Positions 1 through 64,000 of a stretch of DNA of 64,000 nucleotides are shown here, piece after piece (the first letter of the stretch is position 1; every line of letters starts with the position of its first letter). The translations under genes were made by a program, and so were the position numbers. The DNA comes from Bacteroidaceae bacterium. Lineage in GTDB: Bacteria; Bacteroidota; Bacteroidia; Bacteroidales; Bacteroidaceae. A model generated the notes under the pieces. It ran no database searches. It worked only from the letters and a program-made list of their open reading frames with translations, and had not been told where the DNA came from. Location of the stretch: the NCBI GenBank assembly GCA_024401275.1, contig JAKSLJ010000003.1, forward strand, positions 1 to 64,000. The letters are read 5' to 3'.

Positions 1-2291
1 AGCTGTGAGTATTCCTTTGCAATATCACGAAGACCAACACCACCGATTGTGCTGCTGTCTGTGCCGAAATATTTCTTGAGAACAGCCTCTGAGATACCGA
101 TAGCCTCGAAGATCTTTGCGCCACGATAAGAGCGGATAGTAGAGATACCCATCTTTGACATGATCTTTTTGAGTCCCTTGTCAACAGCCTTGATGTAGTG
201 CTTCTCGGCAGTTTCGTATTCTTCCTGAATCTTATGACGCTTTACGAGGTCGTTGATAACGGCGAATGTCATGTAAGGACAGATGGCACTTGCACCATAA
301 CCGAGGAGGAGGGCTGCGTGCATTACCTCACGGATTTCACCAGACTCTACGATAAGAGCTGTCTGGACACGCTTACCAACGCTGATGAGGTAGTGGTGAA
401 CAGCAGAAACTGCGAGGAGTGAAGGGATTGCAGCGTGCTTCTCGTCGATGTCGCGGTCGGAGAGGATGATGTAGTTTACGCCTTCGTCAACGCTTTCCTC
501 AGCCTTCTTGCAGAGCTTGTCGAGAGCTGCCTGAAGACCGTCTTCGCCCTTGGCCTTCTCAAAGAGGATAGGGAGCTTGAGGGTGTTGAAGCCCTTGTAG
601 CGGATGTTACAGAGTATGTCGAGCTGTGTGTTTGTGAGCACAGGCTGTGGCAAACGAACCATCTTGCAGTTTGACTCGTCTGGAGTAAGGATGCCAGAGC
701 CTACGCGACCGATGTACTCTGTGAGCGACATAACGAGTTCCTCACGGATAGGGTCGATGGCAGGGTTTGTAACCTGAGCAAACTGCTGGCGGAAATAGTT
801 GAAGAGAATCTGAGGGCGATCAGAGATAACGGCAAGCGGAGTGTCGTTACCCATAGCGGCAACAGGCTCTTGTCCGTTGACAGCCATTGGGATGATAGTC
901 TTGTCGATATCCTCTTGACCGTAACCGAATACGCGGAGCTTCTGGTCAAGGTTCTCAACAGAGTTGTCAACCTTACGACCGCTCTTCAGCTTTTCAAGCT
1001 GGATACGGTTTGTAGAAAGCCACTGGCGGTAAGGATGCTCTGCAGCGAGCTGCTCCTTGATTTCGCCGTCGTAGTATATCTTGCCTTCCTTTGTGTCGAT
1101 AAGAAGAATCTTACCAGGCTGGAGTCGTCCCTTGTTTACAACATCAGATGGCTCAAAGTCCATAACGCCGACCTCGGAAGCAACGACCATCATGCCGCTC
1201 TTCGTGATAGTGTAACGGCTTGGACGAAGACCGTTTCTGTCGAGCATACCGCCGGCATAGCGACCGTCAGAGAACATGAGTGCGGCAGGACCGTCCCATG
1301 GTTCCATGAGGATTGAGTAGTACTCGTAGAATGCCTTGAGGTCTTCCGAGATAGGGTTCTTGTCGTTGAATGACTCTGGCACGAGGATAGCCATTGCCTT
1401 TGGCAGTGACATTCCGCTCATTACGAGGAACTCGAACACATTGTCCAAGCTTGCAGAGTCAGACATATCCTCCTCCATGATAGGGCGGATGTCCTTGATG
1501 TCGCCGAGGGCATCACTGGAGAGAACGCTCTCACGAGCTTTCATCCAGCCTCGGTTGCCTCGAACTGTGTTGATTTCGCCGTTATGACAGAGATAACGGA
1601 AAGGCTGTGCGAGCTTCCATTTAGGGAATGTGTTGGTAGAGAAGCGAGAGTGAACAAGTGCAAGTCCACTAGTGAAGTAATTGTTGTTGAGGTCTTTGAA
1701 GAAGCGTCGCAGCTGACCGGAAGTCAGCATACCTTTATAGATAATGTTTGTGTTGGATAGAGAGCAGATATAGAAGTTTTCGTCATCTATACGCTTTTCA
1801 ATGCGCTTACGCACCTTATAGAGAATACGATCAAAATGTTTTACGTCCTCGTCTTTCACGCCGGTGATGAACACCTGCTTGATGTCTGGCATCACTTCCT
1901 TGGCAGCAACGCCTGGAACAGTCTCGTCAACAGGCACGGCGCGTAAGTGCATGAGTTCCAAGCCTTCACGCTCTATTTCCTCAATCATGATAGAGAGGAT
2001 TTCGCTCTGCTTTTTCTCGTCTTTTGGAACGAAGATGATACCAGTTCCGTAGTGTCCCTTTTCTGGCACTGGAATACCTTGAAGAAGAATAAACTCGTGA
2101 GGAATTTGCAGGAGAATGCCTGCACCGTCACCAGTCTTGTCGCGAGTCTCGGCACCACGGTGCTCCATGTTCTCGAGCACTCTGAGCGCGTTATCGACAA
2201 GTTCGTGGCTTTTGTTACCATGAATGTTTACGACCATGCCCACACCGCAGGCGTCATGCTCGTAAGCGCTGTTATACAATCCTTTTGTCAT
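1..2291 (-). CDS. gltB: Glutamate synthase large subunit (5' part, runs off the window)
   Basis: GltB makes glutamate from 2-oxoglutarate and glutamine, the central step of nitrogen assimilation. About 763 codons are visible, roughly half of a normal 1500-residue protein. The start is the ATG at 2291. The class II glutaminase nucleophile is Cys15 in the motif HDACGVGM, so about 14 residues should be cleaved off, as is usual for GltB. An EHRGAETRDKTGDGAG block follows at about residues 45-60. The last visible residues (IGGVGLRDIAKEYSQ) match the central/FMN-domain junction. A gltD partner would lie outside the window. The gene faces away from the TonB locus. The identification rests on the continuous in-frame translation and these motifs. 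Confidence 0.93.
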   Translation of the reverse strand, partial: MTKGLYNSAYEHDACGVGMVVNIHGNKSHELVDNALRVLENMEHRGAETRDKTGDGAGILLQIPHEFILLQGIPVPEKGHYGTGIIFVPKDEKKQSEILSIMIEEIEREGLELMHLRAVPVDETVPGVAAKEVMPDIKQVFITGVKDEDVKHFDRILYKVRKRIEKRIDDENFYICSLSNTNIIYKGMLTSGQLRRFFKDLNNNYFTSGLALVHSRFSTNTFPKWKLAQPFRYLCHNGEINTVRGNRGWMKARESVLSSDALGDIKDIRPIMEEDMSDSASLDNVFEFLVMSGMSLPKAMAILVPESFNDKNPISEDLKAFYEYYSILMEPWDGPAALMFSDGRYAGGMLDRNGLRPSRYTITKSGMMVVASEVGVMDFEPSDVVNKGRLQPGKILLIDTKEGKIYYDGEIKEQLAAEHPYRQWLSTNRIQLEKLKSGRKVDNSVENLDQKLRVFGYGQEDIDKTIIPMAVNGQEPVAAMGNDTPLAVISDRPQILFNYFRQQFAQVTNPAIDPIREELVMSLTEYIGRVGSGILTPDESNCKMVRLPQPVLTNTQLDILCNIRYKGFNTLKLPILFEKAKGEDGLQAALDKLCKKAEESVDEGVNYIILSDRDIDEKHAAIPSLLAVSAVHHYLISVGKRVQTALIVESGEIREVMHAALLLGYGASAICPYMTFAVINDLVKRHKIQEEYETAEKHYIKAVDKGLKKIMSKMGISTIRSYRGAKIFEAIGISEAVLKKYFGTDSSTIGGVGLRDIAKEYSQ

Positions 2292-2388
2292 AGTATAGTG
2301 TTTTTTGCGTTTAATCTTGGGTTGTTTAAGTAATCTCTTTAAACTCAAAAAGTAATCATTTTCTTGAGAAATTGACACTTTTCGGGTG

Positions 2389-2396
2389 CAAAATTA
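2389..2396 (-). promoter_or_regulatory. Putative -7 promoter element of gltB
   Basis: Read on the minus strand this is TAATTTTG, a match to the Bacteroidota -7 consensus TAnnTTTG, followed by GCACCC. It lies about 100 bases upstream of the gltB start. No clear -33 TTTG was found. Confidence 0.5.
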
Positions 2397-2930
2397 CCAC
2401 TTTTGCTTACAATTTGCGCTAAAAGTAGCGAACTTTGCTGACGTTTTGTTAGTGAAGTTACAATCTGAAACCATACTGCGCGCTATCGTAAAAATGTTGA
2501 AACAAAAAACGCTGTTTTTGCTTAAAGATTGAAAGTTTGCCTAAGAATTAGTTGTGTGGGGTATTGGTTTGTTACAAAGAAATCTCCTCAAAGATTTCTA
2601 ATGGAATAGAAAATAATCCTTTGGAATAGGAGGCAAGAGCCTAAGGATTTAATGCATTTCGCTGAATAAAAGCTTTTTTTTGAGAAAAACAACATTGACA
2701 TATCATATTTCATGATCATAAATAGCAACGGGACTACAAATTGAAACAGGAGATTAGAGCTCTATATTTTTACTATTTGTCTTAAACATATTGATAATGC
2801 ACCATGTTGCAGAACGCTTCTCTCGTTAGGGATTTTTTCCGATACTAATCCCTCAAAATGCCTACATGTATGCATGATTAGCCACAACAAATACCTATTT
2901 TTGCGTATTGCGTAGCTCAGAAAAACGCAG

Positions 2931-2938
2931 TAATTTTG
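2931..2938 (+). promoter_or_regulatory. Putative promoter of the TonB receptor locus
   Basis: TAATTTTG matches the -7 consensus TAnnTTTG and lies 34 bases before the start codon at 2973. A weak -33 candidate (TATTG, 2906-2910) sits 20 bases upstream. Confidence 0.55.
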
Positions 2939-2972
2939 CACCCGCAAATCAAACTTACTGTTCGTTTTCGCT

Positions 2973-5900
2973 ATGTATCATCGCATTATCATACTCCCAA
3001 TTCTGCTCGTTGCCTGCGTCGTTTCGCATGCTGCGAAACTCGTCGGGACAGTCATCGACGAGGACGATGACAGCGTTGTCATGGGGGCTTACGTCTCCAT
3101 CGCAGAGCTGTCGCTATGGGCTATAACCGACGATAAGGGCGAATTCGTTCTGAACGGCATTCCTTCGGGTTGCTATACGCTAAAGGTACAGAGCATGGGG
3201 TATGAAAATCATGAGGCCACATGCACGATAAAGGCAGACGAAAGCCAACAGCACATAGCCATAAAACTAAGACAGGCGACGCTGAAACTGAAGGATGTGG
3301 TAGTAGTAGCAGAGCGTAAGAAGAGCGCGACATCAACATCCTACTCCATCGATCGTATGGCGTTGGACAACCAACAAGTGCTGAGTCTCGCCAATGTAAT
3401 GAGTCTTCTGCCTGGCGGAAAGACTACAAACAACAATCTGACAGACGATTCGCGCATGGCATTGCGCAGCAGCAGTCAGGAGAAAGGCAACGCAAGCTTT
3501 GGCACAGGTATAGAAATCGATGGCGTAAGACTGGACAACAATGCGTCGATGAACGAGACGTCTTCGGCCTCAACACGCATGATTGGCACGTCGGACATTG
3601 AGAGCGTGGATGTCATCAGCGGCATTCCGTCAGTGGAATACGGCGACCTGAGCAACGGCATCGTTAAGGTAAACCTGCGTAAAGGTGCCTCGCCATTTAT
3701 CGTAGAAGCAAAGGTAAACCAGACAACGGAACAATATGCCGTCAGCAAAGGGTTTAAGTTTCCATGCGGGGCGTCGGTTTCAAGACGAGGGAATGGTGGC
3801 GTCATGAACGTGTCTTTTGAACATGCGCGTTCGTTATCAAACACAGCGTCGCCACATACGGCATACTCCCGTAACATCCTCTCCCTCAGATACAACCAGA
3901 CTTTCATGCCGAAGACAACGCCACTGACTCTCACCATTGGCACGTCTGGCAACATCGGTGGCTACAATTCTGAAAGCGACCCGGACAATATCCTTGAGTC
4001 TTACGCAAAGAGTCGTGACAATATGGTGCGAGGAAACATGGAGTTGCACTGGCTGCTGAACAAGTCATGGATAACGAATCTCACCTTGAAGTCGAGCGCA
4101 ACCTATCAGGACCACCTCGTAGAGAACTACAACAACGCTAACAGCGCATCCTCGCAGCCTTACATCCACGTAACAGAGGAGGGTTACCACATTGCACAGG
4201 TCTTTACCGACGCCATAATATCAGAGCAGAATCAGGGTGGTTCCATCATCCTCGGACCTACGGGCTACTGGTACGTTCGCAGTTTCAGCGACCAGAAACC
4301 ACTGACCATCACCGCCAACCTCAAGGGCAATTGGGTAAGGCGAATGGGCAAGACGATAAGTAATCTTACCCTCGGCGCAGACCTTAAGACAACGGGCAAC
4401 AAGGGCAAAGGTACTTATTATGAGGACTATAGCCTTGCACCGACATGGCGACCATACAGGTATGACCAGCTGCCTTGGCTTACAAACTACGCCCTCTATG
4501 CAGAGGAGACGATGACGCTGATGCCTAACCAGAGCAACACACTGCAGCTGACGGCTGGCGTCAGACATGACATCAGTCAGATAAGGAAGTCGGAATACGG
4601 CAACGTCAGCGCCATGGCACCCCGTCTGACAGGACGTTACACATGGCGAAATGCAGACGAAGATGCTGCTATGGAGAGCCTTACGCTGCACGCAGGATGG
4701 GGACGCTCCTACAAATTGCCATCGTTTCAGGTGCTCTATCCTGCCCCCTCCTACGAGGATGTCTTAGCGTTCACCCCCGGTAGCACATACGACAACAAAG
4801 CGTACTACGCCTACTACACCTCGCCGACAACACCTATTTATAATAGTTCGCTAAGATGGCAGAGCACCGACCAGACGGACATCGGCTTTGAGTTATGCCT
4901 GCTTGGCACCCGCATTTCGCTCTCTGCATTCCGCCATAAGACACGGAACCCATATACGTCGGTTGTGAGATATAGTCCTTATACATATAATGTTACGAGT
5001 CAGTCGGCAGTAGAGAAGTGTGGCATAGCATCCATCGACCGCCGCTACGCTATCGACCGTGAGACAGGAGTGGTAACAGTCAGCGATGCACAGGGCACAC
5101 ATGCCCCCGTGGTTCTGCCTTATACGACGCAACGTGCCTATAAGGGACAGCGCATGTACACTAACGGTTCGGACGTGGAACGCTATGGTTTGGAGTGGAT
5201 TGTCGATTTCACGAAGATTCAGAAGTTGAACACTTCCATCCGCCTTGACGGCAATTTCTATCGTTACCGAGGACTTGACGAGACGCTCTTTGCAGGCGGT
5301 ACATCAGGTCAAGGGACATCAAGTTCAACGGCATATCCATTGATTGGCTATTACCGAGGTTCTTCTTCGACAAGCGTTGCCACAGCAGCGTCGGGCAGCA
5401 TAAGCAATGGTTCTATAAACAAGGAGATGAATCTGAACGCTACAATAACGACTCGCATACCGCAAGTGAGACTGATCATGATGCTACGAATGGAGTGTTC
5501 GCTGCTGAAATACACCCGTCCGCTAAGCGAATTGAGCGATGGTACACGTGGCATCGTACTTGAATCGGCAGGCGATTACTTCGGAACGCCATACGATGGC
5601 AACACGAAAGACCAGTACGTTGCTGTCTATCCAGAATACTTCTCGACATGGGACGCACCGGAAGAGATGATACCTTTTGCCGAGAAATTCCTTTGGGCAA
5701 AGGACAACGACCGCACTCTCTACAACCAACTCGCGCGTCTCGTCGTGAAGACAAACTATGCCTACACGATGAACGAGAACTCAATCTCGCCGTATTACTC
5801 AGTCAACTTCAACATAACCAAGGAGATAGGCGACCACATAACGCTGTCGTTCTATGCCAATAACTTCATCAACAACATGGCAAAGGTTACGGCATCGCGC

Positions 5901-5981
5901 ACAGGATTGGAGTCAACGCTCTACAACAGCGCCTACATTCCTAAGTTCTACTATGGTCTTTCGCTAAAACTGAAGATATGA
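2973..5981 (+). CDS. TonB-dependent outer-membrane receptor with N-terminal carboxypeptidase-regulatory-like domain
   Basis: A 1002-residue outer-membrane transporter predicted to import a substrate using TonB energy. Residues 1-20 are a signal peptide ending at SHAA. Residues 22-105 form a CarboxypepD_reg-like domain (KLVGTVIDEDDDSVVMGAYV, then GYENHEA). A TonB-box-like stretch LKDVVVVAERKK lies near residue 110, followed by a plug domain with the typical DIESVDVISGIPSVEYGDLSNG block at about residues 210-235. The rest is a beta-barrel ending in a hydrophobic strand (YYGLSLKLKI). No SusD follows, so it is not a SusC-type glycan channel. The stop overlaps the next gene by ATGA. The downstream M16 peptidase suggests a peptide or protein-bound ligand. 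The substrate is unknown. Confidence 0.9.
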   Translation: MYHRIIILPILLVACVVSHAAKLVGTVIDEDDDSVVMGAYVSIAELSLWAITDDKGEFVLNGIPSGCYTLKVQSMGYENHEATCTIKADESQQHIAIKLRQATLKLKDVVVVAERKKSATSTSYSIDRMALDNQQVLSLANVMSLLPGGKTTNNNLTDDSRMALRSSSQEKGNASFGTGIEIDGVRLDNNASMNETSSASTRMIGTSDIESVDVISGIPSVEYGDLSNGIVKVNLRKGASPFIVEAKVNQTTEQYAVSKGFKFPCGASVSRRGNGGVMNVSFEHARSLSNTASPHTAYSRNILSLRYNQTFMPKTTPLTLTIGTSGNIGGYNSESDPDNILESYAKSRDNMVRGNMELHWLLNKSWITNLTLKSSATYQDHLVENYNNANSASSQPYIHVTEEGYHIAQVFTDAIISEQNQGGSIILGPTGYWYVRSFSDQKPLTITANLKGNWVRRMGKTISNLTLGADLKTTGNKGKGTYYEDYSLAPTWRPYRYDQLPWLTNYALYAEETMTLMPNQSNTLQLTAGVRHDISQIRKSEYGNVSAMAPRLTGRYTWRNADEDAAMESLTLHAGWGRSYKLPSFQVLYPAPSYEDVLAFTPGSTYDNKAYYAYYTSPTTPIYNSSLRWQSTDQTDIGFELCLLGTRISLSAFRHKTRNPYTSVVRYSPYTYNVTSQSAVEKCGIASIDRRYAIDRETGVVTVSDAQGTHAPVVLPYTTQRAYKGQRMYTNGSDVERYGLEWIVDFTKIQKLNTSIRLDGNFYRYRGLDETLFAGGTSGQGTSSSTAYPLIGYYRGSSSTSVATAASGSISNGSINKEMNLNATITTRIPQVRLIMMLRMECSLLKYTRPLSELSDGTRGIVLESAGDYFGTPYDGNTKDQYVAVYPEYFSTWDAPEEMIPFAEKFLWAKDNDRTLYNQLARLVVKTNYAYTMNENSISPYYSVNFNITKEIGDHITLSFYANNFINNMAKVTASRTGLESTLYNSAYIPKFYYGLSLKLKI

Positions 5982-6343
5982 AAAAATCAATCATCGTCCT
6001 GTCATTACTCATAGCATCGTGCACGTACGACGATTCGTTCGATGTACTTCCGGTCTCCGTTTCGCTGCAATTTCCCGATAACTCGCCAATGCCTCACGCT
6101 GGTGCTCGTGTGGAAATGACCGACAGACATGCATCAGTCTTTGTCGATTCGACCGACACGGAGGGTGTTGCACATTTCATTCTGCCTCCCGGCATCTACG
6201 AAGTGGCATCGTCAGGCACTCTGCTCACCTACGACTATCGCTATATATATAATGGTATAAAGGGGCAAGTCGTCATTACGGCAGACAGCATCAACAGCAT
6301 CAAACTGCCTATAACGGTAACAAAGAAAAGAATAGTTCACTAA
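5978..6343 (+). CDS. Small secreted lipoprotein with an Ig-like/prealbumin-type domain
   Basis: A 121-residue protein. The N-terminus MKKSIIVLSLLIASCTYDD is a lipoprotein signal with the lipidated Cys at residue 15. The rest has alternating beta-strand patterns, with TEGVAHFILPPGIYEV typical of carboxypeptidase-regulatory or prealbumin-like folds that often accompany TonB receptors. It overlaps the receptor gene by four bases (ATGA), so the two are almost certainly cotranscribed and translationally coupled. It probably sits at the outer membrane as an accessory to the receptor. No enzymatic motif is visible, and its precise role is unknown. Confidence 0.75.
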   Translation: MKKSIIVLSLLIASCTYDDSFDVLPVSVSLQFPDNSPMPHAGARVEMTDRHASVFVDSTDTEGVAHFILPPGIYEVASSGTLLTYDYRYIYNGIKGQVVITADSINSIKLPITVTKKRIVH

Positions 6344-6360
6344 TATAAAACTTATAATTT

Positions 6361-6855
6361 ATGAAGAAAATCATTTACTCTATCTTCGCACTCATTGCCT
6401 CATTCGCCATGCCTTCAGTAGCCATGGCAGAGGAGACTATTGACGTGCAGTATCTTGTAATCCAGCAAGATGACGGTACAGAGAGCCGATTTGCCTTGAA
6501 GGAATATCCAGAGATAACCTTCAACGGTGACGCTCTCGTCATAGAATCAGCAGAACGCAATCTGGAGATTGCTATCGTTGACGTTCTCAGCTATAGTTTT
6601 GAGACCGTTCAGGAATCGTTACCCACTGCTGTTGAAGCAGTGAGACAGGATGCTCCTGCCATCTCTTTTGCCGGTGCAGAGTTCCGAGGACTGGCATCAG
6701 GTGCAGCAGTCACGGCATGGAGCCTCAACGGTCAGATGCTCACTACTATCAAGGCAACAGCCGATGGCATAGCAAAGATCGACCTTTCGGCTCTGCCTAA
6801 GGGTGTAATAATCCTTCGTACCCCTGGCAAAACAATTAAAATCATCAACAAATAA
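6361..6855 (+). CDS. Secreted hypothetical protein with type IX-like C-terminal tail
   Basis: A 164-residue protein with a clear Sec signal (MKKIIYSIFALIASFAMPSVAMA). The middle contains YLVIQQDDGTESRFALKEYPEITF, which resembles the start of the next gene's product (WNMVITHEDGTVETL, VKSVTF). The last 60 residues (LNGQMLTTIKA, then LPKGVIILRTPGKTIKIINK) look like the C-terminal sorting and beta-sandwich tails common in secreted Prevotella proteins. It lies 17 bases after the lipoprotein gene in the same operon. No known catalytic residues are visible. Its role is unknown. Confidence 0.7.
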   Translation: MKKIIYSIFALIASFAMPSVAMAEETIDVQYLVIQQDDGTESRFALKEYPEITFNGDALVIESAERNLEIAIVDVLSYSFETVQESLPTAVEAVRQDAPAISFAGAEFRGLASGAAVTAWSLNGQMLTTIKATADGIAKIDLSALPKGVIILRTPGKTIKIINK

Positions 6856-6870
6856 AACACTCAGAAAACA

Positions 6871-8004
6871 ATGAAGAAAACAATACTCTCTCTCGTAGCA
6901 CTCCTTGCTACAGCACTATCTGTCAACGCACAGACATGGAACATGGTCATCACTCACGAGGATGGCACAGTCGAGACTCTCTCAACGTCAGCAGTCAAGT
7001 CGGTAACATTCACCCAGCCTGACCAGAATGCTGACCAGGTGATTATCAAGGAGATATACAACGGCGGCGTAATGAAGGACGATGGCTCGGGCAACTTTGC
7101 CATGGACAAGAACATCATCCTCTATAACAACTGCTCACAGGTGGCTGTCATCAACAATCTCTGTATCGGTATGTCTGCCGACTATAACGCAGAGGCATCG
7201 TCAAACAGCAAGCTATACAAAGACGGCAACCTCATCTACACCGACTTTATCCCTGCTATCAACGGCATCTGGTATTTCCCTAAGGCGCTGACCATACAGC
7301 CTTACTCCCAGGTGGTGGTCAATATCTGTGGCGCTATAGACAATACGCAGACGGTAAGCAACTCCATCAACTATGCCAACAGCGACTACTACTGCATGTA
7401 TGACCCAACATACAAGGGCGCAGGAACATCGGAGAGCAACATGTACTACAACAACACTAAATACTATCCTTCGCCTGCTGATGTCATTCCTACGTCACAT
7501 TACCTGAAGACCGTGAAGTATGGCATGGGCAACGCATGGCCAATGAGTGGCACTTCGCCTGCCGTTTTCATCTTCAAGACTGCTGACACTACACCTGCTA
7601 CATACGGCGAGAATGCAGAGAATCTATGGTATGCTCCTGGCAATGAGGGCAGTGCGACATGGGCTTGCCTCAAGGTGCCAACCGATTGGATTATCGATGG
7701 CGTTGAGGTATTCAACACTCAGAAGCTCAGCGACTGCGTTAAGCGTCTCACCTCTGATGTTGATGCCGGCCACGTCAATCTGACCAGCAAACTTGGTCAT
7801 GTCGTTTACCGTAATGTCGACAAGGAATCTACAGAGGCTCTCGCAGAGAATGCTGGCAAACTGGTTTACGACTATACTCTCGGTACTGATCCAAGTGGCA
7901 TCGATGCAGAGGCATCTATGAAGGCGGGTGCTCACATCGTGTTCCAGGATACGGACAACTCGACAAACGACTTCCACGAGCGTGAGAAGAGTTCGCTGAG
8001 ATAA
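6871..8004 (+). CDS. Secreted DUF4876-like protein
   Basis: A 377-residue exported protein with signal peptide MKKTILSLVALLATALSVNAQ. After a short leader shared with the preceding protein (THEDGTVETL, VKSVTFTQ), the block IIKEIYNGGVMKDDGSGNFAMDKNIILYNN matches what I recall of the DUF4876 family. That family lies beside TonB receptors and M16 peptidases in Bacteroidota. Later segments (NLWYAPGNEGSATWACLKVPTDWIIDGVEVF, then HVVYRNVDKESTE) fit the same fold. There is no transmembrane segment after the signal, so it may be periplasmic or surface-exposed. The function of the family is not known to me. The start is chosen by the signal peptide, and the gap to the previous gene is 15 bases. Confidence 0.7.
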   Translation: MKKTILSLVALLATALSVNAQTWNMVITHEDGTVETLSTSAVKSVTFTQPDQNADQVIIKEIYNGGVMKDDGSGNFAMDKNIILYNNCSQVAVINNLCIGMSADYNAEASSNSKLYKDGNLIYTDFIPAINGIWYFPKALTIQPYSQVVVNICGAIDNTQTVSNSINYANSDYYCMYDPTYKGAGTSESNMYYNNTKYYPSPADVIPTSHYLKTVKYGMGNAWPMSGTSPAVFIFKTADTTPATYGENAENLWYAPGNEGSATWACLKVPTDWIIDGVEVFNTQKLSDCVKRLTSDVDAGHVNLTSKLGHVVYRNVDKESTEALAENAGKLVYDYTLGTDPSGIDAEASMKAGAHIVFQDTDNSTNDFHEREKSSLR

Positions 8005-8005
8005 A

Positions 8006-8032
8006 AGTCCCCTCCTTCCCGAGGGAGTTTGG
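8006..8032. repeat. GC-rich palindromic repeat (CCCCTC family), short copy
   Basis: CCCCTCCTTCCCGAGGGAG lies immediately after the DUF4876-like stop codon. It is a short member of the dispersed C-run/G-run palindromic family seen elsewhere in the window. Confidence 0.55.
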
Positions 8033-8037
8033 TAGAA

Positions 8038-9618
8038 ATGATGATAAGAAGAATTATAATAACCCTGATTGCGTTGGGTGGCTGCATCATTGCAGTTGCC
8101 CAACATTACCGTGTCTCATTCATTCGCGAGTCATGCCCGTGGCTTTCTGCAGACAATGCTGCCACGCTGTCATTGCTCAATGTGCAGAATGTATCTGAGG
8201 CTCAGTTGGTTTTCAAGGCTGACGATGCTGATTTCAGTGGCATTCACAATCCGGAATCTGCCCAAAGCCTGTGCGCCGACGTTGAGTCATACCGACGTAT
8301 TCTGCCTCGTATGGCTGCCTACGGACGCATCTCCTATAAGAATACGGCGCAGGAGGAAGCGGCAGGTTCTGCCTTTATCAACACTACGCACATGCCGTTT
8401 GACATAGTTGAAGACTCTCTCACCAACCTGGGCGATGCTCACAAAAATGTATACAACATCGTCGGGGCAATGAGCTACGATGTCTGCCAGCGTCTGTCGC
8501 TTGGCGCAAAGGTTGACTTCACTGCTGCTGACTATGCCAAATACAAGGACCTGCGCCACAAGAACAGCCTCACGGACATCACCGCCACGATGGGCATCTT
8601 CTCTCCTTTGACATCACGTCTGCAGATAGGTGGCAATGTGTTCTATCGTCGTGTCATAGAAGGTGTAACATTCTGTATCTATGGTTCTGAGGATAAGGTA
8701 TATCGTTCACTCATAGACTATGGCATTCTCACAGGTCATGTTGAGACATTCGGTGAGAATGGCTATACGGAGAAGAACACTGAGCAGCCTTTTTTCTCTG
8801 AGCAGAAGGGATTCAGAATGCAGTTAGGGGTTGGCAATCCTTCTCTATCAACGGGGAAGATCTGGATAGGGACAGAGTTCTCCTATCGTCATCGCAACGG
8901 CTACTACGGGCGTGACACAGAGTATAGCATTGTACATAATCGCCATGACGGTGACATCTACGAGGCAAACGCCACCATTGCCTATCGCCATCAGTCGAGC
9001 ATCCACCAGTTGCTGTTCTCTCTCGACACGGAGAATCTTCTGACCGATGCTTCGACATATACGACAATCCAGGACGACAAGACTTCTGCACACTACTATC
9101 AGTATTTCACTCCCGTCAAGATGTCCTACAAACTGTGGGCGAACTACTCATTCGGTTATCGTGGTTTCCTTGGCATAAAGGACGGCATACCTGCGTGGAC
9201 AATCAACGCTAAGATAGAGCAGAACGATCGTAAGCAGACGATTTACCATTATCCTCATTCTCTGTCGCAACATCTTAAGGCACAGACGTTTTCTGCTTCT
9301 TTGCTGCGCAACATTGCCATGCGCAAGGCTACATTGTCGCTATATGGTGCCTTCGCCTACCGATGGGGCAACGGTGACCTTTCAGACACATCCACTCTTG
9401 AGGCATCTGCATCAGGTAACATTCGAGAACCTGAGTCCATGCTGGTTTACCAACAACAGGACTACGACTGCTTCGTCTCTCGGCAAGCCACCGCAGACCT
9501 ATATGCACGCTATGCCTTGCCTATACCTTCTGCCAAACTTACAGCATACGCTCAGGCAGAATGGATAAGAGGCATATACCATCGTAGCATCAGCCTTACC
9601 CTTGGATCTTATTTTTAA
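8038..9618 (+). CDS. DUF6850-like outer-membrane beta-barrel protein
   Basis: About 526 residues. I take the ATG at 8038 rather than the TTG at 8029 as the start, because it gives a clean signal sequence (MMIRRIIITLIALGGCIIAVAQ). The mature part is rich in alternating amphipathic strands with aromatic girdles (RISYKNTAQEEAAGSAF, then YSFGYRGFLGIKDG) and ends SISLTLGSYF, a typical barrel C-terminus with a terminal Phe. Such proteins accompany DUF4876 and TonB receptor genes in Bacteroidota. It lies 33 bases after the previous gene and probably forms part of the same envelope complex. No enzyme motif is seen. Confidence 0.7.
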   Translation: MMIRRIIITLIALGGCIIAVAQHYRVSFIRESCPWLSADNAATLSLLNVQNVSEAQLVFKADDADFSGIHNPESAQSLCADVESYRRILPRMAAYGRISYKNTAQEEAAGSAFINTTHMPFDIVEDSLTNLGDAHKNVYNIVGAMSYDVCQRLSLGAKVDFTAADYAKYKDLRHKNSLTDITATMGIFSPLTSRLQIGGNVFYRRVIEGVTFCIYGSEDKVYRSLIDYGILTGHVETFGENGYTEKNTEQPFFSEQKGFRMQLGVGNPSLSTGKIWIGTEFSYRHRNGYYGRDTEYSIVHNRHDGDIYEANATIAYRHQSSIHQLLFSLDTENLLTDASTYTTIQDDKTSAHYYQYFTPVKMSYKLWANYSFGYRGFLGIKDGIPAWTINAKIEQNDRKQTIYHYPHSLSQHLKAQTFSASLLRNIAMRKATLSLYGAFAYRWGNGDLSDTSTLEASASGNIREPESMLVYQQQDYDCFVSRQATADLYARYALPIPSAKLTAYAQAEWIRGIYHRSISLTLGSYF

Positions 9619-9628
9619 GGAAGCTATA

Positions 9629-9675
9629 TCGAATAATCGAAAACTCGAACAATCGACACTTCGGGTTATCGAAAA
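9629..9675. repeat. Imperfect TCGAA-type short tandem repeats
   Basis: The words ATCGAATAATCGAAAAC, TCGAACAATCGA and TTATCGAAAAACC follow each other between the barrel gene and the M16 gene. They are low-complexity direct repeats of roughly 8-10 bases. Confidence 0.5.
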
Positions 9676-9689
9676 ACCAGAACAAAACT

Positions 9690-12536
9690 ATGAAACGAAT
9701 TTCTTTTCTTGCATTGGCATTCTTTGCAGCGATTGGGCTGATGGCTCAACCGTTGCCAAAGGATGAAGGCGTCCGTGAGGGACATCTCGCTAACGGACTC
9801 ACATACTACATACGTCACAACAACCAGACTCCCGGGCAGGCTGACTTCTACATCGCCCAGCGTGTCGGTTCTATCCTTGAGAAGAAAGACCAGCGTGGTC
9901 TTGCCCACTTCCTTGAGCACATGGCATTCAACGGCACGGAACATTTCCCTGATGGCAATGCCGGTCCTCGTTCCATCCGCAGCTGGTGCGAGCGCAACGG
10001 CATTAAGTTTGGTGCCGACCTCAATGCATCGACATCCGTAGAGCGTACCATATATAATATAGCAAATGCTCCTGTGACAAAGGCAGGGATAGCAGACACA
10101 TGCCTGCTCATCCTTAGCGACTGGAGCCATGCCCTTCTGCTTCGTGATGAGGAGATTGACCAGGAGCGTGGTGTCATTCACGAGGAATGGCGCACACGTC
10201 GTTCGAACATGGCAGCACAGCGCATCATGGAGGAGGCGATGCCTGTCATTTATAAAGGCACAAAGTATGAGGACTGTCTGCCTATTGGATCAATGGAGGT
10301 GGTAGATACGTTTCATTACGAAGCTTTGCGCCGTTATTATCATAAGTGGTATCGTCCTGACCTACAGGCAGTCATCGTTGTTGGTGATGTCAACGTTGAC
10401 GAGGTTGAGCAGAAGATAAGGTCTCTCTTCTCTGCAATACCTGCTGCCGTCAATCCTGCTGTCCGCGAAAACTATCACGTTACAGACAACGACGAGATGA
10501 TTATCTTCTCCTGTGCCGACGACGAGCAGCCAACCCTAAACTTCCAGCTCTACATGAAGCGAGACGCCACCACAGCCACCGTTCCCGATGGTTCTCCATC
10601 GGATAAGAACGACTTCATCGCCGACTACAAATCCCGCCTTACTCTCTTCATTCTTCGCCAGCGTCTCTCTCTGTTGACAAAGCAAGCACATCCTGCCATG
10701 CTTTCTTGCTCTGCACGCGATGGCCAGTTCTACATCACTCCTGCAAAGGATGCCTTCTCGATCAGCATTGGCCTTAAGCCAGATGACCCACAGGCAGGTA
10801 TTGACGCTGTCATGGCTGTTGTGCAGAAAGCACGTCGCTATGGCATCACCGAGGCTGAGCTTCAACATGCAAAGATGCAGCATAACGTCAATCTGGAGCA
10901 TCGTCTTGACACAAAAGACAAGACACGCAACTCGGAATATGTCAGTAAGATTGTCAACCACTTCTGCAATGGCAAGCATCTGATGTCGATAGATCAGGAG
11001 GCAGACCTTGAGCACTCGCTCATGGACAGCATAACACTTGACGATGTCAACGAGACTTTGCGTCAGATCATCTTCGACGATGCTTCTGGTCGTAATCAGG
11101 TGGCGATCATCTATGGTCCTTCGAAATGGGATGGCAAGGAATACTCCATGCCTACCGCCCAGCAGTTTAAGGAATGGATCCTTGCAGCAGAGAAGCGTGA
11201 GTATGCTGCTCCCGTTCCCGAAGCTTCACCATCGGGTAAGTTCATCAAGAAACTGCCAAAGAAGGGACGCATCCTTGCTCGCAACGACTATGGTCATGGC
11301 TATACAGAGTATGTCCTATCCAATGGCATCAAGGTCTATGCACGCCCTTCCGAACTTGAGCCAAACCGCCTGACTATAAAGATGTTTCGTCAGGGTGGTC
11401 AGTCGCTCTATCCTGACAGCGACCTTCCTTCGTTGCGTATGCTTGGCAGCGTCATAACCCAGAGCGGTGCCGCCGATTTTGACTATCTCACACTTGAGAA
11501 GAAACGTGCCGGCAAGGCTTTGCGCGTAACACCATTCATGTCTGACGAGGAGGAAGGCGTTCAAGGTGTTTGTGCTGCTTCCGACTTCAAGACATGGCTT
11601 GAGGTGGCGTATCTCTATATCACTCAGCCTCGCCGTGACGACGATATCTTCAGCAGCCTTATAGATCGTCAGCGCTCTTTGCTGAAGAATCGTGCTGCAA
11701 GTCCGAAGGTTGTGTTCAATGATACGCTTCGCCAAACGCTCTATGCTAATCCTGAACGTGTGTCACCACTGACGATTGAGAGCATCAACCGTGTCTCTCA
11801 CGATCGCATCATGGAGATTTACAAGGAGCGTTTCCAGAACATGGCGGGCATGTCGCTCATAGTCACAGGTGACATTCGCACCGATGAGTTTGAGAACCTT
11901 ATCTGTCAGTATGTTGCCTCTCTGCCTGGCAAGAGAAAAGCAACCACCGTTTCCGATGGTTCATCATCGAGCGCCGACATCCTCCCCGGCAGCCGCACCA
12001 AGGTGTTCACCCACGAGCAAAAGACACCATCGGCACTGACGGAGATTATTTATTCTGCGCCTATTCCTTACACAGCTGACAACGACCTGCGTGCCGATGT
12101 CCTCGCACAGATTATGCGTGCAATCTATACCGAGACAGTGCGCGAGGAGAAGGGGGGCACATACGGCGTCTCTGTGGCAAGTCAGGGATGGAAGGAACCT
12201 TCTGATGGTTTCTCTCTGACCATCAACTTCCGCTGTGATCCAGACAAATACAGCGAACTCTTGCCTATCATCGATGAGCAGTTGGAGAAGATTGCTGCAG
12301 AAGGACCATCAGCTGAACGACTGCAGAAGGTAAAGGAATATGAGCGCAAGAACTATGAGCGCGCCATACTGACAAACGGCTGGTGGGAGTATGTCTGCTA
12401 CAACAAACTTGCAAATGGCATAGATTTTGCTGAGGATTATCTTAGCAAGGTAGATGCTCTCACCCCTACTGACATTCAGGACTTCTGCCGCACCCTCCTT
12501 GCATCAAAGAACCGAGTACAAGTAACAATGAAATAA
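9690..12536 (+). CDS. M16 family zinc metallopeptidase, secreted, two-domain (insulinase/pitrilysin type)
   Basis: A 948-residue peptidase with signal peptide MKRISFLALAFFAAIGLMAQ. The inverted zinc motif is H73-F-L-E76-H77, with the distal Glu in EEIDQERGVIHEEW near residue 155. The N-terminal M16 domain is followed by M16_C regions (RYYHKWYRPDLQAVIVVGDV) and a second, non-catalytic M16 half with the typical GGTYGVSV segment near residue 825. It should degrade peptides in the periplasm. It sits in the TonB receptor locus. In Pectobacterium FusA/FusC, a TonB receptor and an M16 protease import and cut ferredoxin, so a similar ligand-processing role is plausible. Three short palindromes encode the linker segments TVPDGSPSD, PVPEASPSG and TVSDGSSSS (see repeat entries). 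Confidence 0.92.
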   Translation: MKRISFLALAFFAAIGLMAQPLPKDEGVREGHLANGLTYYIRHNNQTPGQADFYIAQRVGSILEKKDQRGLAHFLEHMAFNGTEHFPDGNAGPRSIRSWCERNGIKFGADLNASTSVERTIYNIANAPVTKAGIADTCLLILSDWSHALLLRDEEIDQERGVIHEEWRTRRSNMAAQRIMEEAMPVIYKGTKYEDCLPIGSMEVVDTFHYEALRRYYHKWYRPDLQAVIVVGDVNVDEVEQKIRSLFSAIPAAVNPAVRENYHVTDNDEMIIFSCADDEQPTLNFQLYMKRDATTATVPDGSPSDKNDFIADYKSRLTLFILRQRLSLLTKQAHPAMLSCSARDGQFYITPAKDAFSISIGLKPDDPQAGIDAVMAVVQKARRYGITEAELQHAKMQHNVNLEHRLDTKDKTRNSEYVSKIVNHFCNGKHLMSIDQEADLEHSLMDSITLDDVNETLRQIIFDDASGRNQVAIIYGPSKWDGKEYSMPTAQQFKEWILAAEKREYAAPVPEASPSGKFIKKLPKKGRILARNDYGHGYTEYVLSNGIKVYARPSELEPNRLTIKMFRQGGQSLYPDSDLPSLRMLGSVITQSGAADFDYLTLEKKRAGKALRVTPFMSDEEEGVQGVCAASDFKTWLEVAYLYITQPRRDDDIFSSLIDRQRSLLKNRAASPKVVFNDTLRQTLYANPERVSPLTIESINRVSHDRIMEIYKERFQNMAGMSLIVTGDIRTDEFENLICQYVASLPGKRKATTVSDGSSSSADILPGSRTKVFTHEQKTPSALTEIIYSAPIPYTADNDLRADVLAQIMRAIYTETVREEKGGTYGVSVASQGWKEPSDGFSLTINFRCDPDKYSELLPIIDEQLEKIAAEGPSAERLQKVKEYERKNYERAILTNGWWEYVCYNKLANGIDFAEDYLSKVDALTPTDIQDFCRTLLASKNRVQVTMK
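10575..10602. repeat. Coding palindrome, family TVPDGSPSG, copy 1 (in the M16 gene)
   Basis: ACCGTTCCCGATGGTTCTCC followed by ATCGG. The arms CCGATGG and CCATCGG surround TTCT. It is in frame and encodes ATVPDGSPSD. Confidence 0.6.
11211..11236. repeat. Coding palindrome, family TVPDGSPSG, copy 2 (in the M16 gene)
   Basis: CCGTTCCCGAAGCTTCACCA followed by TCGGG. The outer arms are CCCGA and TCGGG. It encodes PVPEASPSG, in the same reading frame and orientation as copy 1. Confidence 0.55.
11943..11970. repeat. Coding palindrome, family TVPDGSPSG, copy 3 (in the M16 gene, degenerate)
   Basis: ACCGTTTCCGATGGTTCATC followed by ATCGA. It encodes TTVSDGSSSS at the junction before the ILPGSRTK segment. 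It is the most degenerate of the three copies in this gene. Confidence 0.5.
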
Positions 12537-12548
12537 GAAGGAAACTAT

Positions 12549-12662
12549 ATATGTGTTGTCCACAGGATGTAGGGCGAGGATTTCCGAGCCGCCCAATCAG
12601 CAAACTTTGTCACGAAAACGGCTCAGAAATCTTCGCCCTACAAGCAAAAGGACAACTGGTAT
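12549..12662. repeat. TGTAGGGCGAGG palindromic element with terminal inverted repeats (copy 1)
   Basis: The core 12568-12642 runs from TGTAGGGCGAGGATTTCCGA to CTTCGCCCTACA. It is flanked by GTTGTCC (12555-12561) and its inverse GGACAAC (12650-12656), giving a MITE-like structure. The gap between the M16 gene and the FMN-binding gene is filled by this copy. Confidence 0.8.
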
Positions 12663-12680
12663 ATTATTGCCAATAAGAAT

Positions 12681-13070
12681 ATGAAAAGAACAATTCTATC
12701 TCTCATCGTCATGACCATGGCACTCACTGCCATGGCTGACGATGTAATGCACAAGAAAGGCGATACTTACATCGTCAACACAACCACTCTCTGCCATAAG
12801 AAAGGATATAAGTCAACAACTCCTGTTGAGGTGCACATTCAGAATGGCAAGGTCATAAAGGTTGTTGCTCTCCCTAATAAAGAGAGCAAGGGGTATTTCA
12901 AGATGATACTCCAGAGACTTCTCCCTCTATACAACGACATCAAAGTAGGCAAAGCAGAGAAGCTATCCACCCAACAACAGGTAGATGCCTACACCGGTGC
13001 TACCTTCAGCGGCAACGCAGTACAGGCAAACATCAAAGCTGCTCTGGATTACTACAAGGCACATAAGTGA
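12681..13070 (+). CDS. Secreted FMN-binding domain protein (probably covalently flavinylated)
   Basis: A 129-residue exported protein with signal peptide ending at TAMA (about residue 19). It consists of a single FMN-binding domain (PF04205 type). D102-A-Y-T-G-A-T108 fits the flavin-transferase (ApbE) target D-x-x-[S/T]-G-A-[S/T], so Thr108 is the expected site of phosphoester-linked FMN. Such proteins carry electrons outside the cytoplasm and are often linked to iron reduction. It lies 144 bases after the M16 gene, across a repeat element. Membership of the TonB/M16 operon is likely but not certain. No ApbE gene is in the window. Confidence 0.85.
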   Translation: MKRTILSLIVMTMALTAMADDVMHKKGDTYIVNTTTLCHKKGYKSTTPVEVHIQNGKVIKVVALPNKESKGYFKMILQRLLPLYNDIKVGKAEKLSTQQQVDAYTGATFSGNAVQANIKAALDYYKAHK

Positions 13071-13188
13071 TTACGACTGGTTTCCCCTTTGGTTTATGGG
13101 AATGATTCCTTTTGGCGATGTTCGTGGGCTTCAGTGGGAAATTATAGAGAACCTCCTGTGAATTTGTCTTTTTTTTGGTAATGATATA

Positions 13189-13376
13189 CATGTTGTCCAC
13201 TGGATGTAGGGCGAGGATTTCCGAGCCGCCCAATCAGCAAACTTTGTCACGGAAACGGCTCAGAAGGTTCTCTGCACTAAAGGCAGAGCATCGCAAGCGC
13301 TGAGCGTAGCTCGGCGGCCGAAGGGGAAGCCAAATCTTCGCCCTACAAGCAAAAGGACAACTCGTATATTGTTTCC
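13189..13376. repeat. TGTAGGGCGAGG palindromic element with terminal inverted repeats (copy 2, longer)
   Basis: The core 13205-13346 is flanked by GTTGTCC and GGACAAC. It matches copy 1 closely but carries an extra segment of about 65 bases (13270-13335) that includes CTCGGCGGCCGAAGGGGAAG. This fills most of the 312-base gap between the FMN-binding gene and pyrG, which contains no gene. Confidence 0.8.
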
Positions 13377-13382
13377 CTTTTT

Positions 13383-15041
<1,659 letters not shown>

Positions 15042-15043
15042 TT

Positions 15044-15078
15044 ATTTGCACAAAGGGGTCAGACCCTTTTGTGCAAAT
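15044..15078. repeat. Long near-perfect hairpin between purF and pyrG
   Basis: The 17-base arms ATTTGCACAAAGGGGTC and GACCCTTTTGTGCAAAT are separated by a single base, with one mismatch. It lies 3 bases past the purF stop. It could attenuate or terminate transcription, or stabilise the purF message end. No T-run follows on the minus strand. Confidence 0.7.
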
Positions 15079-15081
15079 TTC

Positions 15082-16995
15082 CTAATTGTATTCCTGCTCA
15101 TACCAGCTGATGTACGACTTATAGAGCATTCTCAGACCGCCTGGGGTAGGGTAGTCGCCAGTGAAATACCAGTCGCCCGGGCTGTTAGGGCAAGCCTGAT
15201 GAAGTCCGTCAACGGTCTGGAAGATGATCTGCACAGGAGTCTTTACCGTGTCTGGAGTAAGGAGCTCGGCTATCTTCGCTGAGATTTCAATGTCGGTGAA
15301 AGGAGCGTAGATGGCGTTGACGAGGTTTTCGACCGAAGCGGACGCATTGGGAACGGTGGCTACCTTCACTTTCTCGGTTCCCCGTTCGCCTTCTGCCAGA
15401 ACAGCCTTTACTTTGTGATAGACTTCCGTCAGCAGGGGCTCCATTCCGCGTTCCTTGAGCAAGGCAACTGTTGCGCGGAAGGCAACGAACTGCTCCATGC
15501 TCGACATGTCGATGCCGTAGTAGTCGGGATAGCGTATTTGCGGTGCGGAAGAAACGATGATGATTTTCTTTGGATGGAGACGGTCGAGAATCTTTATGAT
15601 GCTCTGCTTGAGTGTAGTGCCACGAACGATGGAGTCGTCAATGATGACGAGGTTGTCTGCGAATGGCACGAGCGAACCGTAAGTGATGTCGTAAACATGG
15701 GCGGCAAGATCGTTTCGGGTGTCTCCCTCGCTGATGAATGTGCGGAGCTTGATGTCCTTTATTGCAACCTTCTCGCTGCGGATTCGCATGGAGAGAATGC
15801 GGCGTATCTGCTCATGATCAGGCTCATGCGCAAGGTCGTCAATGAGCAGTGCTTTCTGTTTGTTCAGATAGTTGTCCATGCCTTCTATAAGGCCGAAAAA
15901 TGCCACTTCCGCTGTGTTCGGAATATAGGAGAAGACGGTGTGCTCAAGGTCGTAGTCTATGGCAGGGAGGATTTGGCTGACAAGTTCGCGGCCGAGTTCT
16001 TTTCTTTCTTGGTAAATGTCCTTGTCGCTGCCTCGTGAGAAGTAGATGCGCTCAAATGAGCAAGCCTTGTTCTTGCCCTGTGGAAGGATTTCCTCTACGC
16101 GCAAGTCTCCGTGTTTGCTTACTATGAGCGCGTTGCCAGGAGTGAGTTCCTGAATGTCCCATGCGTGGAGGTTCATGGCTGTTTGGATAGCAGGGCGTTC
16201 AGATGCAACGACAAGAATCTCGTCGTCCTTGTAATAGAAGCACGGGCGGATGCCGTTAGGGTCGCGCATGGCAAACATCTCGCCAGAACCTGTCTGTCCA
16301 CAAACAACATAACCGCCGTCCCAAAGTGGGGCAGAGGTTCGGAGTACGTTTTCGACGCGTACGTTGTCTTCTATGTAGTTGGTGATGGAGAGGGGACCCA
16401 ATGCGGACGCATTGGGAACGGTGGCTTCTTGCTTCGCGGTGGCTTCTTGGTAAAGTCGCTCTACTTCACGGTCCAGCCGGTGTCCTATCTGCTCGAGCAT
16501 GATGTAGGTGTCGCTGTAGATTCGCGGATGCTGTCCTTTGCTCGTTATCTCCCGAAAGACCTCATCGACATTCGTCATGTTGAAGTTTCCGCAGATGCAG
16601 AGGTTCTTTGCGCGCCAATTGTTGCGCCTGAGGAAAGGATGTACGAAGGTCAGTCCGCTCTTGCCTGTGGTGGAGTAGCGCAGATGGCCCATAAGCAGTT
16701 CGCCGCGCCATGCCTCGTCATCGTTGCTGACCGTCTTTCCGACAGCCTGGAACACTTCCGTTATGGCACCAGAGCCGAGGGCTTTCTCGCGAAACATATA
16801 GTCCTTGCCCGGTTCGCATTCCAGTTTTACGCAGCTTATGCCGGCACCTTCCTGTCCGCGGTTGTGCTGCTTCTCCATCATCAGATAGAGCTTGTTTAAA
16901 CCGTACTGCCAGGAGCCATATTTCTCCTGGTAGTACGATAGTGGTTTCATAAGGCGGATCATTACGATTCCGCATTCATGTTTTATTGGTTCCAT
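15082..16995 (-). CDS. purF: Amidophosphoribosyltransferase (PurF type), long form
   Basis: About 637 residues, taking the ATG at 16995 (MEPIKHECGIVMIRL) as the start. The longer reading frame to 17115 would overlap amt and adds no domain. Cys8 is the class II glutaminase nucleophile, exposed after a seven-residue propeptide. QHNRGQEGAGI follows near residue 50. The PRPP-binding loop is LVIIDDSIVRGTTLKQS near residue 490. The enzyme makes phosphoribosylamine from PRPP and glutamine, the first step of purine synthesis. Two in-frame palindromes encode ATVPNASALG and ATVPNASASV. It is 22 bases downstream of amt. A second paralogue lies at 36618, so which one is the main purine enzyme is not settled. 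Confidence 0.88.
   Translation of the reverse strand: MEPIKHECGIVMIRLMKPLSYYQEKYGSWQYGLNKLYLMMEKQHNRGQEGAGISCVKLECEPGKDYMFREKALGSGAITEVFQAVGKTVSNDDEAWRGELLMGHLRYSTTGKSGLTFVHPFLRRNNWRAKNLCICGNFNMTNVDEVFREITSKGQHPRIYSDTYIMLEQIGHRLDREVERLYQEATAKQEATVPNASALGPLSITNYIEDNVRVENVLRTSAPLWDGGYVVCGQTGSGEMFAMRDPNGIRPCFYYKDDEILVVASERPAIQTAMNLHAWDIQELTPGNALIVSKHGDLRVEEILPQGKNKACSFERIYFSRGSDKDIYQERKELGRELVSQILPAIDYDLEHTVFSYIPNTAEVAFFGLIEGMDNYLNKQKALLIDDLAHEPDHEQIRRILSMRIRSEKVAIKDIKLRTFISEGDTRNDLAAHVYDITYGSLVPFADNLVIIDDSIVRGTTLKQSIIKILDRLHPKKIIIVSSAPQIRYPDYYGIDMSSMEQFVAFRATVALLKERGMEPLLTEVYHKVKAVLAEGERGTEKVKVATVPNASASVENLVNAIYAPFTDIEISAKIAELLTPDTVKTPVQIIFQTVDGLHQACPNSPGDWYFTGDYPTPGGLRMLYKSYISWYEQEYN
15334..15360. 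repeat. Coding palindrome, family TVPDGSPSG, copy in purF near the C-terminus
   Basis: Plus-strand GCGGACGCATTGGGAACGGT (from 15338), then GGC. It shares 23 consecutive bases (GCGGACGC to GGTGGC) with the copy at 16397. On the coding strand it encodes ATVPNASAS. Confidence 0.75.
16397..16426. repeat. Coding palindrome, family TVPDGSPSG, copy in the purF middle
   Basis: CCCAATGCGGACGCATTGGG (16397-16416) is an inverted repeat with 9-base arms, followed by GAACGGTGGC. On the coding strand it encodes ATVPNASALG, in the segment between the glutaminase strands. Confidence 0.75.
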
Positions 16996-17017
16996 TGGTT
17001 GTTTATTGGGTTTGCTT

Positions 17018-18244
17018 TTACTTGTTATAAGCAGCTTCGCCATGCTCGTAGATATCAAGTCCTTCCTCCTCTTCGCGGCGACCGCAACGGAGTCCGACTG
17101 TATATTTGATGGCATTGAAGATAATCATACCCATAACGAAGGCAAAAGCAACTACTGTGAATGCGCCGAGAGTCTGTACTCCGATAGAGCATTCAACACC
17201 GTCGATGGCTGAGTTGCAGAATACTCCGGTGAGAATGGTACCGAGGATACCGCCTACTCCGTGTACGCTGACTGCACCTACAGGATCGTCAACCTTCATG
17301 ACCTTGTCGATGAAGCTTACGGAGAAGCACATCGCAATGGAAACGATGATTCCGATGATTGCTGCTGCCCAGATATCTACGCAGTCGCAACCTGCTGTGA
17401 TGCCGACGAGTCCGGCGAGCACACCGTTGCAGACCATAGAGAGAGAAGGTTTCTTGTCAACAAGCCAAGTGTAGCAGAGAGCAGCGATACCACCAGTGGC
17501 TGCTGCCATGTTTGTGTTTATGAATACGATAGCTCCAAGAGCTGCATTGTCGCCTGTGATAGAGAGAGTAGAACATGGGTTGAAACCGAACCATCCTACC
17601 CAAAGACAGAATACGCCGAGGGCACAGAGTGCGAGGTTGTGACCAGGGATCGCCCTGCTGTTGTTATCCTTGTCGTACTTGCCGATACGAGGACCGAGAA
17701 CCATGGCGCCTGCAAGAGCGAGAGCGCCGCCGGCAGCGTGTACGAGAGTAGAGCCTGCGAAGTCATGGAAGCCCATCTCAGAGAGCCAACCGCCGCCCCA
17801 GCCCCAATGGCCAGAGATTGGATAAACGATGGCAGAGATAAGCATAGAGTAAACGAGATACATGGAGAACTTCGTGCGCTCAGCCATGGCACCGCTGACG
17901 ATAGTTGCCGTTGTGGCACAGAACATTGTCTGGAAGATGAAGAATGCCGGTGCAGGAATGTTGTCGTTGCCGCAGTTTGACATCCAGAGGAAGCCGTCCC
18001 ATCCGAACAAGCCCTTGTCGGCACCGAACATGAGTGAGAAACCTACAATCCAGAAAAGAATTGATCCGCACATCAAGTCGCAGAAGTTCTTCATCAATAT
18101 GTTTGCTGTGTTTTTTGCACGAGTGAGACCAGCTTCGACAAGTGCAAAGCCTGGCTGCATCCAGAATACGAGCATTGCTCCTAAAAGTACCCAAAGGGTA
18201 TCAACGGCATTGAAATCAACCGCTGCAAGATATAGAGTAGTCAT
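17018..18244 (-). CDS. amtB: Ammonium transporter
   Basis: A 408-residue inner-membrane Amt/Rh channel for ammonium, with about eleven hydrophobic helices. The N-terminus DTLWVLLGAMLVFWMQPGFALVEAGLTRAKN is typical of the family. The twin-histidine residues are in STLVHAAGGALAL and SVHGVGGILG. The short basic and acidic tail (CGRREEEEGLDIYEHGEAAY) is a normal Amt C-terminus that contacts P-II. It lies 151 bases downstream of the P-II gene glnK, the classic glnK-amtB pairing, with two GC-rich repeats in between. Expression should rise under nitrogen limitation. Confidence 0.95.
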   Translation of the reverse strand: MTTLYLAAVDFNAVDTLWVLLGAMLVFWMQPGFALVEAGLTRAKNTANILMKNFCDLMCGSILFWIVGFSLMFGADKGLFGWDGFLWMSNCGNDNIPAPAFFIFQTMFCATTATIVSGAMAERTKFSMYLVYSMLISAIVYPISGHWGWGGGWLSEMGFHDFAGSTLVHAAGGALALAGAMVLGPRIGKYDKDNNSRAIPGHNLALCALGVFCLWVGWFGFNPCSTLSITGDNAALGAIVFINTNMAAATGGIAALCYTWLVDKKPSLSMVCNGVLAGLVGITAGCDCVDIWAAAIIGIIVSIAMCFSVSFIDKVMKVDDPVGAVSVHGVGGILGTILTGVFCNSAIDGVECSIGVQTLGAFTVVAFAFVMGMIIFNAIKYTVGLRCGRREEEEGLDIYEHGEAAYNK

Positions 18245-18250
18245 GGTGAG

Positions 18251-18281
18251 ACCCCCTCTAACTCCCCCACAAGGGGAGGAC
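18251..18281. repeat. GC-rich palindromic repeat between glnK and amtB (first)
   Basis: CCCCCTCTAACTCCCCCACA followed by AGGGGAGGAC. It is a reference copy of the family. Confidence 0.7.
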
Positions 18282-18364
18282 TTTTTGATTAGTCTTGCTA
18301 ATCATGGGGTTAAAAGTCTGGTTTGTGTAATGTTGTGTTAATGCATCGGAAAAAGCTAATAACC

Positions 18365-18398
18365 TTCTCCTCCCTCGTGGGGAGGTCGGGAGGGGTCA
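18365..18398. repeat. GC-rich palindromic repeat between glnK and amtB (second)
   Basis: TTCTCCTCCCTCGTGGGGAG followed by GTCGGGAGGGGTC. It lies in inverted orientation to the copy at 18251, just past the glnK stop. Confidence 0.7.
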
Positions 18399-18743
18399 TA
18401 GTTTGTCCGCAAGCACTTCGTCGCCGTGCTTTCCTGTGCGGATGCTGTAGCAGTCTATAATGTCCGAAACGAATATTCGTCCGTCGCCCACTTCTCCTGT
18501 GTGAGCTATCTGGAGTATCACCTCCACTGTAGGGTCCACGAACTGCTCGCGGCAGACGATGGTGATAGCCACGCGCTCGATGACGTCGGTGCTGTACTGT
18601 ACTCCACGGTAAACCCTTTCCTGACGAGCTTGGCCGATACCATGCACATCATGATACTCAAACCAGTCGATGTCAGAAAGCAGAAGAGCCTCTTTTACCT
18701 CTTCAAACTTTGTCTTCCTGATAATAGCTTCAATCTTTTTCAT
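18396..18743 (-). CDS. glnK: Nitrogen regulatory protein P-II
   Basis: A 115-residue P-II signalling protein that senses 2-oxoglutarate/ATP/ADP and controls Amt. It starts MKKIEAIIRKTKFEEVKEAL. The T-loop contains RVYRGVQYSTD, with the Tyr in YRGVQY corresponding to the uridylylated Tyr51 region of GlnB. The signature TGEVGDGRIFV (about residues 82-92) is the B-loop and ATP-site motif. It is the first gene of the minus-strand glnK-amtB-purF-pyrG group. A TACCTTTG promoter element lies about 55 bases upstream. The two P-II signature regions make the call firm. Confidence 0.95.
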   Translation of the reverse strand: MKKIEAIIRKTKFEEVKEALLLSDIDWFEYHDVHGIGQARQERVYRGVQYSTDVIERVAITIVCREQFVDPTVEVILQIAHTGEVGDGRIFVSDIIDCYSIRTGKHGDEVLADKL

Positions 18744-18797
18744 AACTTTGTATATATATTATTGTGTTGGCAATCAAGAACTTATGTTTTGATGGTG

Positions 18798-18805
18798 CAA
18801 AGGTA
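18798..18805 (-). promoter_or_regulatory. Putative -7 element of the glnK operon
   Basis: TACCTTTG on the minus strand, followed by GCACC, 55 bases before the glnK start. Confidence 0.55.
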
Positions 18806-19004
18806 AGGGTTTATAACGGTAAAAAGTGTAAATTGTAAGCAAACTGGACAAAAAATGTGCGCAAACTTACAATATGTTTGCAAAAGCGTGTATTTGGTTT
18901 ACAATCTGAAAGTAAAACATATATTTCTGCTTGCAAAATGCAAAATGGCGGGTTTGCGAATGAAATCTATTGCTCAAAATGCCCTCTACTATCAAACAAA
19001 ATCG

Positions 19005-19012
19005 TAATTTTG
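19005..19012 (+). promoter_or_regulatory. Putative -7 element of asnB
   Basis: TAATTTTG followed by GCACCC, 45 bases before the asnB start. The leader ACAACCAATATA after it is almost the same as the one in front of dapL. Confidence 0.6.
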
Positions 19013-19056
19013 CACCCGGAAACAACCAATATAAAAGCTAAATTGTAAATGAAACT

Positions 19057-20757
19057 ATGTGTGGAATCGTAGCTATTTTCAACATTAAGGAGCAGTCGGA
19101 AGAACTCCGTCAGAAGGCTCTTCGTATGAGTAAGACTATTCGCCATCGCGGACCAGACTGGTCTGGCATCTATTGCGGCGGCAGTGCAATCCTCGCACAC
19201 GAACGACTTAGTATTGTTGATCCTGAAAGTGGTAGTCAGCCACTCTTCTCACCAGACAAGAAGCTGGTGCTTGCCGTAAATGGCGAGATATATAATCACA
19301 AGGATATACGCAATGAGTTTGAGGGTAAATATCAGTTCCAGACTGGTAGCGACTGTGAGGTGATCCTCCCTCTCTACAAGGAGGCTATGGCAACTGCCGA
19401 GGGCGGTCAGCCTGACTTCACAGCCTTGCTTGAGAAGCTTTCCGGAATCTTTGCCTTTGCACTTTATGATATTGAGAACAATGAGTTCCTTATCGGTCGC
19501 GATCCTATTGGAGTGATTCCTTTGTACATCGGCTTTGACGATGACGGCAAGGTGTATGTTGCGTCTGAACTGAAGGCTCTTGAGGGACAGTGCGACAGAT
19601 TCGAGCCATTCCTTCCGGGACATTATTATTCAAGCAAGGACGGCAAGATCCAGAAGTACTACAAGCGCGACTGGATGGAGGCTCCTGTTGATGACAAGGG
19701 AGATGAGGGCAAGGCTACTGAGGATATCCGTCAGGCACTTCGCTCAGCCGTAAAGCGTCAGCTTATGTCCGATGTTCCTTACGCCGTACTTCTCTCTGGT
19801 GGTCTCGACTCTTCCGTTATCTCTGCCATTGCTCAGAGCTATGCGGAACATCGTATTGAGGATGACTCTACGACAAAGGCATGGTGGCCACGTCTCCACT
19901 CGTTCGCAGTTGGTTTGAAGGGTGCGCCAGACCTTGCAAAGGCAAAGCTCGTAGCAGACCATATCGGTACTGTTCACCATGAGATAAACTATACCATCCA
20001 GGAAGGACTTGATGCCATCCGCGATGTTATCTATTTCATTGAGACTTACGATGTTACCACCGTTCGTGCTTCTACTCCAATGTACCTTCTTGCCCGCGTC
20101 ATAAAGTCTATGGGTATCAAGATGGTGCTCTCGGGAGAAGGTGCCGACGAGATTTTCGGTGGTTATCTTTACTTCCACAAGGCTCCGAATGCAGATGAGT
20201 TCCACAAGGAGACTGTCCGCAAGCTTTCAAAGCTTCATCTCTATGACTGCCTGCGTGCCAACAAGTCGCTTTCTGCATGGGGTATTGAAGGTCGTGTGCC
20301 ATTCCTCGACAAGGAGTTCCTTGACATTGCCATGAGCATTGATCCTGCACTCAAGATGTGCCCTGGCAAGACTATGGAGAAGAAGGTGGTGCGCGAGGCA
20401 TTCCAGGACATGCTGCCACAGGAAATCGTTTGGCGCCAGAAGGAGCAGTTCTCTGACGGTGTAGGCTATTCTTGGATTGACACGCTGAAGAAGATCACTT
20501 CCGACCAGGTTTCCGACGAACAGATGGCTCACGCAGCAGAGCGTTTCCCAATCAATCCGCCGCAGAACAAGGAGGAGTACTTCTACCGCTCAATCTTCGC
20601 AGAGCATTTCCCAAGCGATTCTGCTGCCAAGTGCGTTCCTTCAGTTCCTTCTGTAGCCTGCTCTACAGCTGAGGCTCTTGCATGGGACGAGTCGTTCAAG
20701 AACATGAACGATCCTTCCGGACGCGCTGTTGCTGGTGTTCATGATCAAGCATACTAA
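19057..20757 (+). CDS. asnB: Asparagine synthase B (glutamine-hydrolysing)
   Basis: A 566-residue enzyme forming asparagine from aspartate, ATP and glutamine. MCGIVAIFNI exposes the class II nucleophile Cys2 once Met is removed. IRHRGPDWSG and LSIVDPESGSQPLF are glutaminase-domain blocks. The synthetase domain has the PP-loop ATP motif VLLSGGLDSSV near residue 248 and GEGADEIFGGY near residue 365. The C-terminal tail CVPSVPSVACSTAEALAWDE is normal for Bacteroidota AsnB. The gene is divergent from glnK and so sits in a nitrogen-metabolism neighbourhood. The start and length are those expected of the family. Confidence 0.96.
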   Translation: MCGIVAIFNIKEQSEELRQKALRMSKTIRHRGPDWSGIYCGGSAILAHERLSIVDPESGSQPLFSPDKKLVLAVNGEIYNHKDIRNEFEGKYQFQTGSDCEVILPLYKEAMATAEGGQPDFTALLEKLSGIFAFALYDIENNEFLIGRDPIGVIPLYIGFDDDGKVYVASELKALEGQCDRFEPFLPGHYYSSKDGKIQKYYKRDWMEAPVDDKGDEGKATEDIRQALRSAVKRQLMSDVPYAVLLSGGLDSSVISAIAQSYAEHRIEDDSTTKAWWPRLHSFAVGLKGAPDLAKAKLVADHIGTVHHEINYTIQEGLDAIRDVIYFIETYDVTTVRASTPMYLLARVIKSMGIKMVLSGEGADEIFGGYLYFHKAPNADEFHKETVRKLSKLHLYDCLRANKSLSAWGIEGRVPFLDKEFLDIAMSIDPALKMCPGKTMEKKVVREAFQDMLPQEIVWRQKEQFSDGVGYSWIDTLKKITSDQVSDEQMAHAAERFPINPPQNKEEYFYRSIFAEHFPSDSAAKCVPSVPSVACSTAEALAWDESFKNMNDPSGRAVAGVHDQAY

Positions 20758-21008
20758 AAGCCTCACCCCCCTTACCCCCTCTCCAGCCCCCTCTAACTCC
20801 CCCATAATGGGGCGAACAAAAGAGCGGAGTAACATTTTGGAGGGGGAGTAATTACACTTGCAGGCGATGATTTCCGTGCCGCAATGATTACACTTCAAGG
20901 ACAGAGGTTTATATAATAGGTAATAATAAATATGTGATATAATATTCCCCACAAAACATATCACTCCCCCTCCCCTTAATCGGGGAGGGGGCTGGGGGGA
21001 GAGGCTTT
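20758..21008. repeat. Intergenic block with two GC-rich palindromic repeats
   Basis: 20761-20850 contains CCCCCTCTAACTCCCCCATA, then ATGGGGCG and later GGAGGGGGAG. 20963-21003 contains ACTCCCCCTCCCCTTAATCG and GGGAGGGGGCTGGGGGG, ending 5 bases before dapF. Between them lies a degenerate piece resembling the TGTAGGGCGAGG family (GCAGGCGATGATTTCCGTGC, about 20851-20870). Confidence 0.65.
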
Positions 21009-21860
21009 ATGTTAGAATTCACTAAAATGCATGGTGCCGGCAATGATTACATTTATGTCAACACCATGCTCTACAATATAGAAGACCCTGAGGAGTTTTC
21101 AAAGAAGTGGAGCCGTTATCACTTCGGTATCGGCAGCGATGGACTCATTCTCATCGGTTATCCTTCTTCCATTCATGCCGACTATTCCATGCGCATTTTC
21201 AACAACGATGGTTCGGAGGCTATGATGTGCGGCAACGGTACACGCTGTGTTGCCAAGTATCTGCACGACAAGGGAATAACCGATAAGACCGTCATTCGTC
21301 TTGAGACAAAGAGCGGAATAAAGATACTCCATCTCCACCTCGACGAAGAGGGCAAGACCGAGAGCGTTACCGTAGATATGGACGAGCCGAAACTCAAGGA
21401 CGAGGCTAAGCACCAGTTCAAGGAAGAACTTGCCGACACTCTACCGGCAGGCACTTTCGTTTCAATGGGCAATCCGCACTATGTCATCTTCCTCGATGAT
21501 GAGACGGTTCGCGAGCAGTTCGGAATAGAAAGCGCTGATGTTGAGCAGTTTGATGTTGAAGCCCATGGCAAGAAGTTGGAGTTCCACCCAGCCTTCCCAG
21601 AGCGCTGCAACATTGAGTTTGCCACCGTTCTCGCCGACGGCAGCATCCGCATGAGAGTGTGGGAGCGAGGCAGCGGAATAACATGGGCTTGCGGCACAGG
21701 ATCTTGCGCCACAATGGTAGCCGCTTTCCTCACCGGCAGGGCTCCGCGACAGTCGACCATCGTGATGGACGGCGGCAGCGTAACAAACCATTGGCAGGAA
21801 TCCGACAACCATATCATGATGACCGGACCGGCAGAGTTTGTGTTCGACGGACAAATTTAA
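21009..21860 (+). CDS. dapF: Diaminopimelate epimerase
   Basis: A 283-residue enzyme interconverting LL- and meso-diaminopimelate in lysine and peptidoglycan synthesis. The N-terminus [14 protein letters not shown] is typical. The two catalytic cysteines are in [13 protein letters not shown] (about residue 75) and [14 protein letters not shown] (about residue 227). GNPHYVIF lies between them. The start is the ATG at 21009, directly after a GC-rich repeat. A strong terminator follows, and the next gene is dapL, which supplies its LL-DAP substrate. Confidence 0.96.
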
Positions 21861-21883
21861 TATACTTACGGACTGTAAGCAAT

Positions 21884-21927
21884 AATCCTGCAAATCGTTA
21901 ATCTTTGTAACAATTTGCAGGATTTTT
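21884..21927 (+). terminator. Rho-independent terminator after dapF
   Basis: The arms AATCCTGCAAAT and ATTTGCAGGATT are separated by 17 bases and followed by TTTTC. Confidence 0.75.
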
Positions 21928-22004
21928 CGTTACATTTATATATTTTATTAAGTTTTATGGGTAACTATTTGCCGCAAAGCAACGGCTTTCTCAGTAAATA
22001 ATCG

Positions 22005-22012
22005 TAACTTTG
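22005..22012 (+). promoter_or_regulatory. Putative -7 element of dapL
   Basis: TAACTTTG followed by GCACCC and AGAAAACAACCAATATA, 83 bases before the dapL start. Confidence 0.6.
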
Positions 22013-22094
22013 CACCCAGAAAACAACCAATATATCATATACCATTATCCTTGTATAATGGTAAATTGCAAATCTGTAAATTGTAAATGTAACT

Positions 22095-23321
22095 ATGGCA
22101 CTCATAAACGACCATTTCCTTAAACTTACGAAGAACTATCTCTTCGCCGATATAGCAAAGAAAGTTAACGCATTCAAGGTTACACACCCTAAGGCAGACG
22201 TTATCAGCCTTGGTATAGGTGATGTTACCCGTCCGCTCGTTCCTGCTGTCCTTGAAGCTATGCACAAGGCTGTTGACGAGATGGGTACCGTAGAAGGTTT
22301 CCACGGCTATGGACCAGAGGAAGGTTACGACTTCCTTCGCGAAGCTATCGTCAAGAACGATTTCCTCGCTCGCGGCGTGAAACTCGACAAGTCAGAAATC
22401 TTTGTCAACGACGGTGCGAAGAGCGATACCGGTAACATCCAGGAGCTCGTGCGCTGGGACAACAGCGTCGGCGTTACAGACCCTATCTATCCGGTTTATA
22501 TCGACTCAAACATCATGATCGGTCGCGCCGGAGTGAATGTTGACGGCAAATGGAGCAACATCACCTACATGCACTGCAACGAGGCTAACGGCTTCATCCC
22601 TTCTATTCCGGACTACAAGGTGGACATCATCTACCTCTGCTACCCAAACAACCCAACCGGCATGGTCATCAACCGCGCTGAGCTGAAGAAGTGGGTGGAC
22701 TATGCTATAAAGAACGACGTGCTCATCTTCTACGATGCTGCATACGAAGCATATATCCAGGACGACGATATTCCGCATTCCATCTACGAGATTCGTGGCG
22801 CAAAGAAGGTGGCTATCGAGTTCCACAGCTACTCAAAGACAGCCGGCTTCACTGGTATTCGTTGCGGTTATACCGTTGTGCCTAAGGAACTTACCGTTGC
22901 CGGACTCGATGGCAATCGCTATGAGCTCAATCCACTTTGGGATCGTCGCCAGTGCACTAAGTTCAACGGCACAAGCTATATCTCACAGCGTGCTGCCGAG
23001 GCTACCTACTCTCCGGAAGGCAAGCGGCAGGTCAAGGAGGTCATTGACTACTACATGACCAATGCAAAGCTTATGCGCGAGGCACTCGTCGAGATGGGCT
23101 ACACCGTCTATGGCGGTCAGAACGCACCATATCTCTGGGTAAAGACTCCGAACAACGAGACCTCATGGGAATTCTTCGAGCATCTGCTCTACGGCGCACA
23201 TGTTGTCTGCACACCAGGTGTCGGCTTCGGTCCTGCTGGTGAGGGTTACATCCGCCTCACATCGTTTGGCGACCGCGAGAAGTGCATCGAAGCACTTGAG
23301 CGCATCAAGAAATGGAAATAA
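22095..23321 (+). CDS. dapL: LL-diaminopimelate aminotransferase
   Basis: A 408-residue PLP enzyme of fold type I that makes LL-DAP directly from tetrahydrodipicolinate, bypassing the succinylase or acetylase steps. It starts [24 protein letters not shown], as DapL proteins do. The active-site Lys is in the motif [15 protein letters not shown] near residue 250. [11 protein letters not shown] is the aminotransferase Asn/Pro block, and the C-terminus has [16 protein letters not shown] with the substrate-binding Arg. It has its own promoter and ends in a strong bidirectional terminator. Together with dapF it shows that the organism uses the DapL variant of lysine synthesis. Confidence 0.96.
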
Positions 23322-23343
23322 TCGCAATCAGATAATAACTATC

Positions 23344-23378
23344 AAACAGGGGCAAGGAAAGAACCTTGCCCCTGTTTT
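23344..23378. terminator. Bidirectional terminator between dapL and the GH43 gene
   Basis: A 14-base stem, AAACAGGGGCAAGG paired with CCTTGCCCCTGTTT, with a 6-base loop and T/A runs on both sides, between convergent genes. Confidence 0.9.
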
Positions 23379-23400
23379 GGTACTAATTGGGTTGTGCGCC

Positions 23401-25017
23401 TTACATTCCGAGAATGAAGTCTTGGAGTTCGCAGAGGGACTTGCCCTTTGTGTCTGACTCAAAGACGAAGAAGACTGCCTGCTTGCCCTTTGGATTCTTG
23501 ATGTCAAGCTTTGTGGTGAGCTCTGTCGTCTGCTGTGGCATTGACGACTTGAGAGTGAATGAACCGACCTCTACGCCGCCCTGGCTCTTCCATGGTCTGC
23601 CGAGCATGACACGAATCTTGCCGTTTACGCCTTCTGGCTTGCAACGCAACTGCATTGTGATGTCCTTCTTTCCAGCCAACTTGTTCATGTTGAAGTACTT
23701 ATAGCCCACGATAGAGCCAGCAGTGTTATTCACAACAGGAGCAAACGGAACCTTGTGGTTGCGAGGAGCCTGGTATGAATCTGACTGGAAATAAATCGGC
23801 TTGATGTATGAACCAGAGTAAACATAGTTAGGATAAACCTCGCGGGCAGGCTCTGGACCAGTAAACCAGCAAGCAAGACCGGCAGCCTGACGAACGGTTG
23901 GGTCAAGTCCCTCAAGTGCAAATCCCTCAGAGTTGTATTCGCCCTTTGATATTTCCACCTTGCCGCCTTTTCCTTTCTGAACCTTAACGCTGATAGGTGC
24001 AACCATTGCCTGACGAGCATAGCAGTCGGTGCCGATTTGACGGTGGTAGAACACGTACCACTGGTCGCCAATCTTGCAGATGCTGCCGTGAGTATTTCCG
24101 CCTGGCATGGCAGAGGCTATCCAATTGCCTTTTTCGTCCTTTTCCTTTGCGCGAGCATCGATGATGGTTCCGCCGTAAGTCCATGGGCCGAGCGGATTGT
24201 CGCTGTAGCAGTAAGCGAGAGTATAGTTTGAAGCATTAGGAAGATCGTCCTCACCTTCGACCGTTGTGCGAGAGTAGATGAATACATACTTATCATCAAT
24301 CTTGCGGATAGACGAAGCCTCGAAGAATCGGTAGATTCCTTCTTCCTGGTAGCCGGAAATCATATTCTCAACAACGTTTGTACCAGGCTTTACGCTGCAC
24401 ATGGTTTCCGGGTCCATCTCTGCTCCATGCGATTTTCCGAAGCCCCAGTAGCCGTAAACCTTGCCGTCGTCGTCAATGAAAACGGCTGGGTCGAAGCCAA
24501 GGCATCCGAAAGTCTCAGTTGGCTTTTCCTTGCTCCAGTTGATTACTTCAAAAGGTCCGTCAGGACGGTCGCTCTTGCAGACCATTGTGTTTCTGCCGCC
24601 ACCCTGATTGTTAGGGTAAAGGTAATAGGTTTTCTTTCCGTTGGCGTCAGTCTTTACGGTCATGTCCGGAGCGAAGAGAACGTCGGCAGTGCCATCGGCA
24701 TTGAGGCGGTCAAACTTTGGAGTCTCATATACCTTGAATATCATTCCGTCATAGCGCCAGTTTGTGAGGTCGTCAACAGGAGCAGACCATACCACTTGAT
24801 CTCTACCGCAGTACATCCAGCGCAGATTGTCGTGAGAACCATAGACATACACGCGGTACTTGCCTGGACAGTCTGGGTCTTCGAAAACATAAGGTTCGCC
24901 GTCAGGAATGAACTCCCAAAGCGGCATGTAAGGATTCTGCGCAGCTGCTGGCAGCGCGAAGAAGAGGAGTAAAGCCATGCAAGCCAAGTTCCTCAAGAGG
25001 GTAATGCTTTTTTTCAT
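23401..25017 (-). CDS. Secreted glycoside hydrolase family 43 enzyme with C-terminal beta-sandwich module
   Basis: A 538-residue exported enzyme with signal peptide ending ALPAAAQ (residue 27). The GH43 five-bladed propeller has its three acids in FIPDGEPYVF (Asp39, base), FGCLGFDPAVFIDDDG (Asp, near residue 176) and RFFEASSIRKI (Glu, general acid, near residue 235). A CBM6-like jelly-roll module follows (about residues 410-538: GYKYFNMNKLAGKKDITMQL, then GGVEVGSF). The likely activity is removal of arabinofuranose or xylose from plant polysaccharide, but the exact specificity cannot be read from sequence. It lies 102 bases after mnmG with a hairpin between them, away from the main xylan locus. 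Confidence 0.88.
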   Translation of the reverse strand: MKKSITLLRNLACMALLLFFALPAAAQNPYMPLWEFIPDGEPYVFEDPDCPGKYRVYVYGSHDNLRWMYCGRDQVVWSAPVDDLTNWRYDGMIFKVYETPKFDRLNADGTADVLFAPDMTVKTDANGKKTYYLYPNNQGGGRNTMVCKSDRPDGPFEVINWSKEKPTETFGCLGFDPAVFIDDDGKVYGYWGFGKSHGAEMDPETMCSVKPGTNVVENMISGYQEEGIYRFFEASSIRKIDDKYVFIYSRTTVEGEDDLPNASNYTLAYCYSDNPLGPWTYGGTIIDARAKEKDEKGNWIASAMPGGNTHGSICKIGDQWYVFYHRQIGTDCYARQAMVAPISVKVQKGKGGKVEISKGEYNSEGFALEGLDPTVRQAAGLACWFTGPEPAREVYPNYVYSGSYIKPIYFQSDSYQAPRNHKVPFAPVVNNTAGSIVGYKYFNMNKLAGKKDITMQLRCKPEGVNGKIRVMLGRPWKSQGGVEVGSFTLKSSMPQQTTELTTKLDIKNPKGKQAVFFVFESDTKGKSLCELQDFILGM

Positions 25018-25034
25018 AGTTGGTTAGTTTTTGG

Positions 25035-25054
25035 CACCACCGAAAACGGTGGTG
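25035..25054. promoter_or_regulatory. Perfect hairpin in the leader of the GH43 gene
   Basis: CACCACCG AAAA CGGTGGTG, an 8-base stem with a 4-base loop, 18 bases before the GH43 start and 65 bases after the mnmG stop. No T-run follows on the minus strand, so it may be an mRNA leader structure rather than a terminator. Confidence 0.55.
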
Positions 25055-25090
25055 AATAATCTTTATTTTTGTATCGCAAGTCTATTAAGA

Positions 25091-25120
25091 GCTCCCCCCT
25101 TTTGGGGGTGGGGGGCTTTT
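25091..25120. repeat. GC-rich palindromic repeat at the end of mnmG
   Basis: GCTCCCCCCTTTTGGGGGTG followed by GGGGGCTTTT, touching the mnmG stop codon. The preceding AAGTCTATTAAGAG is shared with the copy at 55952. Confidence 0.65.
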
Positions 25121-27150
25121 TATCTTTTCATTAGTACGAGTAGCACATTGATGTCCGAAGGCGATACGCCCGGTATGCGCGATGCCTGGGCGAGAGTTTC
25201 CGGATTTATCTTAACGAGCTTCTGGCGCGCTTCGGTGGAGAGGGAGTCCATTGATGCATAGTCAAAATGACCGCGAATCTTTATGTCCTCAAGTCGGCGC
25301 ATCTTCTCCGCCACCTGACGCTCACGAACGATATAGCCGCTGTACTTCATCTTTATCTCTGCAGCCTCGCAGATTTCCTCGCGGCGGTTTTCTGGAGCAT
25401 CCAGCAACTGCTTGAGTGCCGGAATTACCTCGGCAACGCCCTGAAGCGAAATCTCCGGACGGGCAATGAGGTCGAAGAGTTTCATGCCGGTATGGAGTGG
25501 GGTAGAGCCTATGCTTTCGAGATAGCTGTTAAGGTCTTTCGGACGGAGAGAATACTTCCGGCAGAATGTCTCGATAGCGTCAATATGCTGCTTCTTGGAG
25601 AGCCAGAGATCGTAGCGGTCGCGCTTCGCAATGCCGAGGTTGTAGGACATTTCGGTCAGTCGCGCATCAGCATCGTCCTGACGAAGCAGAATGCGGTATT
25701 CAGCGCGTGAAGTGAACATGCGGTAAGGCTCATCAACACCCTTCGTCACGAGGTCGTCAATGAGTACACCGATATACGATTCGTCGCGCTTCATGACGAG
25801 TGGTAGCGGTCCGCCATTGTCGCTTCTACCGTTAATATATGTAGGGTCAGCACCTGCAAATATGGCAGCATTTGCACCGGCAACGAGTCCTTGTCCAGCC
25901 GCTTCCTCATAGCCTGTGGTTCCATTAACCTGTCCGGCAAAGAAAAGACCGGGAACGAGCTTTGACTCAAGTGAATGATGCAGTTGTGTAGGGTCGAAGA
26001 AGTCGTATTCTATGGCATATCCCGGACGATAAACGCGGACATCGCGCAGTGCAGGAATCTTGCGCAAGGCGTTCAGCTGCACCTCCATAGGCATTGATGA
26101 AGAGAAGCCGTTGAGGTACATCTCGTCGGTGTCCTCGCCCTCTGGCTCAAGGAAGAGCGGATGCTTTTCGCGGTCAGGGAAGGTGACGAGCTTGGTCTCC
26201 ACTGATGGGCAGTAGCGTGGACCGATACTCTTTATCTGTCCGTTGTAGAGTGGCGAATCGTCAAGCCCTTCGAGAAGTGCTTTGTGGCACTCCGGGTTCG
26301 TGTTGAATGTCCAGCAAGGAAGCTGTTTCAGCTTGCGCTGTTCCGTCTCGAAATAAGAGAAGCGGTGCCAGTCTGCTTCGCCCTCTTGAATCTCTGTCTG
26401 TGAGAAATCTACCGACTTGCGGTCGATGCGCACTGGAGTGCCGGTTTTCATGCGCTGCGAAGTGATGCCCAGAGCATTGAGCGACTCTGTAAGACCGTAT
26501 GAGGCAGGTTCTGCGCAACGGCCTCCTGCCACCTGCTTGCGCCCGATATGCATAAGTCCGTTGAGGAATGTTCCGGCAGTGACGACGACTGATTTGGCGT
26601 AGATTTCCACGCCCCAGATGGTGGTGATTAGCAGCCCCCCTCCGACTCCCCCCCCAAGGGTGGAGAGATTATCAATGGAATTTGACTGGGAGTTTGAGTT
26701 ATACCGGTTATAGCCTGCCGCAGAGTCATTTTTTAGACTCCCTCCCACTGGGGGGAGGGCTGGGGTGGGGCTAATGCTCTCCGCCTGATCCTGCCAGATG
26801 TCGAGGTTTGGAGTACTGTCGAGGAGCTGGCGCCATTTCCAGATGAACTTGCCACGGTCGCATTGGGCGCGCGGGCTCCACATGGCTGGTCCCTTTGAGC
26901 GGTTGAGCATGCGGAACTGTATGGCAGTGGCATCGGTAACCAATCCCATGCCGCCACCAAGAGCGTCCACCTCACGCACAATCTGTCCCTTGGCGATACC
27001 GCCAACGGCAGGATTGCACGACATCTGCGCTATCTTATTCATATCCATAGTCAGCAGGCAGGTTTTCGCGCCCATGTTTGCCGAAGCCATTGCAGCCTCG
27101 CAACCGGCATGTCCTGCGCCGATGACTACTACATCGTAGTATAGTTTCAC
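25120..27150 (-). CDS. mnmG: tRNA uridine-5-carboxymethylaminomethyl modification enzyme MnmG, with a repeat-derived insert
   Basis: A 676-residue FAD protein that, with MnmE, modifies the wobble uridine of several tRNAs. The N-terminus YDVVVIGAGHAGCEAAMASANMG is the FAD-binding Rossmann motif. CNPAVGGIAKGQIVREVDALGG and TAGTFLNGLMHIGRKQVAGGR are family blocks, and the C-terminus has RIPGVSPSDINVLL. Usual length is about 620-630. The surplus lies at about residues 127-175, where SPTPALPPVGGSLKN, an Asn/Ser-rich stretch and LSTLGGGVGGGLL replace a short loop. This insert is encoded by two inverted GC-rich repeats with 66 bases between them (26630-26772). The frame stays open. dnaG is 38 bases upstream. 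Confidence 0.95.
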   Translation of the reverse strand: MKLYYDVVVIGAGHAGCEAAMASANMGAKTCLLTMDMNKIAQMSCNPAVGGIAKGQIVREVDALGGGMGLVTDATAIQFRMLNRSKGPAMWSPRAQCDRGKFIWKWRQLLDSTPNLDIWQDQAESISPTPALPPVGGSLKNDSAAGYNRYNSNSQSNSIDNLSTLGGGVGGGLLITTIWGVEIYAKSVVVTAGTFLNGLMHIGRKQVAGGRCAEPASYGLTESLNALGITSQRMKTGTPVRIDRKSVDFSQTEIQEGEADWHRFSYFETEQRKLKQLPCWTFNTNPECHKALLEGLDDSPLYNGQIKSIGPRYCPSVETKLVTFPDREKHPLFLEPEGEDTDEMYLNGFSSSMPMEVQLNALRKIPALRDVRVYRPGYAIEYDFFDPTQLHHSLESKLVPGLFFAGQVNGTTGYEEAAGQGLVAGANAAIFAGADPTYINGRSDNGGPLPLVMKRDESYIGVLIDDLVTKGVDEPYRMFTSRAEYRILLRQDDADARLTEMSYNLGIAKRDRYDLWLSKKQHIDAIETFCRKYSLRPKDLNSYLESIGSTPLHTGMKLFDLIARPEISLQGVAEVIPALKQLLDAPENRREEICEAAEIKMKYSGYIVRERQVAEKMRRLEDIKIRGHFDYASMDSLSTEARQKLVKINPETLAQASRIPGVSPSDINVLLVLMKR
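26630..26772. repeat. Inverted pair of GC-rich repeats inserted in frame in mnmG
   Basis: The left arm (26630-26668) contains GCAGCCCCCCTCCGACTCCC and AAGGGTGGAGAG. The right arm (26735-26772) contains AGACTCCCTCCCACTGGGGG and GAGGGCTGGGGTGGGGCT. The AT-rich centre encodes NDSAAGYNRYNSNSQSNSID. Confidence 0.8.
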
Positions 27151-27188
27151 CTTACAGTTTTACAATTTACGGATTTACGATTTCTTGA

Positions 27189-29171
27189 TTATCTACTTCT
27201 GCCAGCCATCTTGGCTACCTGGTTGTGCAGATTCTTCATTTCCCTGTAGTGCATCATTGCCTCAGCCTGTTCTTCAGGAGTGGCATTCTCCAGTCGTTTC
27301 TTTGCCTCATCAAGCTGTGCTACAATCATCTGAAGGCGCAGGTCGATGAAGAGATGGTTTATGCTCTGGAAAATCTGCATGGCCTTCTTTTCCGGCTCCA
27401 TTTCCTCTGGCGCGATGTTCTCATTGACCATGATGAACTGTGTTGCCGTTTGGTTTATGGTAAAATCATCATGGCGCATGAAGTATTGCTCTGCAATAAA
27501 GTCCGGATTGTCCGACTGCTGCGCGGCTTCATTCGCTATTTGATTGTATATAGGAATAGAGAACTCGATCTCGTCCTCGGCAAAGTTCAGTTGCACAAGC
27601 TTTGCTAGAGAGACCATCGGATCGGTAGGCATGAGCATCTCGCCATGACGGATTATGAGCTGCATTATCATGGATTCAACTTCTTGCAGCTTTGTCTGTT
27701 TCTTCGGTATAGGCACCGCGTTTGCTGTGGCAGAAGAGACGGTAGCGCCCGATGCAGACGCTTTAGGAGCATTTCCTGCATTCGTACCCATCATCTCGGC
27801 ACGGTCTCGTTCCATCTGTTCAAGTTCTTTTTCGCGTTCCTCCTGCTTGCGACGCTCTTCGATGGCATCGTGGATGAACTTGTTGACACGACGGACTATT
27901 ACATCTTCGTGAACACCGAGCTTAGTGACACAGAGCGTAACATACATGGAACGCTTTATCGGGTCTTTTATCAGTGATACGCTCTTAAGTACACTGTCTA
28001 TGGCCTCAGCGCGCTTTATCGGGTCTGTGACGCCGTTGAGCATGATGGAGCATTTGAAGTCAATGAAGTCCGTCTGGTGCTTCTCCACATAGTCCCGGAA
28101 TTCCTCCGCCGTATGCTTTCGTGCAAAGCTGTCCGGATCGTCGCCGTCTGGCAGAATGAGCACCTTGATGTTCATGCCATGAGAGAGCAGCATGTCAGTT
28201 CCTCGCATGGCAGCATGTATGCCGGCTTCGTCGCCATCGTAGAGCAGAGTGATGTTCGGAGTAAGGCGATGGAGTATGCTTACCTGCTTCATGGAGAGCG
28301 CAGTACCGGAGTTTGCTACCACATTCTCTATGCCGCACTGGTGCATTGAGATGACATCAGTATATCCTTCCACCATATACACGCGGTTCTCCTTGGCAAT
28401 AGCTTTCTTTGCCTGGAAAAGTCCGTAGAGCTCGGAGTCTTTCTTGTAGAGTTCCGTCTCAGGAGAGTTTACGTATTTTTGTGCTACGCCTTTGGTGCGC
28501 GAGTCAAGGAGACGACCACCGAAACCGATAACCTTTCCGCTCTGTCCAAACCATGGGAAGATGACGCGACCGGCGAAACGGTCGATGAGTTCGCCGCGAT
28601 CGTTCTTGTAGCAAGTGCCGGTCTTTTCCAAATATTCAGCCTTGTAGCCTTGCTGTAAAGCTTTCTGTGACAAGGATTTACGGTCTGCTGGAGCATAGCC
28701 GAGCTTGAACTTTTGGATAATGTCATCGCGGAAACCACGGCTGCGGAAATACGGAATGCCGATGGATGTGCCGTCAACACTATTGTGTAGCTGGTCGGCA
28801 TAGTAATTCGCTATCCATTCGTTTACGATGAACAGGCTTTCGCGTTCCGTCTGTGCGCGGCGCTCCTCGTCTGTCATCTCCCTCTCTTGTACCTCAATAT
28901 TGTATTTGCGCGCAAGATATTTCAATGCTTCTGGATAGGACATCTGTTCATGTTCCATGATGAAGCCGACGGCATTGCCGCCCTTACCGCATGAGAAACA
29001 CTTGCAGTAGCCTTTGGCGCGAGACACGATGAACGATGGAGTGCGGTCGTTGTGGAACGGACACAATCCCTTGAAATTGGCGCCCGCCTTCTTCAGTGAA
29101 ACGAAGTCGGACACCACGTCAACGATGTCTGCGGCATCCATGATGCGCGCTATGGTGAGTCTGTCAATCAT
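27189..29171 (-). CDS. dnaG: DNA primase
   Basis: A 660-residue primase that makes RNA primers at the replication fork. The CHC2 zinc-binding domain has ligands C37, H40, C58 and C61 (LCPFHNDRTPSF, then CKCFSCGKGG). The RNA polymerase/TOPRIM core has YMVEGYTDVISMHQ and LLYDGDEAGIHAAMRG near residues 265-320. A variable linker (about residues 440-480) contains the Ala/Ser-rich segment NAPKASASGATVSSATANAVP, part of which comes from a small palindrome also found in purF. The C-terminal helicase-binding region follows. It lies 15 bases downstream of the S41 protease gene and 38 bases upstream of mnmG, so the three are probably one operon. Confidence 0.96.
   Translation of the reverse strand: MIDRLTIARIMDAADIVDVVSDFVSLKKAGANFKGLCPFHNDRTPSFIVSRAKGYCKCFSCGKGGNAVGFIMEHEQMSYPEALKYLARKYNIEVQEREMTDEERRAQTERESLFIVNEWIANYYADQLHNSVDGTSIGIPYFRSRGFRDDIIQKFKLGYAPADRKSLSQKALQQGYKAEYLEKTGTCYKNDRGELIDRFAGRVIFPWFGQSGKVIGFGGRLLDSRTKGVAQKYVNSPETELYKKDSELYGLFQAKKAIAKENRVYMVEGYTDVISMHQCGIENVVANSGTALSMKQVSILHRLTPNITLLYDGDEAGIHAAMRGTDMLLSHGMNIKVLILPDGDDPDSFARKHTAEEFRDYVEKHQTDFIDFKCSIMLNGVTDPIKRAEAIDSVLKSVSLIKDPIKRSMYVTLCVTKLGVHEDVIVRRVNKFIHDAIEERRKQEEREKELEQMERDRAEMMGTNAGNAPKASASGATVSSATANAVPIPKKQTKLQEVESMIMQLIIRHGEMLMPTDPMVSLAKLVQLNFAEDEIEFSIPIYNQIANEAAQQSDNPDFIAEQYFMRHDDFTINQTATQFIMVNENIAPEEMEPEKKAMQIFQSINHLFIDLRLQMIVAQLDEAKKRLENATPEEQAEAMMHYREMKNLHNQVAKMAGRSR
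27748..27767. repeat. Coding palindrome, family TVPDGSPSG, copy in dnaG
   Basis: CCCGATGCAGACGCTTTAGG matches the purF palindrome CCCAATGCGGACGCATTGGG at 16 of 20 positions. On the coding strand it encodes PKASASG. Confidence 0.55.
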
Positions 29172-29186
29172 TTAAGATGGATGTGA

Positions 29187-30800
29187 TTAGAATTCCTTTA
29201 TTGCTTTGAGGAAAACATTGTCATACTTGAAATTGCTTGCTACACCCTCTGTGAATCCGTAGCGACCGATGAGGATGTAGTATTCAATCAGCGACTTAAT
29301 CTGTTTCTTGTTGAACTCAAGGTCGTGGTCGATGTTGTGCTTGAGCTTCTTCTCAAGAGCCTCGAATTCCGCCTTATTATCTTCGTAATAGCCTTCAAGT
29401 TCAGCCACTTCCTTCAGGTTCTTTAGATACTTTTCCGTAAATGGATCGTACTTGAAATCAGCAGCGATTACTCGCTTCTTGAATTCGGCATAGTCCGTAT
29501 CAGAAAGTGTGAAGTTGGCGGTTTCTGCAATCTGCTTGTGGGAGTTGAGATAGTCGCAGACAAAGTTGTGCAGAAGTTCTGTTGAGTCAGCAGAGTTGAG
29601 GTAATAGAGTATGCGTGGCATAGTGTCAGCCTTGAGTTCAAGGTCAGGGATGATGCCGCTTCCGTCTGTAACCTCCTTGCCACTGCGGGTGTAGAATGTG
29701 TGCTTGAGGCTGTCTGCCACATGCTCTTCCTTACCGCGCTTGTAGTTGCGAGCCTGTATGCAGCGGCCGCTTGGCAGGTAGTATTTGCTCACAGTGACCT
29801 TCATTTCCGCATCGTTGGATAGTGGGACGGTCTGCTGTACGATTCCCTTGCCGTATGTCTTGACGCCGGCTATCTTTGCGCGGTCAAGATCCTGAAGGCA
29901 ACCAGCCATAATCTCTGAAGCGGAAGCACTTTCCTCGTCAACGAGTACCATGAGTGGCAGTTTCAAATCGAGCGGATCTTTCGTTGCCTTATACTGACGG
30001 TCAGTCTGCGGATTCTTGCCTCGTGTCTGCACTACGAGCTCATTGCGCTGGATGAACATATTGACGATGTCCACACATTCCTGCACACTTCCACCGGTAT
30101 TGCCGCGAAGGTCAACAACGAGCTTCTCCATGCCCTTTCGCTGGAGGTTGAGGAAAGCCTCGCGGAAATGGTCGTAGCAACCTTGGGTGAACTCGGTGAG
30201 TCGGATGACGCCGATTTTCTTTCCTTCATCATTATATATGAAAGAGCAAGCTATCTCTGGAGCCTTGATGGTCTGGCGAGTGATAATCTTGGTAACGACC
30301 TTGCCTGTAGAGCGCTTTTGGAGCTTTATCTTTGCTTTTGTTCCAGCTTCTCCGCGCAGGTGGCTGCTTACATACGATGTGCTTTTGCCAACCATTGTGG
30401 TATCGTCGATGGCAAGGATGATGTCGCCCATTTCAAAGCCCGCTTCCTCAGCAGGAGTGCCGGCAAAAGGGTAATGAATGACAACATGGTCCTTGTCTTG
30501 GCAGAGCTTGATAATGGCACCAATACCAGCATATTTGCCAGTAAGCATCTGGTTGAACTTCTCCTTGTCCTTAGCGGAATAGAACTCAGTGTAAGGGTCC
30601 ATCATCTCCATCATGCCGTTGGCTGCGTTGGAGATCATTTCTTCAGGATTGAGTGTGTCAACATACATGGTGTGTAGCTTTCGGCACACCTCATTAAACA
30701 AACTAACCTGCTCGCCAATCCTGTAGTAGTCCTGGGCGCTGGCAGCCAATGATGAGAAGCACATCATCAGCGAAAAAGCTATGTATCTTATATTTTTCAT
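29187..30800 (-). CDS. S41 family C-terminal processing peptidase (secreted, PDZ domain)
   Basis: A 537-residue periplasmic serine protease of the CtpA/Prc type with signal peptide MKNIRYIAFSLMMCFSSLAASAQ. The PDZ domain (about residues 85-170) has YAGIGAIIKL and GTPAEEAGFEMGDIILAIDD. The S41 catalytic domain has GNTGGSVQECVDI, the nucleophile Ser in VDEESASASEIMAGCL (near residue 300) and the catalytic Lys in TYGKGIVQQT about 25 residues later. It may trim or degrade envelope proteins. It is the first gene of a probable operon with dnaG and mnmG. A TACCTTTG promoter element lies 26 bases upstream of the start. Confidence 0.93.
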   Translation of the reverse strand: MKNIRYIAFSLMMCFSSLAASAQDYYRIGEQVSLFNEVCRKLHTMYVDTLNPEEMISNAANGMMEMMDPYTEFYSAKDKEKFNQMLTGKYAGIGAIIKLCQDKDHVVIHYPFAGTPAEEAGFEMGDIILAIDDTTMVGKSTSYVSSHLRGEAGTKAKIKLQKRSTGKVVTKIITRQTIKAPEIACSFIYNDEGKKIGVIRLTEFTQGCYDHFREAFLNLQRKGMEKLVVDLRGNTGGSVQECVDIVNMFIQRNELVVQTRGKNPQTDRQYKATKDPLDLKLPLMVLVDEESASASEIMAGCLQDLDRAKIAGVKTYGKGIVQQTVPLSNDAEMKVTVSKYYLPSGRCIQARNYKRGKEEHVADSLKHTFYTRSGKEVTDGSGIIPDLELKADTMPRILYYLNSADSTELLHNFVCDYLNSHKQIAETANFTLSDTDYAEFKKRVIAADFKYDPFTEKYLKNLKEVAELEGYYEDNKAEFEALEKKLKHNIDHDLEFNKKQIKSLIEYYILIGRYGFTEGVASNFKYDNVFLKAIKEF

Positions 30801-30825
30801 CGTCTATTAATTGGTACTTAGACTG

Positions 30826-30833
30826 CAAAGGTA
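30826..30833 (-). promoter_or_regulatory. Putative -7 element of the S41-dnaG-mnmG operon
   Basis: TACCTTTG on the minus strand, 26 bases before the S41 protease start, followed by GCAG. Confidence 0.55.
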
Positions 30834-30949
30834 AACATTTTTATAATAATAATACTTTTTCTTTTTGATTTATTTTGATAAATATTAAGAATGAAGCTCT
30901 AAGACGAAAATAAATCATTAATCATAAAACATAAATCATAAAATGTTAT

Positions 30950-30957
30950 TACCTTTG
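30950..30957 (+). promoter_or_regulatory. Putative -7 element of the tRNA-Asn pair
   Basis: TACCTTTG followed by GCACCC, 46 bases before the first tRNA-Asn. The stretch before it carries repeated AATCATAAAACATAAATCAT words. Confidence 0.6.
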
Positions 30958-31002
30958 CACCCGCAATCAAGCGAAATGGCCTCCAAAATGGCTTAAAAAC
31001 TT

Positions 31003-31076
31003 GCTTCAGTAGCTCAGTTGGTTAGAGCACATGACTGTTAATCATGGGGTCGTTGGTTCAAGCCCATCCTGGAGCG
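31003..31076 (+). tRNA. tRNA-Asn (anticodon GTT), copy 1
   Basis: A 74-base cloverleaf. The acceptor arms GCTTCAG and CTGGAGC pair with one G-T wobble, the discriminator is G, the anticodon loop is CTGTTAA between CATGA and TCATG, and the T loop is GGTTCAAGC. The 3' CCA is not encoded (CAA follows). Confidence 0.95.
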
Positions 31077-31114
31077 CAAGCGAATGGAAAACCATTTTCT
31101 TGAATTGCAAACTT

Positions 31115-31188
31115 GCTTCAGTAGCTCAGTTGGTTAGAGCACATGACTGTTAATCATGGGGTCGTTGGTTCAAGCCCATCCTGGAGCG
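31115..31188 (+). tRNA. tRNA-Asn (anticodon GTT), copy 2
   Basis: Identical over all 74 bases to the copy at 31003. The short upstream AACTTGCTTCAG context is also duplicated, with a 38-base spacer between the two genes. Cotranscription of the pair is likely. Confidence 0.95.
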
Positions 31189-31190
31189 CA

Positions 31191-31223
31191 AAAAGAGTTG
31201 ACTTTCGGGTCAACTCTTTTTTT
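31191..31223 (+). terminator. Rho-independent terminator after the tRNA-Asn pair
   Basis: A 12-base stem, AAAAGAGTTGAC paired with GTCAACTCTTTT, with a 6-base loop and TTT beyond. It starts 3 bases after the second tRNA. Confidence 0.9.
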
Positions 31224-31463
31224 CGTTTATACAGTGTTTCGCAAAAAAATATGCAGCACTGTAGCACTTCTCTTACCTAAAATGTTGATTATCAGAGTCC
31301 TGTTCAGTGCAACATGCCCCCAAATATGTTGCGCTAAGTAGCATAATATGTTGCACTAAGTAGCACCAAACTTAAATAATCAATGCTGTAGCTCCCTTTT
31401 TTAGGCGTGAGGAAACACGTTTTCTTTGTCGAAACGTTTTTTCTTTCTTGGCCTTAGGTGTGG

Positions 31464-31544
31464 TTTTCTTATAAGAAAACAAAATTTTTCTTATAAGAAA
31501 ATATTTTTTTTCTAGTAAGAAAATTAATATTTTCTAGTAAGAAA
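31464..31544. repeat. Array of four TTTTCTTATAAGAAAA-type palindromes (copy 1)
   Basis: Two units of TTTTCTTATAAGAAAA followed by two of TTTTCTAGTAAGAAAA, separated by short AT spacers. The same four-unit order occurs at 60709-60790. Confidence 0.8.
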
Positions 31545-31759
31545 CTGAAGTCTATCGCCAAGGGAAACAGATTCCATTTCCCAAGGAGAAGACTGTTTTG
31601 CGGCTCTCTTGTTTTAGACATAATATAAAATAAATGCAGAAATCTGTGTTTCTTGTACCATTTAACGATTATTAAGCAAAAATCCCTTAAATGCGAATGC
31701 TTTTCTATCAATAAAACATAAAACTTCAGCGAAGATTGTGAAAGAAATCAAAGTTTCAT

Positions 31760-31767
31760 TAACTTTG
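31760..31767 (+). promoter_or_regulatory. Putative -7 element of the small secreted protein gene
   Basis: TAACTTTG followed by GCAGC, 39 bases before the start codon at 31806. Confidence 0.55.
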
Positions 31768-31805
31768 CAGCTGAAAATTCATCTACATAACCGCCATCAT
31801 AACCA

Positions 31806-32285
31806 ATGAAACCGTTTTTCATCACACTTTTTTTGCTGTCCTCTGTCCTATGCATTCCCGTTCGTGCACAGCGTCAGATCATTGTGATGAGCTACGAGTC
31901 TCAGTTACCAATTCGTGATGTCTATATCCGAATAGACACATGCAAAACTCCCATTGTGACTAATTATCAGGGCATTGCTGTTATCCCCGATACATTTGTC
32001 GTTGCCACTTTCAGCAACAAGAATCACTTGCAAGTGAAACTCCGCTCGGAGGAAATTTCCGACAGCGTATGGCTTATTCCCAAGGCACACACACTTGATG
32101 AGGTCGTTGTTTGGGGACAGCGAAACGTTCTCTCCAAACGATTCGCCCTGCCAAAGACTACCGACCCACTGCTGAAACAGAAAGGTCCTTCCGGCAAAGA
32201 CCTCCTCCAAACGCTCTACGACCTTTTCCATTACAGGCGGAAAAAGCAGAATGAGAGAGCAAAAGAGATTTTGAAGAATTATTAG
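31806..32285 (+). CDS. Small secreted protein resembling a lone SusC/TonB-receptor N-terminal domain
   Basis: A 159-residue protein with signal peptide MKPFFITLFLLSSVLCIPVRAQ. The mature part (IIVMSYESQLPIRDVYIRID, then TNYQGIAVIPDTF) follows the pattern of a carboxypeptidase-regulatory-like domain. It is followed by AHTLDEVVVWGQRNV, which mirrors the LDEVVVVG TonB-box region of SusC proteins. No plug or barrel follows. Instead the protein ends in a basic tail (FHYRRKKQNERAKEIL). It is monocistronic with its own promoter and convergent with the ECF operon. It may be an envelope adaptor or a remnant of a receptor. Its function is unknown. Confidence 0.7.
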   Translation: MKPFFITLFLLSSVLCIPVRAQRQIIVMSYESQLPIRDVYIRIDTCKTPIVTNYQGIAVIPDTFVVATFSNKNHLQVKLRSEEISDSVWLIPKAHTLDEVVVWGQRNVLSKRFALPKTTDPLLKQKGPSGKDLLQTLYDLFHYRRKKQNERAKEILKNY

Positions 32286-32325
32286 CGTAACGAAAAAAGG
32301 TTAGGCGTTAGTCTCTTCTGCGTTT

Positions 32326-32913
32326 CTAGAATGCGTAGCCGAATGAAACATATGGCCAGAAGATATCAAAGTCGAAATCCTTTTTGTTTATGTTGAATAT
32401 CGGACTGATACCACATCTGAACTGGAAACCGTTCTTTGAAACACGCCTATAACCGATGTTGCCGTAGAAGAAATAGCCGAATTCCGTTTTAGAGATGCCC
32501 TCTTGGTCAAAATGTACCTCGTGTAAGTCATCGCCATTGCCTTCGAAATAACTGTAATGATACCCAGGGCGCGACTCATGAGCCAAGCCCAAGCTAACGC
32601 CTGCACCCAACTCCAGTTTTCCTTTGCCCTCGCCCTGAAGATAGTTTACTCCAAGAGGCATCATTACTGCATACTGGCGATCAGAACCGCCAAATGCCCC
32701 TAAGGTATTAAGGAAGGCATAGCCCACACCTGCTCTATACCCCCACTTTGAATCTGGCTTGAAACGGGCATCGTAAGTCGCACCTACCAAAACTGAAGGA
32801 CCGAGGAGTTCAAGGGAAACCGACTTGTCACGAATGCGTTCGTCTTCTTCCTGTGCACTTGCAGAGCCAAGAGCCAACACGCTAATAAACAATGTAATAA
32901 ATAGCTTTTTCAT
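32326..32913 (-). CDS. Small outer-membrane beta-barrel-like protein
   Basis: About 195 residues, starting at the ATG at 32913 where the signal peptide MKKLFITLFISVLALGSASAQ begins. The longer frame to 33033 would run into the upstream gene. The mature protein has strand-rich segments (VSLELLGPSVLVGATYDARF, then WGYRAGVGYAFLNTLGAFG) and ends FWPYVSFGYAF with a terminal Phe, typical of outer-membrane barrels. It is the last gene of the ECF sigma operon, 40 bases after its neighbour. The substrate or role is unknown. Confidence 0.7.
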   Translation of the reverse strand: MKKLFITLFISVLALGSASAQEEDERIRDKSVSLELLGPSVLVGATYDARFKPDSKWGYRAGVGYAFLNTLGAFGGSDRQYAVMMPLGVNYLQGEGKGKLELGAGVSLGLAHESRPGYHYSYFEGNGDDLHEVHFDQEGISKTEFGYFFYGNIGYRRVSKNGFQFRCGISPIFNINKKDFDFDIFWPYVSFGYAF

Positions 32914-32953
32914 AATTAATTCAAAAAAATCCATACGAGACGTCGGGCAAGCT

Positions 32954-33907
32954 TTAAAATCCCCACTTGACACCAATAGAGACTGGACGCATCTCTGTAC
33001 CAGTAACATAAGCAGTTGAAGTTTTATAATCATAATAATTGCGTTGTGTCGTCAAATTTGTAAGCGATGTTCTGACATAAATGCCCAAGCCTTTCCAGAG
33101 GTCTATTGCGCCGTAAAGATCTATTGAAATAGGTTCGAGTGCATCAAGCTTAGAAACCTCTTCAACAGTCTTGTCGTTCAAGTCGTATTTTGTCAATAAT
33201 GATGAATAATTGTTGAAGTTGAGTATTGCGCCTAATTGGAAATTACTTCCTACCGTTTTGCCTTTCTTGTTTTTTACCTGCCTGTAAGTATGTTCCCAAA
33301 GGAGAGGTACGGAGATGGAGAACACCTTGAAGCGTGAGTAGCTTGGCTTGCTGCCTTCGGGATAGTCGTAAACATAGAACGATTCATCCTCCGTAGGAAT
33401 GAAGCGTTTCGCATCTGTGCGACGGAAGTTGCGCCAAGTGAAACCGAGGGAGAGGCTTACCGCATTGCGACGATGAGGGAGCTTGGCAATTAGCTGCAAC
33501 GCGTTGAGCCAAGATATTTCGATGGATTGCAGAGAGTTTACCTTCCCGTCAAGCCCTCCAGACATGTTCTTAATAATGCCGAGGTCGATTCCAAGGTTGC
33601 AGGAAACGAAGTATGCAGGCTTAGTGGGATCGTCGGAACATTTGTCATAAATACGAAACTCGTTGCTTGATGTAGAGTATTGCACACTCTGCTTTTCTGC
33701 GTCTTTTGAAGGCTCGTTGAGCAGGAACTCTGTGTCTTTGTTGTTCTTCGCGCCCTTTATCGCCACGCTGACCTGCTTGCCGTTGTCGGAAATGACCACG
33801 GAATCGATGTCGTGGAAAGTCATTGTGGTATCTTTCTTTTCGTTTTGCGCGAAAACTGTAGTTGCCATGAAGGCAAGGATTATCGTTGATAAGATATGCT
33901 GTTTCAT
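32954..33907 (-). CDS. Envelope beta-barrel-like protein of the ECF sigma operon
   Basis: A 317-residue exported protein (signal MKQHILSTIILAFMATTVFAQ). The N-terminal region DTTMTFHDIDSVVISDNGKQVSVAIKG parallels the start of the next protein upstream (DSLVIRNAKKVDVKRSENGDIQLNVYGKEG). This suggests that the two are paralogues with a short strand-rich N-domain and a C-terminal barrel. It ends RPVSIGVKWGF with a terminal Phe. No enzyme motif is seen. It probably assembles in the outer membrane and is controlled by the adjacent sigma factor. Confidence 0.7.
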   Translation of the reverse strand: MKQHILSTIILAFMATTVFAQNEKKDTTMTFHDIDSVVISDNGKQVSVAIKGAKNNKDTEFLLNEPSKDAEKQSVQYSTSSNEFRIYDKCSDDPTKPAYFVSCNLGIDLGIIKNMSGGLDGKVNSLQSIEISWLNALQLIAKLPHRRNAVSLSLGFTWRNFRRTDAKRFIPTEDESFYVYDYPEGSKPSYSRFKVFSISVPLLWEHTYRQVKNKKGKTVGSNFQLGAILNFNNYSSLLTKYDLNDKTVEEVSKLDALEPISIDLYGAIDLWKGLGIYVRTSLTNLTTQRNYYDYKTSTAYVTGTEMRPVSIGVKWGF

Positions 33908-33943
33908 AATGTATGTATCTGATAATTAGGAGTTTGCCAATGG

Positions 33944-34798
33944 TTAGAAGTACATGCTTATGCCAAATGCGACCTCGCTAGTTCTTGGTCCCTTGTTGTT
34001 CTTGAACATATTGTCCGGCATATACATTATATAATATTCGTAGTTGCGCGTGCCTACGAAGAATTTCCAATCCACGGTAAACGGCTTGTAGTTCAGATTG
34101 TGGAGAGTTTCGGTAATTTCCTTGCCATCTAACTTGTATCTATTTACTAAATTCATGCTGAAGTTCCAGTTTACTATAGCTCCCGCACCGATGAACCAAC
34201 GACGACCGATAGGCTGATAGATGTCTTGGCATAGTTGCAATGATGCTGTCTGCATTGTGCTGCGGCTGCTGTACATGCCCTTTACGGTAGTTTGATGTTG
34301 CTGCATGATGTGGTTGTTCTCGTCTTTATCGTAGAATGTATCTCTCTTACCAAACCATAGTTTAGACGACAATCCAATGCCGGAACGAAACTGCGGACCG
34401 AACTTTATTGGTGCATAGTTGAAGCACAGTAAGTTGTGAACACCGGCTTCAATACCCAAACCAAATCCTTCTGATTCAAGTATTCCTGCATGCAAGCCGC
34501 CAAACGACCAGCGTGTCTTCGGCGTATTGCCAAGGTCTTTGTAGAGTTTCTTCTCCTCTTTTTTGAAGAAGTCAAGGTCAAAATCGGCTGTGTCAACTTG
34601 CTCTACCTGCGAAGCCTTGTAGGTATAGCGGAAACTTTCGTCGCCTTCCTTGCCATACACATTCAGCTGAATATCACCGTTTTCCGAGCGTTTTACATCA
34701 ACTTTCTTTGCATTGCGGATGACAAGAGAGTCGCTGCTCTGCGCCATAGCGTTCAGTGATGTTACGAAAAGTAAGAGTATAAATATGTTTGTTTTCAT
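33944..34798 (-). CDS. Envelope beta-barrel-like protein, paralogue of its downstream neighbour
   Basis: A 284-residue exported protein (signal MKTNIFILLLFVTSLNAMAQ). After a short N-domain (KVDVKRSENGDIQLNVYGKEG) the sequence alternates aromatic and polar residues, as in a barrel (WSFGGLHAGILESEGFGLGIEAG), and ends TSEVAFGISMYF. It lies 36 bases before the next paralogue. A palindromic element separates it from the DUF6108-like gene upstream, so transcription from the sigma gene through to here is probable but not proven. Confidence 0.7.
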   Translation of the reverse strand: MKTNIFILLLFVTSLNAMAQSSDSLVIRNAKKVDVKRSENGDIQLNVYGKEGDESFRYTYKASQVEQVDTADFDLDFFKKEEKKLYKDLGNTPKTRWSFGGLHAGILESEGFGLGIEAGVHNLLCFNYAPIKFGPQFRSGIGLSSKLWFGKRDTFYDKDENNHIMQQHQTTVKGMYSSRSTMQTASLQLCQDIYQPIGRRWFIGAGAIVNWNFSMNLVNRYKLDGKEITETLHNLNYKPFTVDWKFFVGTRNYEYYIMYMPDNMFKNNKGPRTSEVAFGISMYF

Positions 34799-34822
34799 AA
34801 TTTTTTGTTTTCTTTATTCTGT

Positions 34823-34923
34823 TGTAGGGCGAAGATTTGGCTTCCCCTTCGGCCGCCGAGCTAAACCTTCTGAGTCGTTCAAATGGATATCACTTCGGGC
34901 GGCTCGGAAATCCTCGCCCTACA
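34823..34923. repeat. TGTAGGGCGAGG palindromic element (copy 3, mid-length)
   Basis: It runs from TGTAGGGCGAAGATTTGGCT to TCCTCGCCCTACA. Its left part (CTTCCCCTTCGGCCGCCGAG) is the reverse of the extra segment in the copy at 13189, so it is an intermediate form in opposite orientation. Confidence 0.8.
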
Positions 34924-34932
34924 AATTATGTA

Positions 34933-35367
34933 TCATTTCTTCAACATCTTTCTGACTTGCTGCATGTTAGCGCAGCCGTCCATATAGATTACCACCACTT
35001 CCTTGCCACCTTTGAGCATCTTGTTTAGATAAAAGATGTAGCGGAAAGGGTGCAGCGTGCTTCCGTTGAAACAGTAAAATCCGTAGTAGAGCTTCTGTCC
35101 GATGTAAGAAACTTCCTTCTGGTCAGCCTTCTTCGCATCTTCAAGTACTAGTCGCTCTACCTCCGCAACTTGTGAGGCATCTGCAATGGCAAGACTATGG
35201 TAGATGTCCAGGTCGAAAGCTTCCATCTTCTTGCCCTTGACGAGAGTCTCCGTGACCTGCTTGTTGCCACGATAGCGCCCATCGAAGAGTTTGTTTATGT
35301 TCAAGCTCTTCTGACCGAATGCGATGGTCGGAAGTGCGAACATTATTATAATTAGTATATTTCTCAT
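34933..35367 (-). CDS. Secreted DUF6108-like protein
   Basis: A 144-residue exported protein (signal MRNILIIIMFALPTIAFGQ). The body KSLNINKLFDGRYRGNKQVTETLVKG and FYCFNGSTLHPFRYIFYLNKML matches my recollection of a Bacteroidota-specific family (DUF6108) found next to ECF sigma/anti-sigma pairs. A single Cys near the end (YMDGCANMQQVRKMLKK) is reminiscent of a short redox or metal site, but nothing firm can be said. It sits 51 bases downstream of the anti-sigma-like gene in the same operon. Its function is unknown. Confidence 0.55.
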   Translation of the reverse strand: MRNILIIIMFALPTIAFGQKSLNINKLFDGRYRGNKQVTETLVKGKKMEAFDLDIYHSLAIADASQVAEVERLVLEDAKKADQKEVSYIGQKLYYGFYCFNGSTLHPFRYIFYLNKMLKGGKEVVVIYMDGCANMQQVRKMLKK

Positions 35368-35418
35368 AATGTGGTTTTTAGCTTTTGGTTTTCAGTTTTT
35401 GGCTTATAGCCTTGAAAA

Positions 35419-35904
35419 CTATTCAAGAACACTTGCCATGTCGTCCAGCTGATTGGACATTGTCTGGTCGTTGTACTCTGCTGCTTCGCTGATGTCATCC
35501 ATCTGTCCTAGCATCTGTGCCAACACAATGTTTTCGTTGCTTATCTTTTCTCCGTTTACGAACATTACGCAAGCGTTATCGTTCTGATACTCAGCATACT
35601 TCATGCCGCCGAAAACGATGGCGAAGATGGCAATGGCAGCTGCTGCGTAACGGAGGATTTGGGAATGCTGAATGCTGAACCAACGGTCGGCGGCCGAAGG
35701 GAAAGTCAATGCTGAATGCAGAATTGGTGTGCCTTTCGAAAACTTTCTTTCCATGGCAAATACTCCGAGTACGGCCTTTGCCTCTCGCACATCGGCGGTG
35801 TCTTCTGTCGTTGTGGCAAGCATCTGCTTGAGCTGTTGCTCTTCCTGTTCGGAGAGAGTGCAGTCGAAATAAGCTTCTATTAATTTATGGATATCTTGTG
35901 TCAT
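35419..35904 (-). CDS. Anti-sigma-like single-span membrane protein
   Basis: A 161-residue protein. The N-terminal cytoplasmic part (MTQDIHKLIEAYFDCTLSEQEEQQLKQML) has the short helical pattern of zinc-free anti-sigma domains. One transmembrane helix (ILRYAAAAIAIFAIVFGGMKYA, about residues 87-108) precedes an acidic periplasmic tail. It overlaps the sigma gene by ATGA, so it very likely controls that sigma factor. The segment SALTFPSAADRWFSIQHSQ just before the helix is encoded by repeat-like DNA (GCATTCAGCATT words around CTTTCCCTTCGGCCGCCGA), which suggests an in-frame insertion. Confidence 0.65.
   Translation of the reverse strand: MTQDIHKLIEAYFDCTLSEQEEQQLKQMLATTTEDTADVREAKAVLGVFAMERKFSKGTPILHSALTFPSAADRWFSIQHSQILRYAAAAIAIFAIVFGGMKYAEYQNDNACVMFVNGEKISNENIVLAQMLGQMDDISEAAEYNDQTMSNQLDDMASVLE
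35655..35730. repeat. Repeat-derived segment inside the anti-sigma-like gene
   Basis: Direct words AATGCTGAATGCTGAA and CAATGCTGAATGCAGAA flank TCGGCGGCCGAAGGGAAAG. The centre matches the extra segment of the element at 13189 (CTCGGCGGCCGAAGGGGAAG). The reading frame remains open through it. Confidence 0.55.
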
Positions 35905-36389
35905 TTTTCTTGCTTTTGATAAATTTCCCTAACTGTCTTTCTGGCTCTTGAGAGTATCTTCCGCACATTAGCTTCGGAAGTTCCGAGCTCTTCGGCTATG
36001 TCAGCGAAGGAATAATCCTCGTAATCTCTCATCCAGAGCACTCGCCGTTGCGTCTCGTTCAGTTTGCTTTCTATTATTAGCTTTATCTGCTTGAAACGCT
36101 CTTCCGTTTCCTTGTCGTCATCAGTCTCAATGCGTTCAGTTCCAGAGATTTGCGAGGCAGGATGGCGGCTTGTTTGCCGTTGGTAGTCGATGCTTATGTT
36201 CTTAACCGTCGTCATAGCAATTTTCTCAAGTTGCTGCTCGTCGTCAGGGATCTTCGGATGCGTCCACAATTTGCAGAAAGCATCCTGCAAAGCATCGTCT
36301 GCCGACTCCTGACCGGCAATGTTGCCAGCTGTTAGTCGCAGTCTTTGCCGCAAGTTTGAGAAGATTGATATGAGTTGTTTGTTTGCCAT
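35901..36389 (-). CDS. ECF-type RNA polymerase sigma factor
   Basis: A 162-residue sigma-70 family protein of the extracytoplasmic-function class. Region 2 has ESADDALQDAFCKLWTHP near residues 28-45. Region 4 has LNETQRRVLWMRDYEDYSFADIAEELGTSEANVRKILSRARKTVRE near residues 112-157, a clear helix-turn-helix. It is the first gene of an operon with an anti-sigma-like membrane protein (4-base overlap) and envelope proteins, which points to an envelope-sensing regulon that may include the operon itself. No TAnnTTTG element is seen upstream, consistent with its being read by an alternative sigma. Confidence 0.92.
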   Translation of the reverse strand: MANKQLISIFSNLRQRLRLTAGNIAGQESADDALQDAFCKLWTHPKIPDDEQQLEKIAMTTVKNISIDYQRQTSRHPASQISGTERIETDDDKETEERFKQIKLIIESKLNETQRRVLWMRDYEDYSFADIAEELGTSEANVRKILSRARKTVREIYQKQEK

Positions 36390-36581
36390 CGTTTGATTAT
36401 ATAACGAAGAACATTTAAGTTTGTGACAAGAAAAATGAAAAAAGTTTGTTTTTCAAACGTTTTTTTGATGTTTCAGCAATAGAGTTGTCCTTACTTTGCG
36501 AGGAAAACTGTTATCGTTTGCCCTTCGTTAAGATTATTATATAAAAATGTGTAATCGTTTCCTATTTTGCGAATAATTGCT

Positions 36582-36589
36582 TAACTTTG
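36582..36589 (+). promoter_or_regulatory. Putative -7 element of the PurF paralogue
   Basis: TAACTTTG followed by GCGCTCG, 29 bases before the start at 36618. Confidence 0.55.
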
Positions 36590-36617
36590 CGCTCGTAATA
36601 ACACAAAAAACTATACT

Positions 36618-38030
36618 ATGGGCGGTTTTTTTGGAACAATTTCCACACATTCATGTGCCACTGACCTTTTCTATGGCATTGACTACAACTCTCACCTCGG
36701 TACAAAGCGAGGCGGTATGTGTACTTACGATCAGGAATCAAAGCGATTCTGCCGTAAGATCCACAATCTTGAGAGTACTTATTTCCGTACAAAGTTTGAG
36801 GATGACCTCGACAAGTTCAAGGGTAATGCAGGTATCGGCGTGATTTCCGATACTGATCCGCAGCCAATCGTTTTCAACTCTCACCTCGGCAAGTTTGCCA
36901 TCGTTACTGTGGCAAAGATTGTGAACATCGAGGAACTTGAGGCAGAACAGCTGGCAAACTATCATCACCTTGCCGAACTCTCACAGGGCACAACAAACCC
37001 AACAGAGCTCGTTGCCCTTCTTATTACTCAGGGAAAGGACTTCGTGGAAGGTATTGAGAACGTGTATAAGAAGGTAAAGGGTTCTTGCTCTATGCTCATC
37101 CTTACAGAGAACGGAATAATCGCGGCTCGCGACCGACTCGGCAGAACTCCAATCGTCGTTGGTAAGAAAGACGGTGCTTGGGCTCTCACTTCTGAGTCTT
37201 CTGCTTTCCCTAACCTTGGTTATACAATCGACTCATACGTCGGACCAGGCGAGATTCTCCGTTTCACACCAGAACGTGTTGAGCAACTTCGTGCTCCAGA
37301 GCGCAAGCTTCAGATTTGCTCTTTCCTTTGGATTTACTACGGTTTCCCAACATCATGCTATGAAGGCAAGAACGTAGAAGAGATGCGCCAGGCTTGCGGT
37401 ATAGCGATGGGTAAGGAAGACGATACTGAGGTTGACTGCGCTTGCGGTATCCCGGATTCTGGTATCGGTATGGCTCTCGGTTATGCTATCGGAAAGGGTG
37501 TGCCTTATCACCGCACAATTTCCAAATACACTCCTACATGGCCTCGTTCGTTCACTCCTAGCAATCAGTCTATGCGTGATCTCGTGGCAAAGATGAAACT
37601 TATTCCTAACTACGACATGCTCAAGGGCAAGCGCCTTCTTTTCTGCGATGACTCCATCGTTCGTGGTACTCAGCTCAAGGGCAATGTGAAGGAACTCTTT
37701 GAGAATGGAGCAAAGGAAGTACACATGCGTATAGCTTGTCCTCCACTGATCTATCCTTGTGAGTATGTAAACTTCACAGCTTCAAAGAGCGAGATGGAAC
37801 TTATCACTCGCCGCGTAATCCGCGACTTCGAAGGTGATGCTGGTAAGGATCTTGAGGAATATGCACGTACAGATTCTGAGAAGCACCTGAAGATGGTAGA
37901 GGAAATTCGCCGCCGTCTCGGTCTTACTTCTCTGAAGTTCTCTAAGATTGAGACTATCGTTAGCGCTATAGGACTTCCAAAAGAGTGCATCTGTACTCAC
38001 TGCTTTGATGGTTCAAGCTACTTTGAGTAA
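36618..38030 (+). CDS. PurF-like amidophosphoribosyltransferase paralogue lacking the N-terminal Cys
   Basis: A 470-residue homologue of amidophosphoribosyltransferase. The PRPP loop LLFCDDSIVRGTQLKGN (near residue 340) and RDRLGRTPIVVG are intact. The N-terminus is MGGFFGTISTHSC in place of the usual MCGIVGI, so the Ntn nucleophile Cys2 is replaced by Gly. Cys13 is the nearest other cysteine. The C-terminus has a Cys-rich end (CICTHCFDGSSYFE). Similar Cys-less paralogues occur in other Bacteroidota and Firmicutes, as I recall. It may use ammonia or have another role beside the PurF at 15082. It has its own promoter and terminator. Confidence 0.85.
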   Translation: MGGFFGTISTHSCATDLFYGIDYNSHLGTKRGGMCTYDQESKRFCRKIHNLESTYFRTKFEDDLDKFKGNAGIGVISDTDPQPIVFNSHLGKFAIVTVAKIVNIEELEAEQLANYHHLAELSQGTTNPTELVALLITQGKDFVEGIENVYKKVKGSCSMLILTENGIIAARDRLGRTPIVVGKKDGAWALTSESSAFPNLGYTIDSYVGPGEILRFTPERVEQLRAPERKLQICSFLWIYYGFPTSCYEGKNVEEMRQACGIAMGKEDDTEVDCACGIPDSGIGMALGYAIGKGVPYHRTISKYTPTWPRSFTPSNQSMRDLVAKMKLIPNYDMLKGKRLLFCDDSIVRGTQLKGNVKELFENGAKEVHMRIACPPLIYPCEYVNFTASKSEMELITRRVIRDFEGDAGKDLEEYARTDSEKHLKMVEEIRRRLGLTSLKFSKIETIVSAIGLPKECICTHCFDGSSYFE

Positions 38031-38059
38031 AAGCGATTTTACACATTATTATATATATA

Positions 38060-38087
38060 GGACGGCTGAAAAGTCGTCCTTTTTTTG
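38060..38087 (+). terminator. Rho-independent terminator after the PurF paralogue
   Basis: An 8-base stem, GGACGGCT paired with AGTCGTCC, with a GAAA loop, followed by seven T. Confidence 0.9.
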
Positions 38088-38515
38088 TGCTTTTGGCTGT
38101 GTCGTGGCTTCTGAATAGTGTTAAGAAAAGTTGATTTAGTTTGCTCTAAATAAGCCGAAAAACGCGCTTTTTCTATAAAAAATGATTGAAAAATTAACTT
38201 TTTGGACTATTTTTTAATTTTTGTTAAGAATTGAAAAGTGCCGAAAAAAGAGTGTTTTCTTTCTTGCTGAAAATAAGTTTGTTACGCAAAAAGTGTGTTT
38301 CATGAGCAAAGAAAATTGTTGTATATTATATATAATAATGTATCAAAGTAATATATAATATTTTAAGATTTGCTTGCATATTTGTTAAGAACTAATTATC
38401 TTTGCACCGTTAAATTCCGCACTATGCCCTTCTAAAAGAAGGTTGGTGCAGCGAATTTTTTCAATTCGGAGAAAATCAAAATTAATAATAACTAAATCTT
38501 AAAACCTAACGTGCA
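38088..38515. other. AT-rich leader region upstream of the xylan utilisation operon
   Basis: About 430 bases with no gene. It contains the promoter at 38397-38404 and about 110 bases of 5' leader, including CCGCACTATGCCCTTCTAAA and GAAGGTTGGTGCAGCGAAT. The words TTCCGCACT and TGCAGCGAATT could form a weak structure. A hybrid two-component or AraC activator site would be expected here but cannot be recognised. Confidence 0.5.
38397..38404 (+). promoter_or_regulatory. Putative promoter of the xylan utilisation operon
   Basis: TATCTTTG (-7) followed by GCACCG. A -33-like GCTTG (38372-38376) lies 20 bases upstream. The start codon is 112 bases downstream, so a long leader is expected. Confidence 0.55.
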
Positions 38516-41500
38516 ATGGAAAAAACTATGAAAATGTTTCGTAGATTTCTCTGCAGTCTGATACTCTTCTTAGTAGCTACTGCTTCTGCTTTTGCGCAGG
38601 GCGGTACGGTGAAAGGTACAGTATTGGATGAGAATGGCGATGCCGTTATCGGTGCAAGTGTAGTTCAGAAGGGAAACCAGAAGAACGCATCCATTACCGA
38701 TATTGACGGTAACTTTTCGCTGAACATTTCAGGTAAGGCTACTTTGATTGTTTCTTACATCGGTATGACCTCTAAGGAGGTTTCTGCAACACCGGGTAAG
38801 GACATTAAGGTTACCCTTTCTGAAGACAACTCACAGCTCGATGAAGTTGTGGTTGTAGGTTTCGGCCAACAGAAAAAAGCATCAGTTGTCGGTGCCATCA
38901 CTCAGACAACAGGTGAAGTTCTTGAACGCGCAGCCGGTATCGGTTCTGTCGGTGCTGCCCTCACAGGTAACCTTCCTGGTGTGGCTACTATCGCATCAAC
39001 TGGTCAGCCGGGTGAAGAGGACCCACGAATCTACATCCGTGGTGCAGCAGCTTGGAACCAAGATGCTCAGCCTCTCGTACTCGTGGACGGTGTAAAGCGT
39101 GAAATCAAGTCAGTTGACGTTACATCTGTCGCTACAATCTCTGTATTGAAGGACGCATCTGCAACAGCCGTTTACGGTGTGGAAGGTGCGAACGGTGTAA
39201 TCCTCATCACTACTAAGCGTGGTCAGGAAGGTAAGGCTCGTATCGATGTTGGTTTCAACGCAACATTGAAGGCTGTATCTAAGCTCCCTCGCAAGTATGA
39301 CTCTTACGATGGTTACATGTTCCGTAACCAGGCTATCGAAAGCGAACTTGCTTTGAAGACTGGTGCTGGTTCATGGGCATACTATCGTCCTCAGACATTC
39401 ATCAACAACTTCCGCAATCAGGATCACACAGTTAGACCTCAGTTCACTGCTGACGGCTCTTACCTCGGTGACTACAGCCAAGCTGACCGTTATCCTAACA
39501 CTGACTGGCAGGATGAGATGTTCGAGAAGACAGCTTTGTCATACAATACAAACCTTAACATTTCCGGTGGTACTAGATTCGTGAAGTACTTCGTTTCATT
39601 CGACTACCAGAACGAAGGTGATATCACTAAGATCTGGGAAAACAACCTCGGTTTCGACGGTGGTTATTCTTACAACCGTCTTAACGTGCGTTCAAACCTT
39701 GACTTCGCTATCACAAAGACTACTGAGTTCAAGGTCAGCCTCGCTGGTTCTAACGCTCAGCAGAAGAAGCCTCGCCTCGGTTACAACTCAGGTTCATGGG
39801 CAGAGCAGCAGATGTGGGCAGGTGCTTACTCTATGGCTCCAAACCTCTTCCCTGTAAAGTACTCTGATGGTTCTTGGGGTTACTACCCATTGGTTTCAAA
39901 CATCGCAAACTCTCCAATGAACGTTTCTACTGGTGGTTACGAACTTCAGGCTATCACTCGTATCTTTACCGACTTTGCTCTTGAGCAGAAACTCGACTTC
40001 ATCACTAAGGGACTTGTTGCTCGCGGTACTATCTCTTGGGACAACCAGTTCAACGAAAGTGGTCGTGGTATCGTTACAAATGCAAAGTCTGATGGTTCTT
40101 CATTCCAGCCAAAGAGATTGTACATCCTTCCTGAAGACGGTATCGTCAACAGAGAGAAGCTTTCTCTTGAAAACACAGGTTTCGACTTCTATGAGAGCCG
40201 TGACTGGGAAACAAGAGCTGGTAGTGTAAGCTACACAAGTCGTCTTACTGAAATGTCACTCCAGCTCTTCTGGGGTCGCCAGTTCGGCAAGCACAACGTT
40301 ACAGCGATGGCTAACTGGAAGCGTCGTTCAATTGCATACAACGCAGAACTTGAAAACCGTCGTGAAGACTGGGTAGCTCGTGCTACATACGACTACAACA
40401 GCCGCTACTTCGCTGAGTTCAACGGTGCTTACAACGGTTCTCAGCAGTTCTCTCCAGACAACCGCTTCGGTCTCTTCTATTCAGGAGCAGCAGGTTGGAT
40501 GGTTTCAGAAGAGCCTTTCATGAAGTGGCTCAAGGCAAAGAAGATTCTTGACATGTTCAAGATTCGTGGATCTATCGGTCAGATTGGTGACGATAGCGCA
40601 GGTGCTCGTTTTGCTTACTTGACTACTTGGGAAGTAAACGGTCCATTCCACATGAATACCGACAACACAGACAGTCCATTCACAGGTTACTCAGAAGCCG
40701 GTGTTGCTGCTCCAGATCTTAGATGGGCTACTGTTGTAAAGTATAACCTCGGTTTTGACTATGCATTCTGGAACGGTATGTTCGCAGGTAGCTTCGACTG
40801 GTTCCGCGATGATCGTAAGGACATCTTCATCTCCGGAGGTGACCGTCTTTCTATTCCTTCTTACTATGGTGTAGTAAAGGTTCCAGATATCAACAAGGGT
40901 GAAATCAAGAACTCTGGTTTCGAGTTCGAACTTCGCTTCAACAAGGTTCTCAAGAACGGTATGCGTTTCTGGGCTAACACTAACTACACATACGCGCACA
41001 ATACTATTCAGTTGAAGGATGACCCTAAGCTTATTCCAAGCTACCGCAAGGCACAGGGCTATTCACAGGGTCAGTACGTGTCATTCATTGACAGAGGCTT
41101 CATCACAAATTACGACCAGCTCTACAGTGTACCTGAGCGTGACGCAAACGACGAAAGCGTTGTTATCGGCGACCACTATATCGTTGACTTCAACGGTGAT
41201 GGTAAGGTTGACGCAACTAACGACCAGGCTCCATTCGGCTACACTGGCAACCCAGAGCATACTTACAATGCAACAATCGGTTGGGAATGGAAGGGCTTCA
41301 GCTGCTTCGCTCAGCTCTACGGTGTAACAGGTGTTACTCGTGATGTTGGTTTGAACTCATTCGGTAGCCAGTTGCTTACAGTTTATGACAACGGTACATG
41401 GTGGAATCCAGTTGATGGCACAGGCGATGTTGTAATCCCACGCTTCAACTCTCAGGTTTCATACAATGAAGGTACTCAGTTCCTTTATGACGGTTCTTAT

Positions 41501-41716
41501 CTCCGTCTTAAGAACGTAGAGGTAGCTTACACATGGACAAAGGGTTGGATTAAGAGACTCGGCTTCACTAGCTTGAAGATTTATGTAAACGGAAACAACC
41601 TCTTCCTCATTACGAAGATGCCTGATGACCGTGAAAGTAACTACGGTTGGAGTGGTTCCGGCGGTGCTTACCCAACAGTAAGACGTTATAACTTCGGATT
41701 CAAGCTTTACATTTAA
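38516..41716 (+). CDS. xusA: SusC-like TonB-dependent xylo-oligosaccharide transporter (XusA type)
   Basis: A 1066-residue outer-membrane channel that imports oligosaccharides together with a SusD lid. The signal peptide ends SAFAQ (residue 28). A CarboxypepD_reg domain (GTVKGTVLDENGDAVIGASV) spans about residues 30-108. LDEVVVVGFGQQKKASVVGAI is the TonB-box/plug start near residue 112. The plug contains PLVLVDGVKR and SATAVYGVEGANGVILITTKRG. The barrel ends RRYNFGFKLYI. It is the first gene of a SusC-SusD-SusC-SusD-DUF1735-GH10 set, matching the order of the xus cluster of Prevotella bryantii. The gene name is given by that order and family, so the substrate is inferred. Confidence 0.92.
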   Translation: MEKTMKMFRRFLCSLILFLVATASAFAQGGTVKGTVLDENGDAVIGASVVQKGNQKNASITDIDGNFSLNISGKATLIVSYIGMTSKEVSATPGKDIKVTLSEDNSQLDEVVVVGFGQQKKASVVGAITQTTGEVLERAAGIGSVGAALTGNLPGVATIASTGQPGEEDPRIYIRGAAAWNQDAQPLVLVDGVKREIKSVDVTSVATISVLKDASATAVYGVEGANGVILITTKRGQEGKARIDVGFNATLKAVSKLPRKYDSYDGYMFRNQAIESELALKTGAGSWAYYRPQTFINNFRNQDHTVRPQFTADGSYLGDYSQADRYPNTDWQDEMFEKTALSYNTNLNISGGTRFVKYFVSFDYQNEGDITKIWENNLGFDGGYSYNRLNVRSNLDFAITKTTEFKVSLAGSNAQQKKPRLGYNSGSWAEQQMWAGAYSMAPNLFPVKYSDGSWGYYPLVSNIANSPMNVSTGGYELQAITRIFTDFALEQKLDFITKGLVARGTISWDNQFNESGRGIVTNAKSDGSSFQPKRLYILPEDGIVNREKLSLENTGFDFYESRDWETRAGSVSYTSRLTEMSLQLFWGRQFGKHNVTAMANWKRRSIAYNAELENRREDWVARATYDYNSRYFAEFNGAYNGSQQFSPDNRFGLFYSGAAGWMVSEEPFMKWLKAKKILDMFKIRGSIGQIGDDSAGARFAYLTTWEVNGPFHMNTDNTDSPFTGYSEAGVAAPDLRWATVVKYNLGFDYAFWNGMFAGSFDWFRDDRKDIFISGGDRLSIPSYYGVVKVPDINKGEIKNSGFEFELRFNKVLKNGMRFWANTNYTYAHNTIQLKDDPKLIPSYRKAQGYSQGQYVSFIDRGFITNYDQLYSVPERDANDESVVIGDHYIVDFNGDGKVDATNDQAPFGYTGNPEHTYNATIGWEWKGFSCFAQLYGVTGVTRDVGLNSFGSQLLTVYDNGTWWNPVDGTGDVVIPRFNSQVSYNEGTQFLYDGSYLRLKNVEVAYTWTKGWIKRLGFTSLKIYVNGNNLFLITKMPDDRESNYGWSGSGGAYPTVRRYNFGFKLYI

Positions 41717-41735
41717 TATATAGTATATACACATT

Positions 41736-43757
41736 ATGAAATATAATAATATAAAATCCATATTGTATGGCTTTATGCTGTTCTTCGTAGGAGGTGTGAG
41801 CTTCACATCTTGTACAGAATGGTTGGAGAAGGATCCGGAGGCCATCATTCCTGAGGATGAAGCATTCAAGAATTACCGCAATTTCCAGGGCTTCATCGAG
41901 GAAATCTACAACATGGTTCCAAATATAACGAATGCCAACTACTGCTCTGGTTGGAACATGGGTGAAGACGCTGTTCACAATACTGAAGGCTACGCACACA
42001 TCGACCACCAGGTTGACCTCGGTAACTATCGTACTATTTGGAATGACTACAAGCAGTGCTGGCTCAATGGTGACCGTTGCTCTCTCTGGAATAGCTCATG
42101 GAAAGCTATCCGTAAGTGTAACATGGGTATAGAAAACATCAAGTCACTCGTTGGTACTAATGAGCAGCGCGACCTTCTTCTCGGTCAGATGTACTTCTTC
42201 CGTGCATGGTGGCACTTTGAGCTCATGTGCTTCTGGGGTGGTATGCCATACATTGACCAGGCATTCGAGGGTGAAATCCCTGAACTTCCACGCCTCTCTT
42301 TCCAGGAATGTGCTGACCGTTGTGCAGAGGACTTCCAGAGAGCTTACGACCTTCTCCCTCTTAGCTGGGATGAGACTCTCACTGGTATGGAGACTTTAGG
42401 AAAGAACGATCTCCGTGTCAACAAGTTCATGGCTCTCTGCTACCTTGGCAAGTGCTACCTTTGGGCAGCTTCTCCTCTTATGAAGGAGTTTGAAAAGACA
42501 AAGAACGGTGGTGTTGCTGAGCTTCTTAACGCAAGTAAGAACGGCAAGACTTACGACTATGACGAGAAGTACTGTGCTTTGGCTTCAGAGGCTCTCGGTA
42601 AGGCTTTGGACTTGGTAAAGAAGGGTTCTGTACCTTACAGACTTGCTAAGTTCGAGTACAGTAACATCTATGACCACATGCTTGGCGAAGATGAGGTTGG
42701 CGAGTACTCTCAGATTTGGTACACATATAAGCAGAACTGGAAGATGCCAGGTGTTGACGAAGCAATTTTCCGCGGTGTATGTCCAGGTACAAACACAGGT
42801 CCTTGGAACAACCTCAAGACTTTTGGTCCTAAGGTGTCTGGTATCGTGGATCACGACAACATCATCCACCACCCAACAGCAAACCTCGTTGACCAGTACG
42901 GTATGGCTAATGGTCAGCCTATCTATTTAGTACAGAACGGACAGTTGGTACTTAACCCTAAGTCAGGTTGGGACCCAGAACATCCATACAAGGGTCGTGA
43001 CCCACGTTTCTATCATGACATCGTGTTCGACGGTTTCCACTATGTATTGTTCACAGAAGGTCTTACAGACGAGCAGAAGAAGTGTGAGTACACATCACTC
43101 TATACAGGTGGTCTTATGCGTGATCCTTCTAATGGTAGTAGCACAGGTTACTTCATCCAGAAGATTGCTCCTCACCAGTGTAACAGAGGTGATGGTACAA
43201 ATGCTGGTGACTGGTACGAATGGGCTGGCGCAATGCAGTGTTACATTCCTTATATGCGTCTTGCTGACGTTTATCTCATGTATGCTGAGGCTCGCGCAGG
43301 TATGGCTAAGAGTTCTTCTGACCTCATGTCAAAGCCTGATTACTGCCGCCTCGTCTCAGCCATCGATGCTGTCAATGCTTTGCGTGACCGTGTAAACACA
43401 GGCGATTGGCCAATGGATCGCTTGCAGCCTGAGTTCACAGACACTAAGGAGCACTTCCTTGATGAGCTTCGTCGTGAACGTGCTGTTGAGCTCGCTTTCG
43501 AAGGACACCGTTGGAACGACCTTCAGCGCTGGCTTCTCCTCACAGAGCCTCCTTACACTATGAAGTACTCTCATGAGTTCGAGCGTCTTGAGAAGGATAG
43601 CTGGTTCGTAACTCACGATCCTGCAGATGCTACGGTAGGTAACTTCCATAAAGTAGAACTCATTACACGTAAACTTGAGTCTAAGCATTATTGGTGGCCA
43701 CTTCCTGACAAGGATACATATCTCTACGAAGGATTCCCACAGAACCCAGGATGGTAA
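41736..43757 (+). CDS. xusB: SusD-like glycan-binding lipoprotein (XusB type)
   Basis: A 673-residue surface lipoprotein paired with the preceding SusC. The lipobox ends at SFTSC, with Cys26 lipidated. The acidic residues soon after (TEWLEKDPE) fit a Bacteroidota surface-export signal. Tetratricopeptide-like SusD segments include LLLGQMYFFRAWWHFELMCFWGGMPYID near residue 150 and MRLADVYLMYAEARAG near residue 510. The C-terminus has FLDELRRERAVELAFEGHRWNDLQRW, the typical RagB/SusD end motif. At 673 residues it is longer than most SusD proteins. It lies 19 bases after the SusC gene and should bind xylan chains as a lid on the channel. Confidence 0.93.
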   Translation: MKYNNIKSILYGFMLFFVGGVSFTSCTEWLEKDPEAIIPEDEAFKNYRNFQGFIEEIYNMVPNITNANYCSGWNMGEDAVHNTEGYAHIDHQVDLGNYRTIWNDYKQCWLNGDRCSLWNSSWKAIRKCNMGIENIKSLVGTNEQRDLLLGQMYFFRAWWHFELMCFWGGMPYIDQAFEGEIPELPRLSFQECADRCAEDFQRAYDLLPLSWDETLTGMETLGKNDLRVNKFMALCYLGKCYLWAASPLMKEFEKTKNGGVAELLNASKNGKTYDYDEKYCALASEALGKALDLVKKGSVPYRLAKFEYSNIYDHMLGEDEVGEYSQIWYTYKQNWKMPGVDEAIFRGVCPGTNTGPWNNLKTFGPKVSGIVDHDNIIHHPTANLVDQYGMANGQPIYLVQNGQLVLNPKSGWDPEHPYKGRDPRFYHDIVFDGFHYVLFTEGLTDEQKKCEYTSLYTGGLMRDPSNGSSTGYFIQKIAPHQCNRGDGTNAGDWYEWAGAMQCYIPYMRLADVYLMYAEARAGMAKSSSDLMSKPDYCRLVSAIDAVNALRDRVNTGDWPMDRLQPEFTDTKEHFLDELRRERAVELAFEGHRWNDLQRWLLLTEPPYTMKYSHEFERLEKDSWFVTHDPADATVGNFHKVELITRKLESKHYWWPLPDKDTYLYEGFPQNPGW

Positions 43758-43758
43758 G

Positions 43759-43789
43759 ACCCCCTCTATCTCCCCCACAAAGGGGAGGA
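43759..43789. repeat. GC-rich palindromic repeat between the two SusC/SusD pairs
   Basis: CCCCCTCTATCTCCCCCACA followed by AAGGGGAGG, immediately after the SusD stop codon. An AAAATTGAAAATTGACAATT repeat follows up to the next start. Confidence 0.7.
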
Positions 43790-43822
43790 AAAGAAAAATT
43801 CAAAATTGAAAATTGACAATTT

Positions 43823-46747
43823 ATGAAATCTAATAAAACAAAAATATTTCTCCTTGCCTTGCTCGCAGCATCGCCAGTGATGGTCAATGCTCAGACCACT
43901 GATGAGGCTGACAACGATGAGGCAAAGAAGAAAGTACATGTTGCTTTCCGCGACAAGGATGCCGACCATCTTCTCGGTGGCGTCTCTTATGTTGACATGG
44001 AAGAGCTGCAGAAGAAGGACTACACAACAAGTAGTCTTGAAGACATGTATGCTCTTGTAGGCGGATGGAATGGCAATAACCTTTGGGGTATGGACAACGA
44101 ACGTCTCGACAATAACGACAATGGCAACTTGCCACTCGTTATTATCGATGGTGTAAAGCGTCCATCAAACAACGTGCAGCCTTCTGAGATTGAGCAGATC
44201 ACTTTCCTTAAGGGAGCGCAGGCTGTAGTACTCTACGGTCCTAAGGCAGCAAAGGGTGCCATCCTCATCACTACTAAGCGTGGTAAGGTTGACGGCCTCC
44301 AGATTGAAGCTACTGTAAACACAGGTTTCCACGTAGCAAAGGAGTTCCCAGAGTATCTCGGTTCAGCTGAATACATGACTCTCTACAACGAGGCATGTCT
44401 CAACGACCAGCTCGCTACAGGAGCAAGATATTCTAAGCAGGATATCTACAACTATGCTTCTGGCAAGAACCCTTATCGTTATCCAAACGTAAATCTCTAT
44501 TCTGACGAATATATCCGCAAGGCATACAACCGTTCAGACGCAACTGTAGAGATTCAGGGTGGTGGTGTTCGTGCACACTTCTACACTAACATCAACTACT
44601 ACCGCGTTGAAGACCTTATCAACTTCGGTCCTGCTAAGGATAACTATACTGATCGCTTCAGCGTTCGTGGTAATGTGGATCTCGTTGTAAACAAGGCTGT
44701 AAAGGGTTTTGCTAATGCAAGTGCCACTTTCTACAATGCCAACAAGAACAAGGGTGACTTCTGGGGTGAAGCAGCTACTATGCGTCCAAACCGTTATGGT
44801 ACATTCGCTCCACTGATTGACATCAACATGGTTGACCCTAACGCTACAATGGCTATGGGAACACTCCTCAAGTCAATGAACCTTCTTAACGGAAAGTATT
44901 TCCCAGGAGGTAACAAGTCTGGTGACGTAGGCGAGACAAACGTTATCGCTGATTGCTACTTCGGTGGTAAGACTACGGACGTTAGCCGTCAGTTCCAGTT
45001 CGATGCAGGTATCATCTATGATATGAGCCGATTCGTGAAGGGCTTGTCTTTCAAGACTCAGTTCGCTATTGACTACGCTGCAAAGTACAGCCTCTCATAT
45101 AATAATAAATACGCTGTATATGCTCCTACATGGAGTAACTACAACACTGACGACGCAATTGTTGCCGTTACTATGTATGGTGACGAGACGGTAACTGGTC
45201 ACATGGGTATGTCTAACTCTTCATACCGTCAGACTATCAGCTGGAATGGTCACTTTGACTATGACCACACATTTGGTGGTGCTCACCATGTAACAGGTAT
45301 GCTCCTCGGCAATATGTACACTACTACTGCCAGCGGACAGTATCACCGTTACACTAATGCCAACCTCGGTCTTCAGCTTGGTTACGACTTCATGGGCAAG
45401 TACTTCGCAGAAGCTGCAGTAGCAGGTGTACACTCTGCACGCCTTCCTGAAGGTCGTCGTGAGGCACTTTCACCATCTTTCACTATCGGTTGGAACCTCG
45501 CAAAGGAGAACTTCTTGAAGGACAGCTTCGTTGACGATCTCCTCCTTAGCGCTTCTTACAGCGATGTAAATGAGGATGCTGACGTTTACCTTAACGACAG
45601 AGAATTCTACATCTATACTGCGAGCTGGAAGCAGGGCGGTGGTAACTTCTCATGGAATGAAGGACAATCTGCTGGTCTTACTTACTCACAGACAGGTGCA
45701 AACATTGTTCTCGACTACATTCATCGCAAGGAGTGGTCTGCTTCTCTCCGTGGCTCATTCTTCAACAAGCTTATCAAAACAGACCTTACATTCTTCAACA
45801 CTAAGATGACTGGTTACGTCATTCAGAACCCAACTTCATACCCATCATTCCTTTCAGGTGGTATCAATGGTAGTTCTTTCAAGCCAGCTATCAACAATGA
45901 TGAGACTTTGCGTAGAGGTTTTGACTTCAGCGTATCAGCTCAGAAGCAGTTCGGTAAGGTTCATGCAAAGCTTGGTGTAGTTGGTACATACCTCTATACA
46001 GAGCAGCTGAAGAAGGATGAACTTCACGAAGAAGATTATCAGTATGCTCAGGGACGTGCTCTCGATGCAATGTGGGGTTACAAGTGCCTCGGTTTCTACA
46101 CTGATAGCGACTTTGACATCACAACTGATGATTCAGGCAAGAAGACATACAAGCTTAAGGAAGGTATGCCTAAGTCTGCACTCGGTGGTAACATCCAGCC
46201 TGGTGACCTCAAGTATGAGGATATTAACGGCGATGGTACTATCAACAACCGCGACCAGGTTGACCTTGGCAAGTGGGGTACATTCGGTGCTCCTCTGACA
46301 CTCGGTCTCAACCTTACTCTCAAGTACAATAACTTCACTCTCTTCGTACTCGGTAATGGTAACTTCGGTGCTTACGGCATGAAGAACAATGGCTACTACT
46401 ACATGTCAGGCGAATCTAAGTATTCTGTAAACGCACGCGGTCGCTGGACACCAGAGACTGCAGAGACAGCTACTCACCCACGTCTTACTACACTTAGCCA
46501 TAATAACAATGCTTCTGCATCTACATTCTGGATTTATAGCACAGACCGTTTCAACCTCCGCAAGGTACAGCTCACTTACGACTTCCCAAGCGAGATTGTT
46601 TCAGGTAAGGTTGTAAAGGCTCTCTCTGTTTACCTCAATGGTAACGACCTTCTCACTTTCTCAAAGAATCGCAAGCTCATGGAGACTACTGTAGGCGGTG
46701 CTCCACAGACACGTTTCTATAATCTCGGTGTTAAGGTAACCTTCTAA
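43823..46747 (+). CDS. xusC: Second SusC-like TonB-dependent transporter lacking the usual N-terminal domain (XusC type)
   Basis: A 974-residue outer-membrane channel (signal ending MVNAQ, residue 24). The usual CarboxypepD_reg domain and LDEVVVVG box are missing. The mature protein starts TTDEADNDEAKKKVHVAFRD and moves directly into a divergent plug (YALVGGWNGNNLWGMDNERL, PLVIIDGVKRPSNNV, VLYGPKAAKGAILITTKRGK). The barrel ends RFYNLGVKVTF. It lies 65 bases after the first SusD, separated by repeats, and 13 bases before its own SusD. The pair probably imports larger or differently decorated xylan fragments than the first pair. The substrate is inferred from context. Confidence 0.9.
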   Translation: MKSNKTKIFLLALLAASPVMVNAQTTDEADNDEAKKKVHVAFRDKDADHLLGGVSYVDMEELQKKDYTTSSLEDMYALVGGWNGNNLWGMDNERLDNNDNGNLPLVIIDGVKRPSNNVQPSEIEQITFLKGAQAVVLYGPKAAKGAILITTKRGKVDGLQIEATVNTGFHVAKEFPEYLGSAEYMTLYNEACLNDQLATGARYSKQDIYNYASGKNPYRYPNVNLYSDEYIRKAYNRSDATVEIQGGGVRAHFYTNINYYRVEDLINFGPAKDNYTDRFSVRGNVDLVVNKAVKGFANASATFYNANKNKGDFWGEAATMRPNRYGTFAPLIDINMVDPNATMAMGTLLKSMNLLNGKYFPGGNKSGDVGETNVIADCYFGGKTTDVSRQFQFDAGIIYDMSRFVKGLSFKTQFAIDYAAKYSLSYNNKYAVYAPTWSNYNTDDAIVAVTMYGDETVTGHMGMSNSSYRQTISWNGHFDYDHTFGGAHHVTGMLLGNMYTTTASGQYHRYTNANLGLQLGYDFMGKYFAEAAVAGVHSARLPEGRREALSPSFTIGWNLAKENFLKDSFVDDLLLSASYSDVNEDADVYLNDREFYIYTASWKQGGGNFSWNEGQSAGLTYSQTGANIVLDYIHRKEWSASLRGSFFNKLIKTDLTFFNTKMTGYVIQNPTSYPSFLSGGINGSSFKPAINNDETLRRGFDFSVSAQKQFGKVHAKLGVVGTYLYTEQLKKDELHEEDYQYAQGRALDAMWGYKCLGFYTDSDFDITTDDSGKKTYKLKEGMPKSALGGNIQPGDLKYEDINGDGTINNRDQVDLGKWGTFGAPLTLGLNLTLKYNNFTLFVLGNGNFGAYGMKNNGYYYMSGESKYSVNARGRWTPETAETATHPRLTTLSHNNNASASTFWIYSTDRFNLRKVQLTYDFPSEIVSGKVVKALSVYLNGNDLLTFSKNRKLMETTVGGAPQTRFYNLGVKVTF

Positions 46748-46760
46748 AAACAATAAGAAA

Positions 46761-48617
46761 ATGAAGAATAAGAATATAATATTGTATCTTCTCGGTCTGA
46801 TATTGTTCGCTTCATGCCAGGACATGTTTGAGCCTGCTGATGAGAACACCCGTCAGGAAGACGCCATGAAATTGGAGTCTGAGTATGCAAATGGTTTGCT
46901 CATGTATGGCTATAGCAGTCTTCCATACATGAATTCCACTCAGACCGATATTGCTACTGATGATGCTGTTACAAACAACCTGAGCAGCAATTACCTTAAT
47001 ATGGCTACAGGTACTTGGGCGGCAGACAACAACCCTATGTCTCAGTGGGATGCTTGTCTCGGCGGTATCCAGTATGTAAACAAGTTCCTCTCACTTGCAG
47101 GAGAAGTTAAGTGGACTCCAAGTTCTGATTCTAAGCAGATGATGTTCACTGACCGTCTTAAGGGTGAGTCATTCGCTCTCCGCGCTATCCTCTACCTCTC
47201 ATTGATTCAGGCACATGGAGGTTATGCTGACGACGGTGTGCTCTATGGTGTACCTCTTTTCACAGAGGCATTGGATGCAAGCACTGACTTCAACATGTCT
47301 CGTGCTCCTTTCTCTAAGTGTGTTGCTCAGATTTTCGAGGATTGCGACAGCGCTATGGAACTCCTTCCTATGGATTACAAGAACATCGATAGCATTCCTC
47401 AGATTCCTTGGAAGTACAATAACCGAGTTGTTCAGGCTCAGGTTTCTGGTTACAACAGTGTGTTCGGTGCTACTCAGAGAAACCGTATCTCTGGCCGTAT
47501 TGCACAGGTTGTTAAGGCTCAGGCTGCCCTTCTTGCTGCAAGCCCTGCATTCCGCGCTCAGAGTGGTGTGACATCTGCTCAGGCTGCTAAGCTTTGTGGT
47601 GATGTTCTCAGAAACAATGAAAGCAAGAAGATTGAAGGTTTCTTCGATCCAACAGGTCACCTTGATTGGTACGCATCTACTTACAAGAATCTGATTGATG
47701 CTGAAGTTCCAGAAGTCATCTGGCGTTCCGACCGTTCAAATGACAATACTCAGGAGAAGGAACAATTCCCTCCTTCACTCTACGGTAATGGTCGCGTGAA
47801 CCCATCACAGAATCTTGTTGACGCATTCCCAATGAACAACGGTCTTCCTATCACAGACCCTGCTTCTGGTTATGACCCACAGAACCCATACGCAAACCGT
47901 GACATGCGTCTTTCTAACACCATTATCTATAATGGCTTGAAGTTCAAGTCAAACAACATTCTCACTGGTGTTGGAATGGGTTACGGTAAGGAGAATGGTG
48001 AGTTTGATGATAACCTTCTTAAAGTGGCTCGTTCTACACGTACTGGCTATTACTTGAAGAAGCTTCTCCGTGAAGATGTAAGTGCAAACCCAAGTTCTCC
48101 AAGTCCACAGCGCCACATCTACCCACGTATGCGTTATACAGAGATTTATCTCGCTTATGCAGAAGCTGTTAACGACGCATGGGGACCAAATGTGGCTCCT
48201 CCTGACTCTGTAGGCAATCTCACTGCATACGATGTAATCAAGCTTATCCGCGATCGTGCAGGTATCGGTAAGGACGAGTTCGGTCGTGACCTTGCAGGCG
48301 GTGACATCTATCTTGAGAGAATCAAGAATGATAAGAATCTTATGACTGACCTCATCCGCAACGAGCGTCGCCTTGAGCTTTGCTTCGAGAACAAGCGCTT
48401 CTGGGACCTCCGTCGTTGGCAGATGCCTCTCAATGTTGCTGTTAAGGGTATGCAGGTTGAAAGAATCGATCCTGAAGATCAAAACAGCGCACTCAAATAT
48501 ACGATATTTGATGTTGAGAATCGCGATTATGATGACTCTTACCAGTGCTACGGTCCTATTCCAAAGGCTGAAGTCCTTAAGTGGAGCAACCTCAAGCAGA
48601 ATAAGGGTTGGAAGTAA
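46761..48617 (+). CDS. xusD: SusD-like glycan-binding lipoprotein (XusD type)
   Basis: A 618-residue lipoprotein. The lipobox is ILFASC with Cys19 lipidated, followed by QDMFEPADEN. SusD segments include LKGESFALRAILYLSLIQAHGGYADDGVLYGVPLFTEA near residue 135 and YTEIYLAYAEAVNDAWG near residue 460. The C-terminus has DLIRNERRLELCFENKRFWDLRRWQMPL, the RagB/SusD end motif. It partners the SusC gene 13 bases upstream and should present xylan fragments to it. Codon use is strongly biased to GGT, CGT and CTC, as in the rest of this operon, which suggests high expression. Confidence 0.93.
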   Translation: MKNKNIILYLLGLILFASCQDMFEPADENTRQEDAMKLESEYANGLLMYGYSSLPYMNSTQTDIATDDAVTNNLSSNYLNMATGTWAADNNPMSQWDACLGGIQYVNKFLSLAGEVKWTPSSDSKQMMFTDRLKGESFALRAILYLSLIQAHGGYADDGVLYGVPLFTEALDASTDFNMSRAPFSKCVAQIFEDCDSAMELLPMDYKNIDSIPQIPWKYNNRVVQAQVSGYNSVFGATQRNRISGRIAQVVKAQAALLAASPAFRAQSGVTSAQAAKLCGDVLRNNESKKIEGFFDPTGHLDWYASTYKNLIDAEVPEVIWRSDRSNDNTQEKEQFPPSLYGNGRVNPSQNLVDAFPMNNGLPITDPASGYDPQNPYANRDMRLSNTIIYNGLKFKSNNILTGVGMGYGKENGEFDDNLLKVARSTRTGYYLKKLLREDVSANPSSPSPQRHIYPRMRYTEIYLAYAEAVNDAWGPNVAPPDSVGNLTAYDVIKLIRDRAGIGKDEFGRDLAGGDIYLERIKNDKNLMTDLIRNERRLELCFENKRFWDLRRWQMPLNVAVKGMQVERIDPEDQNSALKYTIFDVENRDYDDSYQCYGPIPKAEVLKWSNLKQNKGWK

Positions 48618-48619
48618 TT

Positions 48620-48662
48620 ACAAATTGATAATTGATAATTGACAATTTATAATTGATAATTA
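48620..48662. repeat. AT-rich short tandem repeats (ATTGATAATTG type)
   Basis: The words AATTGATAATTGATAATTGA, CAATTTATAATTGATAATTA fill the gap between the second SusD gene and the DUF1735 gene. Related AAAATTGACAATT words precede the start at 43823. Confidence 0.6.
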
Positions 48663-48663
48663 T

Positions 48664-49800
48664 ATGAAATTAACAAAATATTTATATGGAGTAGCTTTGG
48701 GAGCTTTGTCACTTTCTATGGCATCTTGCTACAATGCTGACAAAGAGTTCCCTGATTATGAAGGAGGAACTACAGCCTACTTCGCATATCAGTACCCTGT
48801 GCGTACTATCATACTCGGTAATGATATCTACGACAACTCCTTGGACAATGCCCACAAGTGCCAGATCTGGTCAACCATGGGTGGTGCTTATAATGGACGT
48901 AACGCATTCGTTGAGGTAGCTGTAGATAACTCACTTTGCGACAACCTCTTCTTCGTTGACGAAGGTGGAAACCCTAAGAATGAGGTTAAGCCTATGCCAT
49001 CAGATTATTATACTCTTGGCGCTAGCAACATCCCTTATAACGGCGATGTTCGTGGATATGTAGAGGTTCAGCTTACAGATAAGTTCTTCAATGACCCAAA
49101 GTCAATTGAAGAATCATACGTTATTCCTCTCGTAATGAAGGGTGTTACTGGCATTGACCATATTCTTACTGGTAAAGCTCGTGAGGGCGTCACTCCTTCA
49201 CGCGTTAATGCCAGCGATTGGGAAGTATTGCCAAAGGACTACATCCTCTACTGTGTTAAGTACATGAACCCATGGCAGGCACGCTATATCCGTCGTGGTG
49301 TTGACAAGGTTACAGAGAACAACTACACACTTGAAGTTGTCCGCAAGGATTTCTCTCTCGTTAACTCTGACCCTCAGCGTTACAAGGAGAATCCAGTTAA
49401 TGCAAATGATGAAGTTTGCTTTATCTCTACAAAGAGCATGAATGAGTCAATCTTCAATGTTTCTTTCAAGAGAGCAGATGGTAAAGCGGCTGTTAGCTGT
49501 GATCTCCTTCTCACATTCAATGGCAACAAGTGTACAATCACTTCTGCTGATCCTGATGCTGCAGATGTTACTGGTTCTGGCGAGTTCATCGCAAAGGGCA
49601 CAGAGCAGGCTGCTTACAAGGATTACCAGTGGGGAAGCAACAACGGTGAGCCTGTTCAGCGCGATATCCTTCGTCTTGCATATGACGTGAAGTTCAAGGG
49701 TAAGTATGAGGGCATTGAGACATCAACAGCTGATACGCTCGTTGTTCAGACTCGTGAGTCTAACAAGAAAGTATTCTTCTCACCTGCATACGTTAAATAA
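48664..49800 (+). CDS. xusE: DUF1735 surface lipoprotein of the xylan operon (XusE type)
   Basis: A 378-residue lipoprotein. The signal ends LSMASC with Cys20 lipidated, and an acidic stretch follows (NADKEFPDYEGG). The first half (FAYQYPVRTIILGNDIYDNS, then GRNAFVEVAVDNSLCDNLFF) fits DUF1735, a beta-sandwich common in surface glycan-binding proteins. The second half (FKGKYEGIETSTADTLVVQTR at its end) resembles DUF5627. In the P. bryantii xus cluster an equivalent gene sits between the second SusD and the GH10. It probably binds xylan at the cell surface. It has no catalytic motif. It is 46 bases after the SusD gene and 15 bases before the next. Confidence 0.85.
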   Translation: MKLTKYLYGVALGALSLSMASCYNADKEFPDYEGGTTAYFAYQYPVRTIILGNDIYDNSLDNAHKCQIWSTMGGAYNGRNAFVEVAVDNSLCDNLFFVDEGGNPKNEVKPMPSDYYTLGASNIPYNGDVRGYVEVQLTDKFFNDPKSIEESYVIPLVMKGVTGIDHILTGKAREGVTPSRVNASDWEVLPKDYILYCVKYMNPWQARYIRRGVDKVTENNYTLEVVRKDFSLVNSDPQRYKENPVNANDEVCFISTKSMNESIFNVSFKRADGKAAVSCDLLLTFNGNKCTITSADPDAADVTGSGEFIAKGTEQAAYKDYQWGSNNGEPVQRDILRLAYDVKFKGKYEGIETSTADTLVVQTRESNKKVFFSPAYVK

Positions 49801-49801
49801 T

Positions 49802-49807
49802 AGGAGG
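49802..49807 (+). promoter_or_regulatory. Unusual Shine-Dalgarno sequence before the GH10-like gene
   Basis: AGGAGG, 8 bases before the start at 49816. Most genes in this window have no such site, which is normal for Bacteroidota, so a strong one here is notable. Confidence 0.55.
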
Positions 49808-49815
49808 CTAAGAAT

Positions 49816-51492
49816 ATGAAAAAGATTTATAAGAAAAGTCTTTATATGTTGGTAGCAGGAGCACTCGTTGCTTCCTGCGCCGACTATAACGATATGAATA
49901 ATTTCACGGCAGAGCCAGATCCATCTTTTATTCTGCCATACGCGGAATACAAACCAATTAAGTCGTACATCGACAGAGAAGCTAATCCAAATCTCGAGAT
50001 TGGTGCTACACTTGACATTACTGAGTTCAACAAGCAGGAGCTTTCTCATGCTGCTGTTATGACAAACTTCGACAATGTTTCGTTTGGCAAGTCACTCATG
50101 TCCGGTACTATCGTTGGTGACAAAGGTATCATGAACTTCATCAACATGATGGACCTTCTCGACCACATGGACGAGATTGGCGGTTCTGTGTTCGGTAGCC
50201 CTATCGTAGCTAACGCTAACCAGTGCGACGGTTGGTTGAATTTGCTTACTGCTCCTATCGAGATTACTGTTGACTTCGTTCCTGGCAAGGCTGTCGATTT
50301 CAATGACTACAATGTTGGCGACATGCCTTGTACTAACAAGAAGACAACTGCAAGCATGATGGCGAAGATTGCGAATGTAAAGGGTGAAAACTATAAAGCC
50401 CTTAACGTTCCTTCTCAGGCTAAGGTTAACATCATCGAAGGCTTCGAGGTTGACCCAAAGGCTACTTATACTACTACATTCTGGGCAATTGCCGACAAGG
50501 ACGCTTCTTTCAAGGTTATCTTCTCTGACAACGAAGTGCCTGGTACAGGTACTAAGGACGGTAAGTGGGTGCTCCCTGGTGGAAAGCTGACTAAGATCGT
50601 TATTGAAAGCAAGTCTGCTGAAGATGCAACAGAAGGATACTTGGAGATTGAAACCGTTCGTGGTTCTTCAATGAATATCCAGAAGGTTGAGGTAGGCTAC
50701 TACCCTGACAACCACATTGCACAGACTCCAGAACAGAAGAGTGATACTATCATGTATGCCCTCAACACATGGTGTGACGGCTTCATGAAGATCAACGAAG
50801 GCCGCATCAAGTCATTCGACCTTATTGACGAGCCTATCGACGAAGCTAATGTTCTCGAAAGCGGTATCATGGACCTCAAGCATTCTAAATCTGCTATCTA
50901 CTGGCAGGATATCCTCGGTAGTGAGAACTATGCTCCTACTGTAGCCAAGATCGCTCGCGAGAAGTTCGCAGAGTATGGTGGTGATGCTAATGAGTTGAAG
51001 CTCTTCATCGGCGAGACTGGTCTTGAGAACAAAGACAAGATGGAAAGTCTCAAAAAGTGGATTGATATTTGGGACGCCAAGGGTGCTAAGATTGACGGTA
51101 TCACTGCAAAGGTCAACCTCGTTTACTATGAGGATCAGGCTAAGCAGGACAAGTGTAAGGCAGAGTATGAGGCTCTCCTCAGCAGTCTTGCAAATACAGG
51201 CAAGCTCATCCGTCTCGCAAACTTCGACATCAAGTATGTAGATGCAGACAATCTTAATGTTACTACTGTCAAGATCACCGACGAGCAGCGCCAGAAGCTT
51301 GCTGACTTCAATGCTTATGCTATCAATGCTTACATGACTATGATTCCTATGGACAAGCAGGCTGGTATCATCAAGACTACTCTTGTTGACGGTGGTGATC
51401 CTGTTGGTCTTTGGACTAAGAACGCAAAGACAAATGACTGGGTTCGCAATGCTACTTACAAGGCATGGTGCGACGCCCTTAGCGGAAAATAA
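49816..51492 (+). CDS. GH10-fold surface lipoprotein with lost catalytic residues (probable xylan-binding pseudoenzyme)
   Basis: A 558-residue lipoprotein (lipobox LVASC, Cys21). It aligns along its length with the split GH10 xylanase at 58194, including an inserted beta-sandwich module (about residues 155-300). Key GH10 residues are changed. GHTLAWH in the active enzyme is GSPIVAN here. WDLVNE is FDLIDE (Glu339 kept, Asn lost). The nucleophile motif VSELDM is LANFDI, with Asn469 in place of the Glu. It therefore cannot work as a normal retaining xylanase. It takes the place held by Xyn10C in the P. bryantii xus cluster and probably serves as a surface glycan-binding protein. It ends the operon before a hairpin at 51501. 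Confidence 0.82.
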   Translation: MKKIYKKSLYMLVAGALVASCADYNDMNNFTAEPDPSFILPYAEYKPIKSYIDREANPNLEIGATLDITEFNKQELSHAAVMTNFDNVSFGKSLMSGTIVGDKGIMNFINMMDLLDHMDEIGGSVFGSPIVANANQCDGWLNLLTAPIEITVDFVPGKAVDFNDYNVGDMPCTNKKTTASMMAKIANVKGENYKALNVPSQAKVNIIEGFEVDPKATYTTTFWAIADKDASFKVIFSDNEVPGTGTKDGKWVLPGGKLTKIVIESKSAEDATEGYLEIETVRGSSMNIQKVEVGYYPDNHIAQTPEQKSDTIMYALNTWCDGFMKINEGRIKSFDLIDEPIDEANVLESGIMDLKHSKSAIYWQDILGSENYAPTVAKIAREKFAEYGGDANELKLFIGETGLENKDKMESLKKWIDIWDAKGAKIDGITAKVNLVYYEDQAKQDKCKAEYEALLSSLANTGKLIRLANFDIKYVDADNLNVTTVKITDEQRQKLADFNAYAINAYMTMIPMDKQAGIIKTTLVDGGDPVGLWTKNAKTNDWVRNATYKAWCDALSGK

Positions 51493-51500
51493 AACTTATA

Positions 51501-51526
51501 GAGGTGCGGTGTCTTCACCGCACCTC
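51501..51526 (+). terminator. Strong hairpin ending the xylan utilisation operon
   Basis: An 11-base perfect stem, GAGGTGCGGTG paired with CACCGCACCTC, with a TCTT loop, 9 bases after the stop. It is followed by AAATAAAC rather than a T-run, so it may end the message or protect its 3' end. Confidence 0.65.
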
Positions 51527-51637
51527 AAATAAACAAAAAGATGCTATTATTCTATTAATTTGATACATTTATTTTATTATTAGGGAACATAATAGCAATT
51601 TTTTATGATATTTATTTTGTAAAAGTTTATTTTTTGT

Positions 51638-51645
51638 TAACTTTG
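51638..51645 (+). promoter_or_regulatory. Promoter of the carbohydrate-binding-module protein gene
   Basis: TAACTTTG (-7) followed by GCACAC. A TTTG at 51616-51619 lies 18 bases upstream as a -33 element. It is the best-matched promoter in the window and leaves an 88-base leader. Confidence 0.65.
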
Positions 51646-51733
51646 CACACGATAAAGGCAGCAAAAGCTGCGTTTGAGAATTGAAAAAACAAAAATCAAA
51701 TATTAACTAATTTATTAACCTAATTATTTCTTT

Positions 51734-53800
51734 ATGAAAAAATTGTTTACTCTTGTTGCTCTCTTAGCTATGTTCATGGGAGCAAAGGCTGAGGAGTTGG
51801 TTGACGCATTCGTTGACTTCTCTACAGTCACTGAGATCCCACGCTTTAGCTGGGGTGGTAGCGAATCAGCATTCGCTCGTCTTTCTCTTCAGGACGGTTG
51901 CCTCCACTTCCACAGTGAGGAAGCTACAGACCCTTCTTGGGACTGCCAGTTCTTCCCTATCGGTGGTGTTGACGCTGAAGCAGGCGTTACTTACACTCTC
52001 CACTACAAGGTAAAGGGTGACCACAATGGTAATGTTTCTATGCTCGGTTTCGGTCAGACTCCTTACGGCCAGTTCGCAATCACTACTGACTGGGTAGAAG
52101 GTACAGTTGACTACGAGTGTACAGAGGCTAATGGTAACATCCTCATGCAGTGTGGTGACTGGGTTGGTGATTGGGATATCGCTTACCTCAAGATCACTCA
52201 CGAGGGTAAGGCTCCAACTCCAGTACAGTGGAAGGAACTCCTTGAGAATGGTGACGCTGAGAAGACTTGGGAATCTCTCGGTCTCGCAGACGTTGCTTTC
52301 GACGACATGGAGAACAACATGAAGGTTTGCTTCTGGACAAAGGAAAAGGGTGTAAACGAGCACAATCCACACGTAGCTGAGATTATCGAAGAGGCTAATG
52401 GTAACCACGCATTCATCTGCCGTGCTACTCTCGCTGACACTGAGGGTGATCCATCAGCTTGGGACAACCAGGTTTGGCTTCAGTCTCCACGTGCATGGAA
52501 GACTGGTGAGCAGTTCCGTATCATGTTCCGTTACAAGGCTTCAGAGCCTGTTGTAACTAACACTCAGTTGCACAAGCAGAAGCCTTCTGACTACCTCCAC
52601 TGGGTAGGTGTTGGTGACGTAAGCTTCACTACAGAATGGCAGGAGTTCGAGCAGGTAGTTACTGTTCCTTCTGATGGTAATGGTATGTGGTCTATCGCAT
52701 TCAACCTCAACCCTAACGTAAAGACTCCTGTTGACTTCTACATTGATGACATCTCTTGGGGCGAAATGGTTCTCGACCATGGACTCTTCATCGCAGCTGG
52801 TAACAAGGAGAAGGCTCTCGACATGGACTTCGACAACGCTATCGAGTTCGTTTACGATGACGCTATGGAAGCTATGGCTGCTACTGTAGGTACTGCAGGC
52901 AAGGAGGATTCTTGGGTTAAGGAACTCATGATTTCTACAGTTCGCGGTAACGACCGTCAGTTCAAGGCTAACACTCTCAAGACTAAGGGTACTATCCTCC
53001 CACTTATTAATGGTGATGAGTGGATCAACTACGAGGAAGCTTCAAACGCAACAATTACTCTCCCTGGTGCTGGTGTTTGGAATGTATATGTTGACACTGA
53101 GAATGGTGTAATGGCATTCGAGCAGGTTGAAGGTGAAGAAGTTGTTATTGAGCCAGATGAGGAAATCGTTCCTAACCCAACAGAGTTCGTTATCAACGCT
53201 GTTGAGCGTGACTGGAAGCCTGCTAAGGAAGACGGCACTCCACAGGACGGTGAAGAAGGTATCGGCGAAGGTCAGCCTTGGGACAACCAGTTCTTCCTCA
53301 TTGGTAAGCGTGCTCTTGAAGTTGGCGAAGAAGTATTCGTTGCATTCGACTATATGGCAACAGCTCCTGCTACAGTAGGTACTCAGAACTCTCAGAATGC
53401 TGGTACTTACCTCCACTGGGCAGGTCTTGGCAACATCGAGTTCACAACTGAATGGCAGCACTTCGAGGCTACTGTGACTATCCCTAGCGAAACTGCAGGT
53501 AAGCAGAACTCTTGGACATTCAACCTCTCTAACGCTAAGGCAGCTAACGAATACCACATCAAGAACATTATCTTCTGTAACGCTGAGAAGACTCACTCAC
53601 TTATTGATATGGTAACAGGAAATGAGGACAACTTCCAGAAGAAGATTGGTGCTAACACTGGTGCAATTCCTGCAAGCATCAAGGAGGTTAACATTAACAA
53701 GGTAACTACTAACGCAATGTACAACCTCGCTGGCCAGCGCGTATCTAAGGAATACAAGGGTATCGCTGTTAAGAACGGTCAGAAGTTCATTGTTAAGTAA
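51734..53800 (+). CDS. Secreted multi-module carbohydrate-binding protein without a catalytic domain
   Basis: A 688-residue exported protein (signal MKKLFTLVALLAMFMGAKA). At least three beta-sandwich modules of the CBM4/CBM9/CBM22 type are visible: about residues 20-155 (WDCQFFPIGGVDAEAGVTYTL), 165-350 (WDNQVWLQSPRAWKTGEQF, YLHWVGVGDVSFTTEWQEFE) and 480-630 (WDNQFFLIGKRALEVGEEVF, YLHWAGLGNIEFTTEWQHFE). The second and third are clear duplicates. The tail MYNLAGQRVSKEYKGIAVKN, then GQKFIVK, is a type IX-like C-terminal signal. No hydrolase domain is present. Codon use is very biased and the promoter is strong, so it is probably abundant. It may bind xylan outside the cell or act as a scaffold. 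I know of no named homologue. Confidence 0.8.
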   Translation: MKKLFTLVALLAMFMGAKAEELVDAFVDFSTVTEIPRFSWGGSESAFARLSLQDGCLHFHSEEATDPSWDCQFFPIGGVDAEAGVTYTLHYKVKGDHNGNVSMLGFGQTPYGQFAITTDWVEGTVDYECTEANGNILMQCGDWVGDWDIAYLKITHEGKAPTPVQWKELLENGDAEKTWESLGLADVAFDDMENNMKVCFWTKEKGVNEHNPHVAEIIEEANGNHAFICRATLADTEGDPSAWDNQVWLQSPRAWKTGEQFRIMFRYKASEPVVTNTQLHKQKPSDYLHWVGVGDVSFTTEWQEFEQVVTVPSDGNGMWSIAFNLNPNVKTPVDFYIDDISWGEMVLDHGLFIAAGNKEKALDMDFDNAIEFVYDDAMEAMAATVGTAGKEDSWVKELMISTVRGNDRQFKANTLKTKGTILPLINGDEWINYEEASNATITLPGAGVWNVYVDTENGVMAFEQVEGEEVVIEPDEEIVPNPTEFVINAVERDWKPAKEDGTPQDGEEGIGEGQPWDNQFFLIGKRALEVGEEVFVAFDYMATAPATVGTQNSQNAGTYLHWAGLGNIEFTTEWQHFEATVTIPSETAGKQNSWTFNLSNAKAANEYHIKNIIFCNAEKTHSLIDMVTGNEDNFQKKIGANTGAIPASIKEVNINKVTTNAMYNLAGQRVSKEYKGIAVKNGQKFIVK

Positions 53801-53873
53801 GATATATTCTGTTTCGTGCAGAATAAACCAAAAGAAGTTTTAATTACTTCTTTATTTTAAGGGTTATAAAGGG

Positions 53874-53904
53874 ACGGGCGGATCTGTGAAGAGCCGCCCG
53901 TTTG
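53874..53904 (+). terminator. Terminator after the binding-module protein gene
   Basis: An 8-base stem, ACGGGCGG paired with CCGCCCGT, with a 12-base loop, followed by TTTG. Confidence 0.75.
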
Positions 53905-53910
53905 TATAGT

Positions 53911-53984
53911 TTGTAGGGCGAGGATTTCCGAGCCGCGATTCATGATTTGTAGTGCTTAACGGCTCGGAAATCCTCGCCCTACAA
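53911..53984. repeat. TGTAGGGCGAGG palindromic element (copy 4, compact)
   Basis: Left arm TGTAGGGCGAGGATTTCCGA then GCCG. The right arm is its inverse (CGGCTCGGAAATCCTCGCCC then TACA), with a 24-base loop. It lies between the binding-module gene and the GH43 gene. Confidence 0.85.
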
Positions 53985-54009
53985 CATTAATTATGGTATA
54001 ATTATTATT

Positions 54010-55737
54010 ATGAAATTCTATACGCTTTTACTTTCTACTTTACTTTCATCGTCAACTGTTTTTGCACAGACTTTCCTGAAGTCTCCCAAGGCTCTCAACA
54101 ATGCAAATCCGCTGAGCGCCTGGCAGTTTTGTGCTGACCCTACAGCCGTAGAGTATAATGGTCGCGTGTATGTCTATGGAACTAACGACCAACAGCAGTT
54201 TGACGAAGGCACCGGCTTCAAGACTGAGGCACAAGGAGGTGTTGGTAATGACTATGGAAAGATAAATTCTCTTGTCTGTATGTCTTCTGCCGATCTCGTT
54301 AACTGGACTTGGCACAAGCCAATCGAAGTTAAGCAGATAGCAAAATGGACTGGCTGCTCTTGGGCACCTTCCATCTGTAGCCGCGAGGAAGCAGACGGAC
54401 AGACACACTTCTATCTCTATTTCGCCAATGGTGCAAGTGGTATTGGTGTGCTAACTTCTACTTCTCCAACAGGTCCTTGGAAAGACCCACTTGGCAAGGC
54501 AATGATTCCTTGGGGCATGAAGGGAATGGGCGACATCACATGGCTTTTCGACCCGGGAGTTGTTGTTGACAAGGACGGCACAGGCTGGATTGCTTGGGGA
54601 GGCGGTGGAGGTATCCATCAGAACAATATTGCAAAGGGTGCAAACGATATGCTTGATATGAACACTCGTATCGCTAAGCTCAACCCTGACATGATTTCCA
54701 TAGCACCAGAGAATATCACTATTCTCCCTGCTCCTTACCATTTTGAGGCTAGCGAACTCAACATCATCGGCGGTAAGTTTGTCTATACTTACTGCTCAGA
54801 TTGGAGTAGCGACCGCTCGAAGTGGGGCGAGTTCAACTATTACGACCACAGCAAGGCAAAGCCTTCTGCACCAGGTACTGCGCAGATGTGCTACATGGTA
54901 AGCACTGATCCGCTCAATGCTGATTCATGGCAGTATGTTGGCATGTATGGTAAGAACCCAAGTAACTTCGGCTATCCTGGTGGTAACAACCACACTCACT
55001 TGCAGAAGTTCCTCAACAACTACTATCTCTTCTATCATTGCCACAACACAGAAGGCAGCCTCAAACCTTCTTCTGACGCAAAAGGCGGCTACCGCAATAT
55101 TCAGGTAAATCTGATTGATGTAGATGAAGCTAAATGCAAGATCAGCGAGATAGAAATGTCTAATGGCGGTTCGCTCATCAGAAACAACCGCATAAAGCTT
55201 ACCGACAAGACTCAAGCTGAGACAATGTACAACAATTCTGAAGGCACTGGATTCTACTATAACGATGACGTTGTAGCCGTTCACTTCCAGAAGTCTGGCA
55301 GCTGGGTTGGCGTACGCAGCGTAACATCTGATGTTTATGTGAAGTCGTTAAAGGTAAAGCTTCGCGGCAAGGGTAAGCTTCAGGTTCACTTAGGCGATGG
55401 CAAAATTATCAATCCTGAACCTATTGCGACAATCGATTTCAACTCTGTTCGACGCTTTGAAGAGCATGCTGTTGCTCTTACTGAGCCTATTAAGAGTGCA
55501 GGTTACCTCTACTTCGTTTGCTCTGAGGTGTCAGGTACAAGCACTTATTTCGATGAGTGGCAGTTCTTCGAGAATGATATCACAGCCATCTCTTCTGCAC
55601 AGAGCAGCGAAGATGTTGTAAAGGAAGAGTTCTACAATCTTTCAGGCATCCGTTGCGAAGAGCCAGTAAACGGCACTTATATCATCAAGCGCACTTTCGC
55701 TGACGGTACAACAGACACCGAGAAAATCGTGAAATAA
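54010..55737 (+). CDS. Secreted GH43 arabinofuranosidase/xylosidase with CBM6-like module and type IX-like tail
   Basis: A 575-residue exported enzyme (signal ending TVFAQ, residue 20). The GH43 catalytic acids are Asp43 (FCADPTAVEYNG), Asp181 (WLFDPGVVVDKDG) and Glu246 (HFEASELNIIGG). GGNNHTHLQKF carries the conserved calcium/histidine region. A CBM6-like module covers about residues 395-530 (GTGFYYNDDVVAVHFQKSGSWVGVRSV). The last part (FYNLSGIRCEEPVNGTYIIK) is a secretion/anchoring tail. It probably removes arabinose from arabinoxylan, acting with the neighbouring GH10 enzymes. It has no obvious promoter of its own apart from the repeat-containing gap upstream. Confidence 0.9.
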   Translation: MKFYTLLLSTLLSSSTVFAQTFLKSPKALNNANPLSAWQFCADPTAVEYNGRVYVYGTNDQQQFDEGTGFKTEAQGGVGNDYGKINSLVCMSSADLVNWTWHKPIEVKQIAKWTGCSWAPSICSREEADGQTHFYLYFANGASGIGVLTSTSPTGPWKDPLGKAMIPWGMKGMGDITWLFDPGVVVDKDGTGWIAWGGGGGIHQNNIAKGANDMLDMNTRIAKLNPDMISIAPENITILPAPYHFEASELNIIGGKFVYTYCSDWSSDRSKWGEFNYYDHSKAKPSAPGTAQMCYMVSTDPLNADSWQYVGMYGKNPSNFGYPGGNNHTHLQKFLNNYYLFYHCHNTEGSLKPSSDAKGGYRNIQVNLIDVDEAKCKISEIEMSNGGSLIRNNRIKLTDKTQAETMYNNSEGTGFYYNDDVVAVHFQKSGSWVGVRSVTSDVYVKSLKVKLRGKGKLQVHLGDGKIINPEPIATIDFNSVRRFEEHAVALTEPIKSAGYLYFVCSEVSGTSTYFDEWQFFENDITAISSAQSSEDVVKEEFYNLSGIRCEEPVNGTYIIKRTFADGTTDTEKIVK

Positions 55738-55830
55738 CGACCCCTCCCAACCTCACGACCCCTCCCAACCTCACGACCCCTCCCAACCTCCCCACAGGGG
55801 AGGAGTCCTGAGCGACAAAAATGGGGGGAG
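55738..55830. repeat. Three 18-base tandem repeats plus GC-rich palindrome
   Basis: ACGACCCCTCCCAACCTC-type units occur three times in a row (55738-55793). Then comes CCCACAGGGGAGGAGTCCTG and a short GGGGGGAGGAG. The unit is a partial copy of the GC-rich palindromic family amplified in tandem. Confidence 0.75.
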
Positions 55831-55849
55831 GAGTTTTGTTCGGAACAAA

Positions 55850-55922
55850 TGTAGGGCGAGGATTTCCGAGCCGTTATGCATGGATTTTGCATAATTGGCG
55901 GCTCGGAAATCCTCGCCCTACA
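55850..55922. repeat. TGTAGGGCGAGG palindromic element (copy 5, compact)
   Basis: Perfect outer arms as in copy 4. The loop includes GTTATGCATGGATTTTGCAT, nearly the same loop as the copy at 60509. It lies between convergent GH43 and GH10 genes. Confidence 0.85.
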
Positions 55923-55951
55923 TATTATATTGCCCTAAAAGTCTATTAAAA

Positions 55952-55979
55952 GTTCCCCCTTGGGGGGCTAGGGGGTCAC
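55952..55979. repeat. GC-rich palindromic repeat at the GH10 stop codon
   Basis: GTTCCCCCTTGGGGGGCTAG followed by GGGGTCA. Its last bases form the TGA stop of the minus-strand GH10 gene. The preceding AAGTCTATTAAAAG is shared with the copy beside mnmG. Confidence 0.65.
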
Positions 55980-58006
55980 TTCACCATCACCTTCTTCGCC
56001 TCACCACTTGCTGTGTTCTTGATTACGAACACGCCGTTTGCGTTTGTGATTTCGCGAATCTGGCGGATTGCATCTTCGTTGTCAGCAGCAGAAATCTTGC
56101 CTACCTGAGCACCTGCAACAGAATATACCATGAAGTCGCAGCAGTCTTCTGGAGCATTTACATCCTCGATGCCCATTGCCTCAATATCAGCAGCAGAGCC
56201 GATATAAATCTTGTCCAAGAAAGACTTTCCCTTAGAGAAATGGATGCGAAGCTTGTATTCGCCTGTTGATGTGAATCGAGTGAGCGAACCAGAGATAGTA
56301 GTAAATGCCTTTCGTCCAGTCTTAGGAACTTCAAGCTCCAACTGCTTCGTCATATCGCCTTTACTGTTATAAAGATAAAGAGTGATGGCAGCACCTTCCT
56401 CCATAGAACCAACAACAGCCTCATAACGCATACTTCCGGCTTTGTTTACCTTAAGAGTATAGTCAAACCAGTCGCCCTGAGAAGCAGCATTCACATAGTA
56501 ACCTCCGTCTGTTGTAGCAATCATCACGTTCTCCTGGTCGTCGCGGTAAACGGCAGTACTCTTTGAACCGCTGCTTGTGTAGTAGCTGATGTTCTTTCCA
56601 CCCATGTTGAAGTTCTCTGCTTCGAGTATTCCTGGAAGTTCAAGAGCCTCACCGCCGTATGGCTTGCGTGACCATTGGTTGCCATAGAAACCGCCGATAC
56701 GCTCGTAAGTTTTGCCATCGTCAGTGTAAGCGATAGCCTTGAGGTTCACCTTTGAAGTTACGCTTGTAGGAGTAACATAGCAAGTGTAAGTGCCCTTCTT
56801 TGCATCAGTAGGTTCAGTTACAGTTGCAACGAGCTTGCTGTCAGCATAGAGTTCAACCTTCTCCACATTAGCGCCATTGTGCATTCGGGCAGTGATGGTA
56901 ATCTCGTTAGGCTCATTTACAGGTGCCTTGTAGAACTTTGGACGAATATAGAATGAGATAGGCTTCTTCATGCCTGGGTATGGGCTCTTCGCATTCTTCG
57001 CCTTGTCAGAAGCCATGTACTCGCGAAGCCATGTCATGGCTGGGCGGTCAACACCATCCTTGATGATGCCGGAATGACCTGAGTTGATAGGATTGCCGTT
57101 GTCATCCTTACCGTCGTTAGTCCAAGTAGCACCATAGCAATAGCCCCAAAGGGTAACGCCTGCGCAATAGTCTGCCTCCCAAAGCAAAGGAATCTGTGCC
57201 TTGTAGTCTCTCAACTGGTTGGCATCGCTAGTGGTACCGATATCATACTCCGTGATATACATCGGCATCTTCAATGCGTTCTGGATGTTGTTCATTGAAT
57301 TCTTCAATGTCGTTGCGCTGCAACCTCCGAGGTCGTGGCTCTGGCAACCGTAAGCATCAATAGGAGCACCCGCATCACGAAGCTTTGTAACGAGGTCAAT
57401 GAACTGCTGAGTGTTCCACTGGAATGTGTTGAAGTCGTTGTAGATGAGGATAGTTTCTGGGAAACGCTCGTAAGCCATGTCGAAAGCCTTCACAATCCAG
57501 TCGAAACCTGTTTCGCCCTGTCCGCCGAGAGGTCCGTACCATGTGGGAGTGTTAGCCTGATGGCCCTGTACAGCCTCGTTCACAACGTCAATCATTTCAA
57601 CCGTTGAATACCTCTTCTTGATAGCATCCATCCAGTCCCTCACGGCAATGAATCTGTCGTAATCGTTAAGCTTGTCAATCCATCCTGGGTACTGAGCACC
57701 CCAAAGGAGACAGTGGAACTTGAATGGGAAGTGATGGTTCTTTGCATAGTTGGAACAATTGTCTGCACCACCCCAGCTCCAGCTGCTCTGGCCACCACCT
57801 TGAACAGAAGACCACTTGGTCTCGTTCTCAGGAGTGATCTGGTCCCAAAGGGTAGCGAACTCAACGCCAGCACCGTTCACCTGACCACGGGTAGTGATGT
57901 TGCCCAGGAACTTGTCCGGGTTGGAATTTAGCTGTGCGTAGCTGCCTGCAGACAACATTGCTGCCACAGACATCACAGCCGCTTTTCTGAGTAGATTTCT
58001 TTTCAT
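55976..58006 (-). CDS. Secreted GH10 endo-xylanase with Ig-like and CBM6-like modules and type IX-like tail
   Basis: A 676-residue exported xylanase (signal ending AGSYAQ, residue 25). GH10 covers about residues 30-335. The acid/base is Glu144 (IDVVNEAVQG) and the nucleophile is Glu253 (YITEYDIG), both intact. HCLLWGAQYPGW has Gly where many GH10 enzymes have the second His. An Ig-like domain follows (KKPISFYIRPKF to about residue 445). Then comes a CBM6-like module (GILEAENFNMGG, then YVNAASQGDWFDYTLKV, to about residue 605) and a tail ending NTASGEAKKVMVK. It should cleave the xylan backbone outside the cell. It is transcribed away from the other GH10 gene across a 187-base shared promoter region. 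Confidence 0.93.
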   Translation of the reverse strand: MKRNLLRKAAVMSVAAMLSAGSYAQLNSNPDKFLGNITTRGQVNGAGVEFATLWDQITPENETKWSSVQGGGQSSWSWGGADNCSNYAKNHHFPFKFHCLLWGAQYPGWIDKLNDYDRFIAVRDWMDAIKKRYSTVEMIDVVNEAVQGHQANTPTWYGPLGGQGETGFDWIVKAFDMAYERFPETILIYNDFNTFQWNTQQFIDLVTKLRDAGAPIDAYGCQSHDLGGCSATTLKNSMNNIQNALKMPMYITEYDIGTTSDANQLRDYKAQIPLLWEADYCAGVTLWGYCYGATWTNDGKDDNGNPINSGHSGIIKDGVDRPAMTWLREYMASDKAKNAKSPYPGMKKPISFYIRPKFYKAPVNEPNEITITARMHNGANVEKVELYADSKLVATVTEPTDAKKGTYTCYVTPTSVTSKVNLKAIAYTDDGKTYERIGGFYGNQWSRKPYGGEALELPGILEAENFNMGGKNISYYTSSGSKSTAVYRDDQENVMIATTDGGYYVNAASQGDWFDYTLKVNKAGSMRYEAVVGSMEEGAAITLYLYNSKGDMTKQLELEVPKTGRKAFTTISGSLTRFTSTGEYKLRIHFSKGKSFLDKIYIGSAADIEAMGIEDVNAPEDCCDFMVYSVAGAQVGKISAADNEDAIRQIREITNANGVFVIKNTASGEAKKVMVK

Positions 58007-58033
58007 ATAAGATAGTGTTTGGTTTTATGCGTG

Positions 58034-58041
58034 CAAAGTTA
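58034..58041 (-). promoter_or_regulatory. Putative -7 element of the minus-strand GH10 gene
   Basis: TAACTTTG on the minus strand followed by GCACGC, 28 bases before the start at 58006. Confidence 0.6.
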
Positions 58042-58137
58042 CGCTATTTTAGTAAAAAAAGCAAGCTATTAATTATATAATGTACGCGCAGGTATCATAT
58101 TCTTATCTATATGTTTCTTTTTCTCATTTAATTTTTA

Positions 58138-58145
58138 TAACTTTG
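58138..58145 (+). promoter_or_regulatory. Putative -7 element of the plus-strand GH10 gene
   Basis: TAACTTTG followed by GCGCCCG, 49 bases before the start at 58194. TTTC (58114-58117) lies 20 bases upstream as a weak -33. Confidence 0.6.
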
Positions 58146-58193
58146 CGCCCGAATATTAACCTTCCTATCAATATTATAAATAAACTAAGCTAT

Positions 58194-60491
58194 ATGAAAA
58201 GACTTTTACTTGGCTTCTCATTTTTCCTGACAGCCGCTTGCGTTTTCGCTCAGCAGAACTGGCAGAAGGGTATTCCAAACAACCCTGACTATGCCTATCT
58301 TAATGAATACGGTAACCTTAAGGATTATGTCGATCATGATAAGTTTCCTAACTTCAAGTTGGGACTTGCTCTCGGCGCAAACGACTACAATAACAATTCC
58401 ACTTGGAGAGCACTTGCCGATGCCAACTTCCATGAACTCGTTACAGGCAACGAAATGAAGATGGCAAGTTGCGTGAACGGTAGCGGAACAATGAACTTCA
58501 GCACCGTTAAGAACTTTGTGAACAAGGCTTACGCAGCGGGTCACAATATCTACGGTCACACCCTCGCTTGGCACGCTCAGCAGCCACGCGGTTGGCTCCT
58601 CTCTCTTATGAATGACCATCCTGCAAAGCCTATCGAAGGCGCTGATACCGAGGTCTATCAGGAATTCTACAACAAAGACTTCCGCACTCAGCAGAACATC
58701 GGCTGGCATGCTGATTTCAAGGAGAACAACTATGAAGTCTCTTACGATGCCATAAACGGTATGAAAGTAACCGTTACAAAGAAGGCACCACAGAACTATT
58801 ATGTTCAGTATTGGGCAGCCAGCGATATTCCTGCCAAGAAGGGTGAGAAAGTCAAGATGATTATCACGATGAGGGGTAGCAAAGCGGGCTATACTTATGC
58901 CAGAGTAGGCGATTGGGATGGCAGTTGCCCTAACAAGAACATCAATTTCACAACGGAATGGCAAGATTATGAGTGGGAACTCACACCTACCATTACAAAC
59001 CCTGGCGTCCTTCTTCAGCATGGCGATTTCGTGGGCGACCTCTACATCAAGCAGATTCGCTTCGAGAAGGTTGTCATGGGTAAGACCGTAACAGAAGACC
59101 GCCGCTGCCTCGCTATTGATGCTAATGCCTACAACGCTTCAAACGCAGGCTTGGAAGACTTTGACACTCAGCTCAATATCAAGTGTGGTTCTTTCAGTAA
59201 GAACGACAAATACAAGCTGACACTTCTTGTTCGTGCAGACAAGCGTACCACTATTTCTACAACTATTGGCAATATTCCTGTCACAAACAGTTGGAAGACA
59301 GTTACTTTGCAAGGTTCATTCACCTATAACGGCTCATTGGTCGTGCTTCCGCTCTCTGCACTTAATGAAGCCAACAAGTTCTATTTTGATGATATCTCGT
59401 TTGAAATCAATGGCGTGGAGAAGATTGTCAATGGTGACTTCAGTGGTGATGTAGCAACTTCTTTCGCGGTAAAGCAAGGCGTGTCTCGTCCAAAGGCTCC
59501 TGCTATCAGCGAAAGCATCACTTATCTCCTTCTCCCAACTCCTACGCCTCAGACAGCGGAGGAGAAGCACGACACTCTCGTCTATGCTATGGACAAGTGG
59601 ATCAAGGGTATGATGGAAGCTTGCGACGGTAAGGTTAAGGCTTGGGACCTCGTGAACGAGGCTATCTCTGGCGGCGACTCTGACGGCGACGGCATCTATG
59701 ACCTCCAGCACGACTGGGAACTTAAAGACGAAGGTGGCTTCTGGTGGCAGGACTTCATGGGCGATCTTGAGTATGTACGTCAGGCTTGTCGCTTGGCTCG
59801 CAAGTATGGTCCATCAGATGTGAAGCTCTTCATCAACGACTATAACCTTGAGTCGGATTGGGATGACAACAAGAAACTGAGATCGCTTATTGAATGGATA
59901 AAGCGTTGGGAAGCTGATGGCGTAACACATATCGACGGTATCGGCACGCAGATGCACATATCTTGCTCTATGAACCCAAGTACTCTTGCTAGTCGTCGTA
60001 AGCATATTCGCCAGATGTTTGAGCTTATGGCTGCTTCTGGTAAGCTTGTTCGCGTAAGTGAGCTTGACATGGGTATGGACGATGCAAACGGCAAGGGCGT
60101 TCAGACTGCCAACATGACAGAGGAAATGCACAAGATGATGGCCGACCACTATGAGTATATCATCAAGACTTACTTCGAGGTTGTGCCACCAGATCAGCAG
60201 TGGGCTATCTGCCAGTGGTGTGCTACAGACTCTCCTTCTAACAGCGGTTGGCGTGCCAACACACCTGTAGGTCTCTGGACTCTCAACACATTCTATCGCA
60301 AGCATGCTTACGCTGGATGGGTTAGAGGACTCATCGGCGGTGCAAACGGCATTGGCGGTGTAGAGGCAGACAAGGCGGAAAACAAGATTGACTATTCTTC
60401 TGATGCTGTATATTCTCTCTCAGGACAGCGCGTTGGTGCCGGCTATAAGGGCATCGTCATCAAGAATGGCAAGAAGGTGATGGTTAAGTGA
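58194..60491 (+). CDS. Secreted GH10 endo-xylanase split by two inserted carbohydrate-binding modules
   Basis: About 765 residues from the ATG at 58194, where the signal MKRLLLGFSFFLTAACVFAQ begins. Upstream ATGs would read through the promoter. GH10 part one (about residues 40-140) has ELVTGNEMKMASC and YGHTLAWHAQQPRGW. Two beta-sandwich modules of the CBM4/22 type follow (about residues 160-300 and 310-435). GH10 then resumes, with acid/base Glu489 (WDLVNEAISGG) and nucleophile Glu623 (VSELDMGMDD). The tail VYSLSGQRVGAGYKGIVIKN, then GKKVMVK, is a type IX-like C-terminal signal. Prevotella bryantii xylanases with such interrupted GH10 domains are known. It should cut arabinoxylan at or outside the cell surface. 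Confidence 0.94.
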   Translation: MKRLLLGFSFFLTAACVFAQQNWQKGIPNNPDYAYLNEYGNLKDYVDHDKFPNFKLGLALGANDYNNNSTWRALADANFHELVTGNEMKMASCVNGSGTMNFSTVKNFVNKAYAAGHNIYGHTLAWHAQQPRGWLLSLMNDHPAKPIEGADTEVYQEFYNKDFRTQQNIGWHADFKENNYEVSYDAINGMKVTVTKKAPQNYYVQYWAASDIPAKKGEKVKMIITMRGSKAGYTYARVGDWDGSCPNKNINFTTEWQDYEWELTPTITNPGVLLQHGDFVGDLYIKQIRFEKVVMGKTVTEDRRCLAIDANAYNASNAGLEDFDTQLNIKCGSFSKNDKYKLTLLVRADKRTTISTTIGNIPVTNSWKTVTLQGSFTYNGSLVVLPLSALNEANKFYFDDISFEINGVEKIVNGDFSGDVATSFAVKQGVSRPKAPAISESITYLLLPTPTPQTAEEKHDTLVYAMDKWIKGMMEACDGKVKAWDLVNEAISGGDSDGDGIYDLQHDWELKDEGGFWWQDFMGDLEYVRQACRLARKYGPSDVKLFINDYNLESDWDDNKKLRSLIEWIKRWEADGVTHIDGIGTQMHISCSMNPSTLASRRKHIRQMFELMAASGKLVRVSELDMGMDDANGKGVQTANMTEEMHKMMADHYEYIIKTYFEVVPPDQQWAICQWCATDSPSNSGWRANTPVGLWTLNTFYRKHAYAGWVRGLIGGANGIGGVEADKAENKIDYSSDAVYSLSGQRVGAGYKGIVIKNGKKVMVK

Positions 60492-60508
60492 GAGCAATAA
60501 TCATAAAA

Positions 60509-60581
60509 TGTAGGGCGAGGATTTCCGAGCCGTTATGCGGATAGATTGCATAATTGGCGGCTCGGAAATCCTCGCCCTACA
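60509..60581. repeat. TGTAGGGCGAGG palindromic element (copy 6, compact)
   Basis: Same arms as copies 4 and 5. The loop differs from copy 5 only in a few bases around GTTATGCGGATAGATTGCAT. Confidence 0.85.
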
Positions 60582-60620
60582 TTTGCCTATGGGACCACTC
60601 TTTCCTTGTGTTCTAACTCG

Positions 60621-60686
60621 TCTCTCCAAGGCATACGATCTGTCTCTCCAAGGCATATGATCTGTCTCTCCAAGGCATACGATTTG
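60621..60686. repeat. Three tandem 22-base repeats
   Basis: The unit TCTCTCCAAGGCATACGATC then TG is repeated three times, with single-base changes (CATATG in the second unit, GATTTG in the third). Confidence 0.85.
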
Positions 60687-60708
60687 TTTCTTCCTGTCGG
60701 ACACTTCG

Positions 60709-60790
60709 TTTTCTTATAAGAAACCAAAATTTTTCTTATAAGAAAATGTTTATTTTCTAGTAAGAAATTTTTCTTTTTCTAGTAAGAAAA
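60709..60790. repeat. Array of four TTTTCTTATAAGAAAA-type palindromes (copy 2)
   Basis: Two TTTTCTTATAAGAAA units and two TTTTCTAGTAAGAAA units in the same order and spacing as 31464-31544. Confidence 0.8.
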
Positions 60791-60896
60791 CGATTCGTCC
60801 GCCTAGGCGGGACGTTTTGCTTGGCTTGGTGGGACGTTTTGCTTGCCTATACGAGCCGTTTTGCTTGGCTCGGAAATACATTTGTGTTCAATGTGC

Positions 60897-62135
60897 TTAG
60901 TTTTTCAAAAGCCAACTGTTAGGAGTTTCTCCGGTCAGTTCCTTGAACTTGTGGTTGAAAGCGGAAGCAGACTTGAAGCCGCATTCCATGGCAATCTCAA
61001 GCTGTGTGGCAGACGGATTCTGCAACAGGTACTCTTTTGCCGCATTGATGCGGTAGTTGCTTAGCATTTCGCGGAACGACATGCCGTACTGCTGGTTTAT
61101 GGTGTTGGATAGCGTAGTCCTGTTTACATGGAACTTCTCTGCCATGATAGCCAAAGAGAGTTCAGGGTCTTTGTATATCTTCTCTTCTTCAAAGGCTACG
61201 CGGATCTTTTCCGTCAGACTCCTTGTGCGAATTATTGCCAGCGTCTCCCTGTCTTCCTTTTTGTTGTCATTCTCATTCATGCTTTCCACCTCAATGACTG
61301 ATACCTCAGAGAAAGCCTTGCTGACGCACTTCTTCAACGTCAAGGTCTTTTCGCTGCTATTTGTCTCAATATAAGCGAAAAAGAAAATGGCTATTGTTGT
61401 GAAGAGAGACATCAGTATGCCGACAATAGGATGGTTCACAATATAGCTACGACCGACAAACATCGGTGGACTTGTTGTCAGAATCAAGAATACGACGCAG
61501 AAAGCAGCCGCCCTGACAAACGGTATCTCGCCTCGTCCTGTCCAGAAACGAGTAAGGTCGCCAAATTTGTAACCGTTCTTGAATGAAGTGTAGATGCAGC
61601 GAGCTATGATTTTTAGGCAGTATAGTCCAGCCAGAATGTTGAAGATTATTATGTCAACCAGCTCGAAAGCTTTCAGTACGGTAGTGTCAGTTGGGGTAGG
61701 GAACTGCTGTACCATTTCCTCTGTAAAGACATGCACCTGCTGCTGGTCAGACATTTTGAAGTATGTCATGGCATTGTCTATACCGAACATATAATACATA
61801 GCAAACAGCAGCGGAGCGAAGATCATCGCCGGCAGTAATATGCGAATTTTTTTTGATTCGGATGCGTCTTTTTTTGTGGCGTGTCTATGTATATAAAGTA
61901 GAAGAAAGGAGAGCATTGTAAGCAGCAGTGGAGGTTCGATGATATCCAACATGCACAGCAGCTTGTAGTTCGTGTTTGGCGAAATGTAGATAGCTTGTGT
62001 TGCATAGTGGAAGCTTCCCAGAAACATCATTGTCTGCATCATTTTCTGGGTGGCATTCTTCTTCTTCGTCATGTACATTGCCGTCCACATCATGCAAAGT
62101 AGCGAAGGAATGAAGTATAAAATGTAGGCTATCAT
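60897..62135 (-). CDS. Membrane-anchored AraC-family transcriptional regulator
   Basis: A 412-residue protein. The first 265 residues hold about six or seven hydrophobic helices (MIAYILYFIPSLLCMMWTAMYM, PPLLLTMLSFLLLYIH, GILMSLFTTIAIFFFAYI). After a charged linker, the C-terminal 100 residues are an AraC-type double helix-turn-helix domain (LSLAIMAEKFHVNRTTLSNTINQQYGMSFREMLSNYRINAAKEYL, then LEIAMECGFKSASAFNHKFKELTGETPNSW). It could sense an envelope or external signal and act on nearby genes. It lies next to the xylan locus, but no direct link is visible. It has a promoter element at 62141. The family is common in Bacteroidota. Confidence 0.88.
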   Translation of the reverse strand: MIAYILYFIPSLLCMMWTAMYMTKKKNATQKMMQTMMFLGSFHYATQAIYISPNTNYKLLCMLDIIEPPLLLTMLSFLLLYIHRHATKKDASESKKIRILLPAMIFAPLLFAMYYMFGIDNAMTYFKMSDQQQVHVFTEEMVQQFPTPTDTTVLKAFELVDIIIFNILAGLYCLKIIARCIYTSFKNGYKFGDLTRFWTGRGEIPFVRAAAFCVVFLILTTSPPMFVGRSYIVNHPIVGILMSLFTTIAIFFFAYIETNSSEKTLTLKKCVSKAFSEVSVIEVESMNENDNKKEDRETLAIIRTRSLTEKIRVAFEEEKIYKDPELSLAIMAEKFHVNRTTLSNTINQQYGMSFREMLSNYRINAAKEYLLQNPSATQLEIAMECGFKSASAFNHKFKELTGETPNSWLLKN

Positions 62136-62140
62136 GGGTG

Positions 62141-62148
62141 CAAATATA
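62141..62148 (-). promoter_or_regulatory. Putative -7 element of the AraC-type regulator
   Basis: TATATTTG on the minus strand followed by GCACCC, 6 bases before the ATG at 62135, so the message would be almost leaderless. Confidence 0.45.
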
Positions 62149-62285
62149 GTGAAAAATAAGATAAAAGAAAGAATAATCTTTGTTGAAATGTAGAAAAACG
62201 TACAAAAATGCCATCTTTTTTGTACGTTTTGACAATAAACGCAATGATTTTACCTTTTCTATGATGATGTTTCAAATAAAAAACA

Positions 62286-62293
62286 TAACTTTG
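62286..62293 (+). promoter_or_regulatory. Putative -7 element of the SDR epimerase gene
   Basis: TAACTTTG followed by GCACAAGC, 54 bases before the start at 62347. Confidence 0.6.
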
Positions 62294-62346
62294 CACAAGC
62301 AAATCTGAACGGCAAGTAATTGGACTAAATCAGTTATATCATTATT

Positions 62347-63393
62347 ATGAAAGCACTCTTCATCGGAGGTACTGGAACAATCAGTTCTGCTATAACCCGC
62401 CTCCTTTCCCAGACAGACACTTGGGAACTCTATTTGCTCAATCGTGGAACACATAATTCGCAGTTGCCTTCAAACGTGAAGACTATCGTAGCCGACATCA
62501 ATGATGAGGCTAAGGTGGCAGAGGCTATCAAGGACATGCAGTTTGATGTTGTCTGCGACTTCATCGGCTTTGTGCCAGAACAGTTGGAACGAGACTATCG
62601 ACTCTTCAAGGGAAAGACCCGCCAGTTCATGTATATCAGTTCGGCATCTGCCTATAAGAAGCCGCTAGCTTCTCCATATATCACGGAAGGAACAACGCTT
62701 GCCAATCCTCATTGGCAGTACTCGCGCGACAAGATTGCTTGCGAGGCTTTGCTCATGAAGTGGTACCGCGAGGAAAACTTCCCTATAACTATCATCCGTC
62801 CGAGTCATACCTATTGTGAGCGTGGCGTGCCTGTTGCCATCCACGGAAATAAAGGCAGTTGGCAGGTGTTGCGCCGTATGCTCGATGGCAAGCCGGTAAT
62901 CATTCCTGGCGATGGCACAAATCTTTGGCATGTTACCCATAACTCAGACTTTGCCAAGGCTTTTGTGGGACTGATGGGCAACAAACATGCTATCGGTGAG
63001 GCGTTCCATATTACTGGTGATGAGCAGCTTACGTGGAATCAGATTTATGAGATTGTCGCTGAGGCTCTTGGCGTGAAACTAATTCCTTACCATGTGTCTT
63101 CTTATTTCCTTGCCGAAGTGGGACCGCAGTTTGACCTTGAAGGTGGGCTCATTGGCGACAAGGCTTGCACTGTAATCTTTGACAATACAAAGGTGAAGCG
63201 TGCTGTTCCTGGCTTTGTTGCTACGAAGAACTTCGACCTGGGAGCTCGCGAGGCAGTTGACTATATCCTTAAGCATGAGGAATTGCAAGTGCCTGATCCT
63301 GAGTTTGATGCTTGGTGCGACAAAGTTATCGCAACACTAGAAAAAGCGAAGAAAGAAATAAAGAATATTAACCCTAAATGGAATTATGATTGA
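62347..63393 (+). CDS. NAD-dependent epimerase/dehydratase (extended SDR family)
   Basis: A 348-residue cytoplasmic oxidoreductase-fold protein. The N-terminal nucleotide-binding motif is LFIGGTGTISSAITRLL (GGTGxIS, residues 7-13). CDFIGFVPEQ and YISSASAYKKP follow. The active-site region is YSRDKIACEALL near residue 130, with the Tyr and Lys of a YxxxK-type motif (Y-S-R-D-K). FHITGDEQLTWNQIYEIVAEALG is a typical extended-SDR C-terminal block. It probably acts on a sugar nucleotide or a sugar, but the substrate cannot be read. Its last 8 bases overlap the following dehydrogenase gene, so the two are coupled. Confidence 0.85.
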   Translation: MKALFIGGTGTISSAITRLLSQTDTWELYLLNRGTHNSQLPSNVKTIVADINDEAKVAEAIKDMQFDVVCDFIGFVPEQLERDYRLFKGKTRQFMYISSASAYKKPLASPYITEGTTLANPHWQYSRDKIACEALLMKWYREENFPITIIRPSHTYCERGVPVAIHGNKGSWQVLRRMLDGKPVIIPGDGTNLWHVTHNSDFAKAFVGLMGNKHAIGEAFHITGDEQLTWNQIYEIVAEALGVKLIPYHVSSYFLAEVGPQFDLEGGLIGDKACTVIFDNTKVKRAVPGFVATKNFDLGAREAVDYILKHEELQVPDPEFDAWCDKVIATLEKAKKEIKNINPKWNYD

Positions 63394-64000
63394 TTTTAAG
63401 TATTATGCCCCTACGCATGTAGTGTTTGGCAAAGACTCTGAAAGTAAGACTGGTAGTCTCGTTAAGAAATATGGTGGTACGAAAGTGCTGCTCCACTATG
63501 GTGGTCAGAGCGCACAGCGTTCAGGACTGCTGGATGTTGTCAAGGCATCTCTCAAGGAGAACGGTGTGGAATTCGTGGAGTTGGGCGGTGTTGTGCCAAA
63601 TCCTCGTGTGTCGCTTGTTCGCAAAGGCATCGAGATCTGCCGTGAGCAGGGTGTTGACTTCCTTCTTGCTGTTGGTGGCGGTTCTGTTATCGACTCTGCA
63701 AAGGCCATCAGTTCTGGTATGTATTACGAAGGTGATGTGTGGGATTTGTTTATTCACAAGGCTAAGGCAACTCGCTATCTTCCAGTAGCTTGCGTGCTCA
63801 CTATTCCTGCTGCCGGTAGCGAGATGAGCGACGGTTGCGTTATCACAAACGAGGAAGGCGACCTGAAGAAGGACTACTGCGTGGATGAGTTCCGCTGCAA
63901 GTTTGCTATCATGAATCCTGAGCGCACATTCACTCTTCCTGCATGGCAGACTGCATGTGGCGTTACAGACATGATGATGCACACTTTTGAGCGCTATTTC
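63386..64000 (+). CDS. Iron-containing alcohol dehydrogenase (5' part, runs off the window)
   Basis: The first 205 codons of a group III alcohol dehydrogenase, probably of the butanol dehydrogenase/YqhD type. The start ATG at 63386 overlaps the end of the epimerase gene by 8 bases (shared GAATTATGATTGA). MIDFKYYAPTHVVFGKDS is the usual N-terminus. LLAVGGGSVIDSAKAIS is the nucleotide-binding GGGS motif near residue 95. IPAAGSEMSDGCVI near residue 140 is the family block. The metal-binding Asp/His residues begin to appear (CGVTDMMMHTFERYF), with the rest beyond the window. It would reduce an aldehyde with NAD(P)H. The substrate is unknown. Confidence 0.9.
   Translation, partial: MIDFKYYAPTHVVFGKDSESKTGSLVKKYGGTKVLLHYGGQSAQRSGLLDVVKASLKENGVEFVELGGVVPNPRVSLVRKGIEICREQGVDFLLAVGGGSVIDSAKAISSGMYYEGDVWDLFIHKAKATRYLPVACVLTIPAAGSEMSDGCVITNEEGDLKKDYCVDEFRCKFAIMNPERTFTLPAWQTACGVTDMMMHTFERYF

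Follow-up and report, generated by a model that had tools for sequence, protein, structure and literature searches.

A short palindromic hairpin with a constant leader recurs in frame in unrelated genes, and in the gaps between genes, of a Bacteroidaceae genome

Why do unrelated enzymes encoded within 64,000 nucleotides of a Bacteroidaceae genome (the whole stretch analysed, here called the window) carry the same small palindrome in the same reading frame? The preliminary description of this DNA counted six in-frame copies, in an M16 peptidase gene, purF and dnaG, and read them as a mini-element that is tolerated as a Pro/Ser-rich linker and confined to coding DNA. We find that the observation is real and larger than first described. 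That description missed a constant leader, a hairpin that varies while staying paired, co-orientation with genes and copies in operon gaps that touch stop codons. The hosts are unrelated, as it stated: the M16 peptidase, purF and other genes share no common pathway. The features are collected in Table 1.

Table 1. Element copies, host genes, unit differences and a second palindrome (R1, covariance model of the element; L numbers, loci; G numbers, genomes)
Feature	Position	Strand	Evidence or extent
Element copy, M16 peptidase gene (TATVPDGSPSD)	10574..10605	+	R1 43.4 bits, E=4.3e-9
Element copy, M16 peptidase gene (APVPEASPSG)	11207..11238	+	R1 34.4 bits, E=7.4e-7
Element copy, M16 peptidase gene (TTVSDGSSSS)	11942..11973	+	R1 38.3 bits, E=8.1e-8
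Element copy, purF (EATVPNASALG), perfect 8-bp stem	16395..16426	-	R1 43.6 bits, E=3.8e-9
Element copy, purF (VATVPNASASV), stem partly decayed	15330..15361	-	R1 37.2 bits, E=1.5e-7
Possible decayed copy, dnaG (APKASASG), not significant	27746..27777	-	8.7 bits, E=2 for 27746-27768
Host gene, M16 peptidase	9690..12536	+	PF00675, PF05193
Host gene, purF, amidophosphoribosyltransferase	15082..17115	-	Homologues, gene calling; longest reading frame
Host gene of doubtful copy, DNA primase dnaG	27189..29171	-	PF01807, PF08275, Toprim
Leader-bearing unit difference, G000 vs G120	L108, L291		33 nt, in G000, not G120; 85% identical DNA
Leader-bearing unit difference, G000 vs G120	L286, L120		32 nt
Leader-bearing unit difference, G000 vs G120	L290, L122		36 nt
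Leader-bearing unit difference, G000 vs G120	L080, L254		29 nt
GCCCCCGAGGGGGC-arm palindrome	L221:4536	+	
GCCCCCGAGGGGGC-arm palindrome	L234:2985 and 3762	-	

Each unit spans about 30–36 nt and begins with a constant leader, (A)GCCACCGTT, before a 20-nt hairpin; the layout in 5′ to 3′ order is leader AGCCACCGTT, hairpin, then C or T. The arms of the hairpin vary in sequence from copy to copy and keep their complementarity. We described leader and hairpin by a covariance model (R1) whose 27 training copies come from the window's own genome; because these include the five copies of the window, those five match R1 by construction. Conservation is sharp at model positions 1–31 and drops on either side, giving about 31 conserved nucleotides. 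R1 favours paired stems and its E-values are rough; the pattern counts with their controls, and a sample chosen by the leader alone, are independent of it.

Within the window the palindromic element is real. Five copies have R1 E-values from 3.8e-9 to 7.4e-7, and a search for the palindrome with up to three mismatches returned two sites where 0.01 were expected: the palindrome originally quoted, at 16397–16416 (minus strand), and a three-mismatch copy at 15332–15351. All five significant copies, three in the M16 gene and two in purF, are in frame, as claimed; the sixth, in dnaG, is indistinguishable from chance (E=2) and is possibly a decayed copy. The long identity between the two purF copies proved to be 24 consecutive bases, one more than reported, and in the R1 alignment two stem positions of the copy at 15330–15361 are unpaired. 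The codon-usage gene caller starts purF near 16962, and the nearest purF homologues are 65% identical at best. Rfam at gathering scores returned two tRNAs and no other known RNA family from the 64-kb window, and among the papers listed by literature searches none dealt with such elements in Prevotella or Bacteroidales. Two tRNA-Asn (GTT) genes of the window lie within a perfect 83-nt direct repeat (30997–31079 and 31109–31191).

Could Pro/Ser-rich loops have come to look alike by chance or codon bias? The dnaG copy, no better than chance, fits this idea, to which we assign practically no probability: only 0.01 matches were expected in the window, and the third codon bases of the element pair with each other, as described below. 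Counts in the own genome are likewise above chance. The pattern CCACCGTTCCCNATGNNTCNNCATNGGG with three mismatches has 20 matches there and none in the reversed control; three control runs of the pattern count gave 0, 0 and 1 matches. R1 finds at least 109 matches at E≤1 and at least 79 below 0.01, and the true number may exceed 109 because 150 of 1,173 candidates were scored. Taken with the leader-only sample, the controlled pattern counts reject chance similarity.

We took the leader-only sample because R1 favours paired copies. It requires exact GCCACCGTTCCC, then 16 free bases and a base other than A, and comprises 108 matches from 13 genomes. Perfect stems occur in 20 of 25 copies from genome G000 (shuffled mean, 4.2), in 29 of 37 from G120 (shuffled mean, 7.9) and in 6 of 18 from five further R1-positive genomes (shuffled, 1.5); the counts are 2 of 25 in G096 (shuffled, 1.7) and 0 of 3 in five genomes with no R1 matches. 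Several G096 copies, such as CCCGGCGCGTCAGCGTCGGG, show G–T wobble by eye, which lies outside the perfect-stem count. The reversed leader matches once in G000, twice in G120 and three times in G096. In G197, G064, G091, G282 and G007 the leader alone is hardly enriched, as the reversed control gives 13 matches against 18.

Changes in the two arms are coupled. Across the 27 aligned copies, both sides have changed in 31 cells, against 10.8 expected after shuffling. The third codon bases at positions 16 and 25 form a Watson–Crick pair in 118 of 133 coding copies chosen by R1 (50.6 expected), and outside genes this pair is compensated in 74 of 82 copies (33.1 expected). Among coding copies with Gly at the sixth residue the eighth is Pro in 44, Ala in none and Ser in 3; with Ala at the sixth it is Pro in 34, Ala in 28 and Ser in 2. 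Pairing offers a reason for these associations, protein-level selection no evident one. At 18 pairs of orthologous sites, both bases of the 16–25 pair changed with pairing kept in 7, one side changed in 2, the outcome differed from these in 2 and nothing changed in 7; at the 18–23 pair change was mostly one-sided (10 of 18). The third-base, orthologous-site and adjacent-pair counts use matches of exactly 32 nt, with identical ones entered once in the third-base count.

Placement was examined in 60 stretches around own-genome matches, in which genes were called by a purpose-made codon-usage score. Called genes hold 36 of the 109 matches, 34 in sense and 2 in antisense orientation, and all 34 sense copies are read in the frame GCC ACC GTT CCC, which yields the peptide ATVP(E/D)(A/G)S(A/P)SG. 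Both antisense copies are on one 4.5-kb contig. Copies at 1199, 1235 and 1595 of the 4.5-kb contig C59 (L102) all oppose predicted genes, reflecting a gene-calling problem or a real exception. Confinement to coding DNA, true of the window, does not extend to the genome, where 73 of the 109 matches lie outside called genes; three of these (C7:9612, C7:9648 and C67:15537), which fall within open sense frames (179 and 775 amino acids) and keep the usual frame, are possibly genic. Of the 73, 69 lie between co-directional genes in the orientation of both neighbours; two oppose both, one opposes the downstream gene and one has no upstream gene. Counted as 86 arrays, the bias is 31 sense to 1 antisense within genes and 50 to 2 between genes. 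These 50 intergenic arrays omit the two opposite both neighbours, the one opposite the downstream gene and the one with no upstream gene; 18 of them start within 4 nt after the upstream stop codon (7.2 expected for uniform placement in their own gaps), and none ends within 4 nt before the next start. The exact 12-nt leader alone gives 28 matches in the same stretches: 20 outside genes, 7 sense and 1 antisense, so that 7 of 8 genic matches are sense, all 7 in the usual frame.

These placements bear on the main rival explanation, a cis-acting mRNA hairpin in which a host factor would bind or cut leader and hairpin behind operon stop codons, selection would keep the stem and the coding copies would be a tolerated in-frame subset. 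It is favoured by the intergenic co-orientation (69 of 73), by the arrays starting at stop codons, by compensation of the 16–25 pair outside genes and by the small genic share, 36 of 109 own copies, in examined DNA that is 85% genic. We nevertheless consider it unlikely. R1 matches at E≤1e-4 occur in 4 of 60 genomes, the own genome and 59 relatives (G000, G007, G015 and G033). A scan of the genus, in which up to 24 candidates per genome were scored, gave matches in 62 of 299 genomes, the own genome included, with the highest counts under this cap in G000, G120, G096 and G197. From the matches listed we analysed 157 copies at 111 loci, a set that omits four matches on L259 (DNA identical to L295) and one truncated match on L321. 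The patchiness across species argues against a functional mRNA element, as do the 127 of 157 copies that are genic; of these, 117 are sense (112 in the usual frame, 5 in another) and 10 antisense. Seven of the ten antisense copies share one frame, read PDGKPSGTVA in L338. Among the 30 non-genic copies, 20 have the orientation of both neighbours, 3 oppose both, 3 oppose one and 4 are unassigned. The direction bias is thus strong and not absolute.

Two further observations stand against the mRNA hairpin. At one host site, which we take to be TrpE-like, L267 and L268 have the element in sense orientation, L338 has it in antisense and L342 in both. The hosts, moreover, have no pathway in common and include virus-labelled contigs. 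One pattern is matched exactly in six such contigs, in the sense ATVP frame in five and immediately behind an in-frame TAG in the sixth; a second pattern has no exact match in virus-labelled contigs. At E≤0.01, R1 detects 19 matches in the six, in a single direction per contig.

Filled and empty sites were also compared. The first purF element (16395–16426) is missing in all 80 kept homologues, with a net gain of 9 residues, and DXS carries 12 inserted residues at the site of its copy relative to PDB 2o1s. For 24 of 146 coding copies a homologue was judged element-free at flank identity of at least 55%. The net difference at these 24 sites ranges from −7 to +26 amino acids, and for 13 of them it is 6 to 15. 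For two or more of the 24, the 'empty' homologue still shows look-alike residues (L286 versus L120, second site). In the best case, 30 nt in G120 replace one codon in G000, a net 27 nt, between flanks that are 97% identical. Four of nine alignments of G000 with G120 (at least 200 nt) show one leader-bearing unit gained or lost at 80–86% identity (Table 1), and the others show no such gap or mixed changes. Inspection by eye of a few filled sites beside empty ones showed neither target duplication nor target consensus. In the pairs shown, the three M16 sites differ from homologues by a net of about +4, −1 to +1 and +2 to +5 residues; because these changes are small, sequence was lost or replaced there too. 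Comparison with homologues bears out insertion in purF but not clean insertion in the M16 gene, and simple insertion at every site is rejected. Inside genes the element adds a short peptide that is apparently harmless, and the proposed tolerance of a short Pro/Ser/Ala/Gly linker is supported by the unrelated hosts, the single frame, the 9-residue insertion in purF and the 30 nt in place of one codon.

We favour, at a probability of roughly 60%, a mobile or mobilised mini-hairpin of about 30–36 nt, made of the constant leader and a 20-nt hairpin of largely free sequence. Units are present at some sites and absent from their counterparts, dispersed, co-oriented, restricted in frame and compensated in their arms. 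On this mobile reading, insertion of new units would favour the orientation that places the leader in the coding strand; transcription may expose coding-strand DNA as the acceptor, or the donor may go through an RNA stage. Purifying selection would then keep genic insertions that are multiples of three in a benign frame; the arms would drift while staying complementary, through template-switch correction of quasi-palindromes or selection on the hairpin; and the inserting enzyme would presumably act in trans. Against the mobile reading stand the lack of a mobilising gene among the scanned Y1_Tnp loci, the failure to see a target duplication or target consensus, the small length changes at M16 sites, the wide spread of net differences at the 24 compared sites with look-alike residues in some 'empty' homologues, the G096 stems and five-genome leader count near their controls, and the mostly one-sided change at the 18–23 pair; co-orientation is also expected of a functional mRNA element.

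A bolder form of the idea, possible but in our judgement doubtful, is that the hairpin is defined by its 10-nt leader and its structure rather than by arm sequence, that transcribed genes receive it in their sense strand as it spreads via transcription-exposed DNA or an RNA intermediate, and that fold-back copying, upon insertion or later, rewrites its arms. If true, this would make it a class of mobile element that has no fixed sequence. Template switching can make, repair and maintain hairpins (in the portion of PMC8794818 drawn on here) and can invert spacers (likewise in part of PMC8604942).

Template switching might also act locally with no mobile unit, slippage on short GC-rich inverted repeats copying nearby hairpins and expanding arrays. 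Its capacity to make and maintain hairpins, as described in that portion of PMC8794818, would suit this, and so would the small net length change at M16 sites and the geometry of the arrays: neighbouring matches less than 300 nt apart have the same orientation in 26 of 26 cases, with a spacing of 36 nt in 10 of them, and 2 of 14 adjacent pairs of units are identical. The remaining 12 pairs differ, adjacent units differing on average at 7.4 of 20 positions and random pairs at 7.5, which rejects tandem duplication as the main source of the arrays. The same leader also occurs in unrelated, distant genes, and single copies in purF and other genes have no nearby donor that we could see. We judge the purely local process improbable.

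Other repeats lie nearby. Units repeating every 22 nt (TTTTCTTATAAGAAAA and related sequences) form arrays at 31441–31566 and 60620–60811 of the window. In L114, where the host gene is QueA of queuosine synthesis (G000, C70 near 61078), about 1.5 copies, within the stretch examined, of a repeat of about 24 nt, GGAGCTCCCGTTCCTTCTTCCAAC, directly precede the element. The purF and M16 genes of related genomes contain a second coding palindrome that is longer and GC-rich, with GCCCCCGAGGGGGC arms and the reading APEGAT...EAPSGAVGGA, and purF of another genome has an in-frame repeat of ACAATGTACAATGTACAATTA type (L205:4470, plus strand).

REP and REPIN sequences are short tagged hairpins present in many copies per genome. 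Their hairpin with a constant tag and their high copy number resemble the element, raising the question of whether a Y1 (HUH) RAYT transposase moves it. The short constant 5′ tag of the hairpin and the presence of Y1_Tnp genes, with 4 matches in the own genome, are in keeping with this. Yet the arms here are not conserved, the element is largely genic or operon-internal (36 of 109 own and 127 of 157 other copies lie in genes, where REP sequences are extragenic), and close pairs are direct in 26 of 26 cases rather than inverted as in BIMEs or REPINs. A search of 21 genomes listed 34 Y1_Tnp loci in 17 of them; at the 31 loci scanned we found no linkage to the element, no copies flanking a RAYT gene and no mobilising gene, the scan giving one weak element match (23.2 bits, E=7e-4) and one insignificant match (E=0.92). 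The palindrome that does flank a RAYT-like gene in this genome is non-genic in 27 of 27 cases. Mobilisation by RAYT/Y1 is rejected on this lack of linkage, and we hold it to be very improbable. An inverted REP-like repeat, TGTAGGGCGAGGATTTCCGAGCCG, lies in the window at 12568–12648, 13205–13265, 34898–34929, 53912–53989, 55850–55928 and 60509–60587, and it flanks a RAYT-like Y1 transposase gene on both sides on contig C45 (L024); repeat and gene are likely a REP/RAYT pair.

Coding palindromes are best known from Rickettsia, and the Rickettsia palindromic elements (RPE) are the closest kind by behaviour. In the sections of PMC2229807 and PMC10969869 used here, RPE are palindromic repeats found in frame in unrelated conserved genes and between genes; our element likewise has in-frame copies in unrelated conserved genes that are absent from homologues. 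RPE measure about 105–150 bp in those sections of PMC2229807, against about 30 nt here, and have a conserved palindrome specific to each family, whereas the present element has a constant leader and arms of free sequence. It also differs in its Prevotella-like Bacteroidales host and its arrays of direct repeats, and is, for its own part, strongly co-oriented with transcription. Because size, variable arms, leader and host differ, we file it as a variant of the coding palindrome rather than among the RPE. MITEs such as Correia/NEMIS, ERIC and RUP are also small repeats, some fused in frame to genes; as that portion of PMC2229807 describes them, they span about 100–200 bp, and terminal inverted repeats occur in most of them, target duplications in several. 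Neither was evident here, where a few filled and empty sites were inspected by eye and the search for a parent transposon covered Y1_Tnp genes. Mitochondria of Nematomorpha keep perfect inverted repeats inside coding sequence, for which arm conversion has been proposed, but there both arms encode conserved amino acids of the host protein, unlike here; a constant leader or dispersal of one unit, both seen here, are not described in the part of PMC6649704 that we draw on.

The present element is a much smaller coding palindrome. It is frequent, though patchily so, in a large gut genus, and it lengthens housekeeping enzymes by about ten residues. A hairpin that is kept while its letters change makes the co-evolution of its arms testable, as template-switch correction versus selection, and directional insertion relative to transcription becomes testable with sequence data.
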